NCBI RefSeq assembly: GCF_004323735.1
Contig: NZ_CP036455.1
Coordinates: 863,101-927,100 of the forward strand
Reading direction: 5' to 3'
Length of the DNA: 64,000 nucleotides
Source of the DNA: Streptomonospora litoralis
GTDB taxonomy: Bacteria; Actinomycetota; Actinomycetes; Streptosporangiales; Streptosporangiaceae
Made by a program: the position numbers and the translations under genes. Positions 1 through 64,000 of this stretch are shown here, one piece after another. The notes below the pieces were generated by a model. The model worked only from the letters and a program-made list of their open reading frames with translations, had not been told where the DNA came from and searched no databases. How positions within the stretch are numbered: the first letter of the stretch is position 1; each line of letters opens with the position of its first letter.

Positions 1-1038
1 CGCGCACTCACGGCCGTCCTCGTCGACACCGAGTCCGTCAGCGGCGGTGAGCGCGTCCTCGCCGACGCCGTCGAGCACGCCCTGAGCGCCCAGCCGCACC
101 TGGCCGTCGAGCGCGACGGTGACGCGATCATCGCCCGTACCGAGCTGGGACGCCGTCGGCGCGTCGTGCTCGCCGGGCACATCGACACGGTGCCCATCGT
201 CGGAAACGTCCCCTCCCGCACGGCGGACGGGCGGCTCTACGGCTGCGGAGCCTCCGACATGAAGAGCGGCGTCGCCGTCCAGCTCAAGCTCGCCGCCTCG
301 GTGCGCGAGCCCGTGCACGACCTGACCTTCGTCTTCTACGACTGCGAGGAGGTCGACGCGGAGCGCAACGGGCTGCGGCGGCTCGCCCGCAACCGCCCCG
401 ACCGGTTGTGGGGCGATTTCGCCGTGCTGCTGGAGCCCACCGGCGGCGTCATCGAGGGCGGCTGCCAGGGCACGATGCGGGTGGAGGTCATCGCCCGCGG
501 CGAGCGGGCGCACAGCGCACGCGCATGGATGGGCAGCAACGCCATCCACGGCGCCGGGCGCATCCTGGACGTACTGCGCGACTACACGCCCCGCCAGCCG
601 GTCGTCGACGGCCTGCAGTACCACGAGGGCCTCAACGCCGTTTTCGTCTCCGGCGGCGTGGCGGGCAACGTCATCCCCGACGAGTGCACGGTCACCGTGA
701 ACTACCGGTTCGCACCCGACATCACCTCCGTCGACGCCGAGCAGCACCTGCGGGAGCTGTTCGAGGGGTTCGACGTGCGGGTCACCGACTCCGCACCGCC
801 GGCGCGGCCGGGGCTGGAGGACCCGGCGGCCGCCGAGTTCGTCTCGGCGGTGGGCGACGGCGAGGTCCGCGCCAAGCTCGGCTGGACGGACGTCGCCAGG
901 ATGGCGGAGCTGGGCGTCCCGGCGGTCAACTACGGCCCGGGCGATCCCACCCTCGCCCACACCCGGGAGGAGTCGGTGTCGCTGGAGGCCGTCGCACTGG
1001 CCGAGGAGCGCATGACGGCCTGGCTGGCCGGGGCCTGA
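1..1038 (+). CDS. dapE: succinyl-diaminopimelate desuccinylase, 5'-truncated by window edge
   Basis: M20-family zinc peptidase that hydrolyses N-succinyl-LL-diaminopimelate in lysine and peptidoglycan precursor synthesis. The reading frame is open from base 1 (starting RALTAVLVDTESVSGGE), so the true start lies outside the window. An internal GTG at 166 is not the start, because the conserved TESVSGGE segment lies before it. Visible metal-site motifs are GHIDTVP, GASDMKSG, the acidic pair in DCEEVDAE, LLEPTGG and the C-terminal LAHTREE. About 346 residues are present. The family is usually ~355-360 residues, so only a short N-terminus is missing. It ends 140 nt before the LOG gene, behind a strong hairpin. 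Confidence 0.93.
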   Translation, partial: RALTAVLVDTESVSGGERVLADAVEHALSAQPHLAVERDGDAIIARTELGRRRRVVLAGHIDTVPIVGNVPSRTADGRLYGCGASDMKSGVAVQLKLAASVREPVHDLTFVFYDCEEVDAERNGLRRLARNRPDRLWGDFAVLLEPTGGVIEGGCQGTMRVEVIARGERAHSARAWMGSNAIHGAGRILDVLRDYTPRQPVVDGLQYHEGLNAVFVSGGVAGNVIPDECTVTVNYRFAPDITSVDAEQHLRELFEGFDVRVTDSAPPARPGLEDPAAAEFVSAVGDGEVRAKLGWTDVARMAELGVPAVNYGPGDPTLAHTREESVSLEAVALAEERMTAWLAGA

Positions 1039-1065
1039 GAAGTCGGGCGGCCGACCCCGGCCGTG

Positions 1066-1092
1066 CGCCGGGTGGCCGCCGGCCACCCGGCG
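1066..1092 (+). terminator. hairpin terminator after dapE
   Basis: Perfect 12-bp inverted repeat (arms 1066-1077 and 1081-1092) around a 3-nt GCC loop, beginning 28 nt past the dapE stop. There is no U-tract, as is usual for high-GC actinobacterial terminators. Confidence 0.6.
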
Positions 1093-1166
1093 GGCCTGCG
1101 TGGATCGTCCGTTCTCGGCCGCTCGCGTGTGGTCTGGGATTCAGCATGGCGCCGCGTGGATCCGGA

Positions 1167-1172
1167 TAGCGT
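1167..1172 (+). promoter_or_regulatory. -10 hexamer TAGCGT, possible leaderless start
   Basis: TAGCGT matches the TANNNT -10 pattern and ends 6 nt before the ATG of the LOG gene, which lacks a Shine-Dalgarno sequence. This geometry fits a leaderless transcript starting at the A of the ATG. No convincing -35 was seen. Confidence 0.3.
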
Positions 1173-1178
1173 TGGTGC

Positions 1179-1994
1179 ATGAAGGATTCTCGGAAGACCC
1201 GCAGCGCGGGGCCGCTTACCTACCGCGGCGACGCCATACCGGCGACGACCACCGACCAGCGCCTCCTGGAAAGCCGTGGCCCGGCCGACTGGGTGCACAC
1301 CGACCCCTGGCGGGTGCTGCGCATCCAGTCGGAGTTCGTCGAGGGCTTCGGTCTGCTGTCGGAGGTCGGCCACGCGGTCAGCGTCTTCGGTTCGGCGCGC
1401 AGCAAACCCGGCACCCCCCACTACGAACTGAGCCAGGAGATCGGCGGCAAGCTGGCCACCTCCGGCTACACCGTCATCACCGGCGGCGGCCCCGGGCTGA
1501 TGGAGGCGGCCAACCGCGGCGCTCAAGAAGCGGGCGGCACCTCGATCGGGCTCGGCATCGAGCTGCCGTTCGAGCAGAGCCTGAACGACCACATCGACAT
1601 CGGTGTCACCTTCCGGTACTTCTTCGTGCGCAAGACCATGTTCGTGAAGTACTCCCAGGCGTTCGTGGTGCTGCCCGGCGGGTTCGGCACGATGGACGAG
1701 CTGTTCGAGGCGATCACCCTGGTGCAGACCGGCAAGGTCACCCGGTTCCCGGTGGTGCTGGTCGGATCGCGCTTCTGGAAGGGGCTGCGCGACTGGATCC
1801 GCGACAGCCTGCTCGAAGAGGGCACCATCTCCCCGGACGATCCGGACCTGATGCACCTGACCGACGACGCCGACGAGGTCGTCGACATCATCCGCAAGTC
1901 CCACGTCGACCTGGCCCGGCGCGAGTTCGAGGCGGGCCGGGTGGCCGACGAGGCCGCCGACCTGCAGGCCGCCGAACGCGCGTCGGACTCCTGA
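1179..1994 (+). CDS. LOG family protein (TIGR00730 Rossmann fold; cytokinin riboside 5'-monophosphate phosphoribohydrolase-like)
   Basis: 271-residue Rossmann-fold protein of the lysine-decarboxylase-like/LOG family, which releases free bases from nucleoside 5'-monophosphates. The two family signatures are present: GGGPGLMEAANRGA (nucleotide loop) and PGGFGTMDELFE (catalytic PGGxGTxxE motif) near residues 165-176. The ~75-residue N-terminal extension before the core is common in the actinobacterial long LOG type. The ATG at 1179 has no recognisable Shine-Dalgarno sequence but sits 6 nt after a TANNNT hexamer. Physiological substrate in this host is unknown; the family assignment is firm. Confidence 0.9.
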   Translation: MKDSRKTRSAGPLTYRGDAIPATTTDQRLLESRGPADWVHTDPWRVLRIQSEFVEGFGLLSEVGHAVSVFGSARSKPGTPHYELSQEIGGKLATSGYTVITGGGPGLMEAANRGAQEAGGTSIGLGIELPFEQSLNDHIDIGVTFRYFFVRKTMFVKYSQAFVVLPGGFGTMDELFEAITLVQTGKVTRFPVVLVGSRFWKGLRDWIRDSLLEEGTISPDDPDLMHLTDDADEVVDIIRKSHVDLARREFEAGRVADEAADLQAAERASDS

Positions 1995-2013
1995 GCCCGG
2001 CGCGGCCCCTCGC

Positions 2014-2370
2014 TCAGGCGAGACCGCGCCGCGCCACCGCCGGCGGCCGCCGCCCCTGCACGGAGGCGACCATGTCGACGGCCTGGCGCACGGCGTCGGC
2101 GTGCTCGGTCGCGAACACCCGCGCACCCAGCCACGCGTAGACCGACGCCAGCGCCACGGCCGCAGCGGCACCGTGCGCGCCCCGGCCGCGTGGGACTGCT
2201 CCGCCGTCCTCGGCGGTGCGTGGCGGCGCGCATCGGACCAGCACGGTGCGCCCCTGCTCGGCGAGTTCCCGCACGTGCTCGGGGGCGGGCCGGTAGCCGA
2301 GGTCGTCGGCGCCCTCCACGACCGCCGCCAGCTCCACGATCCGGCAGCGACCCGCACCGTCCTGTGTCAT
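2014..2370 (-). CDS. conserved hypothetical protein with dihydropteroate-synthase-like C-terminus
   Basis: Predicted 118-residue soluble protein. The ATG at 2370 was chosen over longer frames because AGGGGA lies 4-9 nt upstream and because the longer form would run into the divergent DivIVA gene. The N-terminal part reads MTQDGAGRCRIVELAAVV. The C-terminal part (SVYAWLGARVFATEHADA, then VRQAVDMVASVQG) resembles the last beta-alpha unit of the dihydropteroate synthase TIM barrel, as if only the end of such a barrel had been retained. The pterin and sulfonamide-site residues of a real FolP are absent, so enzymatic activity is not expected. It is convergent with the LOG gene. Confidence 0.6.
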   Translation of the reverse strand: MTQDGAGRCRIVELAAVVEGADDLGYRPAPEHVRELAEQGRTVLVRCAPPRTAEDGGAVPRGRGAHGAAAAVALASVYAWLGARVFATEHADAVRQAVDMVASVQGRRPPAVARRGLA

Positions 2371-2449
2371 ACGGTCCCCTCCGCCATAGCCTGCCCCGCC
2401 GGGTCTGCGCCGCCGCCGACGCTCCCGGGCTGTGGCACCATTGAGCCTA

Positions 2450-3202
2450 ATGTCTCCGATCATCCTCGTCCTGATCGCCCTCGCCGCGGTGGCCGCGCTC
2501 GCCGGCGTGGCGTTCGTGGTCATGGGGAAGGGCGGTGAGCTGGCGCGCTTCGAGGCCGACCACCCGCCGTTGGACCTCCCCGCCGACCGCCCGCTGTCCG
2601 GATCGGACGTCGGCCGGGTGCTGCTTCCGCTGTCGCTGTGGGGCTATCACGTGCGCGCCGTCGACGACGTGCTGCGGCGGGTCGTGGGCGCGCTGTCCGA
2701 GCGCGACGCGCGTATCGCCGACTTGGAGCGGCGACTCTCCGAAGCCGGCCGCCCGGTTCCGCCGTCCCCGGCGCAGGCCGCGGGATCGGACTCGGGAACC
2801 GCCGCCACCGCGGTGCTGGGCGGAGCGCACGCGGCGAACTCCGCGGGCGCCGCGAGTGCACCGACTGCGCCGGCTCCTCCGCCCGGCGGGGCGCGCGGCG
2901 GCGCCGCGCCGCGGACGGGCGCCCACGCCCGCACCCCGGCGCCGGCGGGCACCGAGCGCTCGGCGGAGTCCCCGCGCGACGGCGCCGAAGACAGCGGTGC
3001 CCGCGAGTCCGGCGCGCGGGAGCAGGATACGACGGGCTCCGGCGCGGGTACCGGTGGCCGGGACACGGGTGCACAGCACAAAGCCGCCGAGGCCGCCGAG
3101 CCGACCGCCGAGGGCACCGAGCGCGCGTCGGAGGAGAACGCCGAATCCGGGCGGAAACCGTCCGCGCCCGGCGCGGTCTCGCCGCAGAGCGACACGTCGT
3201 GA
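2450..3202 (+). CDS. DivIVA domain-containing membrane protein
   Basis: About 250 residues. An N-terminal transmembrane helix (residues ~3-25, SPIILVLIALAAVAALAGV) is followed by a short DivIVA-type segment with the pattern 'LPLSLWGYHVRAVDDVLRRV', where a protein-membrane curvature motif precedes a heptad-rich helix (SERDARIADLERRL). The rest is a long Ala/Gly/Pro/Glu-rich low-complexity tail. The ATG at 2450 is preferred to a GTG at 2432 because it begins directly at the hydrophobic segment. The stop overlaps the GTG of tag by 3 nt, so the two genes are translationally coupled. This pairing is common in actinobacteria. The likely role is in polar growth or septation; no partner is shown by the sequence. 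Confidence 0.75.
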   Translation: MSPIILVLIALAAVAALAGVAFVVMGKGGELARFEADHPPLDLPADRPLSGSDVGRVLLPLSLWGYHVRAVDDVLRRVVGALSERDARIADLERRLSEAGRPVPPSPAQAAGSDSGTAATAVLGGAHAANSAGAASAPTAPAPPPGGARGGAAPRTGAHARTPAPAGTERSAESPRDGAEDSGARESGAREQDTTGSGAGTGGRDTGAQHKAAEAAEPTAEGTERASEENAESGRKPSAPGAVSPQSDTS

Positions 3203-3789
3203 CCGGCGACGAGGCGACCGCCCGGCAGGGCCCGGACGGACTGCGCCGCTGCCACTGGGCGCTGGGCGGCGAGGACCTGCTGTACTACCACGACACCGAG
3301 TGGGGCGTGGCGATCACCGGCGACGACGCCATGTTCGAGCGCGTCTGCCTGGAGGGCTTCCAAGCGGGCCTGTCGTGGTTGACCGTGCTGCGCAAGCGGC
3401 CCGCGCTGCGCGAGGTCTTCGCCGGGTTCGACCCCGCTGCCATCGCCCGCTACGGCGAGGCCGACGTCGAGCGCCTGCTCGGCGACGCGCGGCTGATCCG
3501 CAGCAGGCCCAAGATCCAGGCCGTGATCAACAACGCCCGCGCCGCCCTGGAGCTGCCCGGCGGGCTCGCCGCGCTGGTGTGGGATCACGCGCCCGCCGAC
3601 CACCGGGTGCCCGAGAAGGTCGACGACGTTCCGCCGTCGACCCCGGAGAGCGCCGCCCTGGCCAAGGCGCTGAAGCGGCACGGCTTCAAGTTCGTCGGCC
3701 CCACCACCGCCTATGCGACCATGCAGGCCGCCGGGGTGGTCGACGACCATCTCGGCGACTGCTTCCGCCGCACACGACCGCACGAGTGA
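3199..3789 (+). CDS. tag: DNA-3-methyladenine glycosylase I
   Basis: 196-residue base-excision repair enzyme removing 3-methyladenine. The start is the GTG at 3199, overlapping the upstream TGA (3200-3202); the frame extends farther upstream without homology. Diagnostic segments are RCHWALG...YHDTEWG near the N-terminus, the FQAGLSWLTVLRKRPALREVF core, and VDDHLGDCF at the C-terminus. The Cys and His of RCxW/YHDxEWG and the HxxxC of the C-terminus are the structural zinc ligands known for Tag. RCHWA replaces the usual RCPWA but keeps the Cys. Expression is probably driven by the DivIVA-gene promoter. Confidence 0.92.
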   Translation: MTGDEATARQGPDGLRRCHWALGGEDLLYYHDTEWGVAITGDDAMFERVCLEGFQAGLSWLTVLRKRPALREVFAGFDPAAIARYGEADVERLLGDARLIRSRPKIQAVINNARAALELPGGLAALVWDHAPADHRVPEKVDDVPPSTPESAALAKALKRHGFKFVGPTTAYATMQAAGVVDDHLGDCFRRTRPHE

Positions 3790-4259
3790 GGCCGATGTCC
3801 GCCCTGGAAACGGGCGACGGCGGCGAAGGGGGCCGCCCCGGTTCGACTCCCCGCCGGCGCCCTCACGGGTGGTCGCGGCGGCTTCACGCCCCGCCCCGGC
3901 GGAGTCGGACCCGTCCGCCCGCGGCCGGGCGGCCGAAAGCATGTGCCGTACGGGCGCGACGACCCGTTTGTGCGTTACGCCGCCGTCGCGGCGCCCACCA
4001 CCGGCCCGATGGTTGTAGGCTCCTGCCCTAAGGCGCGGTGGAGACCGCGCCGCTACCCCCTCTTTCCGCGCCTGGCCGCGGCGCCGGCCGCGCGGAACCC
4101 CACCCGCGGTGCAGTCCGAGCGCGCCGTCCACCCCTGCATCTCCACGCGATGCCGCCGAGCCCCGATCTTCGCTGTCGGGACATGTATGGCTTCGGCTGT
4201 TCTGGGGCTGATACGACATCGTGTGTACTTCATCACCCTTTGTCGGAGGCGGTGGCCGA
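3790..4259 (+). other. 470-nt intergenic region with a short hairpin
   Basis: No convincing gene was found. It holds an 8-bp perfect hairpin (arms 4032-4039 and 4044-4051, loop GGAG). It also holds a tRNA-like false lead at 3800-3855, discussed under rejected items. The last ~120 nt before the next genes are clearly less GC-rich and may contain the promoter of the kinase operon; no specific -35/-10 pair could be assigned. Confidence 0.4.
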
Positions 4260-4382
4260 ATGCGTCGCTTATTCTCTGACGCTGAAGCCGCGAACGGACA
4301 CCTGCACCTGTTCGCCTTGGAGGTCGAAGCCATGATCACAGCCAACGCCCCCGGCCGGACCCTGCCCGGAGGCCGGCGGTGA
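4260..4382 (+). CDS. possible 40-residue small protein with a TTA codon
   Basis: Short open frame starting MRRLFSDAEAANGHLHLF. GGAGG lies at 4245-4249, ten nt before the ATG, and the stop overlaps the GTG of the next gene in a GTGA junction (4379-4382). The fourth codon is TTA, a rare codon in such genomes. A coding role is supported only by the ribosome-binding site and the overlap; it could be a leader peptide coupling translation of the membrane protein that follows. No homology recognised. Confidence 0.3.
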   Translation: MRRLFSDAEAANGHLHLFALEVEAMITANAPGRTLPGGRR

Positions 4383-4969
4383 GCGACGTCCCCGGTGCCG
4401 CCGCGCCGAGCGACGGCGAGCAGGACGGCGCCGGTTCCGGTGGCGGCTCGCCGATCCGGCAGATGTCCCTGTGGCCGCCGCCCCGGTCCAACCGGCACAG
4501 TGCCAAGCGACGCAAGAGCCTCGTCGCAGGGATCGTCGCCGTGGTCGTGCTGGGCGCGGGAATCGGAACGGCCGCTGTGTGGGTGCTGCAGCGCGACCAG
4601 GCCGCCACCGCCGACGGGCCGGCCGTGCCCGAGTCCTACGCCGGTACATGGCGGGGCGAGATGAGCCAGTTCAACGAGGAGGGCGAGCACATCGTCGACT
4701 GGGGTGCCGAGGTCAAGCTGGAACAGGGCGAGGAGCGCGGCGTCTCCGAGTGGTACACCCTCGACTGCCGCGGCAGCCTGGACCTGACCGAGCGCCGGGG
4801 CGACCGGCTCACCTTCGACTACGTCGAGACCTACGATCCGGATGAGCGGTGCGTGGACGAGTCGGAGCTGGTCCTCGACAGCGGTGACTCCGCCGGCACG
4901 CTGCACGCCCGCTGGAGCGCCGTCTCCCACGAAGGCGTGCCGATGACCTCCACCGGAACTCTCCGCTAG
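4379..4969 (+). CDS. hypothetical membrane-anchored protein upstream of the Ser/Thr kinase
   Basis: 196 residues with a GTG start. A disordered Gly/Ser/Pro-rich cytoplasmic segment (residues 1-45) ends in basic KRRK, followed by one transmembrane helix (about residues 48-70, SLVAGIVAVVVLGAGIGTAA). The extracytoplasmic domain (~80-196) begins YAGTWRGEMSQF and contains two cysteines (LDCRGSLDL, DERCVDESEL) that could form a disulfide. The 'tWrGe' beginning resembles small lipocalin or beta-barrel-like sensor domains found at the ends of actinobacterial Ser/Thr kinases. It lies 60 nt upstream of a kinase that lacks an external domain, so it could be a separately encoded sensor or partner (inference). 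Confidence 0.65.
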   Translation: MSDVPGAAAPSDGEQDGAGSGGGSPIRQMSLWPPPRSNRHSAKRRKSLVAGIVAVVVLGAGIGTAAVWVLQRDQAATADGPAVPESYAGTWRGEMSQFNEEGEHIVDWGAEVKLEQGEERGVSEWYTLDCRGSLDLTERRGDRLTFDYVETYDPDERCVDESELVLDSGDSAGTLHARWSAVSHEGVPMTSTGTLR

Positions 4970-5029
4970 GGTGGGCGCCGCCGACGCCCGCGTGCCCGCA
5001 GCGCGCGGTACAGGGCCCGTGGAGGGAAG

Positions 5030-6844
5030 ATGACCGGAACCCAGCCCCTGACCGACGACGATCCCCGGAGCATCGGCGGCTACGCGCTGAGCGCCCGGCT
5101 GGGGCAGGGCGGCCAAGGCGTGGTCTACCTGGGGCGCGACGACACCGACGGCGCGCCCGTCGCGGTCAAGACCCTGCACGCCGACGGCATCGACGCCGCG
5201 GGTCTGCGCCGTCAGCTCTCCGAGGAGGTCGAGACCGCGCGGCGGGTGGCGCGGTTCTGCACCGCCCAGGTGCTGGCCGCCGACATCGACGCCGAACCGC
5301 CCTATGTCGTCAGCGAGTACATCGAGGGCCCCACCCTGCGCGAGGTGGTCCGGCGCGACGGCCCGATGAGCGGGGCCGCGCTGGAGCGGTTGGCCGTGGG
5401 CACCCTGACCGCTCTGGCGGCCATCCACCAGGCGGGGATCGTGCACCGCGACTTCAAGCCGGGCAACGTGCTCATGGGGCACGACGGCCCCCGGGTCATC
5501 GACTTCGGCATCGCCCGCGCGCTGGAGGGTACCGCCATCCTCACCAGCCAGATCGCGGGCACTCCCGCCTACATGGCCCCCGAGCAGATCGCCGGCCGGC
5601 CCCTGGGTCCCGCGGTCGACCTGTTCTCGTGGGGCTCCACCATCGCCTTCGCGGCCAACGGGTGGGGGCCCTTCGGCCAGGACTCGCTGCACGAGGTCCT
5701 GCACAACGTCTCCGCCGAGCCCCCGGACCTGGGCGCGCTGGACGGCCGACTCCGCGACATCGCGTCGCGCTGCCTGTCCAAGGACCCCGACCAGCGGCCT
5801 TCGGCGGCCGAGACGCTGATGGGCGTTCTGGGCGTCGCGATGCCCGAGCCCGGCGGCGGCGCCCCGGCGCAGGCCGAGGAGACCGACGAGCCGGGGGCCC
5901 TGCCGATCCACACACTTGCGGCCGGTGCGGCGGCCGCGGCGCCCGAGGGCACCGCGGCCGGACTGCGCGAAAGCCTGGCGCAGGAGGCGGCGGGCGACGA
6001 CGGCCTGTTCCGCTCCTTCCCGCCCCTCACGCCGCCCCCAGCAGGCTCGGGGCCGCGCTACGACACGGGTGCCGGACCCGGTACCGCCGCGTCCAGCGGG
6101 CCGCAGACCCCGCCGGCCGCGGCGTCTTCCGGACCGCCGCCGGGCGCCGTGCAGCCGGGTGCGGATCCGGCCTCCGCCGGCGGTTCCGCCTGGGTTCCAC
6201 CGGGCGCGCATCCGCAATCGGGTCCGCAGCAGCCGTCGCCCTACGGTGGGCCCGCCGGGGCGGGGCCGACGGGCGGGCAGCAGCCTTATGGCCCCTCGGG
6301 TCCGCAGTCGCCGTACGGTCCGGGGCCGGGTGCTCCGCCGTCGGGTCCGCAACCGCCGTACGGTCCGGGGCCGGATGCTGCGCAGGCTGGGCCGGGCCCC
6401 TACGGCTCCGGCGGCCCGGGTCCGCAGCAGCCGTCGCCCTACGGTGGGCCCGCGGGGGCGGGGCCGACGGGTGGGCAGCAGCCTTATGGCCCCTCGGGTC
6501 CGCAGTCGCCGTACGGTCCGGGGCCGGGTGCTCCGCCGTCGGGTCCGCAGCCGCCCTACGGCCCGGAACAGGGGAAGGTGCAGCCGGGACCCGGAGCGCC
6601 CTACGGCCCAGCACCGGGAGTCCCGGGACCGCAGCAGCCCGCACCCTACGGGGCGACCCCTGCGGCGCCGCAGGGCGGCCCGCCCGCGGGCGCCTGGGGC
6701 CGGCAGCCGCCCGCTTCCGGGGCCGCGCCTGCGTCGCCTGCGTCGAAGGGCAGCGGGGCCGGTGTCATCATCGGAATCGTCGTCGGCGCCTCGCTCCTCG
6801 TGGTGATCGTGGTAGGCGTCGTCATCGCCGGCATCCTGGGCTGA
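5030..6844 (+). CDS. eukaryotic-type serine/threonine protein kinase, membrane-anchored
   Basis: 604 residues. The kinase domain (residues ~13-270) has the glycine loop LGQGGQGVVYLG, VAVK lysine K47, HRDFKPGNVL catalytic loop (D141), DFG (D158), and AYMAPEQ as the P+1/APE region. A ~300-residue Pro/Gly/Gln-rich linker follows, containing a 66-residue internal duplication. A single C-terminal transmembrane helix (~578-602, GVIIGIVVGASLLVVIVVGV) ends the protein with essentially nothing outside the membrane. It is therefore a tail-anchored kinase with no sensor domain of its own. A strong ribosome-binding site (GGAGGGAAG) precedes the ATG. The upstream gene encodes a small anchored protein that might supply sensing. 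Confidence 0.92.
   Translation: MTGTQPLTDDDPRSIGGYALSARLGQGGQGVVYLGRDDTDGAPVAVKTLHADGIDAAGLRRQLSEEVETARRVARFCTAQVLAADIDAEPPYVVSEYIEGPTLREVVRRDGPMSGAALERLAVGTLTALAAIHQAGIVHRDFKPGNVLMGHDGPRVIDFGIARALEGTAILTSQIAGTPAYMAPEQIAGRPLGPAVDLFSWGSTIAFAANGWGPFGQDSLHEVLHNVSAEPPDLGALDGRLRDIASRCLSKDPDQRPSAAETLMGVLGVAMPEPGGGAPAQAEETDEPGALPIHTLAAGAAAAAPEGTAAGLRESLAQEAAGDDGLFRSFPPLTPPPAGSGPRYDTGAGPGTAASSGPQTPPAAASSGPPPGAVQPGADPASAGGSAWVPPGAHPQSGPQQPSPYGGPAGAGPTGGQQPYGPSGPQSPYGPGPGAPPSGPQPPYGPGPDAAQAGPGPYGSGGPGPQQPSPYGGPAGAGPTGGQQPYGPSGPQSPYGPGPGAPPSGPQPPYGPEQGKVQPGPGAPYGPAPGVPGPQQPAPYGATPAAPQGGPPAGAWGRQPPASGAAPASPASKGSGAGVIIGIVVGASLLVVIVVGVVIAGILG
6221..6567 (+). repeat. 198-bp in-frame tandem duplication in the kinase linker
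   Basis: Two near-identical blocks start at 6221 and 6419 (period 198 bp = 66 codons). Each begins with GGTCCGCAGCAGCCGTCGCC and encodes PQQPSPYGGPAGAGPTGGQQ followed by shorter PYGP(G/S) subrepeats. The few differences are mainly at third positions, indicating a recent duplication within a low-complexity linker. Confidence 0.9.
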
Positions 6845-6895
6845 GAGCCCGCCGATGCCCGCCGCGACGCCCGCGACCCCCGCCGGCGGGTGCGG

Positions 6896-7759
6896 CTAGT
6901 GGCCCTCGAAGTCGGGTTGCTCCTTGTTCAGGAAGGCCAGGGTGGCGTTGAGATGGTCGGCGGTCTCGGCGCACTGGTCCTGCAGGCCCGCCTCCATTTC
7001 CAGGGCGTTGACCAGGTCCAGCCCGGACCCGAACGTCAGCTCGGCCTTGATGGCCGCGTAGGCCACCGTCGGCCCTTGCGCCAGGCGTACCGCCAGCTCC
7101 CGTGCGGAGTCCTCCAGTTCGGCGTCCGGCACCACCTTGCTGACCAGTCCGATCTCCAGGGCGCGCGCGGCCGGCACGGGCTCGGCCAGCATCAGCATTT
7201 CCATCGCCCGGGCGTGGCCGACCAGGCGCGGCAGCGTCCACGACGCCCCCGAGTCCGCGCCGAGGCCGACGTTGGCGAAGGCCATCAGGAACGACGCCCG
7301 CTCCGCGGCCACGCGCAGGTCGCAGGCGAGGGCGATCGAGGCGCCGGCGCCCGCGGCCGTGCCGTTGACCGCGGCCACCACCGGCTTGGGCATCCGCACC
7401 AGGCCCAGGATGATGGGGTTGTAGTGGTCCCGGACGGTGCGGTCGAGGCCGCGGCCCTCATTGAGGTTCTCCGCGTGCTCGCGGAGGTCCTGCCCGGCGG
7501 AGAACGCCTTGCCGCTGCCGGTCAGCAGCACGGCGCGGGCGCGGGTGTCGCCCTTGGCGCGCTCGATGGCCGCCAGCAGGGCCTCCTTGGTCTCCACGGT
7601 CAGGGAGTTCAGCGCATCCGGCCGGTTCAGCCGGATAGTGGCGACCCCGTCGGCCAGTTCGTACCCGACGGCGGTGTCCTCGGCGCTTTCCGCGCCGCTG
7701 TCCCCGTTGCCTGCGGTGTCCCGGCTGTCGGCGGTGCCTGCGGTGTCTGACTCGGACAA
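6896..7759 (-). CDS. enoyl-CoA hydratase/isomerase, PaaG-like
   Basis: 287 residues; crotonase superfamily. After a ~30-residue acidic low-complexity N-terminus come the oxyanion-hole motifs AFSAGQDL and NGTAAGAGASIALACDLR, then GLGADSGASWTLPRLVG. The Asp in GADSG occupies the position of the catalytic Asp of PaaG-type isomerases (1,2-epoxyphenylacetyl-CoA isomerase) rather than the Glu of classical hydratases, so isomerase-type chemistry is more likely than simple hydration. The start is TTG at 7759, five nt after GGGAGT. No other phenylacetate genes are nearby, so a different acyl-CoA substrate is possible. Confidence 0.85.
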   Translation of the reverse strand: MSESDTAGTADSRDTAGNGDSGAESAEDTAVGYELADGVATIRLNRPDALNSLTVETKEALLAAIERAKGDTRARAVLLTGSGKAFSAGQDLREHAENLNEGRGLDRTVRDHYNPIILGLVRMPKPVVAAVNGTAAGAGASIALACDLRVAAERASFLMAFANVGLGADSGASWTLPRLVGHARAMEMLMLAEPVPAARALEIGLVSKVVPDAELEDSARELAVRLAQGPTVAYAAIKAELTFGSGLDLVNALEMEAGLQDQCAETADHLNATLAFLNKEQPDFEGH

Positions 7760-8035
7760 GCGGTACTCCCGGTCTGATCGGCTGCTGGCGCGGTCCCCGC
7801 GACCGCGAAAGTGCGCTGCGGCTATAACCTTACTGTTCGGATTCTTCGGGACCGATGGCCCCGACGCTGTCCGATCGTTCCCAATCGGCTCCCAAAACCG
7901 AGATAATGGCAGAACAGTGATTCATTCCCTGAGTCACGCGGATGAGGCGCGACCCCGGACCGGCCGCCCCGTGGTAGGGGCGCCTCCGCCGGAGCGGCCC
8001 AGGCACTGCAGTTTTCCTATGAAAGGGGATACGGC
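7760..8035. other. 276-nt divergent promoter region
   Basis: Lies between the divergent PaaG-like gene and the DUF3117 gene. It includes an A/T-richer patch around 7820-7850 (containing TATAAC) and a second around 7895-7930. Promoters for both genes should lie here, but no -35/-10 pair is clear enough to call. Confidence 0.35.
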
Positions 8036-8203
8036 ATGGCGGCGATGAAGCCGAGGACCGGTGATGGTCCCATGGAGGTCACCAAGGAAGGCCGCGGCAT
8101 CATCATGCGGGTCCCGCTGGAGGGCGGCGGGCGGCTCGTCGTCGAGCTCACGCCGGACGAGGCCGCCGAGCTCAAGGAGGCCCTCGACGGCGTCGTCGGC
8201 TGA
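8036..8203 (+). CDS. DUF3117 domain-containing small protein
   Basis: 55-residue protein beginning MAAMKPRTGDGPMEVTKEGR and ending in a short acidic helix (TPDEAAELKEALDGVVG). This is the almost invariant DUF3117 sequence of actinobacteria. GAAAGGGG at 8021-8028 is a good ribosome-binding site. The fold is a small beta sheet plus helix; function is unknown. It is normally found near leucyl aminopeptidase, or sigma-E in actinobacterial chromosomes, as here. Confidence 0.93.
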   Translation: MAAMKPRTGDGPMEVTKEGRGIIMRVPLEGGGRLVVELTPDEAAELKEALDGVVG

Positions 8204-8312
8204 AGCCGGACGCACCCGGCGGCCGCCCCGACAGCCGCCGAACGCGTGCCGCAGCCACCTCGGGGCGGGCAGCGGCTCCACCGAGATCCCATCCCACGAT
8301 TGCGAGCATCCG

Positions 8313-9848
8313 TTGCCCATCGCTACGGAGATCCGCCCGGTTCCGGGCTCCCTCACCGACTCCGCCGCCGATCTGGTGGCGCTCCCAGTCTCCCGCGGCG
8401 ACGAGGCGCCGATCGCGGCCACCGCGGGCGCGGGCCTCGATCCCGCGGAGCTGGACGCGCGGCTGCCGGCGCCTGTCGCCGCGCTCGTCGCGCACTACGA
8501 GCTGACCGGCAACCCCGGTGAGGTCGCGCAGTTCCCCGCCGACCTGGGTGCGGGGCTGGTGCGTGTCGTGCTGCTCGGAGTAGGCGACGCCACCCCCGGC
8601 GACCTCCGGAAGGCCGGTGCGGCACTGGTCCGCGCCGCCAAGGGCCGCACCACCGCGGCGACCGGCGTCGCCCTACTGGAAAAGGCGAGCGAGGGCGGCG
8701 GCGCCGGGCTGGCGGCGTTCGCCGAGGGCGCGCTGCTGGCCTCCTACCGGTTCAGTCTGGCCTCCGCCCCTGCGGGCGCCGAGCCGCTGCAGGCGCTCGA
8801 ACTGGTCGGCGCCACCTCGCAGACGGCGGCCGCGGCGGTCGCCCGCGGCGAGACCGTGGCACAGGCGACGGGGCTGGCTCGGGACCTGATCAACACGCCC
8901 TCGCTGGAGAAGGACCCGGCCTGGCTGGCCGCGCGCGCCGTGCAGACCGCGTCGACGGCGGGGTTGGAGTCCGAGGTCTGGGACGAGGCCGCGCTCAAGC
9001 GCGACGGCTTCGGCGCGATACTCGCCGTCGGGGCGGGCTCGGACCGCCCGCCGCGGCTGGTGCGCCTGGACTACCGACCGGAGAACCCCGCAGGCCACGT
9101 CGTCCTCGTCGGCAAGGGCATCACCTTCGATACCGGCGGGTTGTCGCTGAAGCCCAACGACAACATGAAGCTGATGAAGACCGACATGAGCGGGGCGGCG
9201 GTGGTGCTCGGCGCGATGTCGGCGCTGGCCGGGCTCGGCACCGAGGTCGCCGTCACCGCACTGCTCCCCATCGCCGAGAACTCCGTCTCCGGCTCCGCTG
9301 TGCGGCCCGGCGACGTGATCACCGCCTATGACGGGCGAACGATCGAGGTGTTGAACACCGATGCCGAGGGGCGGCTGGTCATGGCCGACGCGTTCGGCTA
9401 CGCCGCTGCGCGGTTGGCTCCCGACGCGCTCGTCGACGTCGCAACCCTGACCGGAGCGGCGAAGGTGGCGCTGGGCACCGGCACGGGCGCTCTCTACAGC
9501 AGCGACGAGTCCCTTGCCGGGGCGCTGGCCGAGGCGGCGGAGCGCTCCGGTGAGCCGGTGTGGCGGCTGCCGCTGACCGAGGAGTACCGCGAGGTGCTGG
9601 ACTCGCGGGTGGCCGATCTGGCCAACGTCGGCAACGGCGACTTCGGGCGTCCCGGCGCCACCGAGGCGGCGCTGTTCCTGCGGGAGTTCACCGGCGGGCT
9701 GCCGTGGGCCCACCTGGACATCGCCGGTCCGGGGCGTTCCAGCAGCGACGAGGGCGTGTTGAGCAAGGGCGGCACCGCGTTCTCCACCCGCCTGCTGCTG
9801 CACTGGCTCTCCGGCGGCGAACCCGTGGTCGGCGGCGGGGCCGCGTAG
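8313..9848 (+). CDS. pepA: leucyl aminopeptidase (M17)
   Basis: About 511 residues. The N-terminal macro-like domain is followed by the M17 catalytic domain. Metal-binding and catalytic motifs are GKGITFDTGGLSLKP, KTDMSGAAVVLGAM and the family signature NTDAEGRLVMADA. It releases N-terminal amino acids and probably functions as a cytoplasmic hexamer. The start is uncertain: the TTG at 8313 gives the expected N-terminus (LPIATEIRPVPGSLTDSAAD), while the frame stays open upstream into the DUF3117 gene without homology. It ends 26 nt from the convergent O-methyltransferase. Confidence 0.92.
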   Translation: MPIATEIRPVPGSLTDSAADLVALPVSRGDEAPIAATAGAGLDPAELDARLPAPVAALVAHYELTGNPGEVAQFPADLGAGLVRVVLLGVGDATPGDLRKAGAALVRAAKGRTTAATGVALLEKASEGGGAGLAAFAEGALLASYRFSLASAPAGAEPLQALELVGATSQTAAAAVARGETVAQATGLARDLINTPSLEKDPAWLAARAVQTASTAGLESEVWDEAALKRDGFGAILAVGAGSDRPPRLVRLDYRPENPAGHVVLVGKGITFDTGGLSLKPNDNMKLMKTDMSGAAVVLGAMSALAGLGTEVAVTALLPIAENSVSGSAVRPGDVITAYDGRTIEVLNTDAEGRLVMADAFGYAAARLAPDALVDVATLTGAAKVALGTGTGALYSSDESLAGALAEAAERSGEPVWRLPLTEEYREVLDSRVADLANVGNGDFGRPGATEAALFLREFTGGLPWAHLDIAGPGRSSSDEGVLSKGGTAFSTRLLLHWLSGGEPVVGGGAA

Positions 9849-9874
9849 TCGGCTTCGGTTCCGCCTGCGGGCGT

Positions 9875-10663
9875 TCAGTCCCTCGGGGCCTCCTCGCGGA
9901 TCGCCGCGAGGAGGCCCTCGCCGACGGGCAGCAGCAGCGGGACCAGCTCCTCGTCGTCGCGGACGAGTCGGGCGGCCTCGCGCACCGCCGCGGTGCCGGG
10001 TTCGGGTGCGCTCAGCGGGCCGTCGGAACTGGTGGCGGCCTCCAGAGCGTTGTTGAAGACCACGATCCCGCCCGTTCTCAGCAGGCGCAGCGCCTCGGCG
10101 AGGTAGGCCGGATAGGCGGCGGTCTCGGCGTCCACGAAGACCATGTCGTAGGCCGCGTCGGTCAGCCGCGGCAGCACGTGCAGCCCGCGCCCCAGGATCA
10201 GCCGCACCCGGTTCGCGGGGAAGCCGGCGTCGCGGTAGGCGGCGCGTGCCAGCTCCTGGTATTCGGGTTCGATGTCGACGCTGGTCAGCACGGACTCCGC
10301 GCGCATGCCGCGCAGCAGCCAGATGCCCGAACTGCCGCATCCGGTCCCCACCTCCACCACAGCGCGGGCGCCGATCGACGCGGCCAGGAAGCGCAGCGCC
10401 GCTCCGCCCGCGGCGCTGATGGGAGAGGACTCGGCCCGCTGCCCGGTCCGGCGCGCCGAGGTCAGCGTGGCGTCCTCGACGGCGTACTGCTCGATGTGGG
10501 CCAGAGTGTGGGCCAGTGTGTCGTCTCGGCTGGCGATGACGGCCTCCCCGCGTGTGACGTGCTCGGCTGCCTCCGCCGCGCGGGCCCGCGGCGGGCCAGG
10601 TTCGGCCGGATGGCGGACGCGGCGTGCGCCGAGGTGTGGGACCGCGGAACACGCGGGTGCCAC
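9875..10663 (-). CDS. class I SAM-dependent O-methyltransferase (Rv1220c-like)
   Basis: 262 residues. The SAM-binding motif I is [29 protein letters not shown] supplies the acidic residue contacting the ribose, and [13 protein letters not shown] is the catechol-OMT-like metal/substrate motif, though the usual DAD/DAdK acidic pair is partly replaced. The start is the GTG at 10663, since no later ATG/GTG/TTG precedes the conserved region; the first ~35 residues are unlike homologues, so the start is uncertain. Divergence from sigE matches the mycobacterial Rv1220c-sigE order. The substrate is unknown. Confidence 0.83.
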
Positions 10664-10758
10664 CGGCGGTGACTCTTCGTGTCCGCGCGCTCACCCGGTT
10701 GCCGGGTTCCAGGCACAGACTAGCCTGCCGAGGGGGTTGCGGGCGTGTTCGCGGCCCC

Positions 10759-10786
10759 GGGAACTTAATCGCCCCTTCGCGGCGTT
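10759..10786 (+). promoter_or_regulatory. ECF sigma-E-type promoter upstream of sigE
   Basis: GGGAACTT (10759-10766) is followed 16 nt later by CGTT (10783-10786), matching the GGAAC/GTT pattern of actinobacterial SigE/SigH-type ECF promoters. It lies ~120 nt before the sigE start, so autoregulation of the operon is likely. Confidence 0.65.
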
Positions 10787-10905
10787 GCAAAGTGGGTAAG
10801 GACTTTTCGTGTCCGAGCGTCGGCGGCCCCCTCGCGGCCGGCCTCGGCGATCCCTGGGGCGGCGAGCCGCCTCCCGGGCGTGCACGCGATCCGAAGGGAG
10901 TGGCG

Positions 10906-11517
10906 GTGGCAGACTCCGACGCTGCCGTGGACTTCGAGCAGTGGGAGCCGCCGAGCTGGGACGAGGTCGTGCGCAACCACTCGGCCCGGGTGTACCGGTT
11001 GGCCTACCGGCTGACCGGCAACAAGCACGACGCGGAGGACCTCACCCAGGAGGTTTTCATCCGGGTGTTCCGGTCGCTGGCCAACTACACCCCCGGAACC
11101 TTCGAGGGCTGGCTGCACCGCATCACGACCAACCTCTTCCTCGACACGGCTCGGCGCAAGGCCCGCATCCGGTTCGAAGGGTTCTCCGACAACGCGGACG
11201 ACCGCCTCCAGGGGCGCGAGCCCACACCCGCGCAATCGTTCGAGGAGCGCCACTTCGACGCCGACATCCAGGCGGCGCTCGACGACCTGCCGGCGGAGTT
11301 CCGCGCACCGGTCGTGCTGTGCGACATCGAGGGCCTGTCCTATGAGGAGATCGCCGCTACGCTGGGCGTCAAGCTCGGTACCGTGCGCAGCAGGATCCAT
11401 CGGGGGCGCGCCCAGCTGCGCAAGGCCCTGGAGCACCGGCGGCGCCTGGCCGCCCAGGAGCACGCCGACTTCGGCGTCCCGGGCGGCGCGAACACGGGCA
11501 TCGGGGAGGTGGAGTGA
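10906..11517 (+). CDS. sigE: ECF RNA polymerase sigma factor SigE
   Basis: 203 residues ([20 protein letters not shown]...). The GTG at 10906 is chosen because GAAGGGAG lies just upstream; the frame continues upstream without homology. Region 2 contains [27 protein letters not shown], which binds the -10 element. A linker ([18 protein letters not shown]) follows, then region 4 [20 protein letters not shown]...[26 protein letters not shown] with the helix-turn-helix for the -35. It directs the extracytoplasmic stress response and is held by the anti-sigma factor encoded next, whose GTG overlaps its stop. Confidence 0.92.
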
Positions 11518-12200
11518 ACATGGACCACTTGGGAGAGCGCCTGTCCGCTCTGGTCGACGGCGAGCTCGGCCACACCGAGCGCGACCGGGCGCTGCGGCAC
11601 CTGGCCGCCTGCGAGAACTGCCGGTTCGAAGCCGAGATGATGCGCGGCCTGAAGCGGCGCCTGCACGGCCTCGACTCCCCCGAGCCCTCCACCGACTTCA
11701 TGGGCCGCCTCTCGTCTCTCAGCGGGGCGTCCACGGAGCCTCCCGACCAGGGTCCGCACGCCGGCGGCCCCGCTGGTCCCGGCGGATTCGGCTCCATACC
11801 GCCGCTGGGCTCCAGCCGCCCCATCGGCGGCGGCCTGCCCCATGTCCCCGGCGGTGACAGCGCCCTGGCGGTGGCCGAGCCCGCCGCGAGCTCGCGGTCC
11901 CGCTCGGGCCGGGCCGGGCCGGCGGCCCGCGCCGCACGGCCGCTGTCGGTGCTGCGTCCGCGCTGGGAGCGCACGCGCTACGCGGTCGCCGGCGCCTCGG
12001 TGCTGGCCGTCGCACTGGGCACGGCTTTCGTCGCCGGCGGCGACTCCGAGGCCCCGCCGGTGGTCAGCCCACCGGTCGACGACTACGCAGTCGAGCACGC
12101 GGTGACCTCGCGCCAGGTCACCGTGCCCGCTCCCGAAGGCCGGTTCCCGGAGGTCGGCACCGTGGTGGAGGCCACCGCGCCGGCGTCCGGGCCGCGGTGA
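11514..12200 (+). CDS. rseA: anti-sigma factor RseA-like, zinc-finger membrane protein
   Basis: 228 residues. The N-terminal zinc-binding anti-sigma domain carries H-x3-C-x2-C in [11 protein letters not shown] (residues ~27-40). A Pro/Gly/Ala-rich linker follows, then one transmembrane helix (~155-175, [20 protein letters not shown]) and a short exported tail. This is the ZAS-type inhibitor that sequesters SigE until cleavage or oxidation. The GTG at 11514 overlaps the sigE stop; an ATG six nt later, behind GGGGAGG, is an alternative start. The next gene overlaps its stop, so the three are co-translated. Confidence 0.85.
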
Positions 12201-13342
12201 GCGCCGCGCGCCGCCAGCCGCCCCCCTCCCCGCGATCGCTCCGCGCCGCCGAGTCCGCCCGCCGCCCACGCCCCACCCCGCCCCGGACGCCGCGCGCCGT
12301 CGGTTTCCCCGTTCGGATGCCGTTGGTGCTGCTGTCCCTCTCGCTGGTGGTCGTGGTGCTGCTGCCGGCCTCGATCCCGGCGCAAGCGGGCGAGGTCCCG
12401 GCGCCCGGCGACGACGACGGCATGGGGCTGCTGCGCCGCGCGGCGGAGTCCGTCCGCGAAGTCTCCTTCGAAGGCGTGCAGCGGGTCACTGCGCAGGGCC
12501 GGGGAGCCGGGGGCACCGGGTCACGGCTGGTCGAGGTGGTGCACCGTGCCGGCGAGGCCACCGGCTACCGCTACGCCGGCGGCGCGCAGCCGGCCGAGGG
12601 GCTGGTGGTCGGGCAGACACCGCTGCTGATGAAGGTCGACGAACTGCTGCTGGATCGACTGGCCGCCAACTACCGGGTGACCCGTGTCGGCGAGGCCCGG
12701 GTGTGCGGGCGCTCCACGGACGTGCTGGAGGTGCGCCGCGCCGACGGCACCGCCGCGGGCCGGCTGTGGATCGACAAGCGCACCGGGCTGCCGTTGCGGA
12801 AGTGGGTCCGCGGCCCTTCGGGGCGGCTCGTGCACGCGGGCGAATTCGTCGAGTTCCGCGTGCGCCGTGACCCGGGCCCGCTGCCCGAGCACCGCGTGCG
12901 GGCGCGTCCCTGGTCCGACGAGCTTTCCGGCGCGGAGCTGGCGCGGCTGCGCGAGCGCGGCTGGCACATCCCCGAGCAGCCCGCGTGGGACCTGCGGCTG
13001 ATCCGGGCCTGGGCCAAGCAGGCGGAAGGCGGCCGCATCGTGCACCTGGCCTACTCCGACGGGCTCTCGGTGGTCTCGGTCTTCGTCCAGCGCGGCAGAC
13101 TGGCCGACGAATCCGAGGGAACCGGTACGGGGGCGGCGAAAGTCGTACAGGGCGACGGTGCCGCCGCAGCGGGGCAGCGCCTGATGTGGGACTCCGAGGG
13201 CTTCGTCTACACGGCGATGGGCCAGGCGCCGCCCGGCCTCCTCGCCGCGGCGGTCGCGGGGTTCCCGACCGCGGAGCGTCCGGACTTCTGGGAGCGGGTG
13301 CTGCGCGGGGTGGAGCACCTCACCGCTGCGGCGACCGGCTGA
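12197..13342 (+). CDS. rseB: MucB/RseB-like sigma-E regulatory protein
   Basis: 381 residues. An Arg/Pro-rich cytoplasmic N-terminus leads to a hydrophobic signal/anchor (~42-65, PLVLLSLSLVVVVLLPASIP), then an exported two-domain region. Residues ~75-240 have the LolA-like pattern of RseB (SFEGVQRVTAQGRG, STDVLEVRR, LWIDKRTGLPLRKW). The C-terminal domain is a second beta domain (RIVHLAYSDGLSVVSVFVQ). In proteobacteria RseB/MucB binds the periplasmic part of RseA/MucA and shields it from site-1 cleavage. Position between rseA and htrA supports the same job. It starts with GTG overlapping the rseA stop. Confidence 0.75.
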   Translation: MSAARRQPPPSPRSLRAAESARRPRPTPPRTPRAVGFPVRMPLVLLSLSLVVVVLLPASIPAQAGEVPAPGDDDGMGLLRRAAESVREVSFEGVQRVTAQGRGAGGTGSRLVEVVHRAGEATGYRYAGGAQPAEGLVVGQTPLLMKVDELLLDRLAANYRVTRVGEARVCGRSTDVLEVRRADGTAAGRLWIDKRTGLPLRKWVRGPSGRLVHAGEFVEFRVRRDPGPLPEHRVRARPWSDELSGAELARLRERGWHIPEQPAWDLRLIRAWAKQAEGGRIVHLAYSDGLSVVSVFVQRGRLADESEGTGTGAAKVVQGDGAAAAGQRLMWDSEGFVYTAMGQAPPGLLAAAVAGFPTAERPDFWERVLRGVEHLTAAATG

Positions 13343-13511
13343 CAGGGGCCGACCGGGACCACGACGGGTCTGGGACGCCCCGATGCGGGCGCTGATCGGC
13401 GGTGGAACATCCATCGGGACATAGGGTCCGCCGGTGGAGATTCCCGGTCCTAACGGCCGGTTTATGCGGGCTGCTCCAGAATCGACCCGGCGGCGACGGA
13501 CGGAGAGCTGG

Positions 13512-15146
13512 ATGACGGACGACACCGGACCCCCGAACCCCGACGACGGAGCGGATCGGCCCCGGCCCGAGCCGCACCCGCCGGCGGAGGAGGGCCGACC
13601 GGGCGCCGTGCAGCCGCCGGATCCGAGCGGGGCCGAGCAGGGGGCCGCGCCGCCGCCGCAGCAACCGCCGTCACAGGAGCCCCGGCAGGGCGCCGCTTCC
13701 TGGCCTCGGCCGGAGGGCGGCAGCCGCGCCCCCGGCGTCCCCATGGGGCCGCCCGCTCCACCGGGAGGCCCGGGCCCGGCCGGGGGCGCTCCGTCGTGGG
13801 CCGCCCAGTCCGACGCAGCCCCCGATGCCGGCCGATGGGCCCACGCAGTCGGCGGGCCGCCGCCCGGCTCGCCCCAGCACGCGCACCACACGGGGTTCTC
13901 CAACGCCGGCGGACCGCCGCCCGGCGGCGCGGGCCCCCTACCGCCGGGGCCGCCAGGCCCCCCTGGTCCGGGCGGGCCGGGCGGCGGCCACTACGGCGCC
14001 CCCGGGTTCCCGCCGCCACCGCCGCCGAAGCGGCGCCGCGGCCTGCCGCTGTGGGCGGTGGTGCTCGTCGTCGTGGTGGTGTCGGCGGGCTCCGCGGGTG
14101 TCGGCGGTGTCGTCGGCGGTTCGCTGGGAGTGCAGAGCGCCCCGGAACCCCGGGACCGTCCCTCGCCGCAGTTGAACACCGAACTGCCCTCCGACGCCCC
14201 CAGCCGCGCGCCCGACACCGTCGCCGGCGTCGCCCAGCGCGTCAGTCCGAGCGTGGTCTCCATCCAGGACGCGGGCTCGACCCTCAGCGGCAACGGCTCG
14301 GGCTTCGTCATCGAGAACGACCGCGTCGTCACCAACAACCACGTGGCCTCGGCGCTGCAGGCGGGCGACATGGAGGTCGTCTACAGCAACGGCCGGACCA
14401 GCGGCGCAAGCGTGGTGGGCACCCGGCCCGACTCGGATCTGGCGGTGCTGGAGCTGGACGACCCCCTCGACGTCCAGGCACTGGAGTTCGGAGACTCCGC
14501 GCAGGTCACCGTCGGAGACCAGGTCATCGCCATCGGCGCGCCGCTGGGCCTGGCGGGCACCGTGACCACGGGCATCATCAGCGCCGTGGACCGAGACGTG
14601 AGCCTGGGCGACGACTCCTCCGGCCAAGGGGCGGCCATCAGCGCGCTGCAGACCGACGCCGCGATCAACCCCGGCAACTCCGGCGGTCCGCTGGTCGACG
14701 CGCAGGGCCGGGTGATCGGCGTCAACACCGCGATCGCCACCCTGGGCGGCGCCGCGGGCGGCCAGGGCGGCAGCATCGGCCTGGGCTTCGCCATCCCTTC
14801 GGCGGAGGTCGAGCGGGCCGTCGACGACATCCTCGGCGGCGCCGGAGCATCGGGCAGCCCGCAGGCGGAGGGTGCCGCCTTGGGCCTGGTGCTGGATTCG
14901 GAGTACGACCAGGGCGCGCGCATCGCCTCCGACGGGGAGGCCGGCGGTTCGGCCGTGGAGCCCGGCGGACCCGCCGACCAGGCCGGTCTGCAGCCGGGCG
15001 ACGTCATCATCGGCTTCGACGGCCGCGACGTCCCCGACGCCGACACCCTGACCCGGCTGCTGGAGCAGTACGAATCCGGCGACCGGGTCGAGGTCGTGTT
15101 CCAGCGCGACGGCGAAGGCCGCACCACCGACGTCACGTTGGAATAG
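13512..15146 (+). CDS. htrA: HtrA/DegP-like trypsin-family serine protease with PDZ domain
   Basis: 544 residues from the ATG at 13512, preceded by GGAGAG; upstream in-frame codons lack homology. A long Pro/Gly/Gln-rich cytoplasmic region (1-175) leads to a transmembrane helix (LPLWAVVLVVVVVSAGSAGV). The trypsin-like domain has the catalytic triad His in TNNHVAS, Asp in DSDLAVLEL and Ser in NPGNSGGPL. The PDZ domain (AVEPGGPADQAGLQPGDVII) is at the C-terminus. The protease domain faces outside and handles misfolded envelope proteins. As the fourth gene after sigE it completes a sigma-antisigma-RseB-protease circuit, and may be a SigE target. Confidence 0.92.
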   Translation: MTDDTGPPNPDDGADRPRPEPHPPAEEGRPGAVQPPDPSGAEQGAAPPPQQPPSQEPRQGAASWPRPEGGSRAPGVPMGPPAPPGGPGPAGGAPSWAAQSDAAPDAGRWAHAVGGPPPGSPQHAHHTGFSNAGGPPPGGAGPLPPGPPGPPGPGGPGGGHYGAPGFPPPPPPKRRRGLPLWAVVLVVVVVSAGSAGVGGVVGGSLGVQSAPEPRDRPSPQLNTELPSDAPSRAPDTVAGVAQRVSPSVVSIQDAGSTLSGNGSGFVIENDRVVTNNHVASALQAGDMEVVYSNGRTSGASVVGTRPDSDLAVLELDDPLDVQALEFGDSAQVTVGDQVIAIGAPLGLAGTVTTGIISAVDRDVSLGDDSSGQGAAISALQTDAAINPGNSGGPLVDAQGRVIGVNTAIATLGGAAGGQGGSIGLGFAIPSAEVERAVDDILGGAGASGSPQAEGAALGLVLDSEYDQGARIASDGEAGGSAVEPGGPADQAGLQPGDVIIGFDGRDVPDADTLTRLLEQYESGDRVEVVFQRDGEGRTTDVTLE

Positions 15147-15240
15147 GCGCCGCTTGCCGGGGCCGGGCCGACGCCGGAGCTGGAAGTGACGCCCGGGCAG
15201 GGCCGGGGAGACCGCGGCCGCCGCTGGGCAGGCGGCTCGG

Positions 15241-15360
15241 GTGGGCTGTGCGGCCTTGTGGAGGCCCTGTGGTCTGCCGGGCGGCGGGTTGTCTGGAAGG
15301 AAGGCGGCGCCGAGGGCGGTGGATGGCCGGGCCCGCGTCCACGGGACACGGTGCCCGCAT
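15241..15360 (+). repeat. dispersed intergenic repeat, copy 1
   Basis: Contains the conserved core TGTGCGGCCTTGT, then GGTCTGCCGGGCGGCGGGTT, then GGCGAGGGCGG-like and GGATGGCCGGG segments in the same order as copies at 19061, 19201 and 63772. It sits in the 270-nt gap between htrA and the convergent deaminase, and includes a ~13-nt insertion relative to the other copies. Confidence 0.6.
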
Positions 15361-15415
15361 GCGGGTCGCCCGACGCCGCGCCGAGAGTGGCTCCAGGAAC
15401 GGTCTCGGCGCCGCG

Positions 15416-15892
15416 TCAGCCCGTCGGCTCCTCGCCGATGTCCTCGTGCCACAGTTCGGGGCGCTGGGCGATGAACTCCGCCATCATCGCCGCGCAGCCG
15501 GGGTCGTCGAGCACCACGACCTCTACGCCGTGCTCGGCCAGCCAGTCGTGGCCGCCGGTGAAGGTCCGCGACTCACCGACGACCACCCGCGGGATGGCGA
15601 ACTGGCGCACCAGCCCGCTGCAGTACCAGCACGGCGAGAGCGTGGTGACCATGGTGGTTCCGGCGTAGCCGCGCTGGCGGCCGGCGTCGCGGAACGCCGC
15701 GGTCTCGGCGTGCACCGACGGGTCGCCGTCCTGGACGCGGCGGTTGCGCCCGCGGCCCAAAACCTCGCCGCCGCTGCCGATCAGCGCGGCGCCGATGGGG
15801 ATCCCGCCCTCGTCGAAACCGGACCGCGCCTCGGCTGCGGCCACCTCCAGCCACCGCCGGAACCGGTCGGGGTCCTCCTGGGGTGCGGGCAT
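15416..15892 (-). CDS. cytosine deaminase, yeast Fcy1 type
   Basis: 158 residues; CDA-superfamily zinc deaminase. HAETAAF carries the zinc His and catalytic Glu, and SPCWYCSGLV supplies the two zinc Cys. The C-terminal segment (VVVLDDPGCAAMMAEFIAQR followed by PELWHEDIGEEP) closely follows the yeast Fcy1 C-terminus (DD..C...M..FI..RP..W.EDIGE), which distinguishes it from guanine or tRNA adenosine deaminases. Expected reaction: cytosine to uracil in pyrimidine salvage; 5-fluorocytosine would be a substrate if so. ATG is preceded by GGAGGAG. Confidence 0.85.
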   Translation of the reverse strand: MPAPQEDPDRFRRWLEVAAAEARSGFDEGGIPIGAALIGSGGEVLGRGRNRRVQDGDPSVHAETAAFRDAGRQRGYAGTTMVTTLSPCWYCSGLVRQFAIPRVVVGESRTFTGGHDWLAEHGVEVVVLDDPGCAAMMAEFIAQRPELWHEDIGEEPTG

Positions 15893-16076
15893 GGCTCCTC
15901 CGGGCGCGTTTCGGGCGTTTCGGGCCCCGCGGCCGCCCGGTCCCGGCCGGCGCGACCGCCGGCGAACCCGATGCTATCCGGTGGGCAGCGTGTCCACGGG
16001 GCGGCGCCGCGCGGGGGAGGGAGGCCGGTCGGGGCCGCCGTTCGGCGGCGGCCCCCTACGAAGGTTGCGGCGGCTC

Positions 16077-17216
16077 CTACCCGCTGACGGGGCTGATGCC
16101 GAGCTGCATGCCCGAGAGCCCGCGCGGCTTGCCGACGAGGTTGCCGGCGATGCCGCCGAGGATCTGGGAAACCTCGGTGTTGGGCTCGCTGAGCACGAGC
16201 GGCTGGCCCTCGTCGCCGCCCTCGCGCAGCCGCATGTCCAGCGGCACCTGGCCCAGCAGGGGCACCTGCGCACCCAGGGCCTTGGTCAGGCCGTCGGCGA
16301 CGACCTGGCCGCCGCCCTCGCCGAAGAGGTAGGTGCGCTCGTCGCTGCCGGGCGCGACGTAGTAGGACATGTTCTCGATGACGCCGGCGACCCGCTGGTG
16401 GGTCTGCGCGGAGATGGCCCCGGCCCGCTCGGCGACCTCGGCGGCGGCCTGCTGCGGTGTGGTCACCACCAGGATCTCGGCGCCGGGCAGCAGCTGGGCG
16501 ACCGAGATGGCGATATCGCCCGTTCCGGGAGGCAGGTCCATCAGGAGCACGTCGAGGTCGCCCCAGAAAACGTCGGAGAGGAACTGCTGCAGCGCGCGGT
16601 GCAGCATCGGGCCGCGCCACACCACGGGCTGGTTGCCCTGGGTGAACATGCCTACCGAGATGACCTTGATGTCGTGGGCCACGGGCGGCAGGATCATGTC
16701 CTCGACCTTGGTGGGGTGGGCCGAGATCCCCAGCATCCGCGGCACGGAGTGCCCGTAGATGTCGGCGTCGACCACGCCGACCTTGTGCCCGGCCTCGGCC
16801 ATCGCCGCGGCGAGGTTCACGGTCACCGACGATTTGCCGACGCCGCCCTTGCCGGAGGCCACCGCGTAGACCTTGGTCAGCGAGCTGGGCTTGGCGAAGG
16901 GGATCTCCTTCTCGGCCTGCCCGCCGCGCAGCTTGGATTGGAGGGCCTTGCGCTGTTCGTCGCTCATGACGTCGAGTTCGACGGTCACCCGGGTGACGCC
17001 GTCGACCTTGGAGACGGCGTTGGTGACGTCGCTCTCGATCCGTCCCTTCATCGGGCAACCGGCCACCGTGAGGTAGATGCCGACATGCACGACACCGCCC
17101 TCGGCGATCTCGACGCTTTTGACCATGTCGAGATCGGTGATGGGGCGGTGGATCTCGGGGTCCTGGACGGTCGCCAGAGCCGCGTTCACCTGCTCGGTGG
17201 TGGGTGTGGAGGACAT
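16077..17216 (-). CDS. mrp: Mrp/NBP35 family P-loop ATPase, iron-sulfur cluster carrier
   Basis: 379 residues. An N-terminal MIP18/DUF59-like domain (VQDPEIHRPITDLDMVKSVEI, GCPMKGRIESDV) precedes the ParA-like ATPase domain with deviant Walker A ASGKGGVGKSSVTVNLA, switch VVDADIYGHSVPRMLG and LLMDLPPGTGD. This matches ApbC/Mrp proteins that bind and transfer Fe-S clusters. The start is the ATG at 17216; a longer in-frame form lacks homology. An 8-bp inverted repeat lies in its leader 17 nt upstream. The C-terminal CxxC of NBP35 proteins is not evident, as in many actinobacterial Mrp. Confidence 0.88.
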   Translation of the reverse strand: MSSTPTTEQVNAALATVQDPEIHRPITDLDMVKSVEIAEGGVVHVGIYLTVAGCPMKGRIESDVTNAVSKVDGVTRVTVELDVMSDEQRKALQSKLRGGQAEKEIPFAKPSSLTKVYAVASGKGGVGKSSVTVNLAAAMAEAGHKVGVVDADIYGHSVPRMLGISAHPTKVEDMILPPVAHDIKVISVGMFTQGNQPVVWRGPMLHRALQQFLSDVFWGDLDVLLMDLPPGTGDIAISVAQLLPGAEILVVTTPQQAAAEVAERAGAISAQTHQRVAGVIENMSYYVAPGSDERTYLFGEGGGQVVADGLTKALGAQVPLLGQVPLDMRLREGGDEGQPLVLSEPNTEVSQILGGIAGNLVGKPRGLSGMQLGISPVSG

Positions 17217-17233
17217 GACTCCATGGTATGCAA

Positions 17234-17257
17234 GGAGGTCCAGGACAGCGGACCTCC
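17234..17257 (-). promoter_or_regulatory. 8-bp inverted repeat in the mrp leader
   Basis: GGAGGTCC (17234-17241) and GGACCTCC (17250-17257) form a perfect dyad with an 8-nt spacer, ending 17 nt upstream of the mrp ATG. It could be an operator or an RNA hairpin near the ribosome-binding site. The regulator is unknown. Confidence 0.4.
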
Positions 17258-17630
17258 GCGGCGGGCGAGTGGGCTGCGCGGCGCGTCCGGTGCCCGGCGG
17301 CGGCCCCGCGCGGCGCGATTCGCGACCAAAGAGCGCTGCGAGCGGCTGCGCGATCGTCTGCGTTGTGAGTGAAATCACCCTCCATGTATCCGGAGTACCA
17401 GCCGGTAACCGGACCGGCTTCCGCTATATGAAGTCGGCGAGGTCACTATGCCGCTGCACCCCGAACCGGTCGGCGCGGTCTTCGGCGGCCCGCTCCCGAA
17501 CGCCGCCCGCGCCACCCGGCGGCGGGCATCCTGCGGTCGGCGACATCCCAGCTCAGCGCGGTGTAACCGCTCGGTGGCGGTGCGTTCTTAACGCGGCCAA
17601 TACAACGGCGGATAGTACTCTCGGCAAACG

Positions 17631-19043
17631 ATGAGAAACTCGCCGCCGCCGCCCGGCTCATCCTGGTCGTCTGAACCGCAGGGGCCCCTCGGTCCGGACC
17701 GGTCGGCCGACCAGCATGAGCAGGTGTGGGCGTGGCCGCCGGCGGCGAGCCGGACCGATACCCAACGCGACGGGGCGTGGGCGTGGCCGCCGCCCGCCCA
17801 GCCGCGCCGCGGCCCCGAGCCGACCGGTGTCGCCCGCCCGCCGGCCGGGGTCCCCTATCACCGCCTGGCCCGCACCCGGCGCCACCGCTGGTGGATGCCG
17901 CCGCTCGCGGTCGTCACCGCCGTGGCGGCGATCCTGGTCGTGCAACTGCTGATGGGCATGGCCGCGGTCGTGGTGGCGGTGGTCAACGGCATACAGGGGA
18001 CCGGCGACGACATGTTCGCCGAGCCGGTGGCCAATCTCGCCTTCCAGCTCGTCGTCATCGCGACGATGGCGCCGATCGTCCTGGGGATCGCCTGGCTGAT
18101 CCAGCGCAGGCCGACGGGCACCGTGTTCTCGGTGGCCGGGCGGCTGCGGCTGCGGTGGCTGGCGTACTGCGCCGTGCTGACCCTGCCCGCCCTGATCTGC
18201 TCCTTCGCGGTGCTGTTCGGCCTGACGAGATTGACGGCTCCGGAAACCGCCTTCGTCGGCGAGTTCGCCGGCGGCGAAAACTTCGCGCTCGCCGTCGGGC
18301 TGATCGTGCTGCTCGTGCCGTTCCAGGCCTCCGCCGAGGAGATCGCGCTGCGGGGCTTTCTGATGCAGTCGGTGGGTTCGCTGGGCGCCGGGCCCGGCGA
18401 GCGCCGCGGAGCCGGTGCGGTCTCCCGGTTCCTGCGCACCCCCGTGCTGGCGATCGTCATCAGCGGAACCGTGTTCACCCTTCTGCACGACTACTTCGGC
18501 TGGGGCCTGCTGGATGTGGCGGTGTTCGGTATCGCCATGGCCTGGCTGACGTGGTTCACCGGCGGCCTGGAGGCCGCGCTGGGCCTGCACGTACTGCACA
18601 ACCTGGTGGCTTTCACCATCAGCGCCTACGAGGGCACTCTCGACCGGGTCGCCACCGGAGGCGGCTCCTGGCAGGGGGTGGTCAGCACATCGGTCGAGGT
18701 CGCCGTCTACTGCGCGGCGGTGGTGTGGCTGGCCCGGCGGACGGGTGTACGCCGCAGTGTCGCCGAAAGCGACGGCGAGCCGGACACAGCGGGGGCCGCG
18801 GCCGCGCTCCCCGAGTGGACCGCCCAGGCTGAGGGCGGCCGGTGGCGCCAGGAGCACCCCGGGCGGTGGGCTCCCGACAGCCCCGCCGACCAGGCACCCG
18901 ACCAGTGGCGGTATCCGTCCGGCGACCCGGCGCACCGTCCCGACGACCCCGGCGCCGCCGCGCCGTGGGCGGCGCCGGGACCGCAGCGCGGAGGGCAGCC
19001 CCCGCCGCCCGGCCGTGGCGGTGCACCCGGACCCTACGGCTAG
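17631..19043 (+). CDS. CPBP family intramembrane glutamic endopeptidase
   Basis: 470 residues. A Pro-rich N-terminal tail (~1-85) precedes about eight transmembrane helices (~90-380). The CPBP/Abi signatures are EEIALRGFLMQ (EExxxR, residues ~235) and the His-containing FTLLHDYFGWG and GLHVLHNLVAF, which build the intramembrane Glu/His active site of CAAX-like proteases. The C-terminal ~90 residues are Pro/Gly-rich and disordered. No Shine-Dalgarno sequence is evident before the ATG. The substrate is unknown; bacterial members include prenyl-protein protease-like and bacteriocin-immunity proteins. The gene stands alone and is divergent from mrp. Confidence 0.87.
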   Translation: MRNSPPPPGSSWSSEPQGPLGPDRSADQHEQVWAWPPAASRTDTQRDGAWAWPPPAQPRRGPEPTGVARPPAGVPYHRLARTRRHRWWMPPLAVVTAVAAILVVQLLMGMAAVVVAVVNGIQGTGDDMFAEPVANLAFQLVVIATMAPIVLGIAWLIQRRPTGTVFSVAGRLRLRWLAYCAVLTLPALICSFAVLFGLTRLTAPETAFVGEFAGGENFALAVGLIVLLVPFQASAEEIALRGFLMQSVGSLGAGPGERRGAGAVSRFLRTPVLAIVISGTVFTLLHDYFGWGLLDVAVFGIAMAWLTWFTGGLEAALGLHVLHNLVAFTISAYEGTLDRVATGGGSWQGVVSTSVEVAVYCAAVVWLARRTGVRRSVAESDGEPDTAGAAAALPEWTAQAEGGRWRQEHPGRWAPDSPADQAPDQWRYPSGDPAHRPDDPGAAAPWAAPGPQRGGQPPPPGRGGAPGPYG

Positions 19044-19060
19044 GTGTGTTTTAGAACGCC

Positions 19061-19318
19061 GGTCTGCTGTGCGGCCTTGTTGGTCTGTCGGGTGGCGGGT
19101 GGTCTTGACTGAAAAGCGGCGGCGAGGGCGGCGGATGGCTGGGCCTGCGGTCACCGGGTCGGGTGCTCGTCGGTGGCGCGTGCGGCGGATCGGCGGCTGC
19201 GGTCTGCTGTGCGGCCTTGTTGGTCTGCCGGGTGGCGGGTGGTCTTAACTGGAAAGCGGCGGCGAGGGCGGCGGATGGCTGGCCTGCGGTCACCGGGTCG
19301 GGTGCTCGCCGGTGGCGG
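19061..19318 (+). repeat. dispersed intergenic repeat, copies 2 and 3 in tandem
   Basis: Two ~118-bp units begin at 19061 and 19201 (period 140 bp) and differ at only a handful of positions. Both start GGTCTGCTGTGCGGCCTTGT and run through GGGTGGCGGGTGGTCTT, AAGCGGCGGCGAGGGCGGCG and CACCGGGTCGGGTGCTCG. Copy 2 begins 17 nt after the CPBP-protease stop codon. Confidence 0.85.
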
Positions 19319-19990
19319 TGGTCGGCGGGGGCGGCGGCGACGCCGGCGGGGCCGTTCCTGCGGTGGTCGGGGCGGCGGTCACCGGCCCCTGGCCGCGGAT
19401 GGTCGAGACCCGGGGGCCGCCGCTCGGTTGTCGGCGCGGGTCTGATGCGGGGCTCCCGGCGGCGGTGGCGCACGAGGTGCGCCGTATGGCGCGAAAACCG
19501 CCCCCGGCGTCGACTTTTCGTGCGCCTCGTGGCTGCTGCGTCCGCCGGGGTCGCCCGCAAAACGGGCATCGGTCCGCAAAAGCCCACCCCATCGGGGGGT
19601 GGGGCCCCCGGCGGTCGCGCCCGGGCGCCACGAGCGACGTGTCGTCGCCCCCGGGCCCCCGATCCGGCGCACCCCCGGGCCGCGCGGGTGCCCGCGACCG
19701 CGCCCCGCGGCGCGGCCTCCGGCCGGTGCGGGCCCGGCCGGAACACGGCGACACTCAGCCGGCCCACCGCTGCCGGTGTGTCCGGTATGCCGGTCCATCC
19801 GGCGATGATCGTGAACTTATGGCCGCGGAATGCGCTTTCCTGCGACCATAAGTTCACGGTAGACGCGTCGAGTCTGTCTCCAGGGTGAGATTCGGCGCCG
19901 AATCCGTCCCTGCAGACCCGAGCCGCACGGGTCGGTGGCCGCCTCCGCAACGTGTTTCCGCAGCGTGTGTACGGGTAGTCTCCCGGCAGC
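19319..19990. other. non-coding spacer with two hairpins
   Basis: About 670 nt with frames kept open by GC bias but no recognisable protein. It contains an 8-bp hairpin with arms 19583-19590 and 19596-19603, and the long A/T-rich hairpin at 19811-19857. A TAGTCT hexamer at 19976-19981 lies 9 nt before the next ATG, which has no Shine-Dalgarno sequence. Confidence 0.5.
19811..19857. repeat. 12-bp perfect inverted repeat, structured element
   Basis: GTGAACTTATGG (19811-19822) and CCATAAGTTCAC (19846-19857) pair perfectly, with one further C-G pair outside. The 23-nt interior can form a second stem (GGAA/TTCC extended with one bulge). Its A/T content is unusual for this genome. Confidence 0.75.
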
Positions 19991-20656
19991 ATGAAGTCGG
20001 ATCCGTCCTGCCCCCGCTGCGGACGCGCCGTCCAACCGCCGGGTTTGTGGTCGAGCGCGTGGCAGTGCGACGCGCACGGGCCCATCGCCCCGCTGAACCC
20101 CGTACGCCCGCCGGCTGAGGCCTCGCTGGAGGTCCTGCTCGGCATCACCCAGGTGCCGGTGTGGTTGCCCTGGCCGCTTCCCGCGGGGTGGCTCGTGACC
20201 GGATTCGCCGATGCCGGTGACGACCGCAGCGGCGCGCTCGCCGGCGCCGTCGCCCTCTCCGGGCCGGCTCCGCTGGGCGGCGTCGGCGAGATGGCGTTCG
20301 TCGCCGAGGACCCCGGGATCGGCTTGGGCGCGCGGCTGGCCGGGCTGGACGGCCCCGATCCCGGCAGCGGCTTCGGCTCCGGCCCGCCCGACACCAAGCT
20401 CCGCTACAACGGCCACGACATCGCACTGTGGCGCGTCGACACCGGCGACCGGTGCGCTGCCTACGCGGGTGAGGCCATGGCCGACTGGCTGTGGCTGGTC
20501 TTCAGCCCCGCCGACACCGCGGTGCTCGTCGCCGAGCTGAGCGACCTGCGCGACCTGCGCGACCTCCGCGACCGCCAAGACGGCGGTGCCGTGCTCGAAC
20601 CGCCCTTCGGCGCGCCGTCGCCGTTCCTCGCCTCAGCGCTCAAGCCGGCGCACTGA
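19991..20656 (+). CDS. conserved actinobacterial protein with zinc-ribbon N-terminus (DUF6758-like)
   Basis: 221 residues, MKSDPSCPRCGRAVQPPGLW. The N-terminal CPRC plus a later Cys (WQCDAHG) looks like a partial zinc ribbon. The core reads VPVWLPWPLPAGWLVTGFAD and GEMAFVAEDPGIGLGARLAG. A short LRDLRDLRD repeat near the C-terminus is produced by a 9-nt tandem repeat. It resembles the DUF6758 proteins that sit beside PHP and MBL genes in streptomycetes, the same order seen here. Function unknown. Start codon ATG without a clear ribosome-binding site. Confidence 0.7.
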   Translation: MKSDPSCPRCGRAVQPPGLWSSAWQCDAHGPIAPLNPVRPPAEASLEVLLGITQVPVWLPWPLPAGWLVTGFADAGDDRSGALAGAVALSGPAPLGGVGEMAFVAEDPGIGLGARLAGLDGPDPGSGFGSGPPDTKLRYNGHDIALWRVDTGDRCAAYAGEAMADWLWLVFSPADTAVLVAELSDLRDLRDLRDRQDGGAVLEPPFGAPSPFLASALKPAH

Positions 20657-20715
20657 GCCGGCGCCTGCCTCGCCCGGCGCGGCGGACGGTCGCACCCGCG
20701 TGGAATCATCGACTG

Positions 20716-21612
20716 ATGCGCATCGACCTGCACTCGCACAGCTCCGTCTCCGACGGCACCGAGCCCCCCGCGGAGGTGGTCCGGCGAGCCGCCGCGGCAG
20801 GGGTGGACGTCCTGGCCCTGACCGACCACGACACCGTCGCCGGCATCCCCGCCGCCGCGGCGGCCCTGCCCCCCGGTCGCACCCTGGTACCGGGCATGGA
20901 GCTGTCGTGCCTGCACGAGGGATCCAGCGTGCATCTGCTCGCCTACCTGTGCGATGCCGGGCACCCCGAACTGGCGGCCGAACTGCGGCGCATCCGCGAC
21001 GACCGCACCATCCGCGCCCGCGCCATGGTGGACCGGCTGGGCGAGGCGGGTATCGAGGTCACCTGGGAGCGGGTGTGCGCCATCGCGGGGGTCCGCACCG
21101 GCCCGATGGACACACCCCCCGACCCGGGTGCCTCCGCCAACGTCATCGGACGTCCGCACATCGCGCGGGCGATCGTCGAGGCCGGGGCCGCATCCGACGT
21201 CCCCGAAGCCTTCGACCGGTGGATAGGAGCCGGGCGCCCCGGCTACGTGGCCCGCTACGCGCTGGACGCCCTGCGCGCGGTCGAGCTGGTACGTGCGGCG
21301 GGCGGCGTGTGCGCCGTCGCGCACCCCGCCCGCGGCGAGGCGACGCCCGACGGGGCGGTGCCGATGGAGCTGATCGAGCAGATGGCCGCCGTCGGACTCG
21401 GCGGGATCGAGGCCGACCATCCCTCGCACGACGACGACGAGGCGGCGTTCTGGCGCGGTGCGGCCAAACGGCTGGAGTTGGCGGTCACCGGATCCAGCGA
21501 CGACCACGGCGATCTGACCGAACACCGCATCGGTTGCCGCACGACCGCCCCGGAGGAGTACGCTCGCCTGATCGAACCGGCGACCGGAGCCGCGCCCATC
21601 ACTGCCGAATGA
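20716..21612 (+). CDS. PHP domain phosphoesterase (RNase AM/YciV-like)
   Basis: 298 residues from the ATG of MRIDLHSHSSVSDGTEPP. The four PHP metal motifs are present: DLHSHS (N-terminus), LTDHDT, GMELSC...HLLAY, and IGRPHIARAIV followed by AHPARG and SSDDHG. Length and motif spacing fit the RNase AM/YciV group, which hydrolyses 3',5'-nucleoside bisphosphates and trims short RNA 5' ends. An inverted repeat just after the stop (21615-21621 / 21638-21644) may serve as terminator. No Shine-Dalgarno sequence precedes the ATG. Confidence 0.87.
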   Translation: MRIDLHSHSSVSDGTEPPAEVVRRAAAAGVDVLALTDHDTVAGIPAAAAALPPGRTLVPGMELSCLHEGSSVHLLAYLCDAGHPELAAELRRIRDDRTIRARAMVDRLGEAGIEVTWERVCAIAGVRTGPMDTPPDPGASANVIGRPHIARAIVEAGAASDVPEAFDRWIGAGRPGYVARYALDALRAVELVRAAGGVCAVAHPARGEATPDGAVPMELIEQMAAVGLGGIEADHPSHDDDEAAFWRGAAKRLELAVTGSSDDHGDLTEHRIGCRTTAPEEYARLIEPATGAAPITAE

Positions 21613-21780
21613 GGCGGACCGTGCGCTGCGAACGCCGCGGTCCGTGCGCTTATCGGTGTCTTAGCCGCCGGATGGGAAGCTAGCCAGTCGCGTGAGACGG
21701 GTACCCATGTGGCGCGTGGGGCGGTGACAATGGTCGGCGTAGTCAGCAGAGCTCGCAACGGACAGTGAAGGGTCGGCACC

Positions 21781-22791
21781 GTGTTCTGGAAGCGGAAGGA
21801 CAAGAAGAAGGACGGCGACGAGGCCGAGGCCTCCGGGGCGCCCTCGGCGGTGGCGACCACGAGCGCCGGCCCCGATGACACCGCCGCGGCCGACGCCCAC
21901 GCCGAGCCCGAGGAGTCCGCGGACGACGCCCCCGCCGCGGCGGCCGGGACTGCGGAGGACGGGGAGTCGGCCTCGGCCGGCGAGGAAACCGCCGAATCCG
22001 CCGAACCCGCCGGGTCGGACGAGGGCGAGGAAGCCGACGAGTCCGCGAAGGACGCCGAGGACGCCGAAGACACCGAGGACGCCACGCCGGCTGCGTCCGG
22101 TCGCCGGCGTTCCCCCACGGCCGCGGAGGACCCAGAGGTCGCCGGCGCGACCGAGCCCGACGAAGAGGGCGTGCAGCGGGTGCGCACCGTCGGCGTCCTC
22201 AAGGCCGAGGACCAGGAGATCGACGTCGTCAGCAATACGTGGATCGTCGACGCCGACAGCGAAGGCGTCGTCGTGATCGACCCGGCGCACGACGCCGAGG
22301 CGATCATGGAGGCCGTCGGTGATCGCGAGGTCTACCTCGTGGCCTGCACCAACGGCTACAACACGCACCTCACCGCCGCCATCGAGGTCGCCGAGCGCGA
22401 CGAGGCGCCCATCGCCCTGCACCGCCGCGAACTGCGCTCCTGGCGCCGCATCCACGGCGCCGAGCACCGGCCCGATCTGGAGATCGAGGGCGGCGGCTCG
22501 CTGAAGGCCGGCGACATCGAGATCGACATCCTGCCGATCCCGGGTACCTCCACCGGCAGCGTCGCCTACTACGTCTCCGAGAAGGGCGTCGTCTTCACCG
22601 GCGACTCGCTGCGCGCCGGCGAGGTCGGCACCGTTGCGGGCGGCTACATCGACTACACCCAGCAGCTGCACTCGATCGGCGAGATGATCCTGACTCTGCC
22701 GCCGGATACCCGCGTGCTGCCCGACAGCGGCCCGGAGACCACCGTCGGCGAGGAGTCGGAGAACTTCGACGCCTGGGTCTCCACCCGCTGA
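21781..22791 (+). CDS. MBL-fold protein lacking most metal ligands (predicted pseudoenzyme)
   Basis: 336 residues. A basic start (MFWKRKDKKKDG) leads into a ~120-residue Glu/Asp/Ala-rich disordered region, then a metallo-beta-lactamase-fold domain (~130-336). The segments align well with MBL hydrolases, but the metal ligands are replaced. The HxHxDH position reads TNGYNTH (190-196), the GHTPGS His position reads GTSTGS (Thr256), and GHGPET reads DSGPET (Ser316). Only Asp275 of FTGDSL and the last His of the first motif remain. Hydrolase activity is therefore unlikely. A scaffold, binding or regulatory role is inferred. Confidence 0.8.
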   Translation: MFWKRKDKKKDGDEAEASGAPSAVATTSAGPDDTAAADAHAEPEESADDAPAAAAGTAEDGESASAGEETAESAEPAGSDEGEEADESAKDAEDAEDTEDATPAASGRRRSPTAAEDPEVAGATEPDEEGVQRVRTVGVLKAEDQEIDVVSNTWIVDADSEGVVVIDPAHDAEAIMEAVGDREVYLVACTNGYNTHLTAAIEVAERDEAPIALHRRELRSWRRIHGAEHRPDLEIEGGGSLKAGDIEIDILPIPGTSTGSVAYYVSEKGVVFTGDSLRAGEVGTVAGGYIDYTQQLHSIGEMILTLPPDTRVLPDSGPETTVGEESENFDAWVSTR

Positions 22792-22824
22792 CGTCGTCGC
22801 GGCCCTGCCAAGAGGCGCCGGATC

Positions 22825-22851
22825 GGCCCGGCTCCCTTGGGTGGCCGGGCC
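22825..22851. terminator. bidirectional hairpin between convergent genes
   Basis: Arms GGCCCGGC (22825-22832) and GCCGGGCC (22844-22851) with an 11-nt loop, lying between the MBL-fold gene and the convergent alpha/beta hydrolase. Confidence 0.5.
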
Positions 22852-22893
22852 CGGCGGCCTGCATCCACAGGTGCTCCAAGGGTCGCCGCGCCG

Positions 22894-23781
22894 TCACACC
22901 CCGCCGCGCTCCTTGGTCTCGACCTGGTTCCAGAAGGCGGTGAGCGCCTCGGCCGTGGTCTCGGGTGCCTCCACGTTGGGGGAATGGGCCGCTCCCGGGA
23001 TGACTACGCGCTCGGCGCCCAGGCGGTCGGCCATCGCCGACTGGGCCTCGGGCGGCCAGGCGTCGTCGTCCTCCCCGTAGAGCACGAGCATGGGCAGTGC
23101 GGAGCGGGCGAGCTCGGGCGTGCGGTCGGTGGCGTCGAGCAGCTCCTCGGCCATGCGGACGAGCGCGTCGGGGTGGTTGGCGGTCATGCGCTCGCGCAGG
23201 AATGCGTGGATCTCGGGTGAGACGCCGCTCTCCCGGGTCGGCGCGTCCAGGTGCTCGGACCAGATCCGCTCCAGGCGCTCGCGCGTGCGCGTCTGGCCGA
23301 TGGCCGTGATCAGGCTCTGCGCCCTGTCGGCGCGGGGGCCCCCGATGGCCGACGGCCCGGAACTCATCAGGGTGAACGAAAGCAGCGGCAGAGCCGCCGA
23401 GATGACGGTCTCCCGGGCGACGAGGCCGCCGAAGGAGTGCCCCAGCAGGTGGACCGGCCCCACGTCCAGCGTCAGCGCGACCTCGCCGACGACGCGGCCC
23501 AGCCCGACGCGGGAGTAGTCCTCGGAGTCGACGAAGCCGGGGGACTGGTACTGGCCCGGCATGTCGACGGCCGTCACCGCGCGGCCGGCGGCCGCCAGGG
23601 TCTGCAGCAGCGCGATGAAGTCCTCCTTGCTTCCCGTGTAGCCGGGTACCAGCAGCGCCGGCTGCCGTTCGCATCCGCCGGCGGCCGGAGTGGCGTGCAG
23701 CGCAGCGACCTCGCCCATAGGAGTGCGGATCGTGGTGCGCTCGACGCCGGGCGGAAGGCTCAGGAAACGCGGAGTACTCAC
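22894..23781 (-). CDS. alpha/beta hydrolase
   Basis: 295 residues. Nucleophile elbow GHSFGG (Ser), catalytic acid in LVLYGEDDDAWPP and His in PGAAHSPNVEAPE are all in place. The oxyanion segment LLVPGYTGSKEDF and VDMPGQYQSPG are typical of the family. GTG start. No signal peptide. The substrate cannot be deduced. It is the last gene before the DEAD-box helicase on the same strand, with a ~215-nt gap. Confidence 0.85.
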   Translation of the reverse strand: MSTPRFLSLPPGVERTTIRTPMGEVAALHATPAAGGCERQPALLVPGYTGSKEDFIALLQTLAAAGRAVTAVDMPGQYQSPGFVDSEDYSRVGLGRVVGEVALTLDVGPVHLLGHSFGGLVARETVISAALPLLSFTLMSSGPSAIGGPRADRAQSLITAIGQTRTRERLERIWSEHLDAPTRESGVSPEIHAFLRERMTANHPDALVRMAEELLDATDRTPELARSALPMLVLYGEDDDAWPPEAQSAMADRLGAERVVIPGAAHSPNVEAPETTAEALTAFWNQVETKERGGV

Positions 23782-23997
23782 GTCGGCTCACTATATGCGC
23801 CGCCGCGGAGCGGCCACATGCGCAGCATGCCGCGTGGGGAAGGTCGCCCAGCGGCGCGCCCGCCGGCGGTGGCGGACCGGTCCGGCGCGCTCGCGGCGTA
23901 ACGAGAGGCGGGCGGCCTCAGCCGGGCACCGGTCGCGGCCTGCTGCAGGGTCGCGACCGACGCCGTATCACCGCCGATCTCCCGTTGCGGGAGGGCG

Positions 23998-25524
23998 TCA
24001 GCCCTGGTCGTCCTTGCCGGGCTGCTCGACACCGTTGCGCGTGCGCCGGCGGCGCCTCCGGCGGGGTGCCGGGGACTCACCCGACGCGTCCTGCTTGCCC
24101 TCGGGCTTGGCCGAACCCGCATCGGAGCTCTGGCGGCCGGAGGAGGTGCGCTCGCCGGTGTCGGACTCCGAACCCGAGCGCCGGGTCCGCCGGCGGTTGC
24201 GGGAGCGCCCGCGTCCGCGGCGGTCGCCGCGCTCACTCTGCGCGCCGCGCCCGCCCCGGTCGGACTTGGCGCCGCGCTCGGTGCGGCTGCGGCCGGTGTC
24301 GCCGATGTCCTCGATCTCCTCGGCCTCCAGGCCGGCGCGCTCACGCCGGTCGGCGGCCAGCCGCCCCTTCGTCCCGGCCGGGATCTGCAGCTCCTCGAAG
24401 AAGTGCTGCGAGGTGGAGTAGGTCTCCTCGGGATCGGGGTGGGGAAGGCCGAGGGCGGTATTGATCAGCTTCCAGCGGGCGATCTCCTGCCAGTCGATGA
24501 AGGTGACCGCGGTGCCCGAGCGCCCGGCGCGGCCGGTGCGGCCGATGCGGTGGGTGTAGGTCTTCTCGTCTTCGGGGCACTCGTAGTTGACCACGTGGGT
24601 GACGTCGTCGACGTCCAGCCCGCGCGCGGCGACGTCGGTGGCCACCAGTACGTCGATCTTGCCGCCGCGGAACGCCCGCAGCGCACGCTCGCGCTGGCTC
24701 TGGCCCAGGTCGCCGTGCACGGCGGCGGCGGCGAACCCGCGGTCCTTGAGCTCGCCGGCGACCTTGTCGCAGGCGCGCTTGGTCTGGCAGAAGACCATGG
24801 TCAGCCCGCGTCCCTCGGCCTGGAGCAGGCGCCCCAGCATCTCGGGCTTGTCCATGGGGTGGGTGCGGAAGGCGTGCTGGGCGATGTCGGAGATGCGGGT
24901 CTGGCCCGGCTCGTCGTCGTCCCCGGCCCGCACGTGGGTGGGCCTGCGCAGGTAGTTGCGCGACAGGGAGACGATCTCGCTCGGCATGGTCGCCGAGAAC
25001 AGCATCACCTGGCGTTCGTCGGGGATCTTGGTCAGGATCCGCTCGATGTCCGGCAGGAAGCCGAGGTCGAGCATCTTGTCGGCCTCGTCCAGCACCACCG
25101 CCGACACGTCCTGCAGGCTGAGGTGCTTCTGGTTCTCCAGGTCGAGCAGTCGGCCCGGCGTGCCCACGACGATGTCCACACCGTTCTTGAGTCCGTCGAT
25201 CTGCGGCTCGTAGGCGCGGCCGCCGTAGACGGTGAGGATGCGGGCGCCGGTGCGCTTGCCGGCCGTGGTGAGGTCGGCGGCGACCTGGATGGCCAGTTCG
25301 CGGGTCGGCACGACCACCAGCGTCCGCGGCCGCTTGGCCGAACCCGGTGCCGCCTGCACGCGCTGCAGCAGCGGCAGCCCGAAGGCGAAGGTCTTGCCGG
25401 TGCCCGTGCGGGCCTGGCCGATGATGTCGGACCCCGCGAGGGCCAGCGGGAGGCCGAGGGTCTGGATCGGGAAGGGCTCGACGATCCCTTCGGCTTCGAG
25501 AGCGTCCGCGATCTCGGTGTTCAC
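23998..25524 (-). CDS. DEAD-box ATP-dependent RNA helicase (RhlE/CshA-like)
   Basis: 508 residues as called from the GTG at 25524. Helicase motifs: Q motif EPFPIQ, Walker A ARTGTGKT, Ia PTRELAIQ, DEAD box VLDEADKMLDLG, SAT LFSATMP, motif V ATDVAARGLD and VI HRIGRTGRAG. The C-terminal ~140 residues are Arg/Gly/Ser/Asp-rich, a typical RNA-binding tail. The conserved aromatic residue of the Q motif (Phe in TFRGLG) lies upstream of the GTG, so the real start is probably earlier. A CTG at 25575 sits 8 nt after GGAGG (see separate entry). Likely role: rRNA maturation and cold adaptation. Confidence 0.9.
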   Translation of the reverse strand: MNTEIADALEAEGIVEPFPIQTLGLPLALAGSDIIGQARTGTGKTFAFGLPLLQRVQAAPGSAKRPRTLVVVPTRELAIQVAADLTTAGKRTGARILTVYGGRAYEPQIDGLKNGVDIVVGTPGRLLDLENQKHLSLQDVSAVVLDEADKMLDLGFLPDIERILTKIPDERQVMLFSATMPSEIVSLSRNYLRRPTHVRAGDDDEPGQTRISDIAQHAFRTHPMDKPEMLGRLLQAEGRGLTMVFCQTKRACDKVAGELKDRGFAAAAVHGDLGQSQRERALRAFRGGKIDVLVATDVAARGLDVDDVTHVVNYECPEDEKTYTHRIGRTGRAGRSGTAVTFIDWQEIARWKLINTALGLPHPDPEETYSTSQHFFEELQIPAGTKGRLAADRRERAGLEAEEIEDIGDTGRSRTERGAKSDRGGRGAQSERGDRRGRGRSRNRRRTRRSGSESDTGERTSSGRQSSDAGSAKPEGKQDASGESPAPRRRRRRRTRNGVEQPGKDDQG

Positions 25525-25572
25525 ACCGAGTCCGCGGAACGTCTGTCGTTCTTCGTTGGCGTCTGTGCTTGT

Positions 25573-25588
25573 CAGGGCTCATGCCTCC
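25573..25588 (-). promoter_or_regulatory. ribosome-binding site and possible CTG start of the helicase
   Basis: On the minus strand GGAGG (25584-25588) is followed after 8 nt by CTG (25573-25575), in frame with the helicase and just after an in-frame stop. Using it adds 17 residues including the Q-motif Phe. The GTG at 25524 has no comparable ribosome-binding site. Confidence 0.5.
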
Positions 25589-25589
25589 A

Positions 25590-26364
25590 TCTGGGCGGGC
25601 CGCACTTGAGTTCGTGGCCGTGGTGTGTGGCGGACGGGGCTCGCGGCCGGTCCGTGCGCTGCTCGCGCTCGTGGTCGGCCGCCGCGGACCGGGCGGGCGC
25701 GGCTCGGGGACCGACTGAGGCCCCCGGCGCGGCCTGGTGGCGCGGGTCGCAAGCGGCCGCGGGTCGTCCGCCGCCTGTCGTCGGCGTCAGCGGTCACCTG
25801 GTGCGGGCGGGCGCGGCGGGGTGCGTGTGGACGGGAATACCGCACGTTCACACTCCTCGCCGGCCGTGGACCCGGCACGATCGGGCAGTCGACGCTGACG
25901 CTCGCTCGTTCACCTTCGCGTCCTCGGCGCCGGTGACGGTTGTTGTCATGGTTCGCCGCGGAGCAAACCGCGCTTCGGTCCGGCGGGGGGACCGCGCGGG
26001 GACCGCGCGGGGACCGCCGCGCGGGGCGCTCGCGGCAGTGCGCCTGCGCCCGCGGCGGGCGCGACGCGGCTGTCGCGGAGGCTCCGCGATGGCCGACTCC
26101 TGGCGGCCACTGCGTGAGATTCTATCCTGCCGCCCCGCCGCTGGATATGCCGCCTTTGAACACCCGGCGCCGAAGCCGGGACACTCTCCCGGCATGCTCC
26201 ATTCGCTCCCTCCAACGTCGGGCGCCGGGCGAATAGTCCCGGGGCCGCCCGCACCGCGGGAGCGATAGCCTGTCCGCCATGATCGAGTGTGCTCGCCAGC
26301 GAGCTGAACCGACGATGCGCGGCACCGGCCCGGTGTACACCGGCTGCACGGCCGGGGGCCGGCC
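25590..26364. other. long divergent intergenic region / helicase leader
   Basis: About 775 nt without a recognisable gene, between the helicase (minus) and the ferritin-like gene (plus). Long 5' leaders are common for DEAD-box helicases. It includes a three-fold 11-bp direct repeat at 25987-26019. Confidence 0.4.
25987..26019. repeat. three tandem 11-bp units
   Basis: GGGGACCGCGC occurs at 25987-25997 and 25998-26008, and with a late mismatch at 26009-26019. The 11-bp period places the copies on the same face of the helix, as in operator arrays. The binding factor is unknown. Confidence 0.6.
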
Positions 26365-27132
26365 GTGAGCGGGCAGAGCGGTACCGGATCGCACGCCGCC
26401 CCGGCGGCCGCCGTCGGCAGCGGTGTCATCGACCTGCTGGGGCTGCTGGCCTACGCCCGCCTCGTCGCGTTCTTCCGCCTGGCGGGCGACGCCGAGCTGG
26501 CGCCGACACTGGCGAGCAAGGGGGAACTGGCCGACCTCGCCGCCGCCGAGCACGCGAACTACCGTCGGCTGCACGACCGGCTCGCCGAACTCGGTGTGGA
26601 GCCGGAGGCGGCGATGCGGCCCTTCGTCGCCCCGCTGGACGCCTGGCACGCCCGCACCGAGCCGCAAAGCTGGCTGGAGAGCCTGGTCAAGGCGTATGTG
26701 GGTGAAGGCATCGCCGGAGACTTCTACGGCAAGCTCGCCGAGGTGTGCGACCGGCGCACGCATGAGCTGGTACGGGACACGCTGGTGGAGTCGGGCCGGG
26801 CGGAGTTCGTCGCCGCCCAGGTGCGCCGGGCCATCGGCGAGGATCCGCGGCTGGCGGGGCGGCTGGCGCTGTGGGCGCGCCGGCTGGTGGGCGAGGCGCT
26901 GAGCCAGGCGCAGAGCGTCGCGGCGAGCAGGCCCGATCTCGCGGCGCTTCTGGGATCGGGTGCGCGCGCCCGGGACGCCGAGGTCGGGTCGGCTGAGGAC
27001 GCAGCTGCCGCCGCCGACCCGGCTCAGGCGGCGGATGCCACGTCGGCCGACCTGGCGACGGTGAGCCGGATGTTCGCCGAACTGACCGAGGCGCACGCTG
27101 CCCGGCTGGAGGCCATGGGCCTGAGTACCTGA
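26365..27132 (+). CDS. ferritin-like fold protein (MiaE-like diiron family)
   Basis: 255 residues with a GTG start. Helix-rich. Motifs fitting a four-helix diiron carboxylate protein are AAAEHANYRRLHDRLAELG, WLESLVKAYVGEGIAGDFYGKL and VRDTLVESG. The Glu in EHxNY and Glu/Asp in GEGIAGDF are candidate iron ligands. Actinobacteria regularly carry this ferritin-like/tRNA-hydroxylase-like gene beside the DEAD-box helicase, as here. The Ala/Asp-rich insertion at ~195-230 is low complexity. Enzymatic role not established. Confidence 0.75.
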   Translation: MSGQSGTGSHAAPAAAVGSGVIDLLGLLAYARLVAFFRLAGDAELAPTLASKGELADLAAAEHANYRRLHDRLAELGVEPEAAMRPFVAPLDAWHARTEPQSWLESLVKAYVGEGIAGDFYGKLAEVCDRRTHELVRDTLVESGRAEFVAAQVRRAIGEDPRLAGRLALWARRLVGEALSQAQSVAASRPDLAALLGSGARARDAEVGSAEDAAAAADPAQAADATSADLATVSRMFAELTEAHAARLEAMGLST

Positions 27133-27226
27133 GCCTGTCGGCGCGGCTGCCGATCCCGTGCAGCCCGGTCTCCGGCGTCCGGGCTGAAGGGCGCTTCGCC
27201 CACTTCGCGCCGCCTGGGATCCTTTG

Positions 27227-27252
27227 CAATGGAGTGTCATGTTTCTCCATTG
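27227..27252. promoter_or_regulatory. operator-like dyad upstream of small gene
   Basis: CAATGGAG (27227-27234) and CTCCATTG (27245-27252), perfect 8-bp arms with a 10-nt spacer, followed by TATAGT (27261-27266), a good -10 hexamer. The dyad would overlap the -35 region of a promoter for the gene at 27309. Confidence 0.5.
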
Positions 27253-27308
27253 ATTTCGTATATAGTCAGTCGAGTTCTATCCCTGATCCCCGTCTGAGGT
27301 AGCGATCC

Positions 27309-27620
27309 ATGCGTCCTGGGTTCTTCGCCGAAGGCCGACTGGCCCGCTTGTCGCGCGAGTTCGGGCTGCTCGGTCCCCTCGGCGACGCCATGGAGCCGTG
27401 GATGACCGCTGAGCTGGACCAGCACACTGCCGCGGTGCGCGACTCCATCGCCACCGACGGCGGCAGGCTGACCCGCGTCAGCCTGTCCCGCTACCTCGAC
27501 GGGTTCATGGACGGGTGCCGCGAGCGCGGCTGGTACTCCTCCTGCGACGGGTACGACTGGGAGACACTGCGCCTGCTCGCCGTCTGCCGCCTGGCGAAGG
27601 AACAGGGTTTCGTCCGCTAG
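27309..27620 (+). CDS. small conserved protein (DUF6401-like)
   Basis: 103 residues, MRPGFFAEGRLARLSREFGL. All-helical prediction with TAELDQHTAAVRDSIA, SLSRYLDGFMDGCRERGW and WETLRLLAVCRLA. The pattern resembles DUF6401 proteins, which actinobacterial annotation links to natural-product loci, but the evidence for that function is thin. GAGG lies 9 nt upstream of the ATG. It is preceded by an operator-like dyad and an A/T-rich -10, so it is probably separately regulated. Confidence 0.6.
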   Translation: MRPGFFAEGRLARLSREFGLLGPLGDAMEPWMTAELDQHTAAVRDSIATDGGRLTRVSLSRYLDGFMDGCRERGWYSSCDGYDWETLRLLAVCRLAKEQGFVR

Positions 27621-27872
27621 TTTGGTCTTCTCGAAGCGGGAGCCGGGGCGGTCGGCGCGGTTGCGGCGATCGGCGGAACCGCCTCCGCGCAGGCGGTGAC
27701 CGAGCGTAGGCTTGGCCCGATCCGGGCGGCCGCACAGCTCGCGGCAGAGGCGCACCGGCGCGTCGGCGTCTGGGAGCCGGGTAGCTGGAACGCGGGCCCG
27801 CAGGAGAGCCCCGCGACCAACCCTCTGGGACGAGTACGCGCGGTGCCCCGCACCGCAAGAAAGGAAGAGCGC

Positions 27873-28121
27873 ATGGGGAGCGGCCGGCATGGTGCGGCGC
27901 GACCGCCGATCGGCGTCCTGATTCAGCAGGATCGCGTCGACTTCTCGCTGTACACCTCGATCATCGTGATCGCGCTGGCGGTCATGGTGCTCATCGGCAT
28001 GGGCTGGGCGAGCATCGCCTTCTGGGTCGCGGTGATCCCGGTGGTGGTCGGCGGGGTGCTCTTCGTCCGCCGCATCAACCGGCTCTCGCGCGAGGAGCTC
28101 GGCGACGACGAGCGGCTCTGA
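27873..28121 (+). CDS. small two-helix membrane protein
   Basis: 82 residues from the ATG at 27873 (AAGGAAG upstream). Two adjacent transmembrane helices (about residues 24-46 and 48-65; YTSIIVIALAVMVLIGMGWA and SIAFWVAVIPVVVGGVLFV) are followed by a charged tail RRINRLSREELGDDERL. The longer upstream frame has no homology. Function unknown. It is followed by a strong bidirectional terminator. Confidence 0.65.
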   Translation: MGSGRHGAARPPIGVLIQQDRVDFSLYTSIIVIALAVMVLIGMGWASIAFWVAVIPVVVGGVLFVRRINRLSREELGDDERL

Positions 28122-28169
28122 GCCCGACGGGCGGCGGCGCGCAGTTCGTCCGCTCGGTGTGCACAGCGG

Positions 28170-28204
28170 AAGGGGGCGGGACCGCGGCGCGGTCCCGCCC
28201 CCTT
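28170..28204. terminator. strong bidirectional terminator
   Basis: Perfect 16-bp hairpin (arms 28170-28185 and 28189-28204, 3-nt loop GGC) with AA/TT at the base, between the convergent small membrane-protein gene and the channel gene. It can act on both strands. Confidence 0.85.
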
Positions 28205-28252
28205 GTCGTCCGTGCGTCGAAGGCGCCGGTGCGGTGCGGCACCGGCCGGCCC

Positions 28253-29092
28253 TCACCGTTCCGGCGGACGCTGCGGCTGGCTGCCCGACCGGCCTTGCGA
28301 AGCCGTGGAACCGCCCATCGCCGAGGTCTCGCGCGCTTCGGGCTCCCGCTGTGCCTGCTGCGGGGCGCTCTGGGCCGGTCCCTGCGCCATGGCGTCGGAG
28401 TGTCCGGCCCGGTAGGTGGAGTCGTCCCGCACTCGGCCCGTCTCGCGCTCGGCGGCGTCGAGCCAGTTGTCCCAGCGCGCCTGCATCGGCCGGACGAGTC
28501 CTCCGCCGACACCGACGACCAGGATGCCGCCGGCGGTGGCCAGCACCGCGATCAGCACCGGCTGGGTGACGGTGGTCGCCACGTTCATCTGGTTCAGCGC
28601 GGCGATCACACCGAGGGCCATGATGAAAATGCCCGCGATGTTGCCGAGGAGGCGGCCGTAGCTCAGCCCGCCCAGGGCGCTGGAGATGACGTCGCGCGCG
28701 GCCTTGGCGATCATCCCGGCCACCACGACTATGACCAGCGCGACGATGCCGAGCGGGATCCAGCTGACCACGGAGTTCAGCAGCTGCGTGATCGGGTTGT
28801 TCGGCCCGAAGACGCTGAACGCGAGCTGAAGCGTGATCAGCAGGAGCGCGTAGTAGACGATCTTCCCGCTCAGCTCGCTTGCGCTGTAGCGGCTGCGCTG
28901 GAAGTACTCACCCACGCCGCTGCGGTCCAGGCCGCGGTCGAGGCCCGCTTTGGCCAGCCCCTTGCCCACCAGCCGGCCGATGACCTTGGCGATGATCCAG
29001 CCGAGGACCAGGATCACCAGGAATGCCGCCAGCAGTGGAACGAAGCTGGCGACGGCGCTCCAGGCGTCCGTCAGCCCTTGTTGGATGTTCAT
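28253..29092 (-). CDS. mechanosensitive-channel-like membrane protein (conserved TM-helix family)
   Basis: 279 residues. About five transmembrane segments: FVPLLAAFLVILVLGWIIA near the N-terminus, IVYYALLLITLQLAF, WIPLGIVALVIVVVAGMIA, IAGIFIMALGVIAAL and VLIAVLATAGGILVVGVGGG. The Gly/Ala-rich helices and VGRLVGKGLAKAGL linkers match the TM-helix repeat family related to small-conductance mechanosensitive channels, but the MscS beta domain is missing. A hydrophilic Gln/Ser/Pro tail of ~80 residues follows. GGGGGTG lies upstream of the ATG. A role in osmotic stress is likely by family. Confidence 0.78.
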   Translation of the reverse strand: MNIQQGLTDAWSAVASFVPLLAAFLVILVLGWIIAKVIGRLVGKGLAKAGLDRGLDRSGVGEYFQRSRYSASELSGKIVYYALLLITLQLAFSVFGPNNPITQLLNSVVSWIPLGIVALVIVVVAGMIAKAARDVISSALGGLSYGRLLGNIAGIFIMALGVIAALNQMNVATTVTQPVLIAVLATAGGILVVGVGGGLVRPMQARWDNWLDAAERETGRVRDDSTYRAGHSDAMAQGPAQSAPQQAQREPEARETSAMGGSTASQGRSGSQPQRPPER

Positions 29093-29187
29093 GCGTTTTC
29101 ACCCCCACAGCGCCCCGCCGGTATCCGGGTTCCGGTCCCAGTTCGTCCGGCGAAACCGAGACGACACGTTCTCACCTCGGCGATTAC

Positions 29188-29197
29188 CCGTTAACGG
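29188..29197. promoter_or_regulatory. 10-bp palindrome CCGTTAACGG upstream of channel gene
   Basis: Perfect palindrome ~95 nt upstream of the channel start in a locally A/T-rich promoter region. Candidate operator; no cognate regulator is indicated. Confidence 0.3.
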
Positions 29198-29361
29198 TCA
29201 CACCGAATCACGTATGCGGTATGAGTGAATACGCAAAGTCACATTTGACGGTCGGTTGACCCGCTGATGGTGAACCGGCGCCGCCCGCGTGCGCGGCGGA
29301 CCGCGTACCGGTACCGGAAAGTGGGGGAGAGGCGGGGCGCGGCGCACGGGTCCGTGCGTGT

Positions 29362-29985
29362 TCAACCCCGCGTGAGATCCCAACCGCTGATGCCCCGCCA
29401 GGCCAGCCGTGCGATCAGCTGTTCGGCGGCCTCCTGCGGAATCGTGCCGAAGTTGCTCAGCCAGTACCGGGCGCTGGTTTCGGCCATGCCGACCAGGCCG
29501 ATGCTGAGCAGATGCGCCTCCTCTTCGGAGATGCTGGTGTCCTGGCGGATCACGTCGCTGATCAACTCGGCGCAGCGCTGCAGTGTGTGCTCGGTCTTCT
29601 CGCGGACCGCGGCGACGTTGCGCAGGTCGGATTCGAATACGAGCCGGAACGCCTCGCCTTCACCGGCCACGAAGTCGAAGTAGGCCCGGAAGCTGGCGGT
29701 GACGCGCTGGCGGTTGTCGTCGGTGCTCTCCAGCGCCTCGCGCTGCTTCTCCACCAGCGCCTCGGAGTGCTGCTCCAGCAGCGCCAGGTACAGCTCCAAC
29801 TTGCCCGGGAAGTGCTGGTAGAGGACGGGCTTGCTGACCCCGGCGCGCTCGGCGATCTCGTCCATCGCCGCGGCATGGTAGCCGTGGGCGACGAACACCT
29901 CCTGGGCAGCGGCCAGCAACTGGCGCCGACGGGCGAGGCGGGGCAGGCGGGTCCCCCGCGGGCGGGCGTCTGAAGGAGCCGTCAC
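29362..29985 (-). CDS. TetR/AcrR family transcriptional regulator
   Basis: 207 residues from the GTG at 29985, with GGAGGG upstream. The N-terminal helix-turn-helix LLAAAQEVFVAHGYHAAAMDEIAERAGVSKPVLYQHFPGKLELYLALLEQH is textbook TetR. The ligand domain contains FRAYFDFVAGEGEAFRLVFES. Actinobacteria often keep such a regulator near MoeZ and an alpha/beta hydrolase, as here. Effector and targets unknown. Confidence 0.9.
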   Translation of the reverse strand: MTAPSDARPRGTRLPRLARRRQLLAAAQEVFVAHGYHAAAMDEIAERAGVSKPVLYQHFPGKLELYLALLEQHSEALVEKQREALESTDDNRQRVTASFRAYFDFVAGEGEAFRLVFESDLRNVAAVREKTEHTLQRCAELISDVIRQDTSISEEEAHLLSIGLVGMAETSARYWLSNFGTIPQEAAEQLIARLAWRGISGWDLTRG

Positions 29986-30203
29986 CGCAACACCCTCCGA
30001 ACTCCTCGCGGCCTGAAGCCTGCCGCGCTCGACGACCTGGTACTGGAACACGCCATCGGATCCGGTAACAACGGCCTCGATCAGGCGTATCCCCCCTATC
30101 TTACTCGCACGTAGGTTAGCCGCCGCCAGCAGCCCGGCGGGCGGCCCCGGCCGAGCCCTTCGGACGCCGCAGCCTGCGGGCGCCGCGAAGCGCGGGCCGA
30201 CGG

Positions 30204-30404
30204 TCAGCGGTACTCGTCCTCGTCGAGCTCGACCTCGCGCAGCTGCTCGACGGCGTCGGCCTCGGAGACCTCGTCTTCGGCCCGGAGCCGACCGCGGCCC
30301 GTCCAGTCGCCCTCCTCGGCGGCGACTTCGGAGCGCTGCTCGTCGAGATCGGCGTCGCCGCTCTCCAGGGACCGGTCGTCGTCGCCCTGCGGCTGAGTCG
30401 TCAC
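30204..30404 (-). CDS. small acidic hypothetical protein
   Basis: 66 residues with a GTG start behind GGGGGAA. Very Glu/Asp-rich (SLESGDADLDEQRSEVAAEE, VEQLREVELDEDEYR), predicted soluble and largely helical or disordered. No recognised domain. Confidence 0.5.
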   Translation of the reverse strand: MTTQPQGDDDRSLESGDADLDEQRSEVAAEEGDWTGRGRLRAEDEVSEADAVEQLREVELDEDEYR

Positions 30405-30655
30405 TGATTCCCCCCGGGTGTCGGGTCCCCTTGCGGTACTCCTCCAACCTACTGGCCTCGGCCTGCGTAAGGGAAAAACGGGCAGCCAGCACGCCGGGGC
30501 GCCGCGCGCCGGGGTGTCCACAGGGTCCCGGCCGCCCTTGCGCGCCTCGCGGCGGTTCTGGAGCATGGACGCAGGCGGTGGCCGGGGCCGCGAGCGCCCC
30601 CCGGCTTCCGTCCGACCAGCGTCGCAGCAGTCGGTTACCCCGAGGAGGCCGCACC

Positions 30656-31675
30656 ATGGCGGAGCCCATCGGACCCTGGCCGGGAGAACGCGTCGGCCTC
30701 GGCGAGGGGCAGGAGGTCTTCGTCCGCACCGACGCCTCGGGTGCGAAGGGCCGCGCGGACCGCAAGAGAGCGGTCTACGTCCACGGGCTCGGCGGCTCCT
30801 CCACCAACTGGACCGACCTCATGGGCGTGCTGTGTCACGAGTGGGCGGGCGAGGCCCTGGACCTGCCCGGCTTCGGCGGCTCCCCGCCGCCGCCCACCGG
30901 CGACTACAGCATCGACGGCCACGCGCGCGCCGTCGCCCGGCTCATCTCCGCCGGCGAGCACCCGGTCCATCTGATCGGCAACTCCATGGGCGGCGCGGTC
31001 GCCGTGCGCGTCGCCGCCGAGCGCCCCGACCTGGTGCGCTCGCTGACACTCGTCTCTCCGGCGCTGCCCGACCTGCGTCCGCGGCTCATCCCCTACCAGA
31101 TGGCCGGCGCGCTGTTCCCGGTGATCGGACCGGCCGTCTACGGCCTGATGCAGCGCCGTCCGCCCGAGGTCCGTGTCCAGGACATGCTCGACACCACCTA
31201 CTACGACCCCTCCGTCGCCTCTCCCGCGCGTGTGCTGGAGGCGCTGGAGGCCGAGCGCGAGCGCGACACCCACGAGCACGCCGAGACCGCGGTGCTGAGG
31301 TCGCTGCGCGGAATGGTCGGCGAGTACCTGCGGCGGGGGCACCGCTCGCTGTGGGCGCAGGCCGGCCGGGTGCAGTGCCCGGTGCTGCTGATGTACGCCA
31401 CCGGCGACAAGTTCGTGAACCCCCGCATGGCCGCCCGCGCCGCGCGGTCGTTCGCCCGCAGCCGGCTGGTGCTCATGCCCGAGACCGGGCACGTGCCGAT
31501 GATGGAATGCCCCGAACGGGTGGGCCGCGAGGTCCGCACGTTCCTGCGCGGCGCCGACAGCACGCCGCGGGCCCGCCCGCGCGGCGCGGGCGACGGTGCC
31601 GCCGCGGGCGGCGCATCCGGCGACCGCACCGCCGATCCCGCGGCCGCAGCCGGCCGCGGGTCGGCGGCGGAGTGA
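30656..31675 (+). CDS. alpha/beta hydrolase
   Basis: 339 residues from the ATG at 30656 with GAGGAGG 8 nt upstream; the longer frame is non-homologous. VYVHGLGGSSTNWTDL supplies the oxyanion segment, GNSMGG the Ser nucleophile, MYATGDKFVNP the acid and ETGHVPMMECPE the His. The C-terminal ~45 residues are Ala/Gly/Arg-rich and disordered. This hydrolase-MoeZ gene order is frequent in actinobacteria. The substrate is unknown. Confidence 0.87.
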   Translation: MAEPIGPWPGERVGLGEGQEVFVRTDASGAKGRADRKRAVYVHGLGGSSTNWTDLMGVLCHEWAGEALDLPGFGGSPPPPTGDYSIDGHARAVARLISAGEHPVHLIGNSMGGAVAVRVAAERPDLVRSLTLVSPALPDLRPRLIPYQMAGALFPVIGPAVYGLMQRRPPEVRVQDMLDTTYYDPSVASPARVLEALEAERERDTHEHAETAVLRSLRGMVGEYLRRGHRSLWAQAGRVQCPVLLMYATGDKFVNPRMAARAARSFARSRLVLMPETGHVPMMECPERVGREVRTFLRGADSTPRARPRGAGDGAAAGGASGDRTADPAAAAGRGSAAE

Positions 31676-31831
31676 CACAGGCGGCGCAAATGCTCGGGCC
31701 GCCACGGGAATGCCCGACCCCGCCGCGTAGGTTGGCAATGAATGCAAGCTCGTCACGTGCCCGAAACGCCCCCGCGTCCGTCGGCGACGCCCCGGGACGT
31801 GACACTCGATGAGGAATGCTGAGGAGCTGCT

Positions 31832-32992
31832 GTGTCGCTGCCGCCGCTGGTCGAACCGGCCGACGAGTTGACCGTCGACGAGGTTCGCCGCTACTCCCGC
31901 CACCTGATCATCCCCGACGTGGGCATGGCCGGCCAGAAGCGCCTGAAAAACGCCAAGGTGCTGGTGGTGGGCGCCGGCGGGCTCGGCTCGCCCGCGCTGC
32001 TGTACCTGGCCGCCGCCGGTGTCGGCACGCTGGGCATCATCGATTTCGACGAGGTCGACGAGTCCAACCTCCAGCGCCAGGTCATCCACGGCCAGAGCGA
32101 CATCGGCAAGCCCAAGGCCGAGTCGGCGCGCGAGAGCATCGAGGAGATCAACCCCTACGTCTCGGTGAACCTGCACAAGGAACGCCTCGACTCCGACAAC
32201 GCCCTGGAGATCTTCCGGGGTTACGACCTCGTGCTGGACGGCACGGACAACTTCGCCACCCGCTACCTGGTCAACGACGCCTGCGTGCTGCTGAACATCC
32301 CCTACGTGTGGGGTTCGATCTTCCGCTTCGACGGCCAGGTCAGCGTTTTCTGGAACGAGCACGGTCCGCAGTACCGCGACCTCTACCCCGAGCCGCCGCC
32401 GCCGGGGATGGTGCCCTCTTGCGCCGAGGGCGGCGTGCTGGGCGTGTTGTGCGCCTCGATCGGCTCGGTCATGGTCAACGAGGCCATCAAGTTGATCACC
32501 GGCATCGGCGACCCGCTGGTGGGCCGGCTGATGATCTTCGACGCCCTGGAGATGTCCTGGAAGACCGTCAAGGTCCGCAAGGACCCCGAGGGCGAGCCCA
32601 TCACCGAGCTGATCGACTACGAGGAGTTCTGCGGCGCCGTCTCCGACGACGCGGAGCAGGCCGCGCAAGGCTCCACCATCACCGCGGGCGAGCTCAAGGA
32701 GAAGATGGACAAGGGTGAGGACTTCTACCTCGTCGACGTCCGTGAGAAGCACGAGTACGAGATCGTGAACATCCCCGGCGCAGTGCTTATCCCCAAGGGG
32801 GAGTTCCTCAGCGGCGAGGCCTTCGGCAAGCTGCCGCAGGACAAGCAAGTCGTGCTGCACTGCAAGTCCGGCGCCCGTTCGGCCGAGGCGCTGGCCGCGC
32901 TCAAGGGCGCGGGCTTCAGCGACGCCGTCCACGTCGGCGGCGGGGTGCTGGGCTGGGTCAACCAGGTCGACCCGAGCCTGCCCAGCTACTGA
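31832..32992 (+). CDS. moeZ: adenylyltransferase/sulfurtransferase MoeZ
   Basis: 386 residues with a GTG start and GAGGAG upstream. The N-terminal E1-like ThiF/MoeB domain has GAGGLGSPALLYLAAAGVG, the ATP-binding DFDEVDESNLQRQ, and a Cys pair of the zinc site in PSCAEGGVLG. The C-terminal rhodanese domain (~285-386) has the active-site loop CKSGARS. It adenylates and thiocarboxylates the C-terminal Gly-Gly of MoaD/CysO/ThiS-like sulfur carriers for molybdopterin, cysteine and siderophore sulfur transfer. The Cys in CKSGARS should carry the persulfide. Confidence 0.94.
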   Translation: MSLPPLVEPADELTVDEVRRYSRHLIIPDVGMAGQKRLKNAKVLVVGAGGLGSPALLYLAAAGVGTLGIIDFDEVDESNLQRQVIHGQSDIGKPKAESARESIEEINPYVSVNLHKERLDSDNALEIFRGYDLVLDGTDNFATRYLVNDACVLLNIPYVWGSIFRFDGQVSVFWNEHGPQYRDLYPEPPPPGMVPSCAEGGVLGVLCASIGSVMVNEAIKLITGIGDPLVGRLMIFDALEMSWKTVKVRKDPEGEPITELIDYEEFCGAVSDDAEQAAQGSTITAGELKEKMDKGEDFYLVDVREKHEYEIVNIPGAVLIPKGEFLSGEAFGKLPQDKQVVLHCKSGARSAEALAALKGAGFSDAVHVGGGVLGWVNQVDPSLPSY

Positions 32993-33173
32993 GGGACCGC
33001 TCGGCACCACCGGTGCCCGCCTGACGAACATCCGGGCCGCCGCGGCGACGCGCCGCGGCGGCCCGGCGCTTCCGGCACCCGTGCGGCCGCGCCGCCGCGC
33101 GTCCCGTTGGAACCGCCGCGGCGTGGGTAGGAATGCCGTCGCCGGAAACCTACAGCCGGGAAGTGGGGTCAAG

Positions 33174-33551
33174 ATGCGGATCACCGGACGCTGGGCGGAC
33201 TGGCTGGCGCTGGTCGTGGGAACGGCGGTCGTCGTCAGCTACACCTGGCACGGCATGCTGGGTCTGGGCATGGCCGCGCTGTTCCTGGTGGGCGTCCTCA
33301 TCGTGTTCCTGGCCTGCCTGGCCATCATCCATCCCGAGCTCTTCGTCGCCGAGGCCGCCATGGTCGCCGCCGGGCTGTTCCTGGTCGGGGTTCCGTGGAT
33401 GTTCGCCTTCACCGACACACCCGCGGCCGCGTGGACGGCGTGGATCGGCGGTGCGGTCGCCGTGGTCACCGGTCTCGTCACCCTTCCGGGCTCCACCGCC
33501 CTCTACCGCCGCATCGTCCCGCCGCAGCCCAGCGGCGGCAGCACCTCCTAG
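33174..33551 (+). CDS. SPW-repeat-like small membrane protein
   Basis: 125 residues with four predicted transmembrane helices (residues ~9-26, 30-48, 57-75 and 85-105). The W-A-D-W-L-A-L-V-V-G start and later VPWMFAFTDTPAAAWTAWIGG resemble the SPW repeat of bacterial membrane proteins, though the SPW triplet itself is degenerate. The ATG at 33174 was taken because homology begins there. Function unknown. Confidence 0.6.
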   Translation: MRITGRWADWLALVVGTAVVVSYTWHGMLGLGMAALFLVGVLIVFLACLAIIHPELFVAEAAMVAAGLFLVGVPWMFAFTDTPAAAWTAWIGGAVAVVTGLVTLPGSTALYRRIVPPQPSGGSTS

Positions 33552-33612
33552 GGCGCCCGCGCCACCGGGGCGCATCCCGCCGCGGCAGCCGGTACCGGCG
33601 ACGCCGCGGTAC

Positions 33613-33618
33613 TACGAT
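33613..33618 (+). promoter_or_regulatory. -10 hexamer TACGAT, possible leaderless start
   Basis: TACGAT ends 6 nt before the ATG of the alkyltransferase-like gene, the same geometry as for the LOG gene. No Shine-Dalgarno sequence is present. Confidence 0.3.
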
Positions 33619-33624
33619 CGGCCC

Positions 33625-33954
33625 ATGCCGCACGCCTACAGCCACCGGACCGAGTACGTGGACCGGGTGCTCGACGTCGTGGAGTGCATTCCGCCCGGCA
33701 CGGTGATGAGCTACGGCGACATCGCCGAGTACCTGGGCGAGGGCGGCCCGCGCCAAGTCGGCGCGGTGATGTCGGCCTGGGGCGGTGAAGTCTGCTGGTG
33801 GCGGGTCATCCGCGCCGACGGCGGCCCTCCGCGGGGCCACGGGGCCGAGGCCCTGCGCCGCTACGCGGCGGAGGCCACACCGATGCGCCCCGGCGGGGAC
33901 CGCGTAGACATGAGCCGCGCACGGTGGGACGGCCACCCCGCCGCGCCACCGTGA
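33625..33954 (+). CDS. alkyltransferase-like (ATL) protein, MGMT family
   Basis: 109 residues: only the DNA-binding domain of O6-alkylguanine transferases. The winged-helix segment is IPPGTVMSYGDIAEYLGEGGPRQVGAVM. The reactive PCHRV motif is replaced by CWWRVIRADG, where Trp occupies the Cys position. As in ATL proteins it should bind O6-alkylguanine without transferring the alkyl group and hand lesions to nucleotide excision repair. The Cys one position away is not in the acceptor register, though accidental activity cannot be ruled out. Confidence 0.82.
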   Translation: MPHAYSHRTEYVDRVLDVVECIPPGTVMSYGDIAEYLGEGGPRQVGAVMSAWGGEVCWWRVIRADGGPPRGHGAEALRRYAAEATPMRPGGDRVDMSRARWDGHPAAPP

Positions 33955-34140
33955 GTCGGCCCGGTGGTGCGGGCGGCTGGTTGGTCGTCGATGGGAGTTG
34001 TCGGTGTGCCTGCGGGTGCGACGAACGAGTCCGGCTCCGCACGGCCTCCGGCAGGAATCGGGACAACAGGTCGAAAAGGTAGCGATGTCGGGTCGTATTC
34101 CACGGATCCGGTGTTGATGATGAGCTTTAGTGACCGAAAC

Positions 34141-34169
34141 TTGACAGACAAGCGCGCGGTCGGTCATTT
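34141..34169 (+). promoter_or_regulatory. weak promoter candidate with perfect TTGACA
   Basis: TTGACA (34141-34146) followed after 17 nt by TCATTT (34164-34169). The -10 is poor. It lies 76 nt before the ATG of the dehydrogenase and is flanked by TGACCG/CGGTCA. Confidence 0.3.
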
Positions 34170-34244
34170 CATCGCTATCCGTCCGTCCACTAGTCTTCGC
34201 TGGGATTTCACCCACTGATCGGCCTAATCGGAGGCTGGCGCCGG

Positions 34245-35264
34245 ATGACACGTCCCAATCTCGTCATGCTCAGTCGCGGCGGCCGCGACACGATCGACTC
34301 CGGTCACTGGACCGAGCTCGAACGCCGCGCCGATATCACCGTCCGCCGGCTGGAGTGCGCGCCCGGCCCGGCCGAGGCCGCCGAGCTGCTGGCCGAGGCC
34401 GACTTGCTGGCCGCCACGAACCTGTGCCTGCCGACGATCGACGCCGACCTGCTCGACGCGCTGCCGCGGCTGCACGGCATCGTGCTCTACGCGACCGGCT
34501 ACGACCACATAGACATCCCGTTGCTGCGCTCGCGCGGCGTCGGGCTGTCGGTCCTGCCGGAGTACGCCACCACCGCGGTGGCCGAGCACTGCCTGGCGAT
34601 GCTGTTCGCACTGGCCACGCGGCTGCACCTGGCTCAGGACCGCAGCCGCGACGCGGTCCCCCGCCGGATCTCGCTGCGCGGAATCGAACTCGGCGGCAAG
34701 CGGCTGGGCGTAGTCGGGTTGGGGCGTATCGGCGGGGAGGTGGCCCGGCTGGCTCGCGGCCTGGGCATGTCGATCCTCGGGGCCGACACCGACCCGCACG
34801 CACGGGCGCGGGCCGCCGCGGCGGGCGTGGAGGTCGCCGATCTGCCGGCGGTCCTCGCCGGCAGCGACGCGGTGGCGGTATGCGCCAGTCACACCTTCGG
34901 CGCGGCCCCGCTGCTGGGGGAGCCCGAACTGGCTCGGATGCGGTCCGGCGCAATGCTGGTCAACGTCTCCCGCTCGGCCCTGGTGGACACCGCGGCGGCC
35001 GCGGCGGCGGTGCGGTCCGGGCGGCTGCGCGGCTACGCGGTGGACGACACCGTCCTCGATCCCGCGCAGGACGGCGATCTGTTGGCCGAGGGCCGGATAC
35101 TGCAGACGGGGCACAGCGCCTGGTGGCGCGACGAGACGCTCGATCGGGGTGCCCGGATGTGGGCCGACCGGATGCTGGCCGCCGTACTGGGCGAGCCGCT
35201 GGATTCCGTCACCTGGCCTAAGCGCGACGCCGCGGCCGGCCTGGCGCCGGCGGTGAGCGCGTGA
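34245..35264 (+). CDS. D-isomer-specific 2-hydroxyacid dehydrogenase
   Basis: 339 residues. The NAD-binding loop is VVGLGRIGGEVARLARGLG (residues ~158-176). The substrate-binding Arg is in VNVSRSALVD and the acid-base His in GHSAWWRDE. The Glu normally in DVxxxEP is replaced within VDDTVLDPAQ, so the His-Glu relay is altered. YATGYDHIDIP and EYATTAVAEH are typical of phosphoglycerate/hydroxyacid dehydrogenases. GGAGG occurs 10 nt before the ATG. Substrate uncertain. The stop overlaps the GTG of the next membrane protein. Confidence 0.85.
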   Translation: MTRPNLVMLSRGGRDTIDSGHWTELERRADITVRRLECAPGPAEAAELLAEADLLAATNLCLPTIDADLLDALPRLHGIVLYATGYDHIDIPLLRSRGVGLSVLPEYATTAVAEHCLAMLFALATRLHLAQDRSRDAVPRRISLRGIELGGKRLGVVGLGRIGGEVARLARGLGMSILGADTDPHARARAAAAGVEVADLPAVLAGSDAVAVCASHTFGAAPLLGEPELARMRSGAMLVNVSRSALVDTAAAAAAVRSGRLRGYAVDDTVLDPAQDGDLLAEGRILQTGHSAWWRDETLDRGARMWADRMLAAVLGEPLDSVTWPKRDAAAGLAPAVSA

Positions 35265-35947
35265 GCCCCCGGCGCGGGCGCTTGATCGTCCTCCTGACCG
35301 CGGTGTGGGTGCTGGTGCCGACGGCGCTCGCGGCCGCGCGGCGGCCCGAGTGGTGGACGTGGATCGCCCCCGAACTGACGCCGATGACATGGGTGCAGAC
35401 CGTCGTTCTGATGCTGGCGGCGGCCGGCAGCCTGCTCGTCGGCACCGTGCTGCGCCGCACCGGCGCGCCCCGCACGTGGGTGTGGCCCGTGCTGGGGGCG
35501 GGGTTCCTCGCCCTCGCGGTGGACGACCGCTTCGCTCTGCACGAGCGGGTGCGCGACGGCTACCTCGCTCCGCGGGGGATCACCGTTCCCTTCCTGCCCT
35601 GGGTTGCGCCGGGCGACTTTCTGATCATGGGCGTCGCGGTGGCCGGTTTGGCGTTCCTGCCCGCCGTCTGGCGGGCCGTGCGCGTGGATGCATGGTCGCG
35701 CAGCGCCCTGGCGGTCGGCGTGCTGCTGGCGGTGGCCGCAGTCGGCTTGGACTCCGTCGACCCCCACACCTGGAGCACGGCCGGCGAGCGCCTGCAGCAA
35801 AGCTTCGAAGAGGTCCTGGAACTGGGCAGCGGCCTCGCCCTCTTCGGCGCAGTCGCCCTGCGCCTGATGGGCCTGCTGGCCATCCACGTCCGCCCCGCGG
35901 CCGCACCGTCCGCGGCCCCACCGGTGGAGGAGCCTGCCCGCCCTTGA
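35261..35947 (+). CDS. hypothetical multi-pass membrane protein
   Basis: 228 residues with a GTG start overlapping the dehydrogenase stop, so translationally coupled. Six predicted transmembrane helices, the first at residues 8-26. Conserved-looking polar segments DDRFALHERVRD between helices and FEEVLELGSGLALFGAVALR near the end carry paired acidic residues and His that could be functional. No family recognised with confidence. C-terminal tail Pro/Ala-rich. Confidence 0.6.
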   Translation: MSPRRGRLIVLLTAVWVLVPTALAAARRPEWWTWIAPELTPMTWVQTVVLMLAAAGSLLVGTVLRRTGAPRTWVWPVLGAGFLALAVDDRFALHERVRDGYLAPRGITVPFLPWVAPGDFLIMGVAVAGLAFLPAVWRAVRVDAWSRSALAVGVLLAVAAVGLDSVDPHTWSTAGERLQQSFEEVLELGSGLALFGAVALRLMGLLAIHVRPAAAPSAAPPVEEPARP

Positions 35948-36426
35948 CGGGCGGTGTGTGCGGATGCGCGCCCACGTTTGGAAGCGGGAATGGCGACCCG
36001 AGCCGCCGCACGTGTCCGGCCGAAGGCGGATAACCGCCGTGGGTGGGGCGATGCGGATCGCGCGCACCGTGGCACCCCTACAGGCCGGTGCTCAACAGCG
36101 CATGCGCGCCAACACCGTCCGTTGCCCTCCTCCTTCAACAGCCACGCGGCGTCCTCGTAGCGTCGTGGTCGCCCCCGTTCCTGCACGCCCTGCGACCGGC
36201 GCCGGAGGGCAGCGGCGATCCGGCGTGCGTCGCTGCGGCCGGTGAAGGGCGCTGCGGCGGTGCGCGCCGCCCGGAGCACCTCGTGCGCCCGTTCGGGTAT
36301 GGCGGTTCGTGCGCCCCTTCGCGCATTGTCGGTCCCCGCCGTGGGGGCCAGACTCGGCTGCGGATTCGAAAACCGCGCCATCGCAGGTGCGGTGCCGCCG
36401 CGGCGGAAGCGGTTGAAGGGACGCGA
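35948..36426. other. 480-nt region upstream of the biosynthetic operon
   Basis: No credible gene. It must hold the operon promoter. The best candidate is TTGTCG (36326-36331), 17-nt spacer, CAGACT (36349-36354), which is only a weak match. No CelR-like dyad was seen here. Confidence 0.4.
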
Positions 36427-38229
36427 ATGGGCACCTCCACACTCGTCGACACGTTTCGCGGGCACGCGCAGCGGGAGCCTGCCACTGTCGCCCTCGTGGC
36501 GTGTGCCGATCCGTTCGACCCCGGTTCGGACACGGTCTACACCTACGCCGACCTGGACGTGCAGGCCCGGCGTGTGGCCGCCCGGCTGGGGCGGGAGGTC
36601 GAGCCGGGCGCACGGGTGCTGCTCCAGACCACCGGAGCCGAGTTCGCCCGAGCCTTCCTCGGGTGCCTCTACGCGGGCCTGACCGCGGTCCCCGTTCCGC
36701 CGGCCGGCGACAACCGGCGCCACCGCGAGCGGCTCGCCGCCATCGTCCACGACACCGAGGCGCAAGCGCTGGTCGTGCCCGCCGCGGAGCGGGACCGCGC
36801 CGCGGAAGGGCTGCGCGCCTGCGGCGTGGACGGGTCGCTGGCATTGGTCCTGGACGAGGCCGAGTTGCCCCCGGCCGGTGACTGGACTCCGGCCCGCGCC
36901 GAAGGACCGGCCTTCCTGCAGTACACGTCCGGCAGCACGAGCCGTCCCAAAGGGGTGCCCGTCAGCCACGAGAACATCCTCGCCAACGCCGCCCACTGCC
37001 TGCGCATGACGGGCGCGACTCCCGCCGACAGGTGGGGCGGATGGCTGCCCATGCACCACGACTTCGGGCTGGTCTACCAGTTCCTCGGCCCGCTGGTTGC
37101 GGGCGCCTCGACGGTCCTCATGGAGCCCGGCGCGTTCCTGCGGCGCCCGCACGCCTGGCTGCACTTGGTTCACAATCGCGGCATCACGGTCTCCGGCGGT
37201 CCCAACTTCGCCTACGACCAGTGCAGCCGCCTCGTCACCGACGAGCAGATGGCCGGTGTGGACCTGTCCGGCTGGCGGAACGCCGTCAACGGATCGGAGC
37301 CCGTCAGCGCCGACGTCATCGAGCGTTTCACCAAGCGTTTCGCGCCCTTCGGACTGCGCCCCGGCACCATGACCGCCGGCTACGGCTTGGCCGAGGGAAC
37401 CGTGTGCGTGACACTCTCTCCGCCGGGCGTGCCCCCCGCGGTCACCCACGTGGACGCCGCCCGCCTCAGCCGGGACGAGTTCGTCCCCACCTCCCCCGAG
37501 TCCTCGCCGCGCCCCCGCGCCGTGAGCGCGTGCGGGCCGGCCGACAACGGCGGGTTCGACCTGCGCATCGTGGACCCCGACACCTGCGATCAGTTGGCCG
37601 ACGGCAGCATCGGCGAGGTGTGGCTGCGCGGCCCCAGCGTGGTCGCCGGCTACTGGCGCCGTCCGGAGGAGACCGCCGCGGTCTTCGGCGCCGCCACGGC
37701 GGACGGCGAGACCGGCTTCCTGCGGACCGGTGATCTCGGAGTCGTCCACGGCGGCCAAATCCACATCACCGGCCGCATCAAGGACGTGCTGGTCGTCAAC
37801 GGACGCAAGGTCTACCCGCACGACATCGAGGAAGCGGCGCGCGGCGCCCACGCGGCGCTGTCCACCGGAGTGGGCGCCGCCTTCACCGCGCCGGCGCTGG
37901 ACGGCGCCGAGCAGGTGGTGCTGGTCCACGAGTATCACGCCGCCGACCGCAGTGAGCACGCCCTCGCCGCCGCCGTCTCGAGGACTAGGGCGGACTTGGC
38001 CGCGGAGCTCGCAGTCTCCGTACCCGGGATCGTGCTGGTCCGCCGCGGCCAGGTGCACCGCACCTCCAGCGGCAAGATCCAGCGCCAGTCGACCCGCACC
38101 GCCTGGCTCGACGCGGATCTGCGCGTGCTGCATGCGGAGCTGTCCGAACCGCTGCAGCGGATGCTGACCGCCCACCGCTCCGCAGCAGGGTCCGACGGAG
38201 CCTCCGCGCGAGAGGCGGTGCAAGCGTGA
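36427..38229 (+). CDS. fatty acyl-AMP ligase (FAAL)
   Basis: 600 residues from the ATG at 36427 with GAAGGG 6 nt upstream; the frame extends upstream without homology. ANL-superfamily motifs: QYTSGSTSRPKGVPVSHENI (A3), WLPMHHDFGLV, TAGYGLAEGT (A5), GFLRTGDLG (A7), GRIKDVLVVNGRKVYPHDIE (A8) and the C-terminal SSGKIQRQSTR (A10 Lys). HDFGLV and the lack of a fused carrier fit stand-alone FAALs that form acyl-AMP and load it onto an ACP, here most simply the ACP encoded at 41705. First gene of the operon. Its stop overlaps the next GTG. Confidence 0.9.
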   Translation: MGTSTLVDTFRGHAQREPATVALVACADPFDPGSDTVYTYADLDVQARRVAARLGREVEPGARVLLQTTGAEFARAFLGCLYAGLTAVPVPPAGDNRRHRERLAAIVHDTEAQALVVPAAERDRAAEGLRACGVDGSLALVLDEAELPPAGDWTPARAEGPAFLQYTSGSTSRPKGVPVSHENILANAAHCLRMTGATPADRWGGWLPMHHDFGLVYQFLGPLVAGASTVLMEPGAFLRRPHAWLHLVHNRGITVSGGPNFAYDQCSRLVTDEQMAGVDLSGWRNAVNGSEPVSADVIERFTKRFAPFGLRPGTMTAGYGLAEGTVCVTLSPPGVPPAVTHVDAARLSRDEFVPTSPESSPRPRAVSACGPADNGGFDLRIVDPDTCDQLADGSIGEVWLRGPSVVAGYWRRPEETAAVFGAATADGETGFLRTGDLGVVHGGQIHITGRIKDVLVVNGRKVYPHDIEEAARGAHAALSTGVGAAFTAPALDGAEQVVLVHEYHAADRSEHALAAAVSRTRADLAAELAVSVPGIVLVRRGQVHRTSSGKIQRQSTRTAWLDADLRVLHAELSEPLQRMLTAHRSAAGSDGASAREAVQA

Positions 38230-39965
38230 GCACTCCGCTCGCCGAAGGCCCTGCCGGACCCGCGCCGGATTCCGCGGTGCCGCATTTGGGCGACCCCGGC
38301 GACCTCGCCAACCCCTTCTCCTATGCCCGCGCGGCGGAACTGGACCGGGTCGAGGGCTTCCCCGACGAGGCGTGCCGGGACCTGGACCGCCTCGGGGTGC
38401 CCGCGCACTATGTTCCGGTCGAGCACGGCGGGGTGCTGCAAGGCTACGACCGCCTCGTCTCGGTGGTCCGCCGGCTCGCCCGTCGCGACCTGACCCTGGC
38501 GGTGGCCCACGTCAAGACCTTCCTGGGCGCGGTGTGTGTCTGGACGGCGGGTGAGAAGGAGCAGAGAGCCGCGCTCGCCGCCCGCGTGCTGCGCGGCGAA
38601 CCGGTGGCATGGGCACTCACCGAGCCCGAGCACGGCAGCGACCTCTTCGCCTCCGGTACCGTCGCCGAGCCTGGGCCGGGCGGCTATCTGCTCACCGGGC
38701 GCAAGTGGCCCGTCAACAACGCCACACGCTCGGGCCTGGTGTGCGTACTCGCCCGGACCGATCCCGAAGGCGGGCCGCGGGGATTCAGTTTCCTGCTCGT
38801 CGACAAGGCCGCGCTGCCCTCCGCTTCCTTCGCGCATCTGCCCAAGGTGCGAACGCACGGCATCCGCGGTGCCGACATCAGCGGCATCGCATTCGAGCGG
38901 GCGCCCGTGCCCGCAGCTGCCCTGGTGGGCCGATCCGGCAACGGTATCGACACAGTGCTGCGGGCGCTGCTGCTCACGCGCACCGTAAGCACCGGTCTGT
39001 CGCTGGGCGCGGCCGATCAGGCCCTCGCGCTGACGGGCGGTTTCGTCCGGGAGGGCGTCGCCGCGGGGCGTCCGCTCCTCGAGATGGGGCGCAACCGGCG
39101 CATCCTGGGCAGGGCGCACGCCGCGCGCCTCGCCGCGGAGTCCGTCGTCGAGCTCGCGGCGCGCGGTCTGCACGTGCTGCCCGGCGAGGCCGCGGTTTCA
39201 GCGGCTGTCGCCAAATCCTTCGTCCCCACCGCCGTCGACCGGCTCATCGCCGACTGCGCCGACATCATGGGCGCGCGCGGCTTCCTCACCGAGCACTACG
39301 AGCACGGCCGCTTCCAGAAGCTGCAGCGCGATCACCGCATCGTCGGGATATTCGACGGGAACACCTTCGTCAACCAGCATTCCCTGATCCGCCAGTTCCC
39401 CGTCCTGGCCCGCCACCGCGCTTCCGGCCGCAGCGCCGGCCTCGCGCCGCTCGCCGACCTCGCCGAGACCGTCCCGCCCCTCGAACCCGACCGGCTGAGC
39501 CTGGTGGCGCACCGCGGCTGCTCGCTGGTGGGCGGCGCGGCAGACCTCGCCGAGCAGGTGGCCGCGGCGCCGGCGCCTCCGGCACTCGCGGCCGCAGCGC
39601 GCAGATTCGGCGAGCAGTGCGAGCGCGTGCACGAGCGGATCGCCCGGACGGACCCCGCGGCCGCGAAGAGCCCGCCCGCCCAGGCGTTCGTCCTGGCCTC
39701 CGACTACGAGGCCTGCTTCGCGGGAGCCGCAGCCCTGGCCCTGTGGCTGCACGGGCACCGCCGCGAGGCGCGCGGGCCGCAGGCACACCTGTGGCAGGGC
39801 GGGCTGTGGACCGAGGCCGTGCTCACCTACGTAGGCGAACTCCTGGAACAACGAGACGCCGTGCGCACCAGCGCTTTCGACCGGCTCGCCGCCGCGGTGG
39901 AGGGATCGGCCGGGGGTACGCTGCCCTCGCTCATCGGCGACGACGCGGAGGGCGGGAGACGATGA
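38226..39965 (+). CDS. acyl-CoA/acyl-ACP dehydrogenase-like protein 1
   Basis: 579 residues, long ACAD type: N-terminal helical, beta and C-terminal helical domains plus a ~150-residue C-terminal extension. The flavin/substrate loop ALTEPEHGSDL (residues 130-140) is intact. The position of the catalytic Glu (YEGT in classical enzymes) reads IFDGNTF with Asp377, a conservative substitution. It is paralogous to the next gene over the whole length, including the extension (YEACFAGAAALALWLHGHRR). A FAAL upstream and an ACP downstream suggest it introduces a double bond into an ACP-bound acyl chain. GTG start in a 4-nt overlap. Confidence 0.82.
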   Translation: MSTPLAEGPAGPAPDSAVPHLGDPGDLANPFSYARAAELDRVEGFPDEACRDLDRLGVPAHYVPVEHGGVLQGYDRLVSVVRRLARRDLTLAVAHVKTFLGAVCVWTAGEKEQRAALAARVLRGEPVAWALTEPEHGSDLFASGTVAEPGPGGYLLTGRKWPVNNATRSGLVCVLARTDPEGGPRGFSFLLVDKAALPSASFAHLPKVRTHGIRGADISGIAFERAPVPAAALVGRSGNGIDTVLRALLLTRTVSTGLSLGAADQALALTGGFVREGVAAGRPLLEMGRNRRILGRAHAARLAAESVVELAARGLHVLPGEAAVSAAVAKSFVPTAVDRLIADCADIMGARGFLTEHYEHGRFQKLQRDHRIVGIFDGNTFVNQHSLIRQFPVLARHRASGRSAGLAPLADLAETVPPLEPDRLSLVAHRGCSLVGGAADLAEQVAAAPAPPALAAAARRFGEQCERVHERIARTDPAAAKSPPAQAFVLASDYEACFAGAAALALWLHGHRREARGPQAHLWQGGLWTEAVLTYVGELLEQRDAVRTSAFDRLAAAVEGSAGGTLPSLIGDDAEGGRR

Positions 39966-41665
39966 CTCCGCATGTGACCGGTACCGCCGCCTTCGTCCGC
40001 GCGCTGGACGATGTGCTCGGCCACCCCTACGACCCGGGCAATCCGCTGGGCCACGCGCGCTTACTTGCCGCCGACGAGGACGCTCGGCTCCTGCCCGAAG
40101 CCGTCGCGGTGCTGGGCGAGTACGGGATCGGCGCCGAACTCGTCCCGGCGGAACTGGGCGGGCGCTTCGACCGGCTCGACCGGTTCGCCCGGCTGCTGCG
40201 CCGGGTCTGCACCCGCGACGTCTCACTGGGGTTCGCACGGGCCGGTACCGCCTTCACGGCCGCCTGCGATGTGTGGATCGGAGGTACCGGAGGCCAGCGC
40301 AAGGCCCTCGCGCAGAGCCTCGTCGCCGGGGGCACGATGGCGGGCGGATACCACGAGTTCGCCCACGGAGGCGACATAGGCCGTACACAGTGCCGGGCCG
40401 TACCCGATGGTCCCGGCACCCTGTTGCTCACCGGGACGAAGGACCTCGTAGCCAACATCGCCGAGGCCGACACTGTCCTCGTCTTCGCACGGACCGGCGA
40501 GGCCCCCGGCGACCGGAGCCACTCCCAGATCCTCGTGGACGCCCGCGGCGCAGCCGCACACACGCTGCGGACCGTGCCCCGCTCGGCCACCTCCGGACTG
40601 CGCGGCGTCCCGCTGGGCGGCGCCGTATTCACCGACCTGCCGCTCCCGCGATCGGCGGTCGTGGGCGGCGAGACCGGCGGCGGCATGGAGACCGCGCTGC
40701 GCTCCTTCCAGCTCGCGCGAATCGTGGGACCGGCGATGATGATCGGCGGCGCCGAATCGGGACTGCGCGCCGCGGTCCGTTTCGCGCTTACCCGCATGCT
40801 CTACGGCGCCCCGGCCGCCGACATCCCCATGGTGCGCGCGATGCTCACCGAGTCCTTCGCGGACCTGCTGACCTGCGAGGCGGCGTCTACCGTTGCGGCC
40901 CGCACCGCCCACCTCCGCCCCGAGCGACTCAGCGTCCCGGCCTGCGCACTCGAACCGCTGGCGTCGCAGATCCTGGCGGGCGCGATGCACCGGCTGTCGA
41001 CCGTCATGGGGGCGCACTTCTATATCCGCGGCGGTGAGCACGGCGTCTTCGAGAAGCAGTTGCGCGACACCGACGCCCTCGCCTTCGCCCACGGCGGTCG
41101 CGCTGCGTCCCAGGCGGCGCTCATCCCGCAGCTGCCCCTCCTGGCCGAGTGCTCCCGGCCCGGAGAGGAGCCGCTTCGTTCGGTCTACGCGCTCGACGCG
41201 CCGCTGCCACCGCTGGACTGGGGCGCCCTGTCCGCCACCGCCGGCGGGTGCGACGAGCTGACGTCGGCGCTGCACCTGTTCGGCGGAGGCGCGGGGCCGC
41301 GCGTCGCGGGCCTGATCGACGGGTTCGTCGACGAACTGGCGGCTCTGCGGCGTACCTGCTCCCGTATCGGGCCCGAGCAGCTCACAGCCGGAGACGCCCA
41401 CCTCTTCGACCTGGCCGACCGCTACGGCACGGTGCTGGCCGCCGCGGCGTGCGTGGGCCTGTGGGAGCACAACCGACGCGGAGCCGACGCCTTCACGGCC
41501 GACCCCGCATGGCTCGAGGCGGCCCTCTCCCGGCTCGCGGGCCGACTGGGCCGGGGGGACCCGAGCCTGCCCGACGACGTCGCGCAGCGCCTTTTCGGTG
41601 AGCTGCGCGAACGCTGCGAACAGGGCCGCAGCCTGGAGCTGACCGCAGGATCCGTCCGACGCTGA
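39962..41665 (+). CDS. acyl-CoA dehydrogenase-like protein 2, catalytic acid missing
   Basis: 567 residues from the ATG at 39962, overlapping the previous stop. Full-length paralogue of the preceding protein. The TEPEHGSD loop is changed to HEFAHGGDI and the catalytic position reads AFAHGGR (376-380), with no Glu or Asp. It is unlikely to be active alone. By analogy with mycobacterial FadE heterotetramers, where one subunit carries the catalytic residue, it may form a mixed complex with protein 1 (inference). Codon 34 is TTA (40061-40063). A 39-nt gap follows before ACP1. Confidence 0.78.
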   Translation: MTPHVTGTAAFVRALDDVLGHPYDPGNPLGHARLLAADEDARLLPEAVAVLGEYGIGAELVPAELGGRFDRLDRFARLLRRVCTRDVSLGFARAGTAFTAACDVWIGGTGGQRKALAQSLVAGGTMAGGYHEFAHGGDIGRTQCRAVPDGPGTLLLTGTKDLVANIAEADTVLVFARTGEAPGDRSHSQILVDARGAAAHTLRTVPRSATSGLRGVPLGGAVFTDLPLPRSAVVGGETGGGMETALRSFQLARIVGPAMMIGGAESGLRAAVRFALTRMLYGAPAADIPMVRAMLTESFADLLTCEAASTVAARTAHLRPERLSVPACALEPLASQILAGAMHRLSTVMGAHFYIRGGEHGVFEKQLRDTDALAFAHGGRAASQAALIPQLPLLAECSRPGEEPLRSVYALDAPLPPLDWGALSATAGGCDELTSALHLFGGGAGPRVAGLIDGFVDELAALRRTCSRIGPEQLTAGDAHLFDLADRYGTVLAAAACVGLWEHNRRGADAFTADPAWLEAALSRLAGRLGRGDPSLPDDVAQRLFGELRERCEQGRSLELTAGSVRR

Positions 41666-41704
41666 CCCCCGATACCCAGTAGTTCACAGATCGAGGAAGC
41701 CACC

Positions 41705-42007
41705 ATGCCCTCCCATGCCTCTACCCCCTCGACCGACGACCTGTCCGCCTGGCTGTCGGGATGTGTCGCGAAGTACGCGCGGCTGCGCCCCGACCAGATC
41801 GAGGCCGACCGTCCGCTGACCGACTACGGGCTGGACTCGGTCAACGTGTTCGTGCTGTGCGGCGACATCGAAGACCGCTTCGGCATCGAGATCGAGCCCA
41901 CGAGCGCCTGGGACTATCCGACCGTGCAGGCCTTCGCCGATCACCTCGCCCACACGATGGCACAGCGCAGCGCTGCACCGTCGGAAACCGCGGGAGGTGC
42001 ACGGTGA
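41705..42007 (+). CDS. acyl carrier protein 1
   Basis: 100 residues. Phosphopantetheine attachment Ser45 in DYGLDSVNV, followed by the acidic recognition helix VLCGDIEDRFGIEIEP. GAGGAAG precedes the ATG. Placed right after the FAAL and the dehydrogenase pair, it is the likely carrier of the fatty chain. The next gene's GTG overlaps its stop, coupling it to the ketosynthase. Confidence 0.9.
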   Translation: MPSHASTPSTDDLSAWLSGCVAKYARLRPDQIEADRPLTDYGLDSVNVFVLCGDIEDRFGIEIEPTSAWDYPTVQAFADHLAHTMAQRSAAPSETAGGAR

Positions 42008-42936
42008 CCCGCATCGTCGACGTGGGCGCCCATGTCCCACCGGAGAGCGTGCCGGTGGCCGAGATCGGCCGGGACCTGGGTATGGATTCGGCTCACCTGC
42101 GCGTGATCCGGCGGATCTTCGGGTTCTCCGAGGTGCGTATGGCACCCGGCATGGACCAGGCGGGCATCATGGCGGCGGCCGTGTCCCGGCTCGACGCGTT
42201 CGCCGACGTGCGCCACCGTGTCCGCTACGTCGTCCAGGCCCGGACCATGCCGGTGGCCTCCCCCTACCCCGTCAACCCGCTCCATGAGGCGTGCCGGAAG
42301 CTGGGTCTGGACCACGCCACCGCGTTCACCCTCACCGAGCACGCCTGCGCCGGCGGGCTTCTGGCACTGCACACGTGCGGGGAGATGCTTGCGGCCGACG
42401 GCGACCCCGACGCGCTTGGGCTCGTGCTCGTCGGAGAGAAGATCTTCACGCCGATGGCCCGCCAGGTGCCCGGATCCAGTATCAACGGGGAGTCGACGGC
42501 GGCGGTGCTGGTCTCGCCGTCCGGCCGGGGGGCCGACCAGGTTGTCGCGTACGCCAGCCGGGCGTACCCGCGGTTCCACGGCCGGCTGGAGGCGGAGAAG
42601 GCGACCCCCGAGTTCCAGCAGATGTATCCGGAGGCGCTCGCCGAGGTCCTCGTCGAAGCTGCCGCCCGCGGCGGCCTGGACCTCGCCGACGTCGACCTCA
42701 TCCTTCCGCACAACGTCGCCAAGGTCTCCTGGCAGCGCCTGTGCCGCGTACTGGGTTACCCGGTCGAGCGCGTCTTCCTGGACAACGTCCCCGTCACCGG
42801 GCACTGCTTCGGCGCCGATGCGTTCGTGGCCTACCGCGCGCTCGTCGACGGCGGGCGCCTCAAGCCCGGCGACCACTACCTCATGGCCACCGCCGGACTG
42901 GGCGCGACCTTCGCCGCCACCCTGGTCCGGCACTGA
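42004..42936 (+). CDS. 3-oxoacyl-ACP synthase III-like (KAS III) enzyme
   Basis: 310 residues, thiolase fold. The nucleophile is Cys115 in TEHACAGGLLAL and the first catalytic His is His236 in ILPHNVAK. The Asn of classical KAS III (GNTSAA) is replaced: the segment reads NVPVTGHCFGADAF, with His267. A Cys-His-His arrangement could still decarboxylate a malonyl unit, or serve acyl transfer as in CerJ-like KAS III relatives. Probably acts on the chain held by ACP1. A GTG start in a 4-nt overlap supports tight coupling. Confidence 0.82.
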   Translation: MTRIVDVGAHVPPESVPVAEIGRDLGMDSAHLRVIRRIFGFSEVRMAPGMDQAGIMAAAVSRLDAFADVRHRVRYVVQARTMPVASPYPVNPLHEACRKLGLDHATAFTLTEHACAGGLLALHTCGEMLAADGDPDALGLVLVGEKIFTPMARQVPGSSINGESTAAVLVSPSGRGADQVVAYASRAYPRFHGRLEAEKATPEFQQMYPEALAEVLVEAAARGGLDLADVDLILPHNVAKVSWQRLCRVLGYPVERVFLDNVPVTGHCFGADAFVAYRALVDGGRLKPGDHYLMATAGLGATFAATLVRH

Positions 42937-42957
42937 CGGCACCGACTCGGAGGAACC

Positions 42958-44361
42958 ATGGCCCAGACCGTCTTCGGCGAGTCCGCCGAGCCGCCCCGCG
43001 GCTTCGTGGCACGCCTCAAGCATGCTGTGGCCGGCCCCGGCACCGGCCTCGTATTTCTCGGCAACTTCGAAGTCGAGGAGGAGTGGGCGCACGGCGAGGT
43101 CGGCCTGCCCAAGATCGCAGTGGCCAAGGGCCGGGCCGTCGTCAACCGGATGGAGGAGTTCGCCCTGCTGCTCGCCGGTGCACAGGACTGCGTCGTCCTC
43201 AAAGCCGAGCCCGACTCCGGCTACCTGGCCTACCTGGAACAACTCGGCGCGGAACTGCCCGAACGCATCGTCGTCGCCGACCAGGCGCCCGACCGCACCG
43301 TCACCGAGGACGCTCTGGCCGACCCGGGCGTACTCGACCGGCTCACCGAACTCGCCGGGCGCGGCCGTCTCCTGCTGCCGCACGGCGTTTCCACCCGCGA
43401 GGAGGACCTCGCCGCCAAAGTCGGCATGCGCCTGGCCGCTCCCGGCGCCGCGATCTGCAAGCACGTCAACAGCAAGGTCTACAGCCGGCTCGCCGCCGAA
43501 GCAGTGGGGCTGCGCCAGGCCGCGGGCTGGGTATGCCGGACGCCGGCGGAGTTCCGTGCGGCAGCCGAGGAGGCGCGGCCGCTGCTGCGCGCCGGGGGAA
43601 AAGTAGTGGTCAAGGACGCTTACGGGGTCTCCGGCAAGGGCTTGGCCGTCGTCGAGAGCGACAAGCGACTGGCCCTGATCGCCCGCAAGGTCGCCGCAGC
43701 GGCGGACCGGGCAGGTACCGACCGGGTCGCGCTGGTCGTCGAGGAATGGGTCGCCAAGGACACCGACCTCAACTACCAGTTCACCGTCGCCGGCGACGGG
43801 TCGGTGCACTTCGACTTCGTCAAGGAGGCCATCACCGACCACGGCGTCCACAAGGGCCACCGGATGCCCGCGCGGCTGACGGCCGAACAGCGGGCCGAGC
43901 TGCGCAGCGCCGCCGAGCTGCTGGGTCGCCGCCTGCACGCCGACGGCTACCGGGGAGTGGTCGGCGTGGACGCCATGACCGACCCCCGCGGCGGCGTCTA
44001 TCCGGTGGTGGAGATCAACGCCCGCAACAACATGTCCACCTACCAGACCGTCCTGCAAGAGCGTTATCTGGGCGAGGGCCGGGTCGCCCTCGCTCGCCAG
44101 TACCCGCTGGAGCTGCGGCGTCCGCTGCCGTTCGAGCGGTTGGCCGAGGCACTCGGCGATCGGCTGCTGCGGGCCCGCGGCGACTCGGGGCTGCTCGTCA
44201 ACAACTTTGCCACCGTCAACGCGGGGGCCGCCGGGTCGGGTGAGCTTTTCGAAGGCCGGCTCTACGGGCTGCTCGTCGCCGATTCCCAGGCGGAGCTGGA
44301 GGAGGCCGACGCCCGCATCGCCGCCCGCCTCGCCGACCTCGCCGCCGGGGTGCGGCAGTGA
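42958..44361 (+). CDS. ATP-grasp ligase with pre-ATP-grasp domain (BtrJ/PGM1-like)
   Basis: 467 residues. The N-terminal pre-ATP-grasp domain contains LGNFEVEEEWAHGEVGLPKI (residues 34-53), and the ATP-grasp domain has KVVVKDAYGVSGKG (215-228, Lys219 contacting ATP) and the Mg-binding VEINARNN (351-358). Such enzymes activate a carboxylate as acyl phosphate. BtrJ uses this to load glutamate onto the ACP BtrI, and PGM1 makes peptide bonds. The immediately following PLP decarboxylase and ACP favour the BtrJ-type role: an amino acid is attached to ACP2. GGAGGA lies upstream of the ATG. Confidence 0.85.
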   Translation: MAQTVFGESAEPPRGFVARLKHAVAGPGTGLVFLGNFEVEEEWAHGEVGLPKIAVAKGRAVVNRMEEFALLLAGAQDCVVLKAEPDSGYLAYLEQLGAELPERIVVADQAPDRTVTEDALADPGVLDRLTELAGRGRLLLPHGVSTREEDLAAKVGMRLAAPGAAICKHVNSKVYSRLAAEAVGLRQAAGWVCRTPAEFRAAAEEARPLLRAGGKVVVKDAYGVSGKGLAVVESDKRLALIARKVAAAADRAGTDRVALVVEEWVAKDTDLNYQFTVAGDGSVHFDFVKEAITDHGVHKGHRMPARLTAEQRAELRSAAELLGRRLHADGYRGVVGVDAMTDPRGGVYPVVEINARNNMSTYQTVLQERYLGEGRVALARQYPLELRRPLPFERLAEALGDRLLRARGDSGLLVNNFATVNAGAAGSGELFEGRLYGLLVADSQAELEEADARIAARLADLAAGVRQ

Positions 44362-44390
44362 CAGGGCAGGAACGACCGCAAAGGACACCG

Positions 44391-45662
44391 ATGACCCACG
44401 AAACGGCGCACGACAACCGGCTGCGCAGCCTGGCCGCGCAGTACGGCACCCCGCTCTACGTCTACGACGCCGACTCCTTCGGCCGCCAGTACCGCGGACT
44501 GCGGGAGGCCCTGTGCCCGCGCGTCGAGATGTTCTTCTCGCTCAAGGCCAACCCCAACGTCTCGGTCTGCGCCCTGCTGCACTCCTACGGGGCCCGTGCC
44601 GAGGTCTCGTCACTGGTCGAGCTGCGCACCGCCCGCCGCGCGGGCGTCGCGCCCGAGGACATCATCTTCCTCGGGCCCGGCAAGAGCGCAGCGGAGCTCG
44701 CCGCCTGCCTGGACGAGGGGATCGCCGCCGTAGTGTGCGAGTCGTTCGGCGAACTGGAGTCACTCGACCGCATCGCCGCCGACCGCGGGCAGCGGGCTCC
44801 TGTGACCCTGCGGGTCAACCCCGCCTTCTCGGTGAAGGGGTCGCGGTTGACCATGGGCGGCAAGCCCCGCCAGTTCGGGATCGACGAACAGGCCCTGTAC
44901 GAAGCCCCCGACCTGGTCGACCGGTTCCCGTCGCTGCGGATCGCGGGCGTGCACGCCTACATGGGCACCCGCATCCTCGCGTCCGAGGTCGTGGAGGAGA
45001 ACACCGCGAAGATCCTGGACATGGCCGAGCGCATCGCCGAGCGCTTGGGCTTCCCCCTTGAGCTCGTCGACATCGGTGGCGGCCTGGGCATCGCCTACTT
45101 CCACGGTGAGTCCGACCTCGACGCGGCCGAACTAACCGAGCGGATCAACCCCGTGCTGGAGAAGTTCGCCGCCGCCCGGCCGCAGACCCGGATGATCATG
45201 GAGTTGGGGCGGTACCTCACCGCGCCCGCCGGCGAATACGTAGTCGGTGTGCGCTACGTCAAGGAGTCCATGGGGGAGAGTTTCGCGGTATCCGACGGCG
45301 GAACCCACCACCACATGGCCGCGGTGGGAATCGGCTCTTTCGTCAAGCGCAACTTTCCGATCCGCCTCGTCGGCGCCGAGCCCGCCGCCCCGACCCGGCC
45401 CTGGAACGTCACCGGCCCCCTGTGCACGCCCAACGACACCCTGGTCACCAAAGCGGAGCTGCCCGACCCGAAACCGGGGGACCTGCTGGCCGTCGGCCGC
45501 TCCGGAGCCTACGGCCCAAGCGCCTCGCCCGGACTCTTCCTCAGCCACGGCTACCCGGCCGAAGTCCTGGTGCACGAGGGCCGGGAACTGCTCATCCGGG
45601 AACGCGATACCCCGGACGACCTCTTCGCCAAACAGCGCCTGCACGCCTTCCCCGCACGCTGA
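44391..45662 (+). CDS. type III PLP-dependent decarboxylase (BtrK/DapDC-like)
   Basis: 423 residues from the ATG at 44391 (AAAGGA upstream); a GTG at 44358 overlapping the ligase stop is an alternative. Alanine-racemase-like barrel with PLP lysine Lys52 in FFSLKANPN, phosphate loop DIGGGLGIAY, and the C-terminal barrel with Cys345 and Asp349 in GPLCTPND, which complete the active site across the dimer. Family members decarboxylate diaminopimelate, ornithine or, in BtrK, glutamyl-ACP. Context predicts decarboxylation of an aminoacyl-ACP2. The free amino-acid substrate cannot be read from the sequence. Confidence 0.88.
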   Translation: MTHETAHDNRLRSLAAQYGTPLYVYDADSFGRQYRGLREALCPRVEMFFSLKANPNVSVCALLHSYGARAEVSSLVELRTARRAGVAPEDIIFLGPGKSAAELAACLDEGIAAVVCESFGELESLDRIAADRGQRAPVTLRVNPAFSVKGSRLTMGGKPRQFGIDEQALYEAPDLVDRFPSLRIAGVHAYMGTRILASEVVEENTAKILDMAERIAERLGFPLELVDIGGGLGIAYFHGESDLDAAELTERINPVLEKFAAARPQTRMIMELGRYLTAPAGEYVVGVRYVKESMGESFAVSDGGTHHHMAAVGIGSFVKRNFPIRLVGAEPAAPTRPWNVTGPLCTPNDTLVTKAELPDPKPGDLLAVGRSGAYGPSASPGLFLSHGYPAEVLVHEGRELLIRERDTPDDLFAKQRLHAFPAR

Positions 45663-45706
45663 ACCGATCCTGATTTTCCAATCCGCATCTCAAGGAGTAC
45701 ACCGCG

Positions 45707-45994
45707 ATGACCGACACCGCCCCCGCCCCCTCCAGCGCCGCATCCGCCCGCGACCGGGTCGCCGGCCGCATCATCGATGCCCTCGCCCAGGTCCTCAAGC
45801 AGGACCCCGCCTCCCTGACAGCCGGCACCCGCCTCTTCGACGACCTGGGACTGGACTCCACGACGGTGCTGGAGCTGCTGATGCGCCTGGAGGAGGAGCT
45901 GGAGGTCGAGTTCGACACCGAAGGGCTGGAGCAGCACCACTTCGAGACGGTGGACACCCTGACCGACTTCGCCGTCGCGCAGTTGGAGAGCTAG
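45707..45994 (+). CDS. acyl carrier protein 2 (BtrI-like)
   Basis: 95 residues. Ser51 in DDLGLDSTTVLELLMRLEEE is the phosphopantetheine site. The T-T-V after the Ser and the very acidic helix II distinguish it from ACP1, so the two carriers probably serve different partners. AAGGAG precedes the ATG. Position directly after the ATP-grasp and decarboxylase genes supports a role as the aminoacyl carrier. Confidence 0.9.
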   Translation: MTDTAPAPSSAASARDRVAGRIIDALAQVLKQDPASLTAGTRLFDDLGLDSTTVLELLMRLEEELEVEFDTEGLEQHHFETVDTLTDFAVAQLES

Positions 45995-45999
45995 CGGCC

Positions 46000-46914
46000 G
46001 TGTTCAGCCACGCACCTTCCCTCATAGCCGCGCAGCGGCGGCGAAGCCCGTCGTCGCCGCTGCGGCCGGTCGCGGCCCGGCACCGCGTATTCGGTCCCGG
46101 TGCGCCGTTCGACACGGCCGGCCTGCCCTATATGCGCGACATCGCAGCCTTCGCCGGTGTCGCCCTGCGGCCCGACTTCGACCCCTATACGGCGCTGTGT
46201 AACAGTTACGCGTCCATGTCCCGGGCGATGCTGGATGCGCTGGGTCCGCTCGGCCACGTGGACGGCATCCTCGTGGCCCACAGCACCCCGGAGCTGGGCT
46301 CGACCTCCCCGGCCTTCGCCCTCAGCACGGCGCTGCCGTCGGCGCGCCTGGCGTTCGCGGTCTCCGACCAGGGCACCGCCTCGCCCTACACCGCCCTGCG
46401 CATCGCCGGCGACCTGGTTCGCGGGGCCGGGTTGCGCCGAGTGCTATTGGTGGTGCTGGAGGCGAGCACGCTGCCCTACGACACCCGGCCGCCGGAAGAG
46501 ACCGTGCCCGTCCGAGACTCCGCGGCGGCAGTCGTGCTGGAAGCCGGAGAACCCGGCGCCGACGGGCCGGAAACGGCCACGACGCTGGCGCAGCGTGCCG
46601 GTCTGGACCCGCGCGCCTTGCCAGGGGCCCTCGCCCGGGAGCTCGACGGGATCCTCGACGGCCGCGAGCCGGAGGCGATCGTATGCGGAGCGGGGCTGGA
46701 CCCCGAGCTGATCCCGGGGCACTATTCCGGAGTGCATACCGCCGCGCCCGGTCGGCCCAACACCGGTACCTGGGCCGCCCTCGCCGAGCCCGAACCAGCC
46801 GCGGCTACCGGCCGACCACTCGTCCTCGTCGACTTCGAACCCCTGCTCGGCTGCCTGAGTGCAGTCGCGCTCGACAAGCCCGTGTCCGGTGACCCGGTGG
46901 AGGTGGAGCGATGA
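46000..46914 (+). CDS. KAS III-like thiolase-fold protein without active-site Cys
   Basis: 304 residues from the GTG at 46000 (GGAGAG nine nt upstream). The frame runs far upstream without homology. It has the thiolase pattern ILVAHSTPELGSTSPAF, then VSDQGTASPYTALRIAGDLV, where alignment to the KAS III gene at 42004 puts Thr126 in place of the nucleophilic Cys. PVRDSAAAVVLEAG and PGRPNTGTW mark the C-terminal half. It could be a non-elongating partner (chain-length-factor-like), or a transferase using other residues. The next ATG overlaps its stop. Confidence 0.68.
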   Translation: MFSHAPSLIAAQRRRSPSSPLRPVAARHRVFGPGAPFDTAGLPYMRDIAAFAGVALRPDFDPYTALCNSYASMSRAMLDALGPLGHVDGILVAHSTPELGSTSPAFALSTALPSARLAFAVSDQGTASPYTALRIAGDLVRGAGLRRVLLVVLEASTLPYDTRPPEETVPVRDSAAAVVLEAGEPGADGPETATTLAQRAGLDPRALPGALARELDGILDGREPEAIVCGAGLDPELIPGHYSGVHTAAPGRPNTGTWAALAEPEPAAATGRPLVLVDFEPLLGCLSAVALDKPVSGDPVEVER

Positions 46915-47576
46915 CCGAGGCACCGCCCGCTGCGGAGTCCGCGGCCACCGGCGGGCACGACCCGACCGCCCCCGCCAGCCCCGACGGGGTCCGGTTGCGT
47001 GCCCGCGAGGCGGGCCTGTGCGCGGCGCTGCGAATGCTGTCGGACGGAGCGGGGGCCGGAATCCCGCAGGGCCCCGGCGGCCACGTGGTCGCGCTCGACC
47101 GGCCCGGAGTCCCGCAGGCAGCCACGGAGCTGCGCTTAGACGGGGGGACCCTCACGTTTGGGGCGGCCCCACAGGGGCTCGAAGGAAACCCCCCGGCGCC
47201 GCCTGCCTGGACAGCGGGCCTGGCCTGGCTGCGCCTGGGCTGCTCGGAGCGGCTTCTCGCTTCCTGCCTGGGCTACCTGGGCGAACGGACCGCGGGAGGC
47301 TCGCCGCTTCTTGTGCAGCAGATGGTCCGTGGTCAGCTCGCCGAGGTCCGCGGCAGCCAGCTGGAGGCGGAACTCGTTCTCGGCGCCGGCGCCGGCCCGG
47401 ACGTGCTCCAAGACGTGCACGAAGCACTCACCCGGGCCGACCGCGTCCTGTGCCGGCTGCTCGGTGCGTCCAGCGTCTTGGAGTCCGGACCGGGCCAGGA
47501 GGCGTATGCGTCCGAGCTGCTGGCCGACGTCTACACCCCCGCCCCCTTCCAGCGCACCCGGGAGGCAGCCCTATGA
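46911..47576 (+). CDS. stand-alone acyl-CoA dehydrogenase C-terminal-half protein
   Basis: 221 residues. Residues ~101-215 match the helical C-terminal domain of acyl-CoA dehydrogenases: AWLRLGCSERLLASCLGYLG, ERTAGGSPLLVQQMVRGQLA and EVRGSQLEAEL mirror the usual 'YareRkqFGrpLaefQ..r..LAdm...leaar' pattern. The N-terminal FAD/substrate domains are missing and residues 1-55 are low complexity. It is not an obvious frameshift remnant, because it is precisely coupled to both neighbours by ATGA overlaps. It may be a structural subunit for the dehydrogenase encoded next. Codon 76 is TTA. Confidence 0.65.
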   Translation: MTEAPPAAESAATGGHDPTAPASPDGVRLRAREAGLCAALRMLSDGAGAGIPQGPGGHVVALDRPGVPQAATELRLDGGTLTFGAAPQGLEGNPPAPPAWTAGLAWLRLGCSERLLASCLGYLGERTAGGSPLLVQQMVRGQLAEVRGSQLEAELVLGAGAGPDVLQDVHEALTRADRVLCRLLGASSVLESGPGQEAYASELLADVYTPAPFQRTREAAL

Positions 47577-48739
47577 GCGAACCGAGCCCCGACAACCTGG
47601 CCGGCCTGCGCGAGCACGTCCGAGCCTGGAGCGAAGAGCTGGGACCGATCACCCCCCGGCTGGAGCGCGACCCGTCGTCGGTGGCCGACTACCTCGGCTC
47701 CGCGGCGTTTCGCGCCCAAGCCCGCATGGCCGTCCCCCCGGAGTACCGGCTGCCGCCCCAAGGACCCGATGAGGACCTGGTCCCGGGTCACACCACAGCT
47801 GTGCACCGGGTCGTCATGGCCGAGGAGATGGCGGCCGTCGACCCCGCCATTCTGCTGGCCGCCCCCGGCGCCTCCATGGCCGGCGGCATCGTCGAGGTGA
47901 TGGCCGACGACGAGCAGCGACAACGGTTCTTCCGGCGCGTCCAGGAGTACCCGACCTGGACTTTCTTCGCTCTGACCGAGCCCGCGCACGGTTCCGACGC
48001 GATGGGCGTGGAAAGCACCCTCGCCCCCGCCGGTGGTGGCGACTTCGAGCTGAGCGGCGCCAAGCGCTACGTCGGTAACGCCGCCCGCGCCCGACTGGGC
48101 GTGGTGATCGCCCGCACCCGCCCCGGACCGCTGGGCATAGCCGCGGCCCTCGTCGACACCGGCGACCCCGGGTTCACCGCGACACCGCTGCCGACCCTGG
48201 GCATGCGCGGCAACCAGGTCTGTGCCGTGGAGATGGATCGCGTCCGCGTCCGGGCCGAGGACGTCCTGGGCAGGCACCTGCCGGCCAGCCGGCGCGGCAT
48301 CTGGAGCGCCCTGCGGTTCCTCGACGGGTTCCGGCCGGGCGTGGCGGCAATGGCGGTGGGGATCGCAAGAGCCGCGCACACCTACCTCACGCAGCACCGG
48401 GAGGAACTGCCCGTCGACAGCACGGAGCGAGTGCGGGCGATGGGGCGCCGCGTCGACGCGGCCCGTCTGATGGCGCTGGACGCGGCACGGGCCTATGACG
48501 CCGACCGCGAGGACGCCGGACACCGCGCTTCGGCCGCCAAGTACCGCGCCTGCCGACTCGCCGAGGAGGCCACCGCCGAGGCGCTCGTCCTCCTCGGGCC
48601 GGGCGCGCGGATCGACCATCCCGCGCTGGACCGGTACGCGCGCGACGCCCGCGCCGTCGAGTTCATGGAAGGAACGCGCAACGTGCACCGGCTCAACGTG
48701 TTCCAAGGAGTCGTGCGCGGGCGGTTGAGCGCCGCCTAG
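47573..48739 (+). CDS. acyl-CoA/acyl-ACP dehydrogenase 3
   Basis: 388 residues, classical length. FALTEPAHGSD is the FAD/substrate loop, GAKRYVGNAARA precedes the beta domain, and the catalytic Glu366 is present in VEFMEGTRNVHRLNVF. It is the only one of the operon's dehydrogenase-like proteins with an unmodified catalytic site. ATG behind GGAGG with a 4-nt overlap to the half-dehydrogenase. It may oxidise the aminoacyl- or extended chain on ACP2, comparable to carrier-bound prolyl dehydrogenases (inference). Confidence 0.85.
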   Translation: MSEPSPDNLAGLREHVRAWSEELGPITPRLERDPSSVADYLGSAAFRAQARMAVPPEYRLPPQGPDEDLVPGHTTAVHRVVMAEEMAAVDPAILLAAPGASMAGGIVEVMADDEQRQRFFRRVQEYPTWTFFALTEPAHGSDAMGVESTLAPAGGGDFELSGAKRYVGNAARARLGVVIARTRPGPLGIAAALVDTGDPGFTATPLPTLGMRGNQVCAVEMDRVRVRAEDVLGRHLPASRRGIWSALRFLDGFRPGVAAMAVGIARAAHTYLTQHREELPVDSTERVRAMGRRVDAARLMALDAARAYDADREDAGHRASAAKYRACRLAEEATAEALVLLGPGARIDHPALDRYARDARAVEFMEGTRNVHRLNVFQGVVRGRLSAA

Positions 48740-48840
48740 CGCGCCGACCGGAAGCGCCCCCGGTGTCTGCGGGCGGTACGCCTGGAGGCCGGGAGTGAGC
48801 CGCCGGTCCGCGGGCGGAGAACGAAGAGGGAAGGTATGAG

Positions 48841-50271
48841 TTGACAGCGTCCGACTCCGACTCCGACGCCGGTGCCCCGGCCCGGCCGAGCACCCGTCGT
48901 GCAGTACTGCGCCTGGGCGCGCCCATCATCGTCGCCAACCTGGTCAACGTCTTCCTGCCGTTCGTGGTGCTTGCCCTGATGGGACGGATGAGCGACGAGG
49001 CCGTCTACCTGCGCTCGCTCTTCCTGCCGATGTCCCAGCTCTTCGTTGCGTTCGTCGTCGCCGTGGACATGAGCAACCAGGTAGCCGTCGCGGTGGCCCA
49101 TGGGGCAAAGCGGCGCACTGACGTCGTCGCCACGACGGTCAACACGGCGCGCATCGCCTTCGGCGGGGGAATCGTGCTCGTCGCGGCGCTCGCCGCGGCC
49201 GCACCCCTGTTCGCCGACCTGCTCCACGTCGAGGAGGCGGCCCGGGCCGAGTTCCTCGCCTTCGCGCGCTGGACGTCGGCCGCCCTGGTGCTCCAGTTCG
49301 GCCCGGCCGTGTGCGCCTCGGCGCTGCGAGGGATCGGGCGGGCACAGGCGGCGATGGCGGTCGTGGCCACCCTGGCGGTACTGGAGACCGCCGGTGTGGT
49401 CGTGGTCGGTCTGTGGGCGGGCATGGGGCCGATGAGCCTCCCGGCGAGCATCGCGGTCTCCAGCGTGTGCGCAGCGGCCGTAGGGCTGGTGCTGCTGCGG
49501 CGCGAGGGACTGGGCGGCGCCGCCTGGATGCTGCCTCTCAGTGCCGAGCCCGCCCGCTGGCTGCTGCGGGTGGGCGTGCCCGTGGCGGGGACGCATCTGC
49601 TGCTGACCGGTTTCACCACGGCGCAGCTGAGCGTGATCGGTCCCTATGGGCCCGAGGCGGTGGCGGGTTTCGCCGCGGCCAATACCTTCCAGGGAGTCCT
49701 TCTGCAGCCGGCGATCGCGCTCGGCACCGCCACCGCGATCCTGCTCAACCAGAATGTCGGTGCCGGCCGCGGCGCCCGGCACGGCCGTACGCTCCGAGCC
49801 GGTATGGAGGCGGCCGTGGTGGTCTACGCCGCGATCGCCCTGGCCGTGTGGTCGGGGGCCGACCTCATCGGCGCCGTGGCCAGTGCCAATCCCGCGATGG
49901 CCGCTGAGACCGCGCGCTTCTTCGCCATCGTCGGCCTCACTTACGTGCTCATGGGAAGCCTGCTGACGCTGTTCACCATCATGGAACAGGTCGGCATGGG
50001 CTTTTCGGCCCTCACCCTGAACATCGCCTATTTCGCCGCGCTGGTGGTGGTCGGTGCGCATGTCAGCGCGCGTATGGGCGATCCCGATGGGCTGTACTGG
50101 ACGCTGGCCGTGGGCAATGTGATCGGCCCCACCTGCGCGGTGGCGGTCGTCCCCCTCGTCTTGCGCCGGTTGCGCGAGCGCACCGCCGCGGCCGCCGCGG
50201 CCGCCCCGGCCGTCGGCGGGGACACTGCGCCCGCCCCCATGGCAGATGCGAGAACGGAGTCCGACCAGTGA
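48841..50271 (+). CDS. MATE-family efflux transporter
   Basis: 476 residues, about twelve transmembrane helices in two related halves (APIIVANLVNVFLPFVVLAL opening the first, VGVPVAGTHLLLTGF opening the second). The MATE-type QNVGAGRGARHGR loop between helices is present, and the N-terminal helix lacks an exporter signal peptide. TTG start at 48841 behind AGGGAAGG. 101 nt separate it from the dehydrogenase, so an internal promoter is possible. Expected to export the operon's product and so provide self-protection. Confidence 0.85.
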   Translation: MTASDSDSDAGAPARPSTRRAVLRLGAPIIVANLVNVFLPFVVLALMGRMSDEAVYLRSLFLPMSQLFVAFVVAVDMSNQVAVAVAHGAKRRTDVVATTVNTARIAFGGGIVLVAALAAAAPLFADLLHVEEAARAEFLAFARWTSAALVLQFGPAVCASALRGIGRAQAAMAVVATLAVLETAGVVVVGLWAGMGPMSLPASIAVSSVCAAAVGLVLLRREGLGGAAWMLPLSAEPARWLLRVGVPVAGTHLLLTGFTTAQLSVIGPYGPEAVAGFAAANTFQGVLLQPAIALGTATAILLNQNVGAGRGARHGRTLRAGMEAAVVVYAAIALAVWSGADLIGAVASANPAMAAETARFFAIVGLTYVLMGSLLTLFTIMEQVGMGFSALTLNIAYFAALVVVGAHVSARMGDPDGLYWTLAVGNVIGPTCAVAVVPLVLRRLRERTAAAAAAAPAVGGDTAPAPMADARTESDQ

Positions 50272-51761
50272 ACGCCGACACCCGAACTGTCCACACCCGC
50301 ACCGTCCCCGCACCGGGGCGGCCCGACCGCGCCCCTCTCACTTGGGGGCAGCGCCAGGTCTACCGGGACATGCACCGCGCCGCGGCCGGCAAACCCTACA
50401 ACGACGGCGGCGGCATCCGGCTGCCGGAAGGGCTGGACCTGGATGCGGCGCTCGACGTCGTCGTCGCGCTGGTCCAGCGCCACGAGTCGCTGCGCACGAC
50501 CGTCGGACCCGGGTCCGACGGCGCGCTCGTCCAGCGCGTGGCGGACTCGTGCGAGCTGCGCATCGAGGTCGTCGAACTGCCGGACAGCGCCCTCGACGAG
50601 GTGCTGTCGCTGGTGGCTGCCGAAGAGGAGCGCTTGCTCGGCACCGTCTTCGACGTCTCCGCCGATCCGCTGGTGCGCCCGGTCGTCTTCTGCCACCGCG
50701 GCGTTCCGGGGGGCGTTTCGCTGGCCGTGCCGAAGATCGCGGCGGATCTGGCCGGAGTCCGGCTGCTGATGGCCGACCTCGCCGCTCTGGCCGAGTCGGC
50801 CGCGAGCGGACGGCCGGCGCCGCCGCCTCCCGAGGGCCGGCAGCCCTTCGACCAGGCGCTGTACGAGCAGTCGGCGGACGGCCGCCGGGTCGAGGCCAGT
50901 GCGTTGCGCCGCATCCGCGAGGAATACGCCGCGTTCCCCGCCCGCCTGTTCGGACCGCCCGCCGAGCCCATGCCGCAGCGCTACTGGCGCGGCGGGATCG
51001 TTTCCCGGGCGATTCCGATGGCCGCTGGTGCGATCGCGGCGCGCCGGCGAACCGGTACCACCGTCGTCCTGCTCGCCGCCGCGTCGGCCGTGCTAGCCCA
51101 CAGCGCGGGCCGGTCCGGTATCGGCCTGCAGCTCATCTCCCGCAATCGTCACGCAGCGGACCAGCGCGCAGTCGTCGGCACGGTCGTGCAGAACGTGCCC
51201 GCGGTACTGCGGGTCGGCGGACTCGGATTCACCGAGCTTCTCACCGCGACGTGGTCGCGGACGATGCGCGCCTACCGGGCAGCGCAGTTCGACCTCGCCC
51301 GCGCGGCCGACGTGCTGGCGGAGGTCGAGAGATCCCGCGGCGAGACCGTCGACGCCGACTGCTACTTCAACGACACCCGCGCCGACCACGCGCCCGGTCC
51401 GAACGCGGCCGCAGCGGACTCCGCCGATATCCGCGCGGCACAGGCCGAAACCGAGTTCCGCTGGGAGGAGCGCGTCGAGCACGACGCGCTGAGCGTCTTC
51501 GTCGAGGTCTTCGACCATCCCGGCCGGACCGGACTGATGCGCCTGTGCATGTACGTCGATACGGCCCAGGTGCCACCGGGGCTGGCCAGGCGGATGCTGC
51601 TGGCGGTGGAGAGGCTGCTGGTGGAGGCGTCCGACAGGGATTTGTCCGCCGCCGAAGTGGCATCGCTCGCCGCAGTCGAGCCCAGCGACGCCGACCGCGC
51701 CGAGGACCCCGGAGACGGCCGGCGGAGCGCGTCGTGGCGGACCCGCGGCACGCCGGGATAG
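50268..51761 (+). CDS. free-standing condensation-domain-like acyltransferase with degenerate active site
   Basis: 497 residues. The NRPS condensation/CoA-dependent acyltransferase fold is shown by LTWGQRQVYRDMH (C1-like), HESLRTTV (C2-like), the HHxxxDG region and NDTRAD...FRWEERVEHD near the C-terminal half. The catalytic motif reads PKIAADL (155-161): the second His is Lys156, Asp160 is kept and Gly is Leu161. Normal His-assisted amide formation is therefore questionable. GTG overlaps the transporter stop. As last gene of the operon it is the obvious candidate to join or bind the two carrier-bound chains. Confidence 0.72.
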   Translation: MNADTRTVHTRTVPAPGRPDRAPLTWGQRQVYRDMHRAAAGKPYNDGGGIRLPEGLDLDAALDVVVALVQRHESLRTTVGPGSDGALVQRVADSCELRIEVVELPDSALDEVLSLVAAEEERLLGTVFDVSADPLVRPVVFCHRGVPGGVSLAVPKIAADLAGVRLLMADLAALAESAASGRPAPPPPEGRQPFDQALYEQSADGRRVEASALRRIREEYAAFPARLFGPPAEPMPQRYWRGGIVSRAIPMAAGAIAARRRTGTTVVLLAAASAVLAHSAGRSGIGLQLISRNRHAADQRAVVGTVVQNVPAVLRVGGLGFTELLTATWSRTMRAYRAAQFDLARAADVLAEVERSRGETVDADCYFNDTRADHAPGPNAAAADSADIRAAQAETEFRWEERVEHDALSVFVEVFDHPGRTGLMRLCMYVDTAQVPPGLARRMLLAVERLLVEASDRDLSAAEVASLAAVEPSDADRAEDPGDGRRSASWRTRGTPG

Positions 51762-52044
51762 GCCGCGTAAGGGCAGGGCCGTATCGGTCCGGCTCCCTCG
51801 TGCAGTCGGGCCGTGCTGCCCCCCAGCGGCTGGTGCGGCCCCACCACCCGCGGCCGGGCTGCGGGCCGACGGTGAAATGTGCGGCGGCCCGGTCGGCAGT
51901 GCAGCCATGCATCCGGAAGAAAGGTTTCCAGTTTCTAGTGAATTCCGTGTTTAGAATTGTGTGCATCGGCGGCCGACTGAAATGCTAGTGGGCCTGGGTG
52001 ATTTCATCCGCTGAGCTGGCTTGCGTCGCGGCTGGTCAGGAGGT
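51762..52044. other. spacer after the operon with a low-GC patch
   Basis: No gene. Bases ~51915-52015 are much more A/T-rich than the surroundings and adjoin the transposase remnant, suggesting inserted DNA. Confidence 0.4.
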
Positions 52045-52408
52045 CTAGAGAAGGTAGAGCGGACGTGCGATGAACGCGTAGTTCGCCCACCGGTACGCCG
52101 CAGGAATGCTCGCGACCCCCGGTAGCCCGCCCAGCACCTCGATCGCCGCACCACGCAGCAGCGCCATGTTCTGCGGAGCGTTGCCCGTGCACCCTCGCGA
52201 GGCGTCCTCGCCCGAGCTCACATCGCGGATGTGGTGGCGCACCGATGCCCCAGTGCCCGCGCACCAGGAACGCCGGCTCCGAGGCTGTGGCGCGTCCGGC
52301 CGTGCGCACCACCTGACGGGCGTGGGGAAGCACGATTCTCGGTGCGGTCAGCGCCCTCGCGGGTGGCTTCCACCACCGGCGCCTGTTCCATGGCAGACCG
52401 GGGCGCAA
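52045..52408 (-). pseudogene. ISAs1-family transposase remnant
   Basis: Two frames of the minus strand together give the end of an ISAs1-type (H-repeat) transposase. In one frame ALTAPRIVLPHARQVVR and then RGHWGIG match the conserved 'LPHA.Q..RI' and 'RGHWaIENrLH' segments. In another frame RHHIRDVSSGEDASR followed by TGNAPQNMALLRGAAIEVL matches the 'LHHVRDVTFgEDasr.RtGnaPr.MA.LRNlAigvLR' C-terminus. The frame changes between them, ~100 residues of the usual middle and the N-terminal half are missing, and no terminal inverted repeats were found. It is inactive and marks past insertion at the cluster edge. Confidence 0.75.
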
Positions 52409-52517
52409 CGGGGGCCTTGGAGGGCAAAGAGGTGGGGGCCCGGTTCTTCCAGCGGGCTCCGTTGTTGTGTGTGCGGGCTACTCTAGGATCGCTACGGGGC
52501 TGTGACCAGTACTGCCA

Positions 52518-53189
52518 TCACCCGCCCCCGACTTTGAAACCGCCCTGGGCCTGGGTGGGGGCCGTCTCGATGAGGCCTTCGGTGATGGCTCGGGCGACGG
52601 TGGCCGCGCGATTATGCGCGCCGAGTTTCGCCATGACGCTACTCACCAGGCGTTTGGCTCCGTTCTCGGAAATCTTCAACCGCGCGGCGATCTGACGGTT
52701 TGTGAGTCCGGCGGCCATGAGCTTGAGTGCCTCGGTCTGCCGGTCGGTGAGCACGGACCGCGGCGCGCGCGCCGCGGAGTGCGCCCGGCGGGCCTGGTCG
52801 ATGAGCGCGTGGGCGAGCCGAGTGGGCATGGAGGGCTCGCGGGACAGCGCTTGGCGCAGCGCGGCCTCCAGGTGCGCCATGGACAGGTCCTCTTGCGCCA
52901 GAAAGCCGTCCGCCAGCGGGATCCCGTACCGGTCGGCGGTAGCGGCACCCGGGCCGAGCAACTGCAGCAGGTAGGGGCGTCCGTCCAGTTCGCCCAGCGT
53001 CACCGGATCGATCAGGCGGCGCTCGGCGTCGCAGGCGATGACCAGGTCGTGGCCGCGGCCGGAGAGCACGTCGAGGAATTGCGATCGCCCGGAGCGCACG
53101 GCCACCGAACTCACCTGCGTCATGCCGCTGACCATGGAGTTGATTCCGTGGCGCAGGAGATCACTGCGGATGAATAGCACGACCTTCAT
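52518..53189 (-). CDS. LuxR/NarL-type transcriptional regulator with degenerate receiver domain
   Basis: 223 residues; GGAGGAG precedes the ATG. The C-terminal LuxR helix-turn-helix (~145-208) reads LTDRQTEALKLMAAGLTNRQIAARLKISENGAKRLVSSVMAKLGAHNR. The N-terminal ~120 residues have a receiver-like layout, but the acidic pocket (normally DDH) is FIRSD and the conserved Lys region is LLQLLGPG. Phosphorylation control is therefore doubtful and no cognate kinase is adjacent. It faces the operon's end and is the only regulator near it, so it is the likely pathway activator. Its own promoter carries a CelR-type operator. Confidence 0.88.
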   Translation of the reverse strand: MKVVLFIRSDLLRHGINSMVSGMTQVSSVAVRSGRSQFLDVLSGRGHDLVIACDAERRLIDPVTLGELDGRPYLLQLLGPGAATADRYGIPLADGFLAQEDLSMAHLEAALRQALSREPSMPTRLAHALIDQARRAHSAARAPRSVLTDRQTEALKLMAAGLTNRQIAARLKISENGAKRLVSSVMAKLGAHNRAATVARAITEGLIETAPTQAQGGFKVGGG

Positions 53190-53248
53190 CGGGGAACTCC
53201 TCCGGTTCTCGGCGAATGCAGGTGGCCGCTCTTCTTGGAGCGATGAGG

Positions 53249-53262
53249 TGGGAGCGCTCCCA
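53249..53262. promoter_or_regulatory. CelR-type operator TGGGAGCGCTCCCA
   Basis: Perfect 14-bp palindrome identical to the operator bound by CelR, the LacI-family cellobiose-responsive repressor of cellulase genes in Thermobifida fusca. It lies 60 nt upstream of the luxR start and ~14 nt downstream of the predicted -10, a roadblock position for a repressor. Confidence 0.8.
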
Positions 53263-53276
53263 TATCGCCCTGGATC

Positions 53277-53305
53277 ATGTTATCCGAAATTGTAGAAGTG
53301 TCCAA
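53277..53305 (-). promoter_or_regulatory. predicted luxR promoter
   Basis: On the minus strand TTGGAC (53300-53305) and TAACAT (53277-53282) are separated by 17 nt. Transcription would start near 53270, placing the CelR-type palindrome at about +8 to +21. Confidence 0.6.
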
Positions 53306-53513
53306 TGCGCGAGCGCGGCGTATTTTAGTGTCGGCCTTGATGCAATCTGTAATATCCGCCGATCAATGCAGTGTCCCCTCGTTTTGGCGCCGAGGTCTCG
53401 AATCGATTCTCCTCATCGGGAATGGATGCTGCCGACGAGGTCGCGCCGCTCGGTTCTCCGGAGCGAAGATCATTTCGGGATGCCGCGCGGAAGGGGCGGG
53501 GCCGGCGGTGGTT

Positions 53514-54290
53514 TCAGTCGTTCACCAGGCGTTCTATCGCGGCGGCCACCGCCTCGGCGCACGGGTGCACCCGCGCCCGCAGGTCGCCGCTCCAGGTCTC
53601 CTCGGAGTACCGGTGGTTCCGGTAGAGATCGCGCGCGTGCCGGAGCACAGGGCGGTGCTCCTGTGGCAGCCGCTCCAGGGCCCAGTCGGCGGCGGCGTCC
53701 TTGGGTCTCACCTCTCCGGTGGAGACCGTGGTCCAGATGCGCGCGAGCGTCAGTACGGCGTTGCGGGTGTCGCTGTCGAGTTCGCCGAGCAGCTCCGGAA
53801 CGCCCGCCACGCTCGCCCGCACCAGGTCCGCGTGCGGGACGGGGGCGAACACCCGCGCCGGCGGAGGGCCGACGAGAGGGCGATCGCCGGCGAGCACGAG
53901 GGTGACCAGTAGGGCCAGGTCCGGCATGGGTTCGGGCCGGGGCACGCGGCCGGACTCGAACTCCTCGCGCAGCCACTCGCCGTAGAGGAAGTCACCGGTC
54001 GGCGGGAAGCGCCACGGGCACACCCGGGAGGCGACGACCACGGTCAGTTCGACCGGGCGCAGCCCGCCGGTGAAGCCGGAGAGTGCGAGCAGTCCGTCCA
54101 GCAGCCTTCTGCGCTGCTCCTCGTCCATCGACCGCCGCGCCACGGCGAGCAGGTCCACATCGCTGGCGGGGCGGAGCCCGCCGAGCACGGCGGAACCGTG
54201 CAGGTAGACGCCCACAGTGTCGCTACCGAGCACGTCGCCGGCCAGCTGTGCCACTCTGCCGACCTGGTCCATAGCGCCAGTCTCGGACAT
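53514..54290 (-). CDS. AadA-like aminoglycoside nucleotidyltransferase
   Basis: 258 residues from the ATG at 54290 (an ATG at 54272 is possible). The nucleotidyltransferase motif is GVYLHGSAVLGGLRPASDVDLL. The downstream segments VELTVVVASRVCPWRFPP, YGEWLREEFESG, VLTLARIWTTVSTGEVRPKD and AADWALERLPQEHRPVL follow ANT(3'')-Ia/AadA closely, including the APKDVAADWAMERLP-like helix. Expected reaction: adenylylation of streptomycin/spectinomycin. Chromosomal actinomycete homologues can have other natural substrates. No ribosome-binding site was recognised. Confidence 0.85.
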   Translation of the reverse strand: MSETGAMDQVGRVAQLAGDVLGSDTVGVYLHGSAVLGGLRPASDVDLLAVARRSMDEEQRRRLLDGLLALSGFTGGLRPVELTVVVASRVCPWRFPPTGDFLYGEWLREEFESGRVPRPEPMPDLALLVTLVLAGDRPLVGPPPARVFAPVPHADLVRASVAGVPELLGELDSDTRNAVLTLARIWTTVSTGEVRPKDAAADWALERLPQEHRPVLRHARDLYRNHRYSEETWSGDLRARVHPCAEAVAAAIERLVND

Positions 54291-54436
54291 CGGCCGCGCG
54301 GACGCATCCGGATTCGAGGCCGGCACCGCCCGCCCGCAGGCGGACCGCCGCCGCGCGAAGGCGCACCGGGGCCGGTGATGCGGCGGATACCGCGGATCGC
54401 CCCGGATTGTCATGGGGGTCTGGTGAACTAGGAGGG

Positions 54437-57400
54437 GTGAACTCATCCCCGTACCGTCTTGTGCGGCGTGTGCATGCCGAGGCGCAGCCGCCGAGCCTGG
54501 ACGAGAACCAGCGCAGGGTCGTCGCCCACCCGGGCGGACCGCTGCTGGTGCTGGCCGGGCCCGGGACGGGCAAGACCACCACCGTCGTCGAGGCGGTCGT
54601 CGACCGCATCGAGAACCGCGGCGTCGACCCGGCGCACGTCCTGGTGCTGACCTTCAGCCGCAAGGCGGCCCAGGAACTGCGCGAACGTATTACCGCGCGA
54701 CTGCGCCGCACCACCCGCGAGCCGCTTGCGCTCACCTTCCACAGCTACGCCTATGCGCTCATCCGGCGCGAGTTCGGCCGCCATGGCGACCACCCGCCGC
54801 GTCTGCTGTCGGGGCCGGAGCAGCTGATGGAGGTCCGCGAACTGCTGTCGGGGGAGTTCGGCGACGGCGCCGCCATGTGGCCCGAGCGGCTGCGCCCCGC
54901 GCTGCAGACCCGCGGATTCGCCGAGGAACTGCGCGACTTCCTGATGCGCGCGCAGGAGCGGGGCTTCGACTCCGCCGACCTCGACCGCCTCGGCCGCGAG
55001 CACCGCCGCGACGACTGGGTCGCCGTCGGCGACTTCCTGGACCGCTACATCGGGCGTTTCGACGTCGCCCCGGTGCCCACGTTCAACTACGCCGAGCTGG
55101 TACGCGTCGCGGCCAACCTGCTCGCCGACCCCGAGGTCCAGGCCCGCGAGCGCGCGGCCCGCGAGGTCGTCTTCGTCGACGAGTACCAGGACACCGACCC
55201 CGCCCAGGAGGAGCTGCTGCACGCGCTGGCGGGCGAGGGCCGCGACCTCGTCGCGGTCGGCGACCCCGACCAGTCCGTCTACGGCTTCCGCGGCGCCGAC
55301 GTGCGCAACATCCTGGAGTTCCCGCAGCGTTTCCCCCGCTTCGGCGGTGCGCCCGCACCCGTCGTCGCGCTGCGCACGTGCCGGCGCAGCGGTGCCGGAC
55401 TGCTCGCGGCCTCCCGCGGCGTCGCCCGGCGCCTGCCCGCGGCCCCCGCCGCCGGCGGCGGGCCGGTGAACGCGCATCGCGCCCTGGAACCCGCCGGCAC
55501 CGCACCGGCGGGCGACGCGCAGGTGCTGATGGCCGAAAGCCCGGCGCAGGAAGCGGCGGTCATCGCCGACATCCTGCGCCGCGCCCACCTCATGGACGGC
55601 GTTCCGTGGTCGCGCATGGCGGTGCTGGTTCGCTCCGCCACCCGGCAGTTGCCGACGCTGCGCCGTGCGCTGTCCGCCGCCGGGGTCCCCGTGGCGGTCG
55701 GCGGCGACGAGATGCCACTGGCCGTCGAGCCGATCGTGCGCGCGCTGCTGCTGCTGATCCGCTGCGCGCTGCGCCCCGAGACCATCGACGAGGCGGCCGC
55801 CCACGAACTCCTCACCAGCCAGTTCGGCGAGGCCGACACGGTCCGGTTGCGCCGGCTGGCCCGTGCACTGCGCCGCCTCGACCTGGACTACCGCGCCGCC
55901 GAGCGCCGGGAGCGCGAAGAGGCGGCGGGCCAGCCTCCCGCGGAGCCCGAGACCGGAGCCGACGGCCGGGAGCCGGCCTCCGGTGACGGTGCCCGAGGGG
56001 CCGACACCGGTGCGGCAGGCTCGCCCGGCGGATCCGGTGACCCCGCCGCTACGAGCGCGGGTGACGGTGCCGGCACGGCCGCCGCCGACGGGGCCGAACC
56101 CCTCGGCGAACCCGCGCACGGCCATCCCCGGGGCAACCGCCCCGCCTCGGCGCTGATCGCCGACGCGCTGCGCGACCCCCGCGAGCTCGTCCTCGTCGAT
56201 CCCGACGTCGCCGCCCCCGCCCGGCGCATCGCCGGCTACCTGCGGCTGATCCGCGACCGCGCCGCCGGCGGCGCCTCGGCCGAGGACGTGCTGTGGGAGG
56301 TCTGGCGGGCCGGCGGCCTCTCCGAGCGGCTGCTGCGCGCCAGCCAGGCCGGTGGACGCCGCGGTGCGGCGGCCGACCGCGACCTGGACGCGGTCGTCGC
56401 GCTGTTCGAGAGCGCAGCCCGCTACTGCGACCGGCTGCCCCCCGGTCTTCCGCTGGGCTTCCTGGAGGACCTGGAGGCCCAGGAGATCCCCGCGGACAGC
56501 CTCGCCGAGCGCGCCCCCGAGGGCGAGGCCGTGCGCATCCTCACCGCACACCGGTCCAAGGGCCTGGAGTGGGACCTCACCGTGGTCGCCGGCGTTCAGG
56601 AGGGCGACTGGCCCGACCTGCGGCTGCGCGGCTCGCTGCTGGGCGTCGAGCAGCTCGTCGACACCGCCGCGGGCTTCGGCGCGCCCCCCGGAGGCGATCC
56701 CGCCGCGTCGGCCGGCGCCGCGGGCGCCGCCGTGGCCTCCAAGCTGCTCGACGAGGAGCGCCGGCTCTTCTACGTGGCCGTCACCCGCGCCCGCCGCCGC
56801 CTGGTCGTCACGGCCGTGGGCGGCGACGACACCGAAGAGCGCCCGTCGCGCTTCCTCACCGAGCTCGGCCTGGGCGAGCCCGAGCGCGTCAGCACCGGCC
56901 GCCGCTGGCTGTCGCTGTCCGCGCTCGTGGCCGACCTGCGTTCGGTGGTCACCGACTCCGAACGCCCCGACCCGGTGCGCCGCGCCGCGGCGGCCCACCT
57001 CGCCCGCCTCGCCGACGAGGGGGTGCGCGGCGCGGATCCCGGCGAGTGGTACGCCCTGACGCCCGTCTCCGACGACCGCCCTCTGGTGGAGGGCCCCGAC
57101 GACGGCGCCATCCGCGTCTCGCCCTCCCAAGTCGAGCGCTTCACGACCTGCGAGCTGCGCTGGCTGCTGGAGAACGCCGCCGGAGCATCCTCGATGGAGA
57201 TGACCTCGGCGCTGGGGAGTATCGTGCACGCCGTCGCCGTACTCGTCGCCGACGGCGCCGGGATGGAGGACATCCGGCGCCGCATGGACGACATCTGGTC
57301 CGAACTGGACTTCGGTGGCCCGTGGTTCGCCGGCAAGGAGCGGGAACGCGCCGACGAGATGGTGCGCAAGCTCATCGCCTGGCACGAAACCGGCGAGCGC

Positions 57401-57859
57401 GAACTGGTCGTGACCGAGGAGGGATTCAAGGTCGACATCGGCGGTATCGAGATCACCGGGCGCGTCGACCGGCTGGAGAAGGACGCCCAGGGCCGCGCGG
57501 TGGTCGTCGACGTCAAGACCGGTAGCAGCAAGCCCGCCGACGGCGAGCTCGCGCGCCATCCGCAGCTCGGGGTGTACCAACTCGCCGTGCTCAAGTCGGC
57601 GTTCGCCGAGTTCGGCCTGTCCGAACCCGGCGGCGCCGAGCTCGTGCAGGTGGGCAAGGCCGCATACAAGAACGACGCCCGCACCCAGGGCCAGCCGCCG
57701 CTCGGCGAGGACCCCGACCCGCACTGGTCGGAGGACCTCGTGCGCGGCGTCGCCGAAGGCATGTCGGGCGCCCGCTTCCAGGCCGTGCGCAACGACTTCT
57801 GCGACTCCTGCGCAGTGCGCTCCAGCTGCCCGGCCCACGACGAGGGGAAGCGCGTGTGA
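54437..57859 (+). CDS. adnA: AdnA-like helicase-nuclease subunit (UvrD/REP + PD-(D/E)XK)
   Basis: About 1140 residues from the GTG at 54437, which keeps the conserved N-terminal YRLVRR segment. UvrD motifs: Walker A GPGTGKTTT (Lys46), TFSRKAAQELRERI, DEYQDTDPAQ (Asp248), GDPDQSVYGFRGAD, TAHRSKGLEWDLTVVAG and YVAVTRARRRLVV. The C-terminal nuclease has VVVDVKTGSSKP (Asp1025, Lys1027), and four Cys that can hold a 4Fe-4S cluster (Cys905 and CDSCAVRSSC at 1122-1131). It forms the mycobacterial-type AdnAB end-resection motor with the next gene. A ~80-residue Ala/Gly/Pro-rich insertion lies near residues 490-570. Confidence 0.9.
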   Translation: MNSSPYRLVRRVHAEAQPPSLDENQRRVVAHPGGPLLVLAGPGTGKTTTVVEAVVDRIENRGVDPAHVLVLTFSRKAAQELRERITARLRRTTREPLALTFHSYAYALIRREFGRHGDHPPRLLSGPEQLMEVRELLSGEFGDGAAMWPERLRPALQTRGFAEELRDFLMRAQERGFDSADLDRLGREHRRDDWVAVGDFLDRYIGRFDVAPVPTFNYAELVRVAANLLADPEVQARERAAREVVFVDEYQDTDPAQEELLHALAGEGRDLVAVGDPDQSVYGFRGADVRNILEFPQRFPRFGGAPAPVVALRTCRRSGAGLLAASRGVARRLPAAPAAGGGPVNAHRALEPAGTAPAGDAQVLMAESPAQEAAVIADILRRAHLMDGVPWSRMAVLVRSATRQLPTLRRALSAAGVPVAVGGDEMPLAVEPIVRALLLLIRCALRPETIDEAAAHELLTSQFGEADTVRLRRLARALRRLDLDYRAAERREREEAAGQPPAEPETGADGREPASGDGARGADTGAAGSPGGSGDPAATSAGDGAGTAAADGAEPLGEPAHGHPRGNRPASALIADALRDPRELVLVDPDVAAPARRIAGYLRLIRDRAAGGASAEDVLWEVWRAGGLSERLLRASQAGGRRGAAADRDLDAVVALFESAARYCDRLPPGLPLGFLEDLEAQEIPADSLAERAPEGEAVRILTAHRSKGLEWDLTVVAGVQEGDWPDLRLRGSLLGVEQLVDTAAGFGAPPGGDPAASAGAAGAAVASKLLDEERRLFYVAVTRARRRLVVTAVGGDDTEERPSRFLTELGLGEPERVSTGRRWLSLSALVADLRSVVTDSERPDPVRRAAAAHLARLADEGVRGADPGEWYALTPVSDDRPLVEGPDDGAIRVSPSQVERFTTCELRWLLENAAGASSMEMTSALGSIVHAVAVLVADGAGMEDIRRRMDDIWSELDFGGPWFAGKERERADEMVRKLIAWHETGERELVVTEEGFKVDIGGIEITGRVDRLEKDAQGRAVVVDVKTGSSKPADGELARHPQLGVYQLAVLKSAFAEFGLSEPGGAELVQVGKAAYKNDARTQGQPPLGEDPDPHWSEDLVRGVAEGMSGARFQAVRNDFCDSCAVRSSCPAHDEGKRV

Positions 57860-60800
57860 CCGCCGCGGAGCAGAGCACCGCCGAGGCCGCCGGCGCCGCG
57901 GCGGAGTCCCCCCGACGCAGGCTGAGCCCCGCCGAGTTGGCGCGCATGCTGGGCCAGCCCGAGCCCACCGCCGAGCAGGCCGCCGTCATCTCCGCGCCGC
58001 TGGAGCCCGGCGTGGTCGTCGCCGGTGCCGGATCCGGCAAGAGCGAGACCATGGCCGGCCGCGTGGTGTGGCTGGTGGCCAACGGTCTGGTCCGCCCCGA
58101 GCATGTCCTGGGGCTGACGTTCACCCGCAAGGCGGCCGCGGAACTGGCCGAGCGGGTGCGCAAGCGGCTGGACCAGCTGCGCGCGACCGAGCAGGTGCCC
58201 GAAGAGGTCCTCGACGGCGACCCGGCGGTGTCCACCTACAACTCCTACGCCGCCCGCCTCGTCGGCGACCACGCGCTGCGTGAGGCGGTCGAGCCCTCCA
58301 CCCGCCTCATCAGCGAGGGCCAGTCCTACCAGCTCGCCGCCCGGATCGTCGCCGACTACGACGGGCCGATGGACGCCGTGACGGTCGGGCCGCGCGCAGT
58401 CACCGACCGGGTGCTGGAGCTGGCCGGGGAACTTTCCGACCACCTGCGCACCCCCGACGACGTGCGCGGCATCGGCTCCTGGATCGAACGCGCCGTGGCG
58501 GGACTGCCCGCCAAGCCGCAGGCCGACACCCGCGGCCTGGCCGAGGTGCAGCGCCGCCGCGAGCAGCTGCTGCCGCTGGTCGAGAGCTACATCGCGGCCA
58601 AGCAGGACCGCGAGGTCATGGACTACGGCGACCAGGTCGCGCTGGCGGCCCGCATCGCGACGCGCCACGCGGAGGTCGGGCTGATCGAGCAGAGCCGCTT
58701 CCGGGTCGTGCTGCTGGACGAGTACCAGGACACCAGCCACGCCCAACTGGTCCTGCTGCGGGCGCTCTTCGGCGGCGGCCACCCCGTTACGGCGGTGGGC
58801 GACCCCTGCCAATCGATCTACGGCTGGCGCGGCGCCAGTTCGGGCAACCTGACGAGCTTCCCCACCGACTTCCCCGAGGCGCCGGGGCGCCCGGCCCCCG
58901 TCCGCAAGCTCGCCACCAGCTTCCGCAACGGCGAGCGCGTCCTGGAGGTCGCCCGGCGGATCTCCGAACCGCTGCGCGAGGAGAGCGGGTATGTACCCGT
59001 GCTCTACCCGGGGGCGGCGCGTCGCGGTCGCGGGACGGTGGACTGCGGGCTGTTCCGCACCGAGACCGAGGAGGCCCGCTGGATCGCCGGCCGGATCGCG
59101 GAGTGCGTCGATGGGCCCGCCCACGTTGCCCCCGACGGCGCCGAGTGGCCGAGTGGCGAGGGCGGCCGCGGCCTGAGCTGGGGCGACGTGGCGGTGCTGT
59201 GCCGCAAGCGCTCCCAGTTCCCCGTACTGCGCGAGGCGCTGGAAGACCGCCGAATCCCGGTCGAGGTGGTCGGCCTGGGCGGGCTGATGACGGTGCCGGA
59301 GGTGCGCGACATCGTCGCCACGCTGCGGGTGCTGTACGACCCCACTGCCGGCAACGAGCTGGCGCGGCTGCTGACCGGCCCCCGCTGGCGCATGGGCCCG
59401 CGCGATCTCGTCGCGCTGGGCGAGCGGGCCGCCGAACTCGCCAAGGAGACGCGGCGCGACCTCACCGCCGCGGCGCAGCAGCCGCAGGACGACGACGGCG
59501 ACGAGGACCTGCTGCGCCGCACCGTGCTCGACCTGACCGCCGAGAGCGGCAGCCTCGTCGACGCCCTGGACGACCCCGGGCCGCCTGACCGCTACTCCCG
59601 GACCGGGCACCGCCGCCTGGCCGACCTCGGCGACGAGATGCGCGCCCTGCGGCGCTCCGCGTCCCAGCCGCTGCCCGACCTCATCTCCGAGATCGAGCGC
59701 ACCCTGGGCTTGGACATCGAGGTGGCGGCGCGACCGGGGCGCGACCCCGTGGCCGCGCGCGCCGACCTCGACGCGTTTCTGGACGCGGCGGTGCGCTTCG
59801 TCGGCAACAGCGAGGACCCGACGCTGGGCACGTTCCTGAACTACCTGCGGTCGGCTGAGGACGCCGAGAAGGGCCTGGAACCGGGTGAGCGGGTCGGCGG
59901 CAGCGACTCGGTGAAGCTGATGACCGTGCACGCCGCCAAGGGACTGCAGTGGCCGCTGGTCGCCGTGCCGGGGCTGTCGGGCGGCACGGGGTCGCCGGTG
60001 TTCCCGACCAAGGCGCGCGACGCGGGCGGCTGGGTCAGAAAGGAGCAGAAGCTGCCGTTTCCGCTGCGCGGCGATTCCCACGGGCTGCCCAAGCTGGCCG
60101 ACGTCGACAAGGAGAGCATCAAGGCGTTCGTCGCCGCCGACAGGGACCGGCACCGCATGGAGGAGCGCCGGCTGGCCTACGTCGCCGTTACGCGCGCCTC
60201 CTTCGGCCTGCTGTGCTCGGGCCACTGGTGGGGCCACAGCAGCGCGAGCAGGCGCGGCCCCTCGGACTTCCTGGAGGAGATCCGGGGGGCCTGCGAACAG
60301 GGCGCCGGAACCGTCGCGGACTGGGCCGACCCCCCGGAGGAGGGCGAGGCCAATCCGCAGACCACCGAGACCGCGCCCGTTCCGTGGCCGCAGCGTCCCG
60401 ACGAGCAGGAGGACGCGGCGGCGCGCCGCCACCGCGAGATCCTGGAGGGGGCCGAACTGGTCGCCCGGGCGCGGCGGAGTGCGGCGCAGGCGGACAGAGA
60501 GACAGCCGCAGGCGCAGATACAGATACAGACACAGACACAGACACAGACACAGCATCCAAGGCCGGTTCAGGCGCGGAATCGGCGGCCGCCGCGCCGGTC
60601 GAGGGCGGTCGGCCGGCGGCTGGCGGCGAGCCGGTGCCGGGCGGTGATCGCGGCCCGGACGAGCCGGCGCGCCAAGAGCAGGAGGGCCGCGGCGACGGCG
60701 TCGAGGCCGGGGGGACCGTAGGCGAGCGATGGCTCGCGCTGCTCGACCGCGCCCGGATGCCGGCGCACATGCGGCGCCGACTGGACGGTTGGAACCGAGA

Positions 60801-61470
60801 CACCGACCTGCTTCTGGCGCACCGCGACTCCGCGCCGGGCGGCGGCGACGGCACAATCCCCGTCGAACTGCCCGCGCACCTGTCGGTCTCCTCTCTGGTG
60901 GCGCTGGCCCGTGACCCCGCCGCACTGGCCCGCCAGATCCGCCGCCCGCTGCCGCGCCCGCCCGCACCGCACACGCGGCGCGGCACCGCGTTCCACGCCT
61001 GGCTGGAGCAGCGGTTCGGACAGCAGAGTCTGCTGGGCCCCGGTGAACTCCCCGGCGCCGCCGACGACGGCGCCGGGGCCGACGAGGACCTGGCCGAGAT
61101 GCAGCGCCGCTTCGACGAAGGCGAGTGGGGCGCGCGGACCCCCCTGGACGTGGAGGTCCCGTTCGAGACGATCATCGGCGACCGCCTGGTGCGCGGGCGG
61201 ATGGACGCGGTCTTCCACGACGAGGGAAGCGGCACCTACGACGTCGTCGACTGGAAAACCGGCCGACCACCCCAGACGGCCGCCGAGCGCCGCGCGGTCG
61301 CCGTCCAGCTGGCGGCCTACCGTGTCGCCTGGGCGGAGCTCGCCGGGGTGCCGCTCGACAGTGTCCGGGCGGCCTTCCACTACGTGCGCGCGGAGGAAAC
61401 CGTCCGCCCCGCCGACCTCCTCGACGCCGAGGGCCTGGCCGCACTGCTGGAGGACCTGCCGGAGGCCTGA
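57856..61470 (+). CDS. adnB: AdnB-like helicase-nuclease subunit
   Basis: 1204 residues; GTG in a 4-nt overlap with adnA. Motifs: Walker A GAGSGKSET (Lys62), TFTRKAAAELAERV, DEYQDTSHAQ (Asp288), GDPCQSIYGWRGAS, TVHAAKGLQWPLVAVPG and YVAVTRASFGLL. The C-terminal nuclease motif is VVDWKTGRPPQ (Asp1132, Lys1134) followed by QLAAYRVAWAEL. AdnB is the lead translocase in the mycobacterial complex. A low-complexity linker (~880-960) contains an (Asp-Thr)6 run encoded by a hexanucleotide repeat. Confidence 0.92.
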   Translation: MTAAEQSTAEAAGAAAESPRRRLSPAELARMLGQPEPTAEQAAVISAPLEPGVVVAGAGSGKSETMAGRVVWLVANGLVRPEHVLGLTFTRKAAAELAERVRKRLDQLRATEQVPEEVLDGDPAVSTYNSYAARLVGDHALREAVEPSTRLISEGQSYQLAARIVADYDGPMDAVTVGPRAVTDRVLELAGELSDHLRTPDDVRGIGSWIERAVAGLPAKPQADTRGLAEVQRRREQLLPLVESYIAAKQDREVMDYGDQVALAARIATRHAEVGLIEQSRFRVVLLDEYQDTSHAQLVLLRALFGGGHPVTAVGDPCQSIYGWRGASSGNLTSFPTDFPEAPGRPAPVRKLATSFRNGERVLEVARRISEPLREESGYVPVLYPGAARRGRGTVDCGLFRTETEEARWIAGRIAECVDGPAHVAPDGAEWPSGEGGRGLSWGDVAVLCRKRSQFPVLREALEDRRIPVEVVGLGGLMTVPEVRDIVATLRVLYDPTAGNELARLLTGPRWRMGPRDLVALGERAAELAKETRRDLTAAAQQPQDDDGDEDLLRRTVLDLTAESGSLVDALDDPGPPDRYSRTGHRRLADLGDEMRALRRSASQPLPDLISEIERTLGLDIEVAARPGRDPVAARADLDAFLDAAVRFVGNSEDPTLGTFLNYLRSAEDAEKGLEPGERVGGSDSVKLMTVHAAKGLQWPLVAVPGLSGGTGSPVFPTKARDAGGWVRKEQKLPFPLRGDSHGLPKLADVDKESIKAFVAADRDRHRMEERRLAYVAVTRASFGLLCSGHWWGHSSASRRGPSDFLEEIRGACEQGAGTVADWADPPEEGEANPQTTETAPVPWPQRPDEQEDAAARRHREILEGAELVARARRSAAQADRETAAGADTDTDTDTDTDTASKAGSGAESAAAAPVEGGRPAAGGEPVPGGDRGPDEPARQEQEGRGDGVEAGGTVGERWLALLDRARMPAHMRRRLDGWNRDTDLLLAHRDSAPGGGDGTIPVELPAHLSVSSLVALARDPAALARQIRRPLPRPPAPHTRRGTAFHAWLEQRFGQQSLLGPGELPGAADDGAGADEDLAEMQRRFDEGEWGARTPLDVEVPFETIIGDRLVRGRMDAVFHDEGSGTYDVVDWKTGRPPQTAAERRAVAVQLAAYRVAWAELAGVPLDSVRAAFHYVRAEETVRPADLLDAEGLAALLEDLPEA
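60517..60552 (+). repeat. hexanucleotide simple repeat in adnB
   Basis: Six GAYACA units (36 nt) encoding (Asp-Thr)6 at residues 888-899. The unit length keeps the frame, so slippage would change linker length but not inactivate the gene. Confidence 0.9.
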
Positions 61471-61713
61471 GTCGTGTTTAAGAACGCCCGGCGATGATCT
61501 TGCTCAGATGGCGACTCACCGAGCACGTGGTTTTCGCCAAAGAACGGCCCGGCTTTGGTGATTTCCGCGCGTTGGACGAGTGGGCTCCCCCGAAAGTGCG
61601 GCGACTGGAACTCCTCGTGATTCGGGCGCCCCGCGACCGATGAGTTCCGGGGCCGGCCCCGGTCTCAACCCTGAATCCGCCGAAGCCGGACCCGACCCCG
61701 AAGGAGCGACACC
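61471..61713. other. spacer after adnB
   Basis: Contains GTGTTTAAGAACGCC right after the adnB stop, nearly the same as GTGTTTTAGAACGCC after the CPBP gene. It also contains a possible 49-codon frame (61494-61643, MILLRWRLTEHVVFAKERPG) without a ribosome-binding site and with lower GC, not called as a gene. Confidence 0.35.
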
Positions 61714-62592
61714 ATGTCCGATCTCCAGACCCGCACGGTGGACGCACCCGGCGCGACCATCCACTACGACGTCCGCGGCGACCTTTCCGACGCCGACGCG
61801 GCGCGGCCCGTTCTCATGCTGGTGGGCTCGCCGATGGACGCGAGCGGTTTCGCGACGCTGGCGGGACACTTCGCCGACCGGCCGGTCGTGACCTACGACC
61901 CCCGCGGAGCCGGACGCAGCGTCCGCACCGACGGCGCTTCGGAGACCACGCCCGAGGAGCACGCCGACGACCTGCGCCGGGTGATCGAGGCGCTCGGCGT
62001 CGACCGCGTCGATCTGTTCGGCAGCAGCGGTGGAGCGGTCAACTCGCTGGTATTGGTGTCCCGACACCCCCAGCGGGTGCGAACCTTGGTGGCCCACGAG
62101 CCGCCGACAGCCGAGGTCCTGCCGGACCGCGAGCAGGTGGAGGCCGTGAGCCGGGACATCCACGACACGTACCAGAGCCGGGGCATGGGGCCCGCGATGG
62201 CGAAATTCATCAAGCTCACCCAGCAGACGGGCCCCCTACCCGACAGCTACCTCGACGAGCCCGCTCCGGACCCTGCGGCGTACGGGCTGCCCACCGAGGA
62301 CGACGGCTCGCGCGACGATCCCCTGCTGGGGCAGAACATGCGGACCTGCTCCGCCTACCGGCTCGACTTCGGCGCCCTGGCTGCCGCCCCCGGCCGGGTC
62401 GTCATCGCGGCGGGCGAGGAATCCGCCGACGAGATGACCGGGCGAGCTGCGGCCGGGGTCGCCAAGCGGCTGGGAACCGAGCTGGTCGTCTTCCCCAGTC
62501 ACCACGGCGGCTACCTGGGCGGGGAGTTCGGCATGGAGGGGAAGCCGGAGGCGTTCGCTGCGGCGCTGCGGAAGGTGCTGTCGGAGAGTTGA
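61714..62592 (+). CDS. alpha/beta hydrolase
   Basis: 292 residues; GAAGGAG upstream of the ATG. VLMLVGSPMDASGFATL takes the oxyanion position, VTYDPRGAGRSVRTDG is typical of the family, GSSGGAVNSLVL gives the Ser nucleophile and PSHHGGYLGG the His. GSSGG instead of GxSxG with a bulky residue is characteristic of the tropinesterase/3-oxoadipate-lactonase-like group. Substrate unknown; monocistronic. Confidence 0.87.
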   Translation: MSDLQTRTVDAPGATIHYDVRGDLSDADAARPVLMLVGSPMDASGFATLAGHFADRPVVTYDPRGAGRSVRTDGASETTPEEHADDLRRVIEALGVDRVDLFGSSGGAVNSLVLVSRHPQRVRTLVAHEPPTAEVLPDREQVEAVSRDIHDTYQSRGMGPAMAKFIKLTQQTGPLPDSYLDEPAPDPAAYGLPTEDDGSRDDPLLGQNMRTCSAYRLDFGALAAAPGRVVIAAGEESADEMTGRAAAGVAKRLGTELVVFPSHHGGYLGGEFGMEGKPEAFAAALRKVLSES

Positions 62593-62680
62593 TGCGCGGT
62601 CGCCCGGTCGGCCTCGGTGCGCGGGTGCGTGGCCGCGGTCGTTGCCACGCACCCGCGCAGGAACCGGCCGGGGAGACGCC

Positions 62681-63406
62681 TCAGCCCTCGACGCAGCGGG
62701 TCGGCAGCGCCGTCGGGGACATGCCGGACTCGGCGGGAAACGCGAGCACGTCGTCCACACGCAGGTGGTCCACGACGGCGTCGTGGACCAGGATCCGCTG
62801 GTCCGAGCCCTCGCGGCAGGCCACCGTCACCAGTTCCGCGGCGAGCTCCGGCCGCGGCCACGGCAGGGACCACGTCCGATCGGTCGAAGCCACGGCGAAG
62901 GCGGCCGGCGATCCCGCGTTGCGCCCCAGCGCCTCCCCGCCGTCCACCACGGCGAACGCCCGGCCGTACGCGGCGGTCCGGCTCCGCCGGGCCGCCGACG
63001 GTCGGGGCCGCGACGCTGAAGCCGCGCAGCCGGAGCCGCGAGGCGGAGGCGAGGATGTCGGCGCACTCCACCGGAGCGGCCGCGTCCATGCCGGAGGTCG
63101 GCGGATCTCGTCGCCGCTCTTGCCCGGGCCGCACAGCGAGATACGCGTGCCGGGACACGCGCGCCGTACGGTGCGCAGGTCTTCGCTGCGGTGCACGTCG
63201 AACCCCGAGGTGTGTCCGGCGAGGACCGTCAGGAGTTCGGAACGGGGAGCGCGTACCGGAATCCGCAGGTCGGTCCCAGGAGGGAGCGACGCGCGGAGCC
63301 GGTGGGCCTGGTCCGCGATGCAGGGGAGGTCGTAGACACGGAGGGGGAACAGCCCGGAACCGGTTCGGTGGACGAACTCGTGGACGCGCTTCGGCAATTC
63401 GATCAT
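62681..63406 (-). pseudogene. decayed type III PLP-dependent decarboxylase
   Basis: The frame is open (241 codons), but similarity to alanine-racemase-fold decarboxylases jumps between frames. The first ~100 residues (LRVYDLPCIADQAHRLRASL, SGFDVHRSEDLRTVRRACPG, LCGPGKSGDEIRR) match the N-terminal barrel. The next ~30 matching residues (AAAPVECADILASASRLRLR) are in another frame around 63000-63090. The last part returns to the first frame (AFAVVDGG..., VDHLRVDDVLAFP). The PLP lysine region reads LRIPVRAPRS with no Lys, and ~130 residues of barrel are missing. A siderophore-type decarboxylase relic is the best guess. Confidence 0.5.
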
Positions 63407-64000
63407 GGGGGACTCCTAGCGCCGTTCGCTGGAGCCTTACTACCCACCGGGGAGCGGCGGTGTGTACGCCGTTCCCGGACTCGGGGCGCAGCCGGTACCG
63501 GCTGCGGACCCCGGGGGACGGACGTCCATGCAGGTGAACGCGGACACGGCCGTTGCGCGGTGGCCGGTTGTGGCAAGGCGACAACCGGGCACGGGTGATC
63601 GCGACGGTTCCCGCCGCGGTCGCGACCAGAGCCGTGGGCGGGCGTGGCAGCGGCCCGATGCGCTTGGCGGCAAGCCGGCGCACGCGCTTCGCCGGTCCGT
63701 GCCCCGTTGCCGCGGCCTCCGGGTGCGGCTCCGCGGGCACTGGACCCGGTCGGTGGTCAAGGCGGCCCGGGTCCGCTGGGCGGCCTTGTCGCTTGCCGGG
63801 CGGCGGGCTGCTTGAACGACGGAAGCGGCGGCAACGGCGGCGGGGGTGGAGCCCGTGCCATCGGTCCGGGTGGCTCACCGGTTGCGCGCCCGACGGCGCG
63901 CCGGGCATGGTCCGGGGGCTTTCGGCGCCGACGTGGCCCTGGAGACCTCTCGGCAGGTGATCCGGAGTCCGTTTATCCGCTATGCCGGTTTCCGGGGGAA
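63407..64000. other. non-coding end of window
   Basis: No gene could be supported on either strand. Frames are open only through GC bias. It holds copy 4 of the dispersed repeat. Confidence 0.4.
63772..63855 (+). repeat. dispersed intergenic repeat, copy 4
   Basis: Shows GGGCGGCCTTGTCGCTTGCC, GGGCGGCGGGCTGCTTGAAC and GGAAGCGGCGG in the same order as the other copies, but more diverged. Confidence 0.5.

Follow-up and report, generated by a model that had tools for sequence, protein, structure and literature searches.

A 13-gene operon of Streptomonospora litoralis, at positions 36427–51761 of the window (the whole stretch of 64,000 nucleotides that was analysed), probably makes, with no NRPS involved, a small, exported N-acyl-(dehydro-β-alanyl) amide or ester. 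The chemistry is predicted throughout, each reaction being deduced from the genes and their order, conservation and co-occurrence, from residues that are kept or missing, and from two model folds. The operon consists of two joined modules: module 1 for the acyl chain (FAAL–ACAD1–ACAD2–ACP1), and module 2, here called the core, for an amino-acid unit (KAS III–ATP-grasp–BtrK-like decarboxylase–ACP2–Cys-less KAS–half-ACAD–ACAD). Its genes, with a regulator beside them, are:

36427..38229, + strand: FAAL, fatty acyl-AMP ligase (AMP-binding 5e-67, Pfam)
38226..39965, + strand: ACAD1, 579 aa, probable acyl-ACP desaturase subunit (ACAD profile)
39962..41665, + strand: ACAD2, 567 aa, ACAD-like partner of ACAD1 (ACAD-like profile)
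41705..42007, + strand: ACP1, fatty acyl carrier, GLDS site (PP-binding 2e-15)
42004..42936, + strand: KS3, predicted KAS III-like acyltransferase (KAS III C-terminal profile)
42958..44361, + strand: ATP-grasp ligase (PreATP-grasp PF18604 and ATP-grasp profiles)
44358..45662, + strand: BtrK-like PLP decarboxylase (Orn/DAP/Arg decarboxylase profile)
45707..45994, + strand: ACP2, carrier of the amino-acid unit, GLDS site (PP-binding 9e-11)
46000..46914, + strand: KSl, Cys-less KAS III-fold protein (weak FabH-like, E 2e-4, NCBIfam only)
46911..47576, + strand: hACAD, truncated ACAD-fold protein (weak ACAD C-terminal, E 9e-4, under cut-off)
47573..48739, + strand: ACAD3, full-length ACAD, proposed N-acyl-beta-alanyl-ACP2 desaturase (ACAD profile)
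48841..50271, + strand: predicted MATE-family exporter (MatE 1e-24)
50268..51761, + strand: Cdom, free-standing NRPS-condensation-like protein (Condensation profile)
52518..53189, - strand: LuxR-type regulator, possibly of the operon

The initial annotation had described 13 genes on one strand, mostly with 4-nt overlaps, and this architecture holds, as does its gene list when domains are assigned with Pfam and NCBIfam profiles and models. The 13 ORFs all lie on the + strand, and 4-nt overlaps are found at 7 of the 12 junctions, the remaining five being gaps of 39, 21, 44, 5 and 101 nt; the starts are heuristic, from an ORF caller trained on window genes that include these 13. Third-position GC is 0.84–0.95 in each ORF and is everywhere the highest among the three codon positions. 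In an initial GC3 listing nine of the 13 passed, and ACAD2, KS3, KSl and ACAD3 failed because their longest ORFs begin far upstream. No NRPS or PKS gene was found among the 13 ORFs with Pfam and NCBIfam, in agreement with the earlier reading. No PPTase is encoded in the operon, which counts against the proposed pathway, and two are encoded elsewhere in the genome. A scan for promoters and terminators gave a result at chance level, and a suspected transposase remnant had no Pfam match. The two genes directly upstream (34245–35947) were considered as operon members and rejected, because G047, a genome of the same genus, has them at this site and no operon; this comparison covered five same-genus genomes, and in two of them (G026, G075) the stretch compared shows no helicase gene by which to place the site. 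In Thermobifida the operon occupies the same chromosomal position as in the window, and a LuxR-type gene also lies beside it in Thermobifida (L071) and in Micromonospora phaseoli (L110).

Conservation was followed through the ATP-grasp ligase, for which 209 relatives were found and the best 80 examined, giving 69 actinobacterial loci with adequate flanks (radius ~10 kb, widened to at most 20 kb around 22 loci, shorter at contig ends). Counts of co-occurrence below refer to these loci, and thus to the best 80 of 209 relatives, unless another total is given. The core is complete in 52 of the 69, meaning that all seven genes are within the locus, contiguous or not; they are contiguous, in one order and on one strand, in 57 of 95 distinct loci. 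ORF calls show all 13 genes contiguous and in identical order in G023, G068 and L110, and in G287, L072 and L125 tblastn recovers this order too. Such conservation is far past chance. A PPTase lies near 29 of the 52 full-core loci, and an NRPS gene near at least 18, the NRPS counts being lower bounds because one ORF cluster was used. In three relatives the adenylation codes, read with a rough motif pattern that left several domains unread, showed repeated DVW/ASD; no weight is given to this.

In module 1, FAAL would activate a fatty acid and load it on ACP1, where ACAD1 and ACAD2 would desaturate the chain, as has been proposed for rotihibin. Several of the top NCBIfam rows for FAAL are of FAAL/FadD32 type, every one under its cut-off. 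ACAD1 has FDGN where the YEGT motif is usual, ACAD2 has a His at the position of the usual Glu, and in the alignment this Glu is absent from both. The two occur together in all 11 loci that have either. Module 1 is also found without the core in three genomes, in the window order in G467 and G564 and as ACAD1-ACAD2-ACP1-FAAL in G630. The Thermobifida operon is without the ACAD1 and ACAD2 genes, which, like the absent Glu, counts against the proposed reading.

The steps proposed for module 2, up to and including the oxidation, follow the logic of bolagladin and AFC-BC11 together with the neighbourhoods. The ATP-grasp enzyme would join aspartate to ACP2 via the β-carboxyl, and the decarboxylase would remove the α-carboxyl to leave β-alanyl-ACP2. 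The best PDB profile matches of the ligase include PGM1 and another ATP-grasp peptide ligase; apart from FAAL no AMP-binding enzyme, and with it no VinN-type loader, was found in the operon with Pfam and NCBIfam. That the decarboxylase is of BtrK type, as first annotated, is supported by comparison with solved structures, where BtrK is best at 295 bits versus 172 for the top DAP decarboxylase. A possible exosortase link via TIGR03099 was discarded, its score being under the cut-off. The gene adjoins that of the free-standing ACP2, as in Dba (dehydro-β-alanine) pathways, and both are present in 58 of the 69 loci, each alone in one. This gene content supports the earlier idea of two carrier-bound halves, with an acyl chain predicted on ACP1 and a decarboxylated amino acid on ACP2.

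To join the halves, the acyl chain would move from ACP1 to Cys115 of KS3 and then to the β-amine, forming a C–N bond with no chain extension, with the Cys-less KSl as partner. Cys115 and His236 of KS3 are present in 84 of 84 aligned sequences (identical sequences and rows beyond length limits are dropped from residue counts). The position of the FabH Asn is His267, also in 84 of 84; KS3 thus lacks the canonical FabH Cys-His-Asn triad, and a role as chain-extending KAS III was rejected because the Asn is missing in every row. The model of KSl has a FabH-like fold (pLDDT 88.8; top Foldseek match E 2.2e-10, TM 0.57), with Thr126 opposite Cys115 of KS3 at a position that varies within the family. 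KS3 and KSl occur together in 58 loci and KS3 alone in one, and KSl is a probable non-catalytic partner of KS3. Such a pair would resemble PqsBC, a KAS III heterodimer in which one subunit has Cys and His and the other lacks the Cys. The step may nevertheless name the wrong enzyme, because in AFC-BC11 acylation of the amine falls to the FAAL itself, and the KAS III-like AfcL performs release (PMC12186527).

The N-acyl-β-alanyl-ACP2 would then be oxidised to the enamide. The ACP2-bound unit is probably turned into dehydro-β-alanine by ACAD3 with hACAD, a step that the initial annotation did not contain. ACAD3 has Glu366 in 68 of 68 sequences, at the position that we take to be that of the catalytic base, and Dba pathways likewise include an ACAD with a catalytic base. 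The model of hACAD is a truncated ACAD (pLDDT 88.6; best Foldseek match E 1.8e-4, TM 0.46), and with ACAD3 counted as present above 200 bits the two are found together in all 53 loci having either, making hACAD a probable partner of ACAD3. Cdom may finally hand the acyl-Dba to a small nucleophile as acceptor, and the MATE protein would export the product, consistent with the export suggested earlier. This is the least certain step. It may need another enzyme or chemistry, because the second (catalytic) His of the HHxxxDG motif is Lys in Cdom of the window and of Thermobifida, its nearest relative, while 17 of 19 aligned sequences have His; in this residue the window protein departs from an NRPS condensation domain. 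The MATE gene was also tried as a marker for solanimycin, which contains dehydro-α-alanine, and rejected (60 bits versus a cut-off of 780).

The amino acid on ACP2 is probably aspartate, held through its side-chain carboxyl, a choice that comes from the neighbourhoods. A GABA unit has to be considered because BtrK, closest to the decarboxylase among proteins of solved structure, acts on glutamyl-ACP. With the same architecture and glutamate loaded, ACP2 would carry 4-aminobutyryl, as in butirosin, and ACAD3/hACAD would yield N-acyl-4-aminocrotonyl-ACP2, from which a pyrroline or lactam may form by cyclisation. BtrK structures are indeed the top matches of the decarboxylase among solved proteins, and the comparison with BtrI, BtrJ and BtrK made in the initial annotation is chemically sound, but BolN, which is also BtrK-like, is proposed in the biosynthetic passages on bolagladin to act on aspartyl-ACP (PMC7756342). 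The genomic context also favours an aspartate-type (β-alanyl) unit over glutamate/GABA. A methylaspartate mutase E homologue lies 5' of KS3, with two genes between, in 5 of the 80 loci, and points to a C4 aspartate-type substrate, although it could serve an adjacent NRPS instead; it passes Pfam and missed the NCBIfam equivalog (149.7 versus 390.1 bits). SbnA/SbnB-like diaminopropionate genes, which with the mutase favour a C4/Dba unit, are near 17 of the 52 full-core loci, both in 11 and with the NRPS cluster in 15; one SbnB representative (full-core L104) and one SbnA (L079, which of the core has the ATP-grasp gene only) score above curated cut-offs. Glutamate was accordingly set aside as preferred substrate and kept as an unlikely rival.

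Quite unlikely, too, is that the ATP-grasp ligase and decarboxylase cycle several times on ACP2 before acylation to give acyl-(Dba)n. ATP-grasp ligases form amide bonds, peptide ligases are among the best PDB profile matches, and the description of AFC-BC11, as far as it is available, offers a precedent for iterative loading without C domains in AfcQ/AfcP (PMC12186527). With FAAL counted above 250 bits, a main-cluster NRPS ORF is nearby in none of the 13 FAAL-bearing full-core loci, versus 18 of the 39 FAAL-less ones. No sequence feature fixes n, however, and the NRPS-linked members fit a single Dba, solely by analogy to the olenamidonins. That acyl-Dba is a starter for an NRPS encoded elsewhere in the genome, and not a free product, seems very unlikely. 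The NRPS genes near at least 18 of 52 full-core relatives would suit such a role, and a single further condensation-domain region was found in the genome, with seven such domains near G000:C1:3.26-3.28 Mb, ~2.35 Mb off. Against it stand the operon's own exporter and condensation-like protein, the repetition of the 13-gene order in other genera, and the shared chromosomal site in Thermobifida.

If the preferred reading, a free acyl-Dba amide or ester, is true, many actinobacterial products receive their acyl-Dba from one cassette of seven genes whose loading enzyme is new, and in the 13-gene form this cassette takes a compact and seemingly self-sufficient shape. Enamide lipids could then be studied in a testable system, and genome mining would gain a handle; acyl-Dba units are found in the antibacterial olenamidonin and the antifungal AFC-BC11 compounds. 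A bolder version, which we consider doubtful, is an ATP-grasp-primed, NRPS-free line to free lipids of acyl-Dba or acyl-(Dba)n type, in which the half-dead heteromers KS3/KSl and ACAD3/hACAD would carry out N-acylation and desaturation on one carrier and the Lys-bearing Cdom would release the product. Such foldamer-like enamide lipids would be a class new to science and widespread in actinobacteria, and in some relatives their heads would be of aminosugar or aminocyclitol type.

Among known systems, butirosin likewise has an ATP-grasp enzyme (BtrJ), the BtrK decarboxylase and an ACP (BtrI). It differs in its glutamate-derived unit, which ends on an aminoglycoside, and to our knowledge has no ACAD, FAAL or KAS pair. 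The closest match to module 1 is RthH-RthI-RthJ-RthK of rotihibin (FAAL, ACAD, ACAD, ACP, in identical order), which the available text likens to that of ramoplanin and from which the chain is proposed to pass directly to an NRPS, of which the operon has none (PMC8552735). Bolagladin (BolO/BolC/BolN/BolM/BolP/BolQ) has, in the passages at hand, a free ACP, a BtrK-like decarboxylase, KAS III homologues as proposed N-acylating enzymes, and a Dba-forming ACAD proposed, as here, to act on an N-acyl-beta-alanyl thioester (PMC7756342). There, ΔbolQ gave β-alanine instead of Dba and ΔbolN abolished production; a VinN-type adenylating enzyme replaces the ATP-grasp ligase, a modular NRPS finishes the peptide, and that description names no half-ACAD partner, whereas the operon has hACAD. 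AFC-BC11 (AfcQ/K/P/A/L/E), as far as its report is available, shares a FAAL, KAS III-like enzymes, the absence of a condensation-domain NRPS, the decarboxylation of carrier-bound Asp to beta-Ala, as proposed here, and an ACAD homologue expected to form Dba; it differs in its VinN-type iterative AfcQ, single carrier, lack of any condensation domain, and (Dba)3-dehydrolysine product (PMC12186527). In enamidonin, autucedine and olenamidonin an acyl-Dba sits on a Dpr-containing peptide, Dpr, Dba and a variable acyl chain being among the constituents given for olenamidonins and autucedines in the available text (PMC11204786). These fit the loci with core, SbnA/SbnB-like and NRPS genes, although the peptide is cyclic and NRPS-made and the window operon has neither NRPS nor Dpr genes; as far as the sources go, olenamidonin is linked to the ATP-grasp cassette by shared parts alone, not by cluster-to-cluster comparison. 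Ishigamide was dropped as a matching pathway, the sources at hand giving nothing on how its amide forms. The remark that no known pathway was recognised with this gene set is therefore not borne out, since module 1 equals RthH–K (PMC8552735) and the rest follows the logic of bolagladin (PMC7756342) and AFC-BC11 (PMC12186527) in their available accounts. The parts of the operon match known pathways, and "uncharacterised" applies to the ATP-grasp version of the Dba pathway, of which the literature search found no description, and to the 13-gene combination. Within the literature searched, the novelty is the ATP-grasp loader in a Dba-type cassette and its union with the acyl module in 13 genes, the constituent cassettes being known.

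The operon is genuine, conserved and built of modules. It spans 36427–51761 on the + strand; each of its 13 genes has a third-position GC of 0.84–0.95, and 7 of the 12 junctions are 4-nt overlaps. Family scans of the open reading frames give a FAAL, two large ACADs (ACAD1 and ACAD2), an ACP (ACP1) and a KAS III protein (KS3) in the first part, followed by a PreATP-grasp/ATP-grasp protein, an Orn/DAP/Arg type decarboxylase, a second ACP (ACP2) and a KAS-like protein (KSl). The end consists of a half-ACAD (hACAD), an ACAD (ACAD3), a MATE protein and a condensation-like protein, and the gene list of the initial annotation was correct. FAAL, ACAD1, ACAD2 and ACP1 are called module 1 here, and the seven genes from KS3 to ACAD3 the core. 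The surroundings are as follows:

34245–35947: two upstream genes, considered as operon members and rejected
36000-54400: island of ~18 kb, missing at the same site in the same-genus genomes G047, G054 and G040
51760-52500: low-coding stretch, by eye like a decayed transposase on the - strand; a Pfam scan of two ORFs gave no match
53514-54446, - strand: aminoglycoside nucleotidyltransferase homologue of the AadA/ANT(9) kind, lying between operon and helicase genes, its site without a match in the Thermobifida and same-genus stretches compared

The two upstream genes are placed outside the operon because G047 has both but no operon at this site, which in that genome holds MoeZ, an ogt-like gene, these two genes and two UvrD-type helicase genes. 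The operon is also absent here in G054 and G040, the site comparison giving a result for these three of five same-genus genomes. None of the five (G047, G054, G040, G026 and G075) has an ATP-grasp match. In Thermobifida cellulosilytica the operon lies at the same chromosomal site, with a LuxR gene and without ACAD1 and ACAD2. Together with the Thermobifida operon, its homologue at that site, the island points to either a hot spot for insertion or an ancient gain followed by losses.

Close ATP-grasp relatives (E below 1e-90) occur at 22 places in 21 of 297 genomes of the order, the window's own included. A scan of named genomes gave 209 relatives, the best 80 of which were examined; core genes were counted in the 69 of these loci with at least 5 kb upstream and at least 6 kb downstream. 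All seven core genes are present in 52 of the 69 (full-core loci), while the other 17 have the ATP-grasp gene alone (9), lack only the two ACADs (5) or hold other sets (3). Within the same 69 of the best 80, 58 have KS3 alongside KSl and one has KS3 alone, and hACAD and ACAD3 co-occur in all 53 loci with either. From this co-occurrence we infer that KS3 pairs with KSl, and ACAD3 with hACAD. Of 95 distinct loci, the window among them, 57 have a contiguous core in one order and on one strand. The full 13-gene order was found by ORF calls in the window, G023, G068 and L110, and by tblastn in G287, L072 and L125. Nine Amycolatopsis loci (L075, L079, L091, L093, L113, L114, L116, L119, L127) have the ATP-grasp gene and flanks that lack KS3, decarboxylase and ACP2; its neighbours there are KS-type, SbnA/SbnB-like and NRPS genes.

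Cys115 and His236 of KS3 are invariant in 84 of 84 aligned sequences, all of which have His at the FabH Asn position. In a profile alignment Cys115 faces Thr126 of KSl, in a column that is variable (69 rows) and whose six commonest residues exclude Cys. The KSl model has a FabH-like fold (pLDDT 88.8; Foldseek best E 2.2e-10, TM 0.57), and that of hACAD is a truncated ACAD (pLDDT 88.6; best E 1.8e-4, TM 0.46). The Glu of the YEGT-type motif, which we take to be the catalytic residue of ACADs, is present in ACAD3 (68 of 68) and replaced by His in ACAD2; ACAD1 has FDGN at this position. In the alignment of the condensation-like protein (19 sequences) the catalytic position is His in 17; the other two, from the window and its relative in Thermobifida, carry Lys.

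Module 1 also occurs separately. Of the 396 genomes in the phylum sample, 6, counting the window's own, have an ACAD2 relative (E at most 1e-40), and three of the five others (G630, G467, G564) have FAAL, ACAD1, ACAD2 and ACP1 grouped without the core, FAAL standing last in G630; in G478 and G489 ACAD2 is the sole module 1 gene seen. Judged from the ATP-grasp tree (94 rows), module 1 was joined or lost several times, because the presence of FAAL (22 rows) takes 6 changes to explain against a shuffle mean of 19.9, and well-supported branches force at least 3 of the 6. Module 1 has the gene order of rotihibin rthH–rthK (FAAL–ACAD–ACAD–ACP), whose proposed role is to provide an NRPS with cis-2-decenoyl and which are compared there with ramoplanin (PMC8552735).

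Among the best 80 of 209 relatives, 13 of the 52 full-core loci have a FAAL, and a main-cluster NRPS ORF lies in the flanks of 0 of these 13 and of 18 of the 39 without FAAL. At NRPS loci, the NRPS's own condensation domain can take the next step. Several FAAL-type loci have a free-standing condensation-like protein and MATE with no main-cluster NRPS nearby, and for this reason the natural reading is that acyl-dehydro-β-alanine would there be handed to a small acceptor. Possible amino-cyclitol or amino-sugar heads are hinted at in some relatives by aminotransferase, GFO/IDH/MocA and inositol-monophosphatase-type genes or by UDP-sugar, glycosyltransferase and DegT aminotransferase genes; the window operon has neither set. 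Varying subsets of UDP-glucose dehydrogenase, epimerase, glycosyltransferase, DegT aminotransferase and other genes near the ATP-grasp gene in L074, L135, L138 and L142 (L074 being the locus scanned for the families) suggest glycosylated or aminosugar-bearing products. A further protein family (~350-610 aa) accompanies FAAL, MATE and condensation-like genes in several relatives: L043 has two members (11445-12506 and 2177-3220, both without a Pfam match), and L109, L118, L129, L140 and L149 have others.

The chemistry is predictable by analogy. For bolagladin, the proposal is that Asp is loaded by a VinN-type enzyme onto a free ACP and decarboxylated by a BtrK-like one, with a KAS III homologue acylating the amine and the ACAD BolQ forming dehydro-β-alanine; bolQ deletion gives the β-alanine analogue (PMC7756342). 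AFC-BC11 follows related, iterative logic without condensation domains, and Asp loading, on-carrier decarboxylation, FAAL-catalysed acylation of the amine and KAS III-type transfer have been shown for it in vitro (PMC12186527). N-acylation would here be assigned to KS3. By analogy with AFC-BC11 the FAAL may acylate the amine instead, and the in vitro result counts against KS3; in favour of KS3, the 39 full-core loci that lack FAAL also have it and KSl (best 80 of 209).

The neighbourhoods favour aspartate as the substrate. SbnA-like or SbnB-like (diaminopropionate) genes occur in 17 of the 52 full-core loci from the best 80 of 209 relatives, and both in 11; above curated cut-offs are one SbnA-like protein (L079, not full-core) and one SbnB-like protein (L104, full-core). 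In five of the best 80 of 209 (L136, L137, L144, L145, L146) a methylaspartate mutase E homologue (glutamate-mutase-type) lies upstream of KS3, separated from it by asparagine-synthetase-A-like and glutamate-synthase-like (FMN) genes; the three form a conserved set, and L136, L137 and L145 have the small-subunit (B12) homologue as a separate ORF. In L137 (set at 4796-8929), the locus scanned, the E subunit is above the Pfam cut-off and below the NCBIfam equivalog cut-off. A glutamate substrate and GABA unit may still apply, since an NRPS could be what the mutase homologue serves and BtrK, the nearest relative of the decarboxylase with a solved structure, is a glutamyl-ACP enzyme; both contexts speak for aspartate.

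As far as the open-access literature shows, the 13-gene combination is uncharacterised. No paper on an ATP-grasp version of the dehydro-β-alanine pathway was found there. Olenamidonins and autucedines combine Phe and Gly with diaminopropionate, dehydro-β-alanine and an acyl chain that varies (PMC11204786). Compared with bolagladin and AFC-BC11, the core has like kinds of protein, with an ATP-grasp instead of a VinN-type enzyme. By this analogy the operon is a predicted variant of dehydro-β-alanine lipid biosynthesis, new in being ATP-grasp-primed, NRPS-free and two-carrier.
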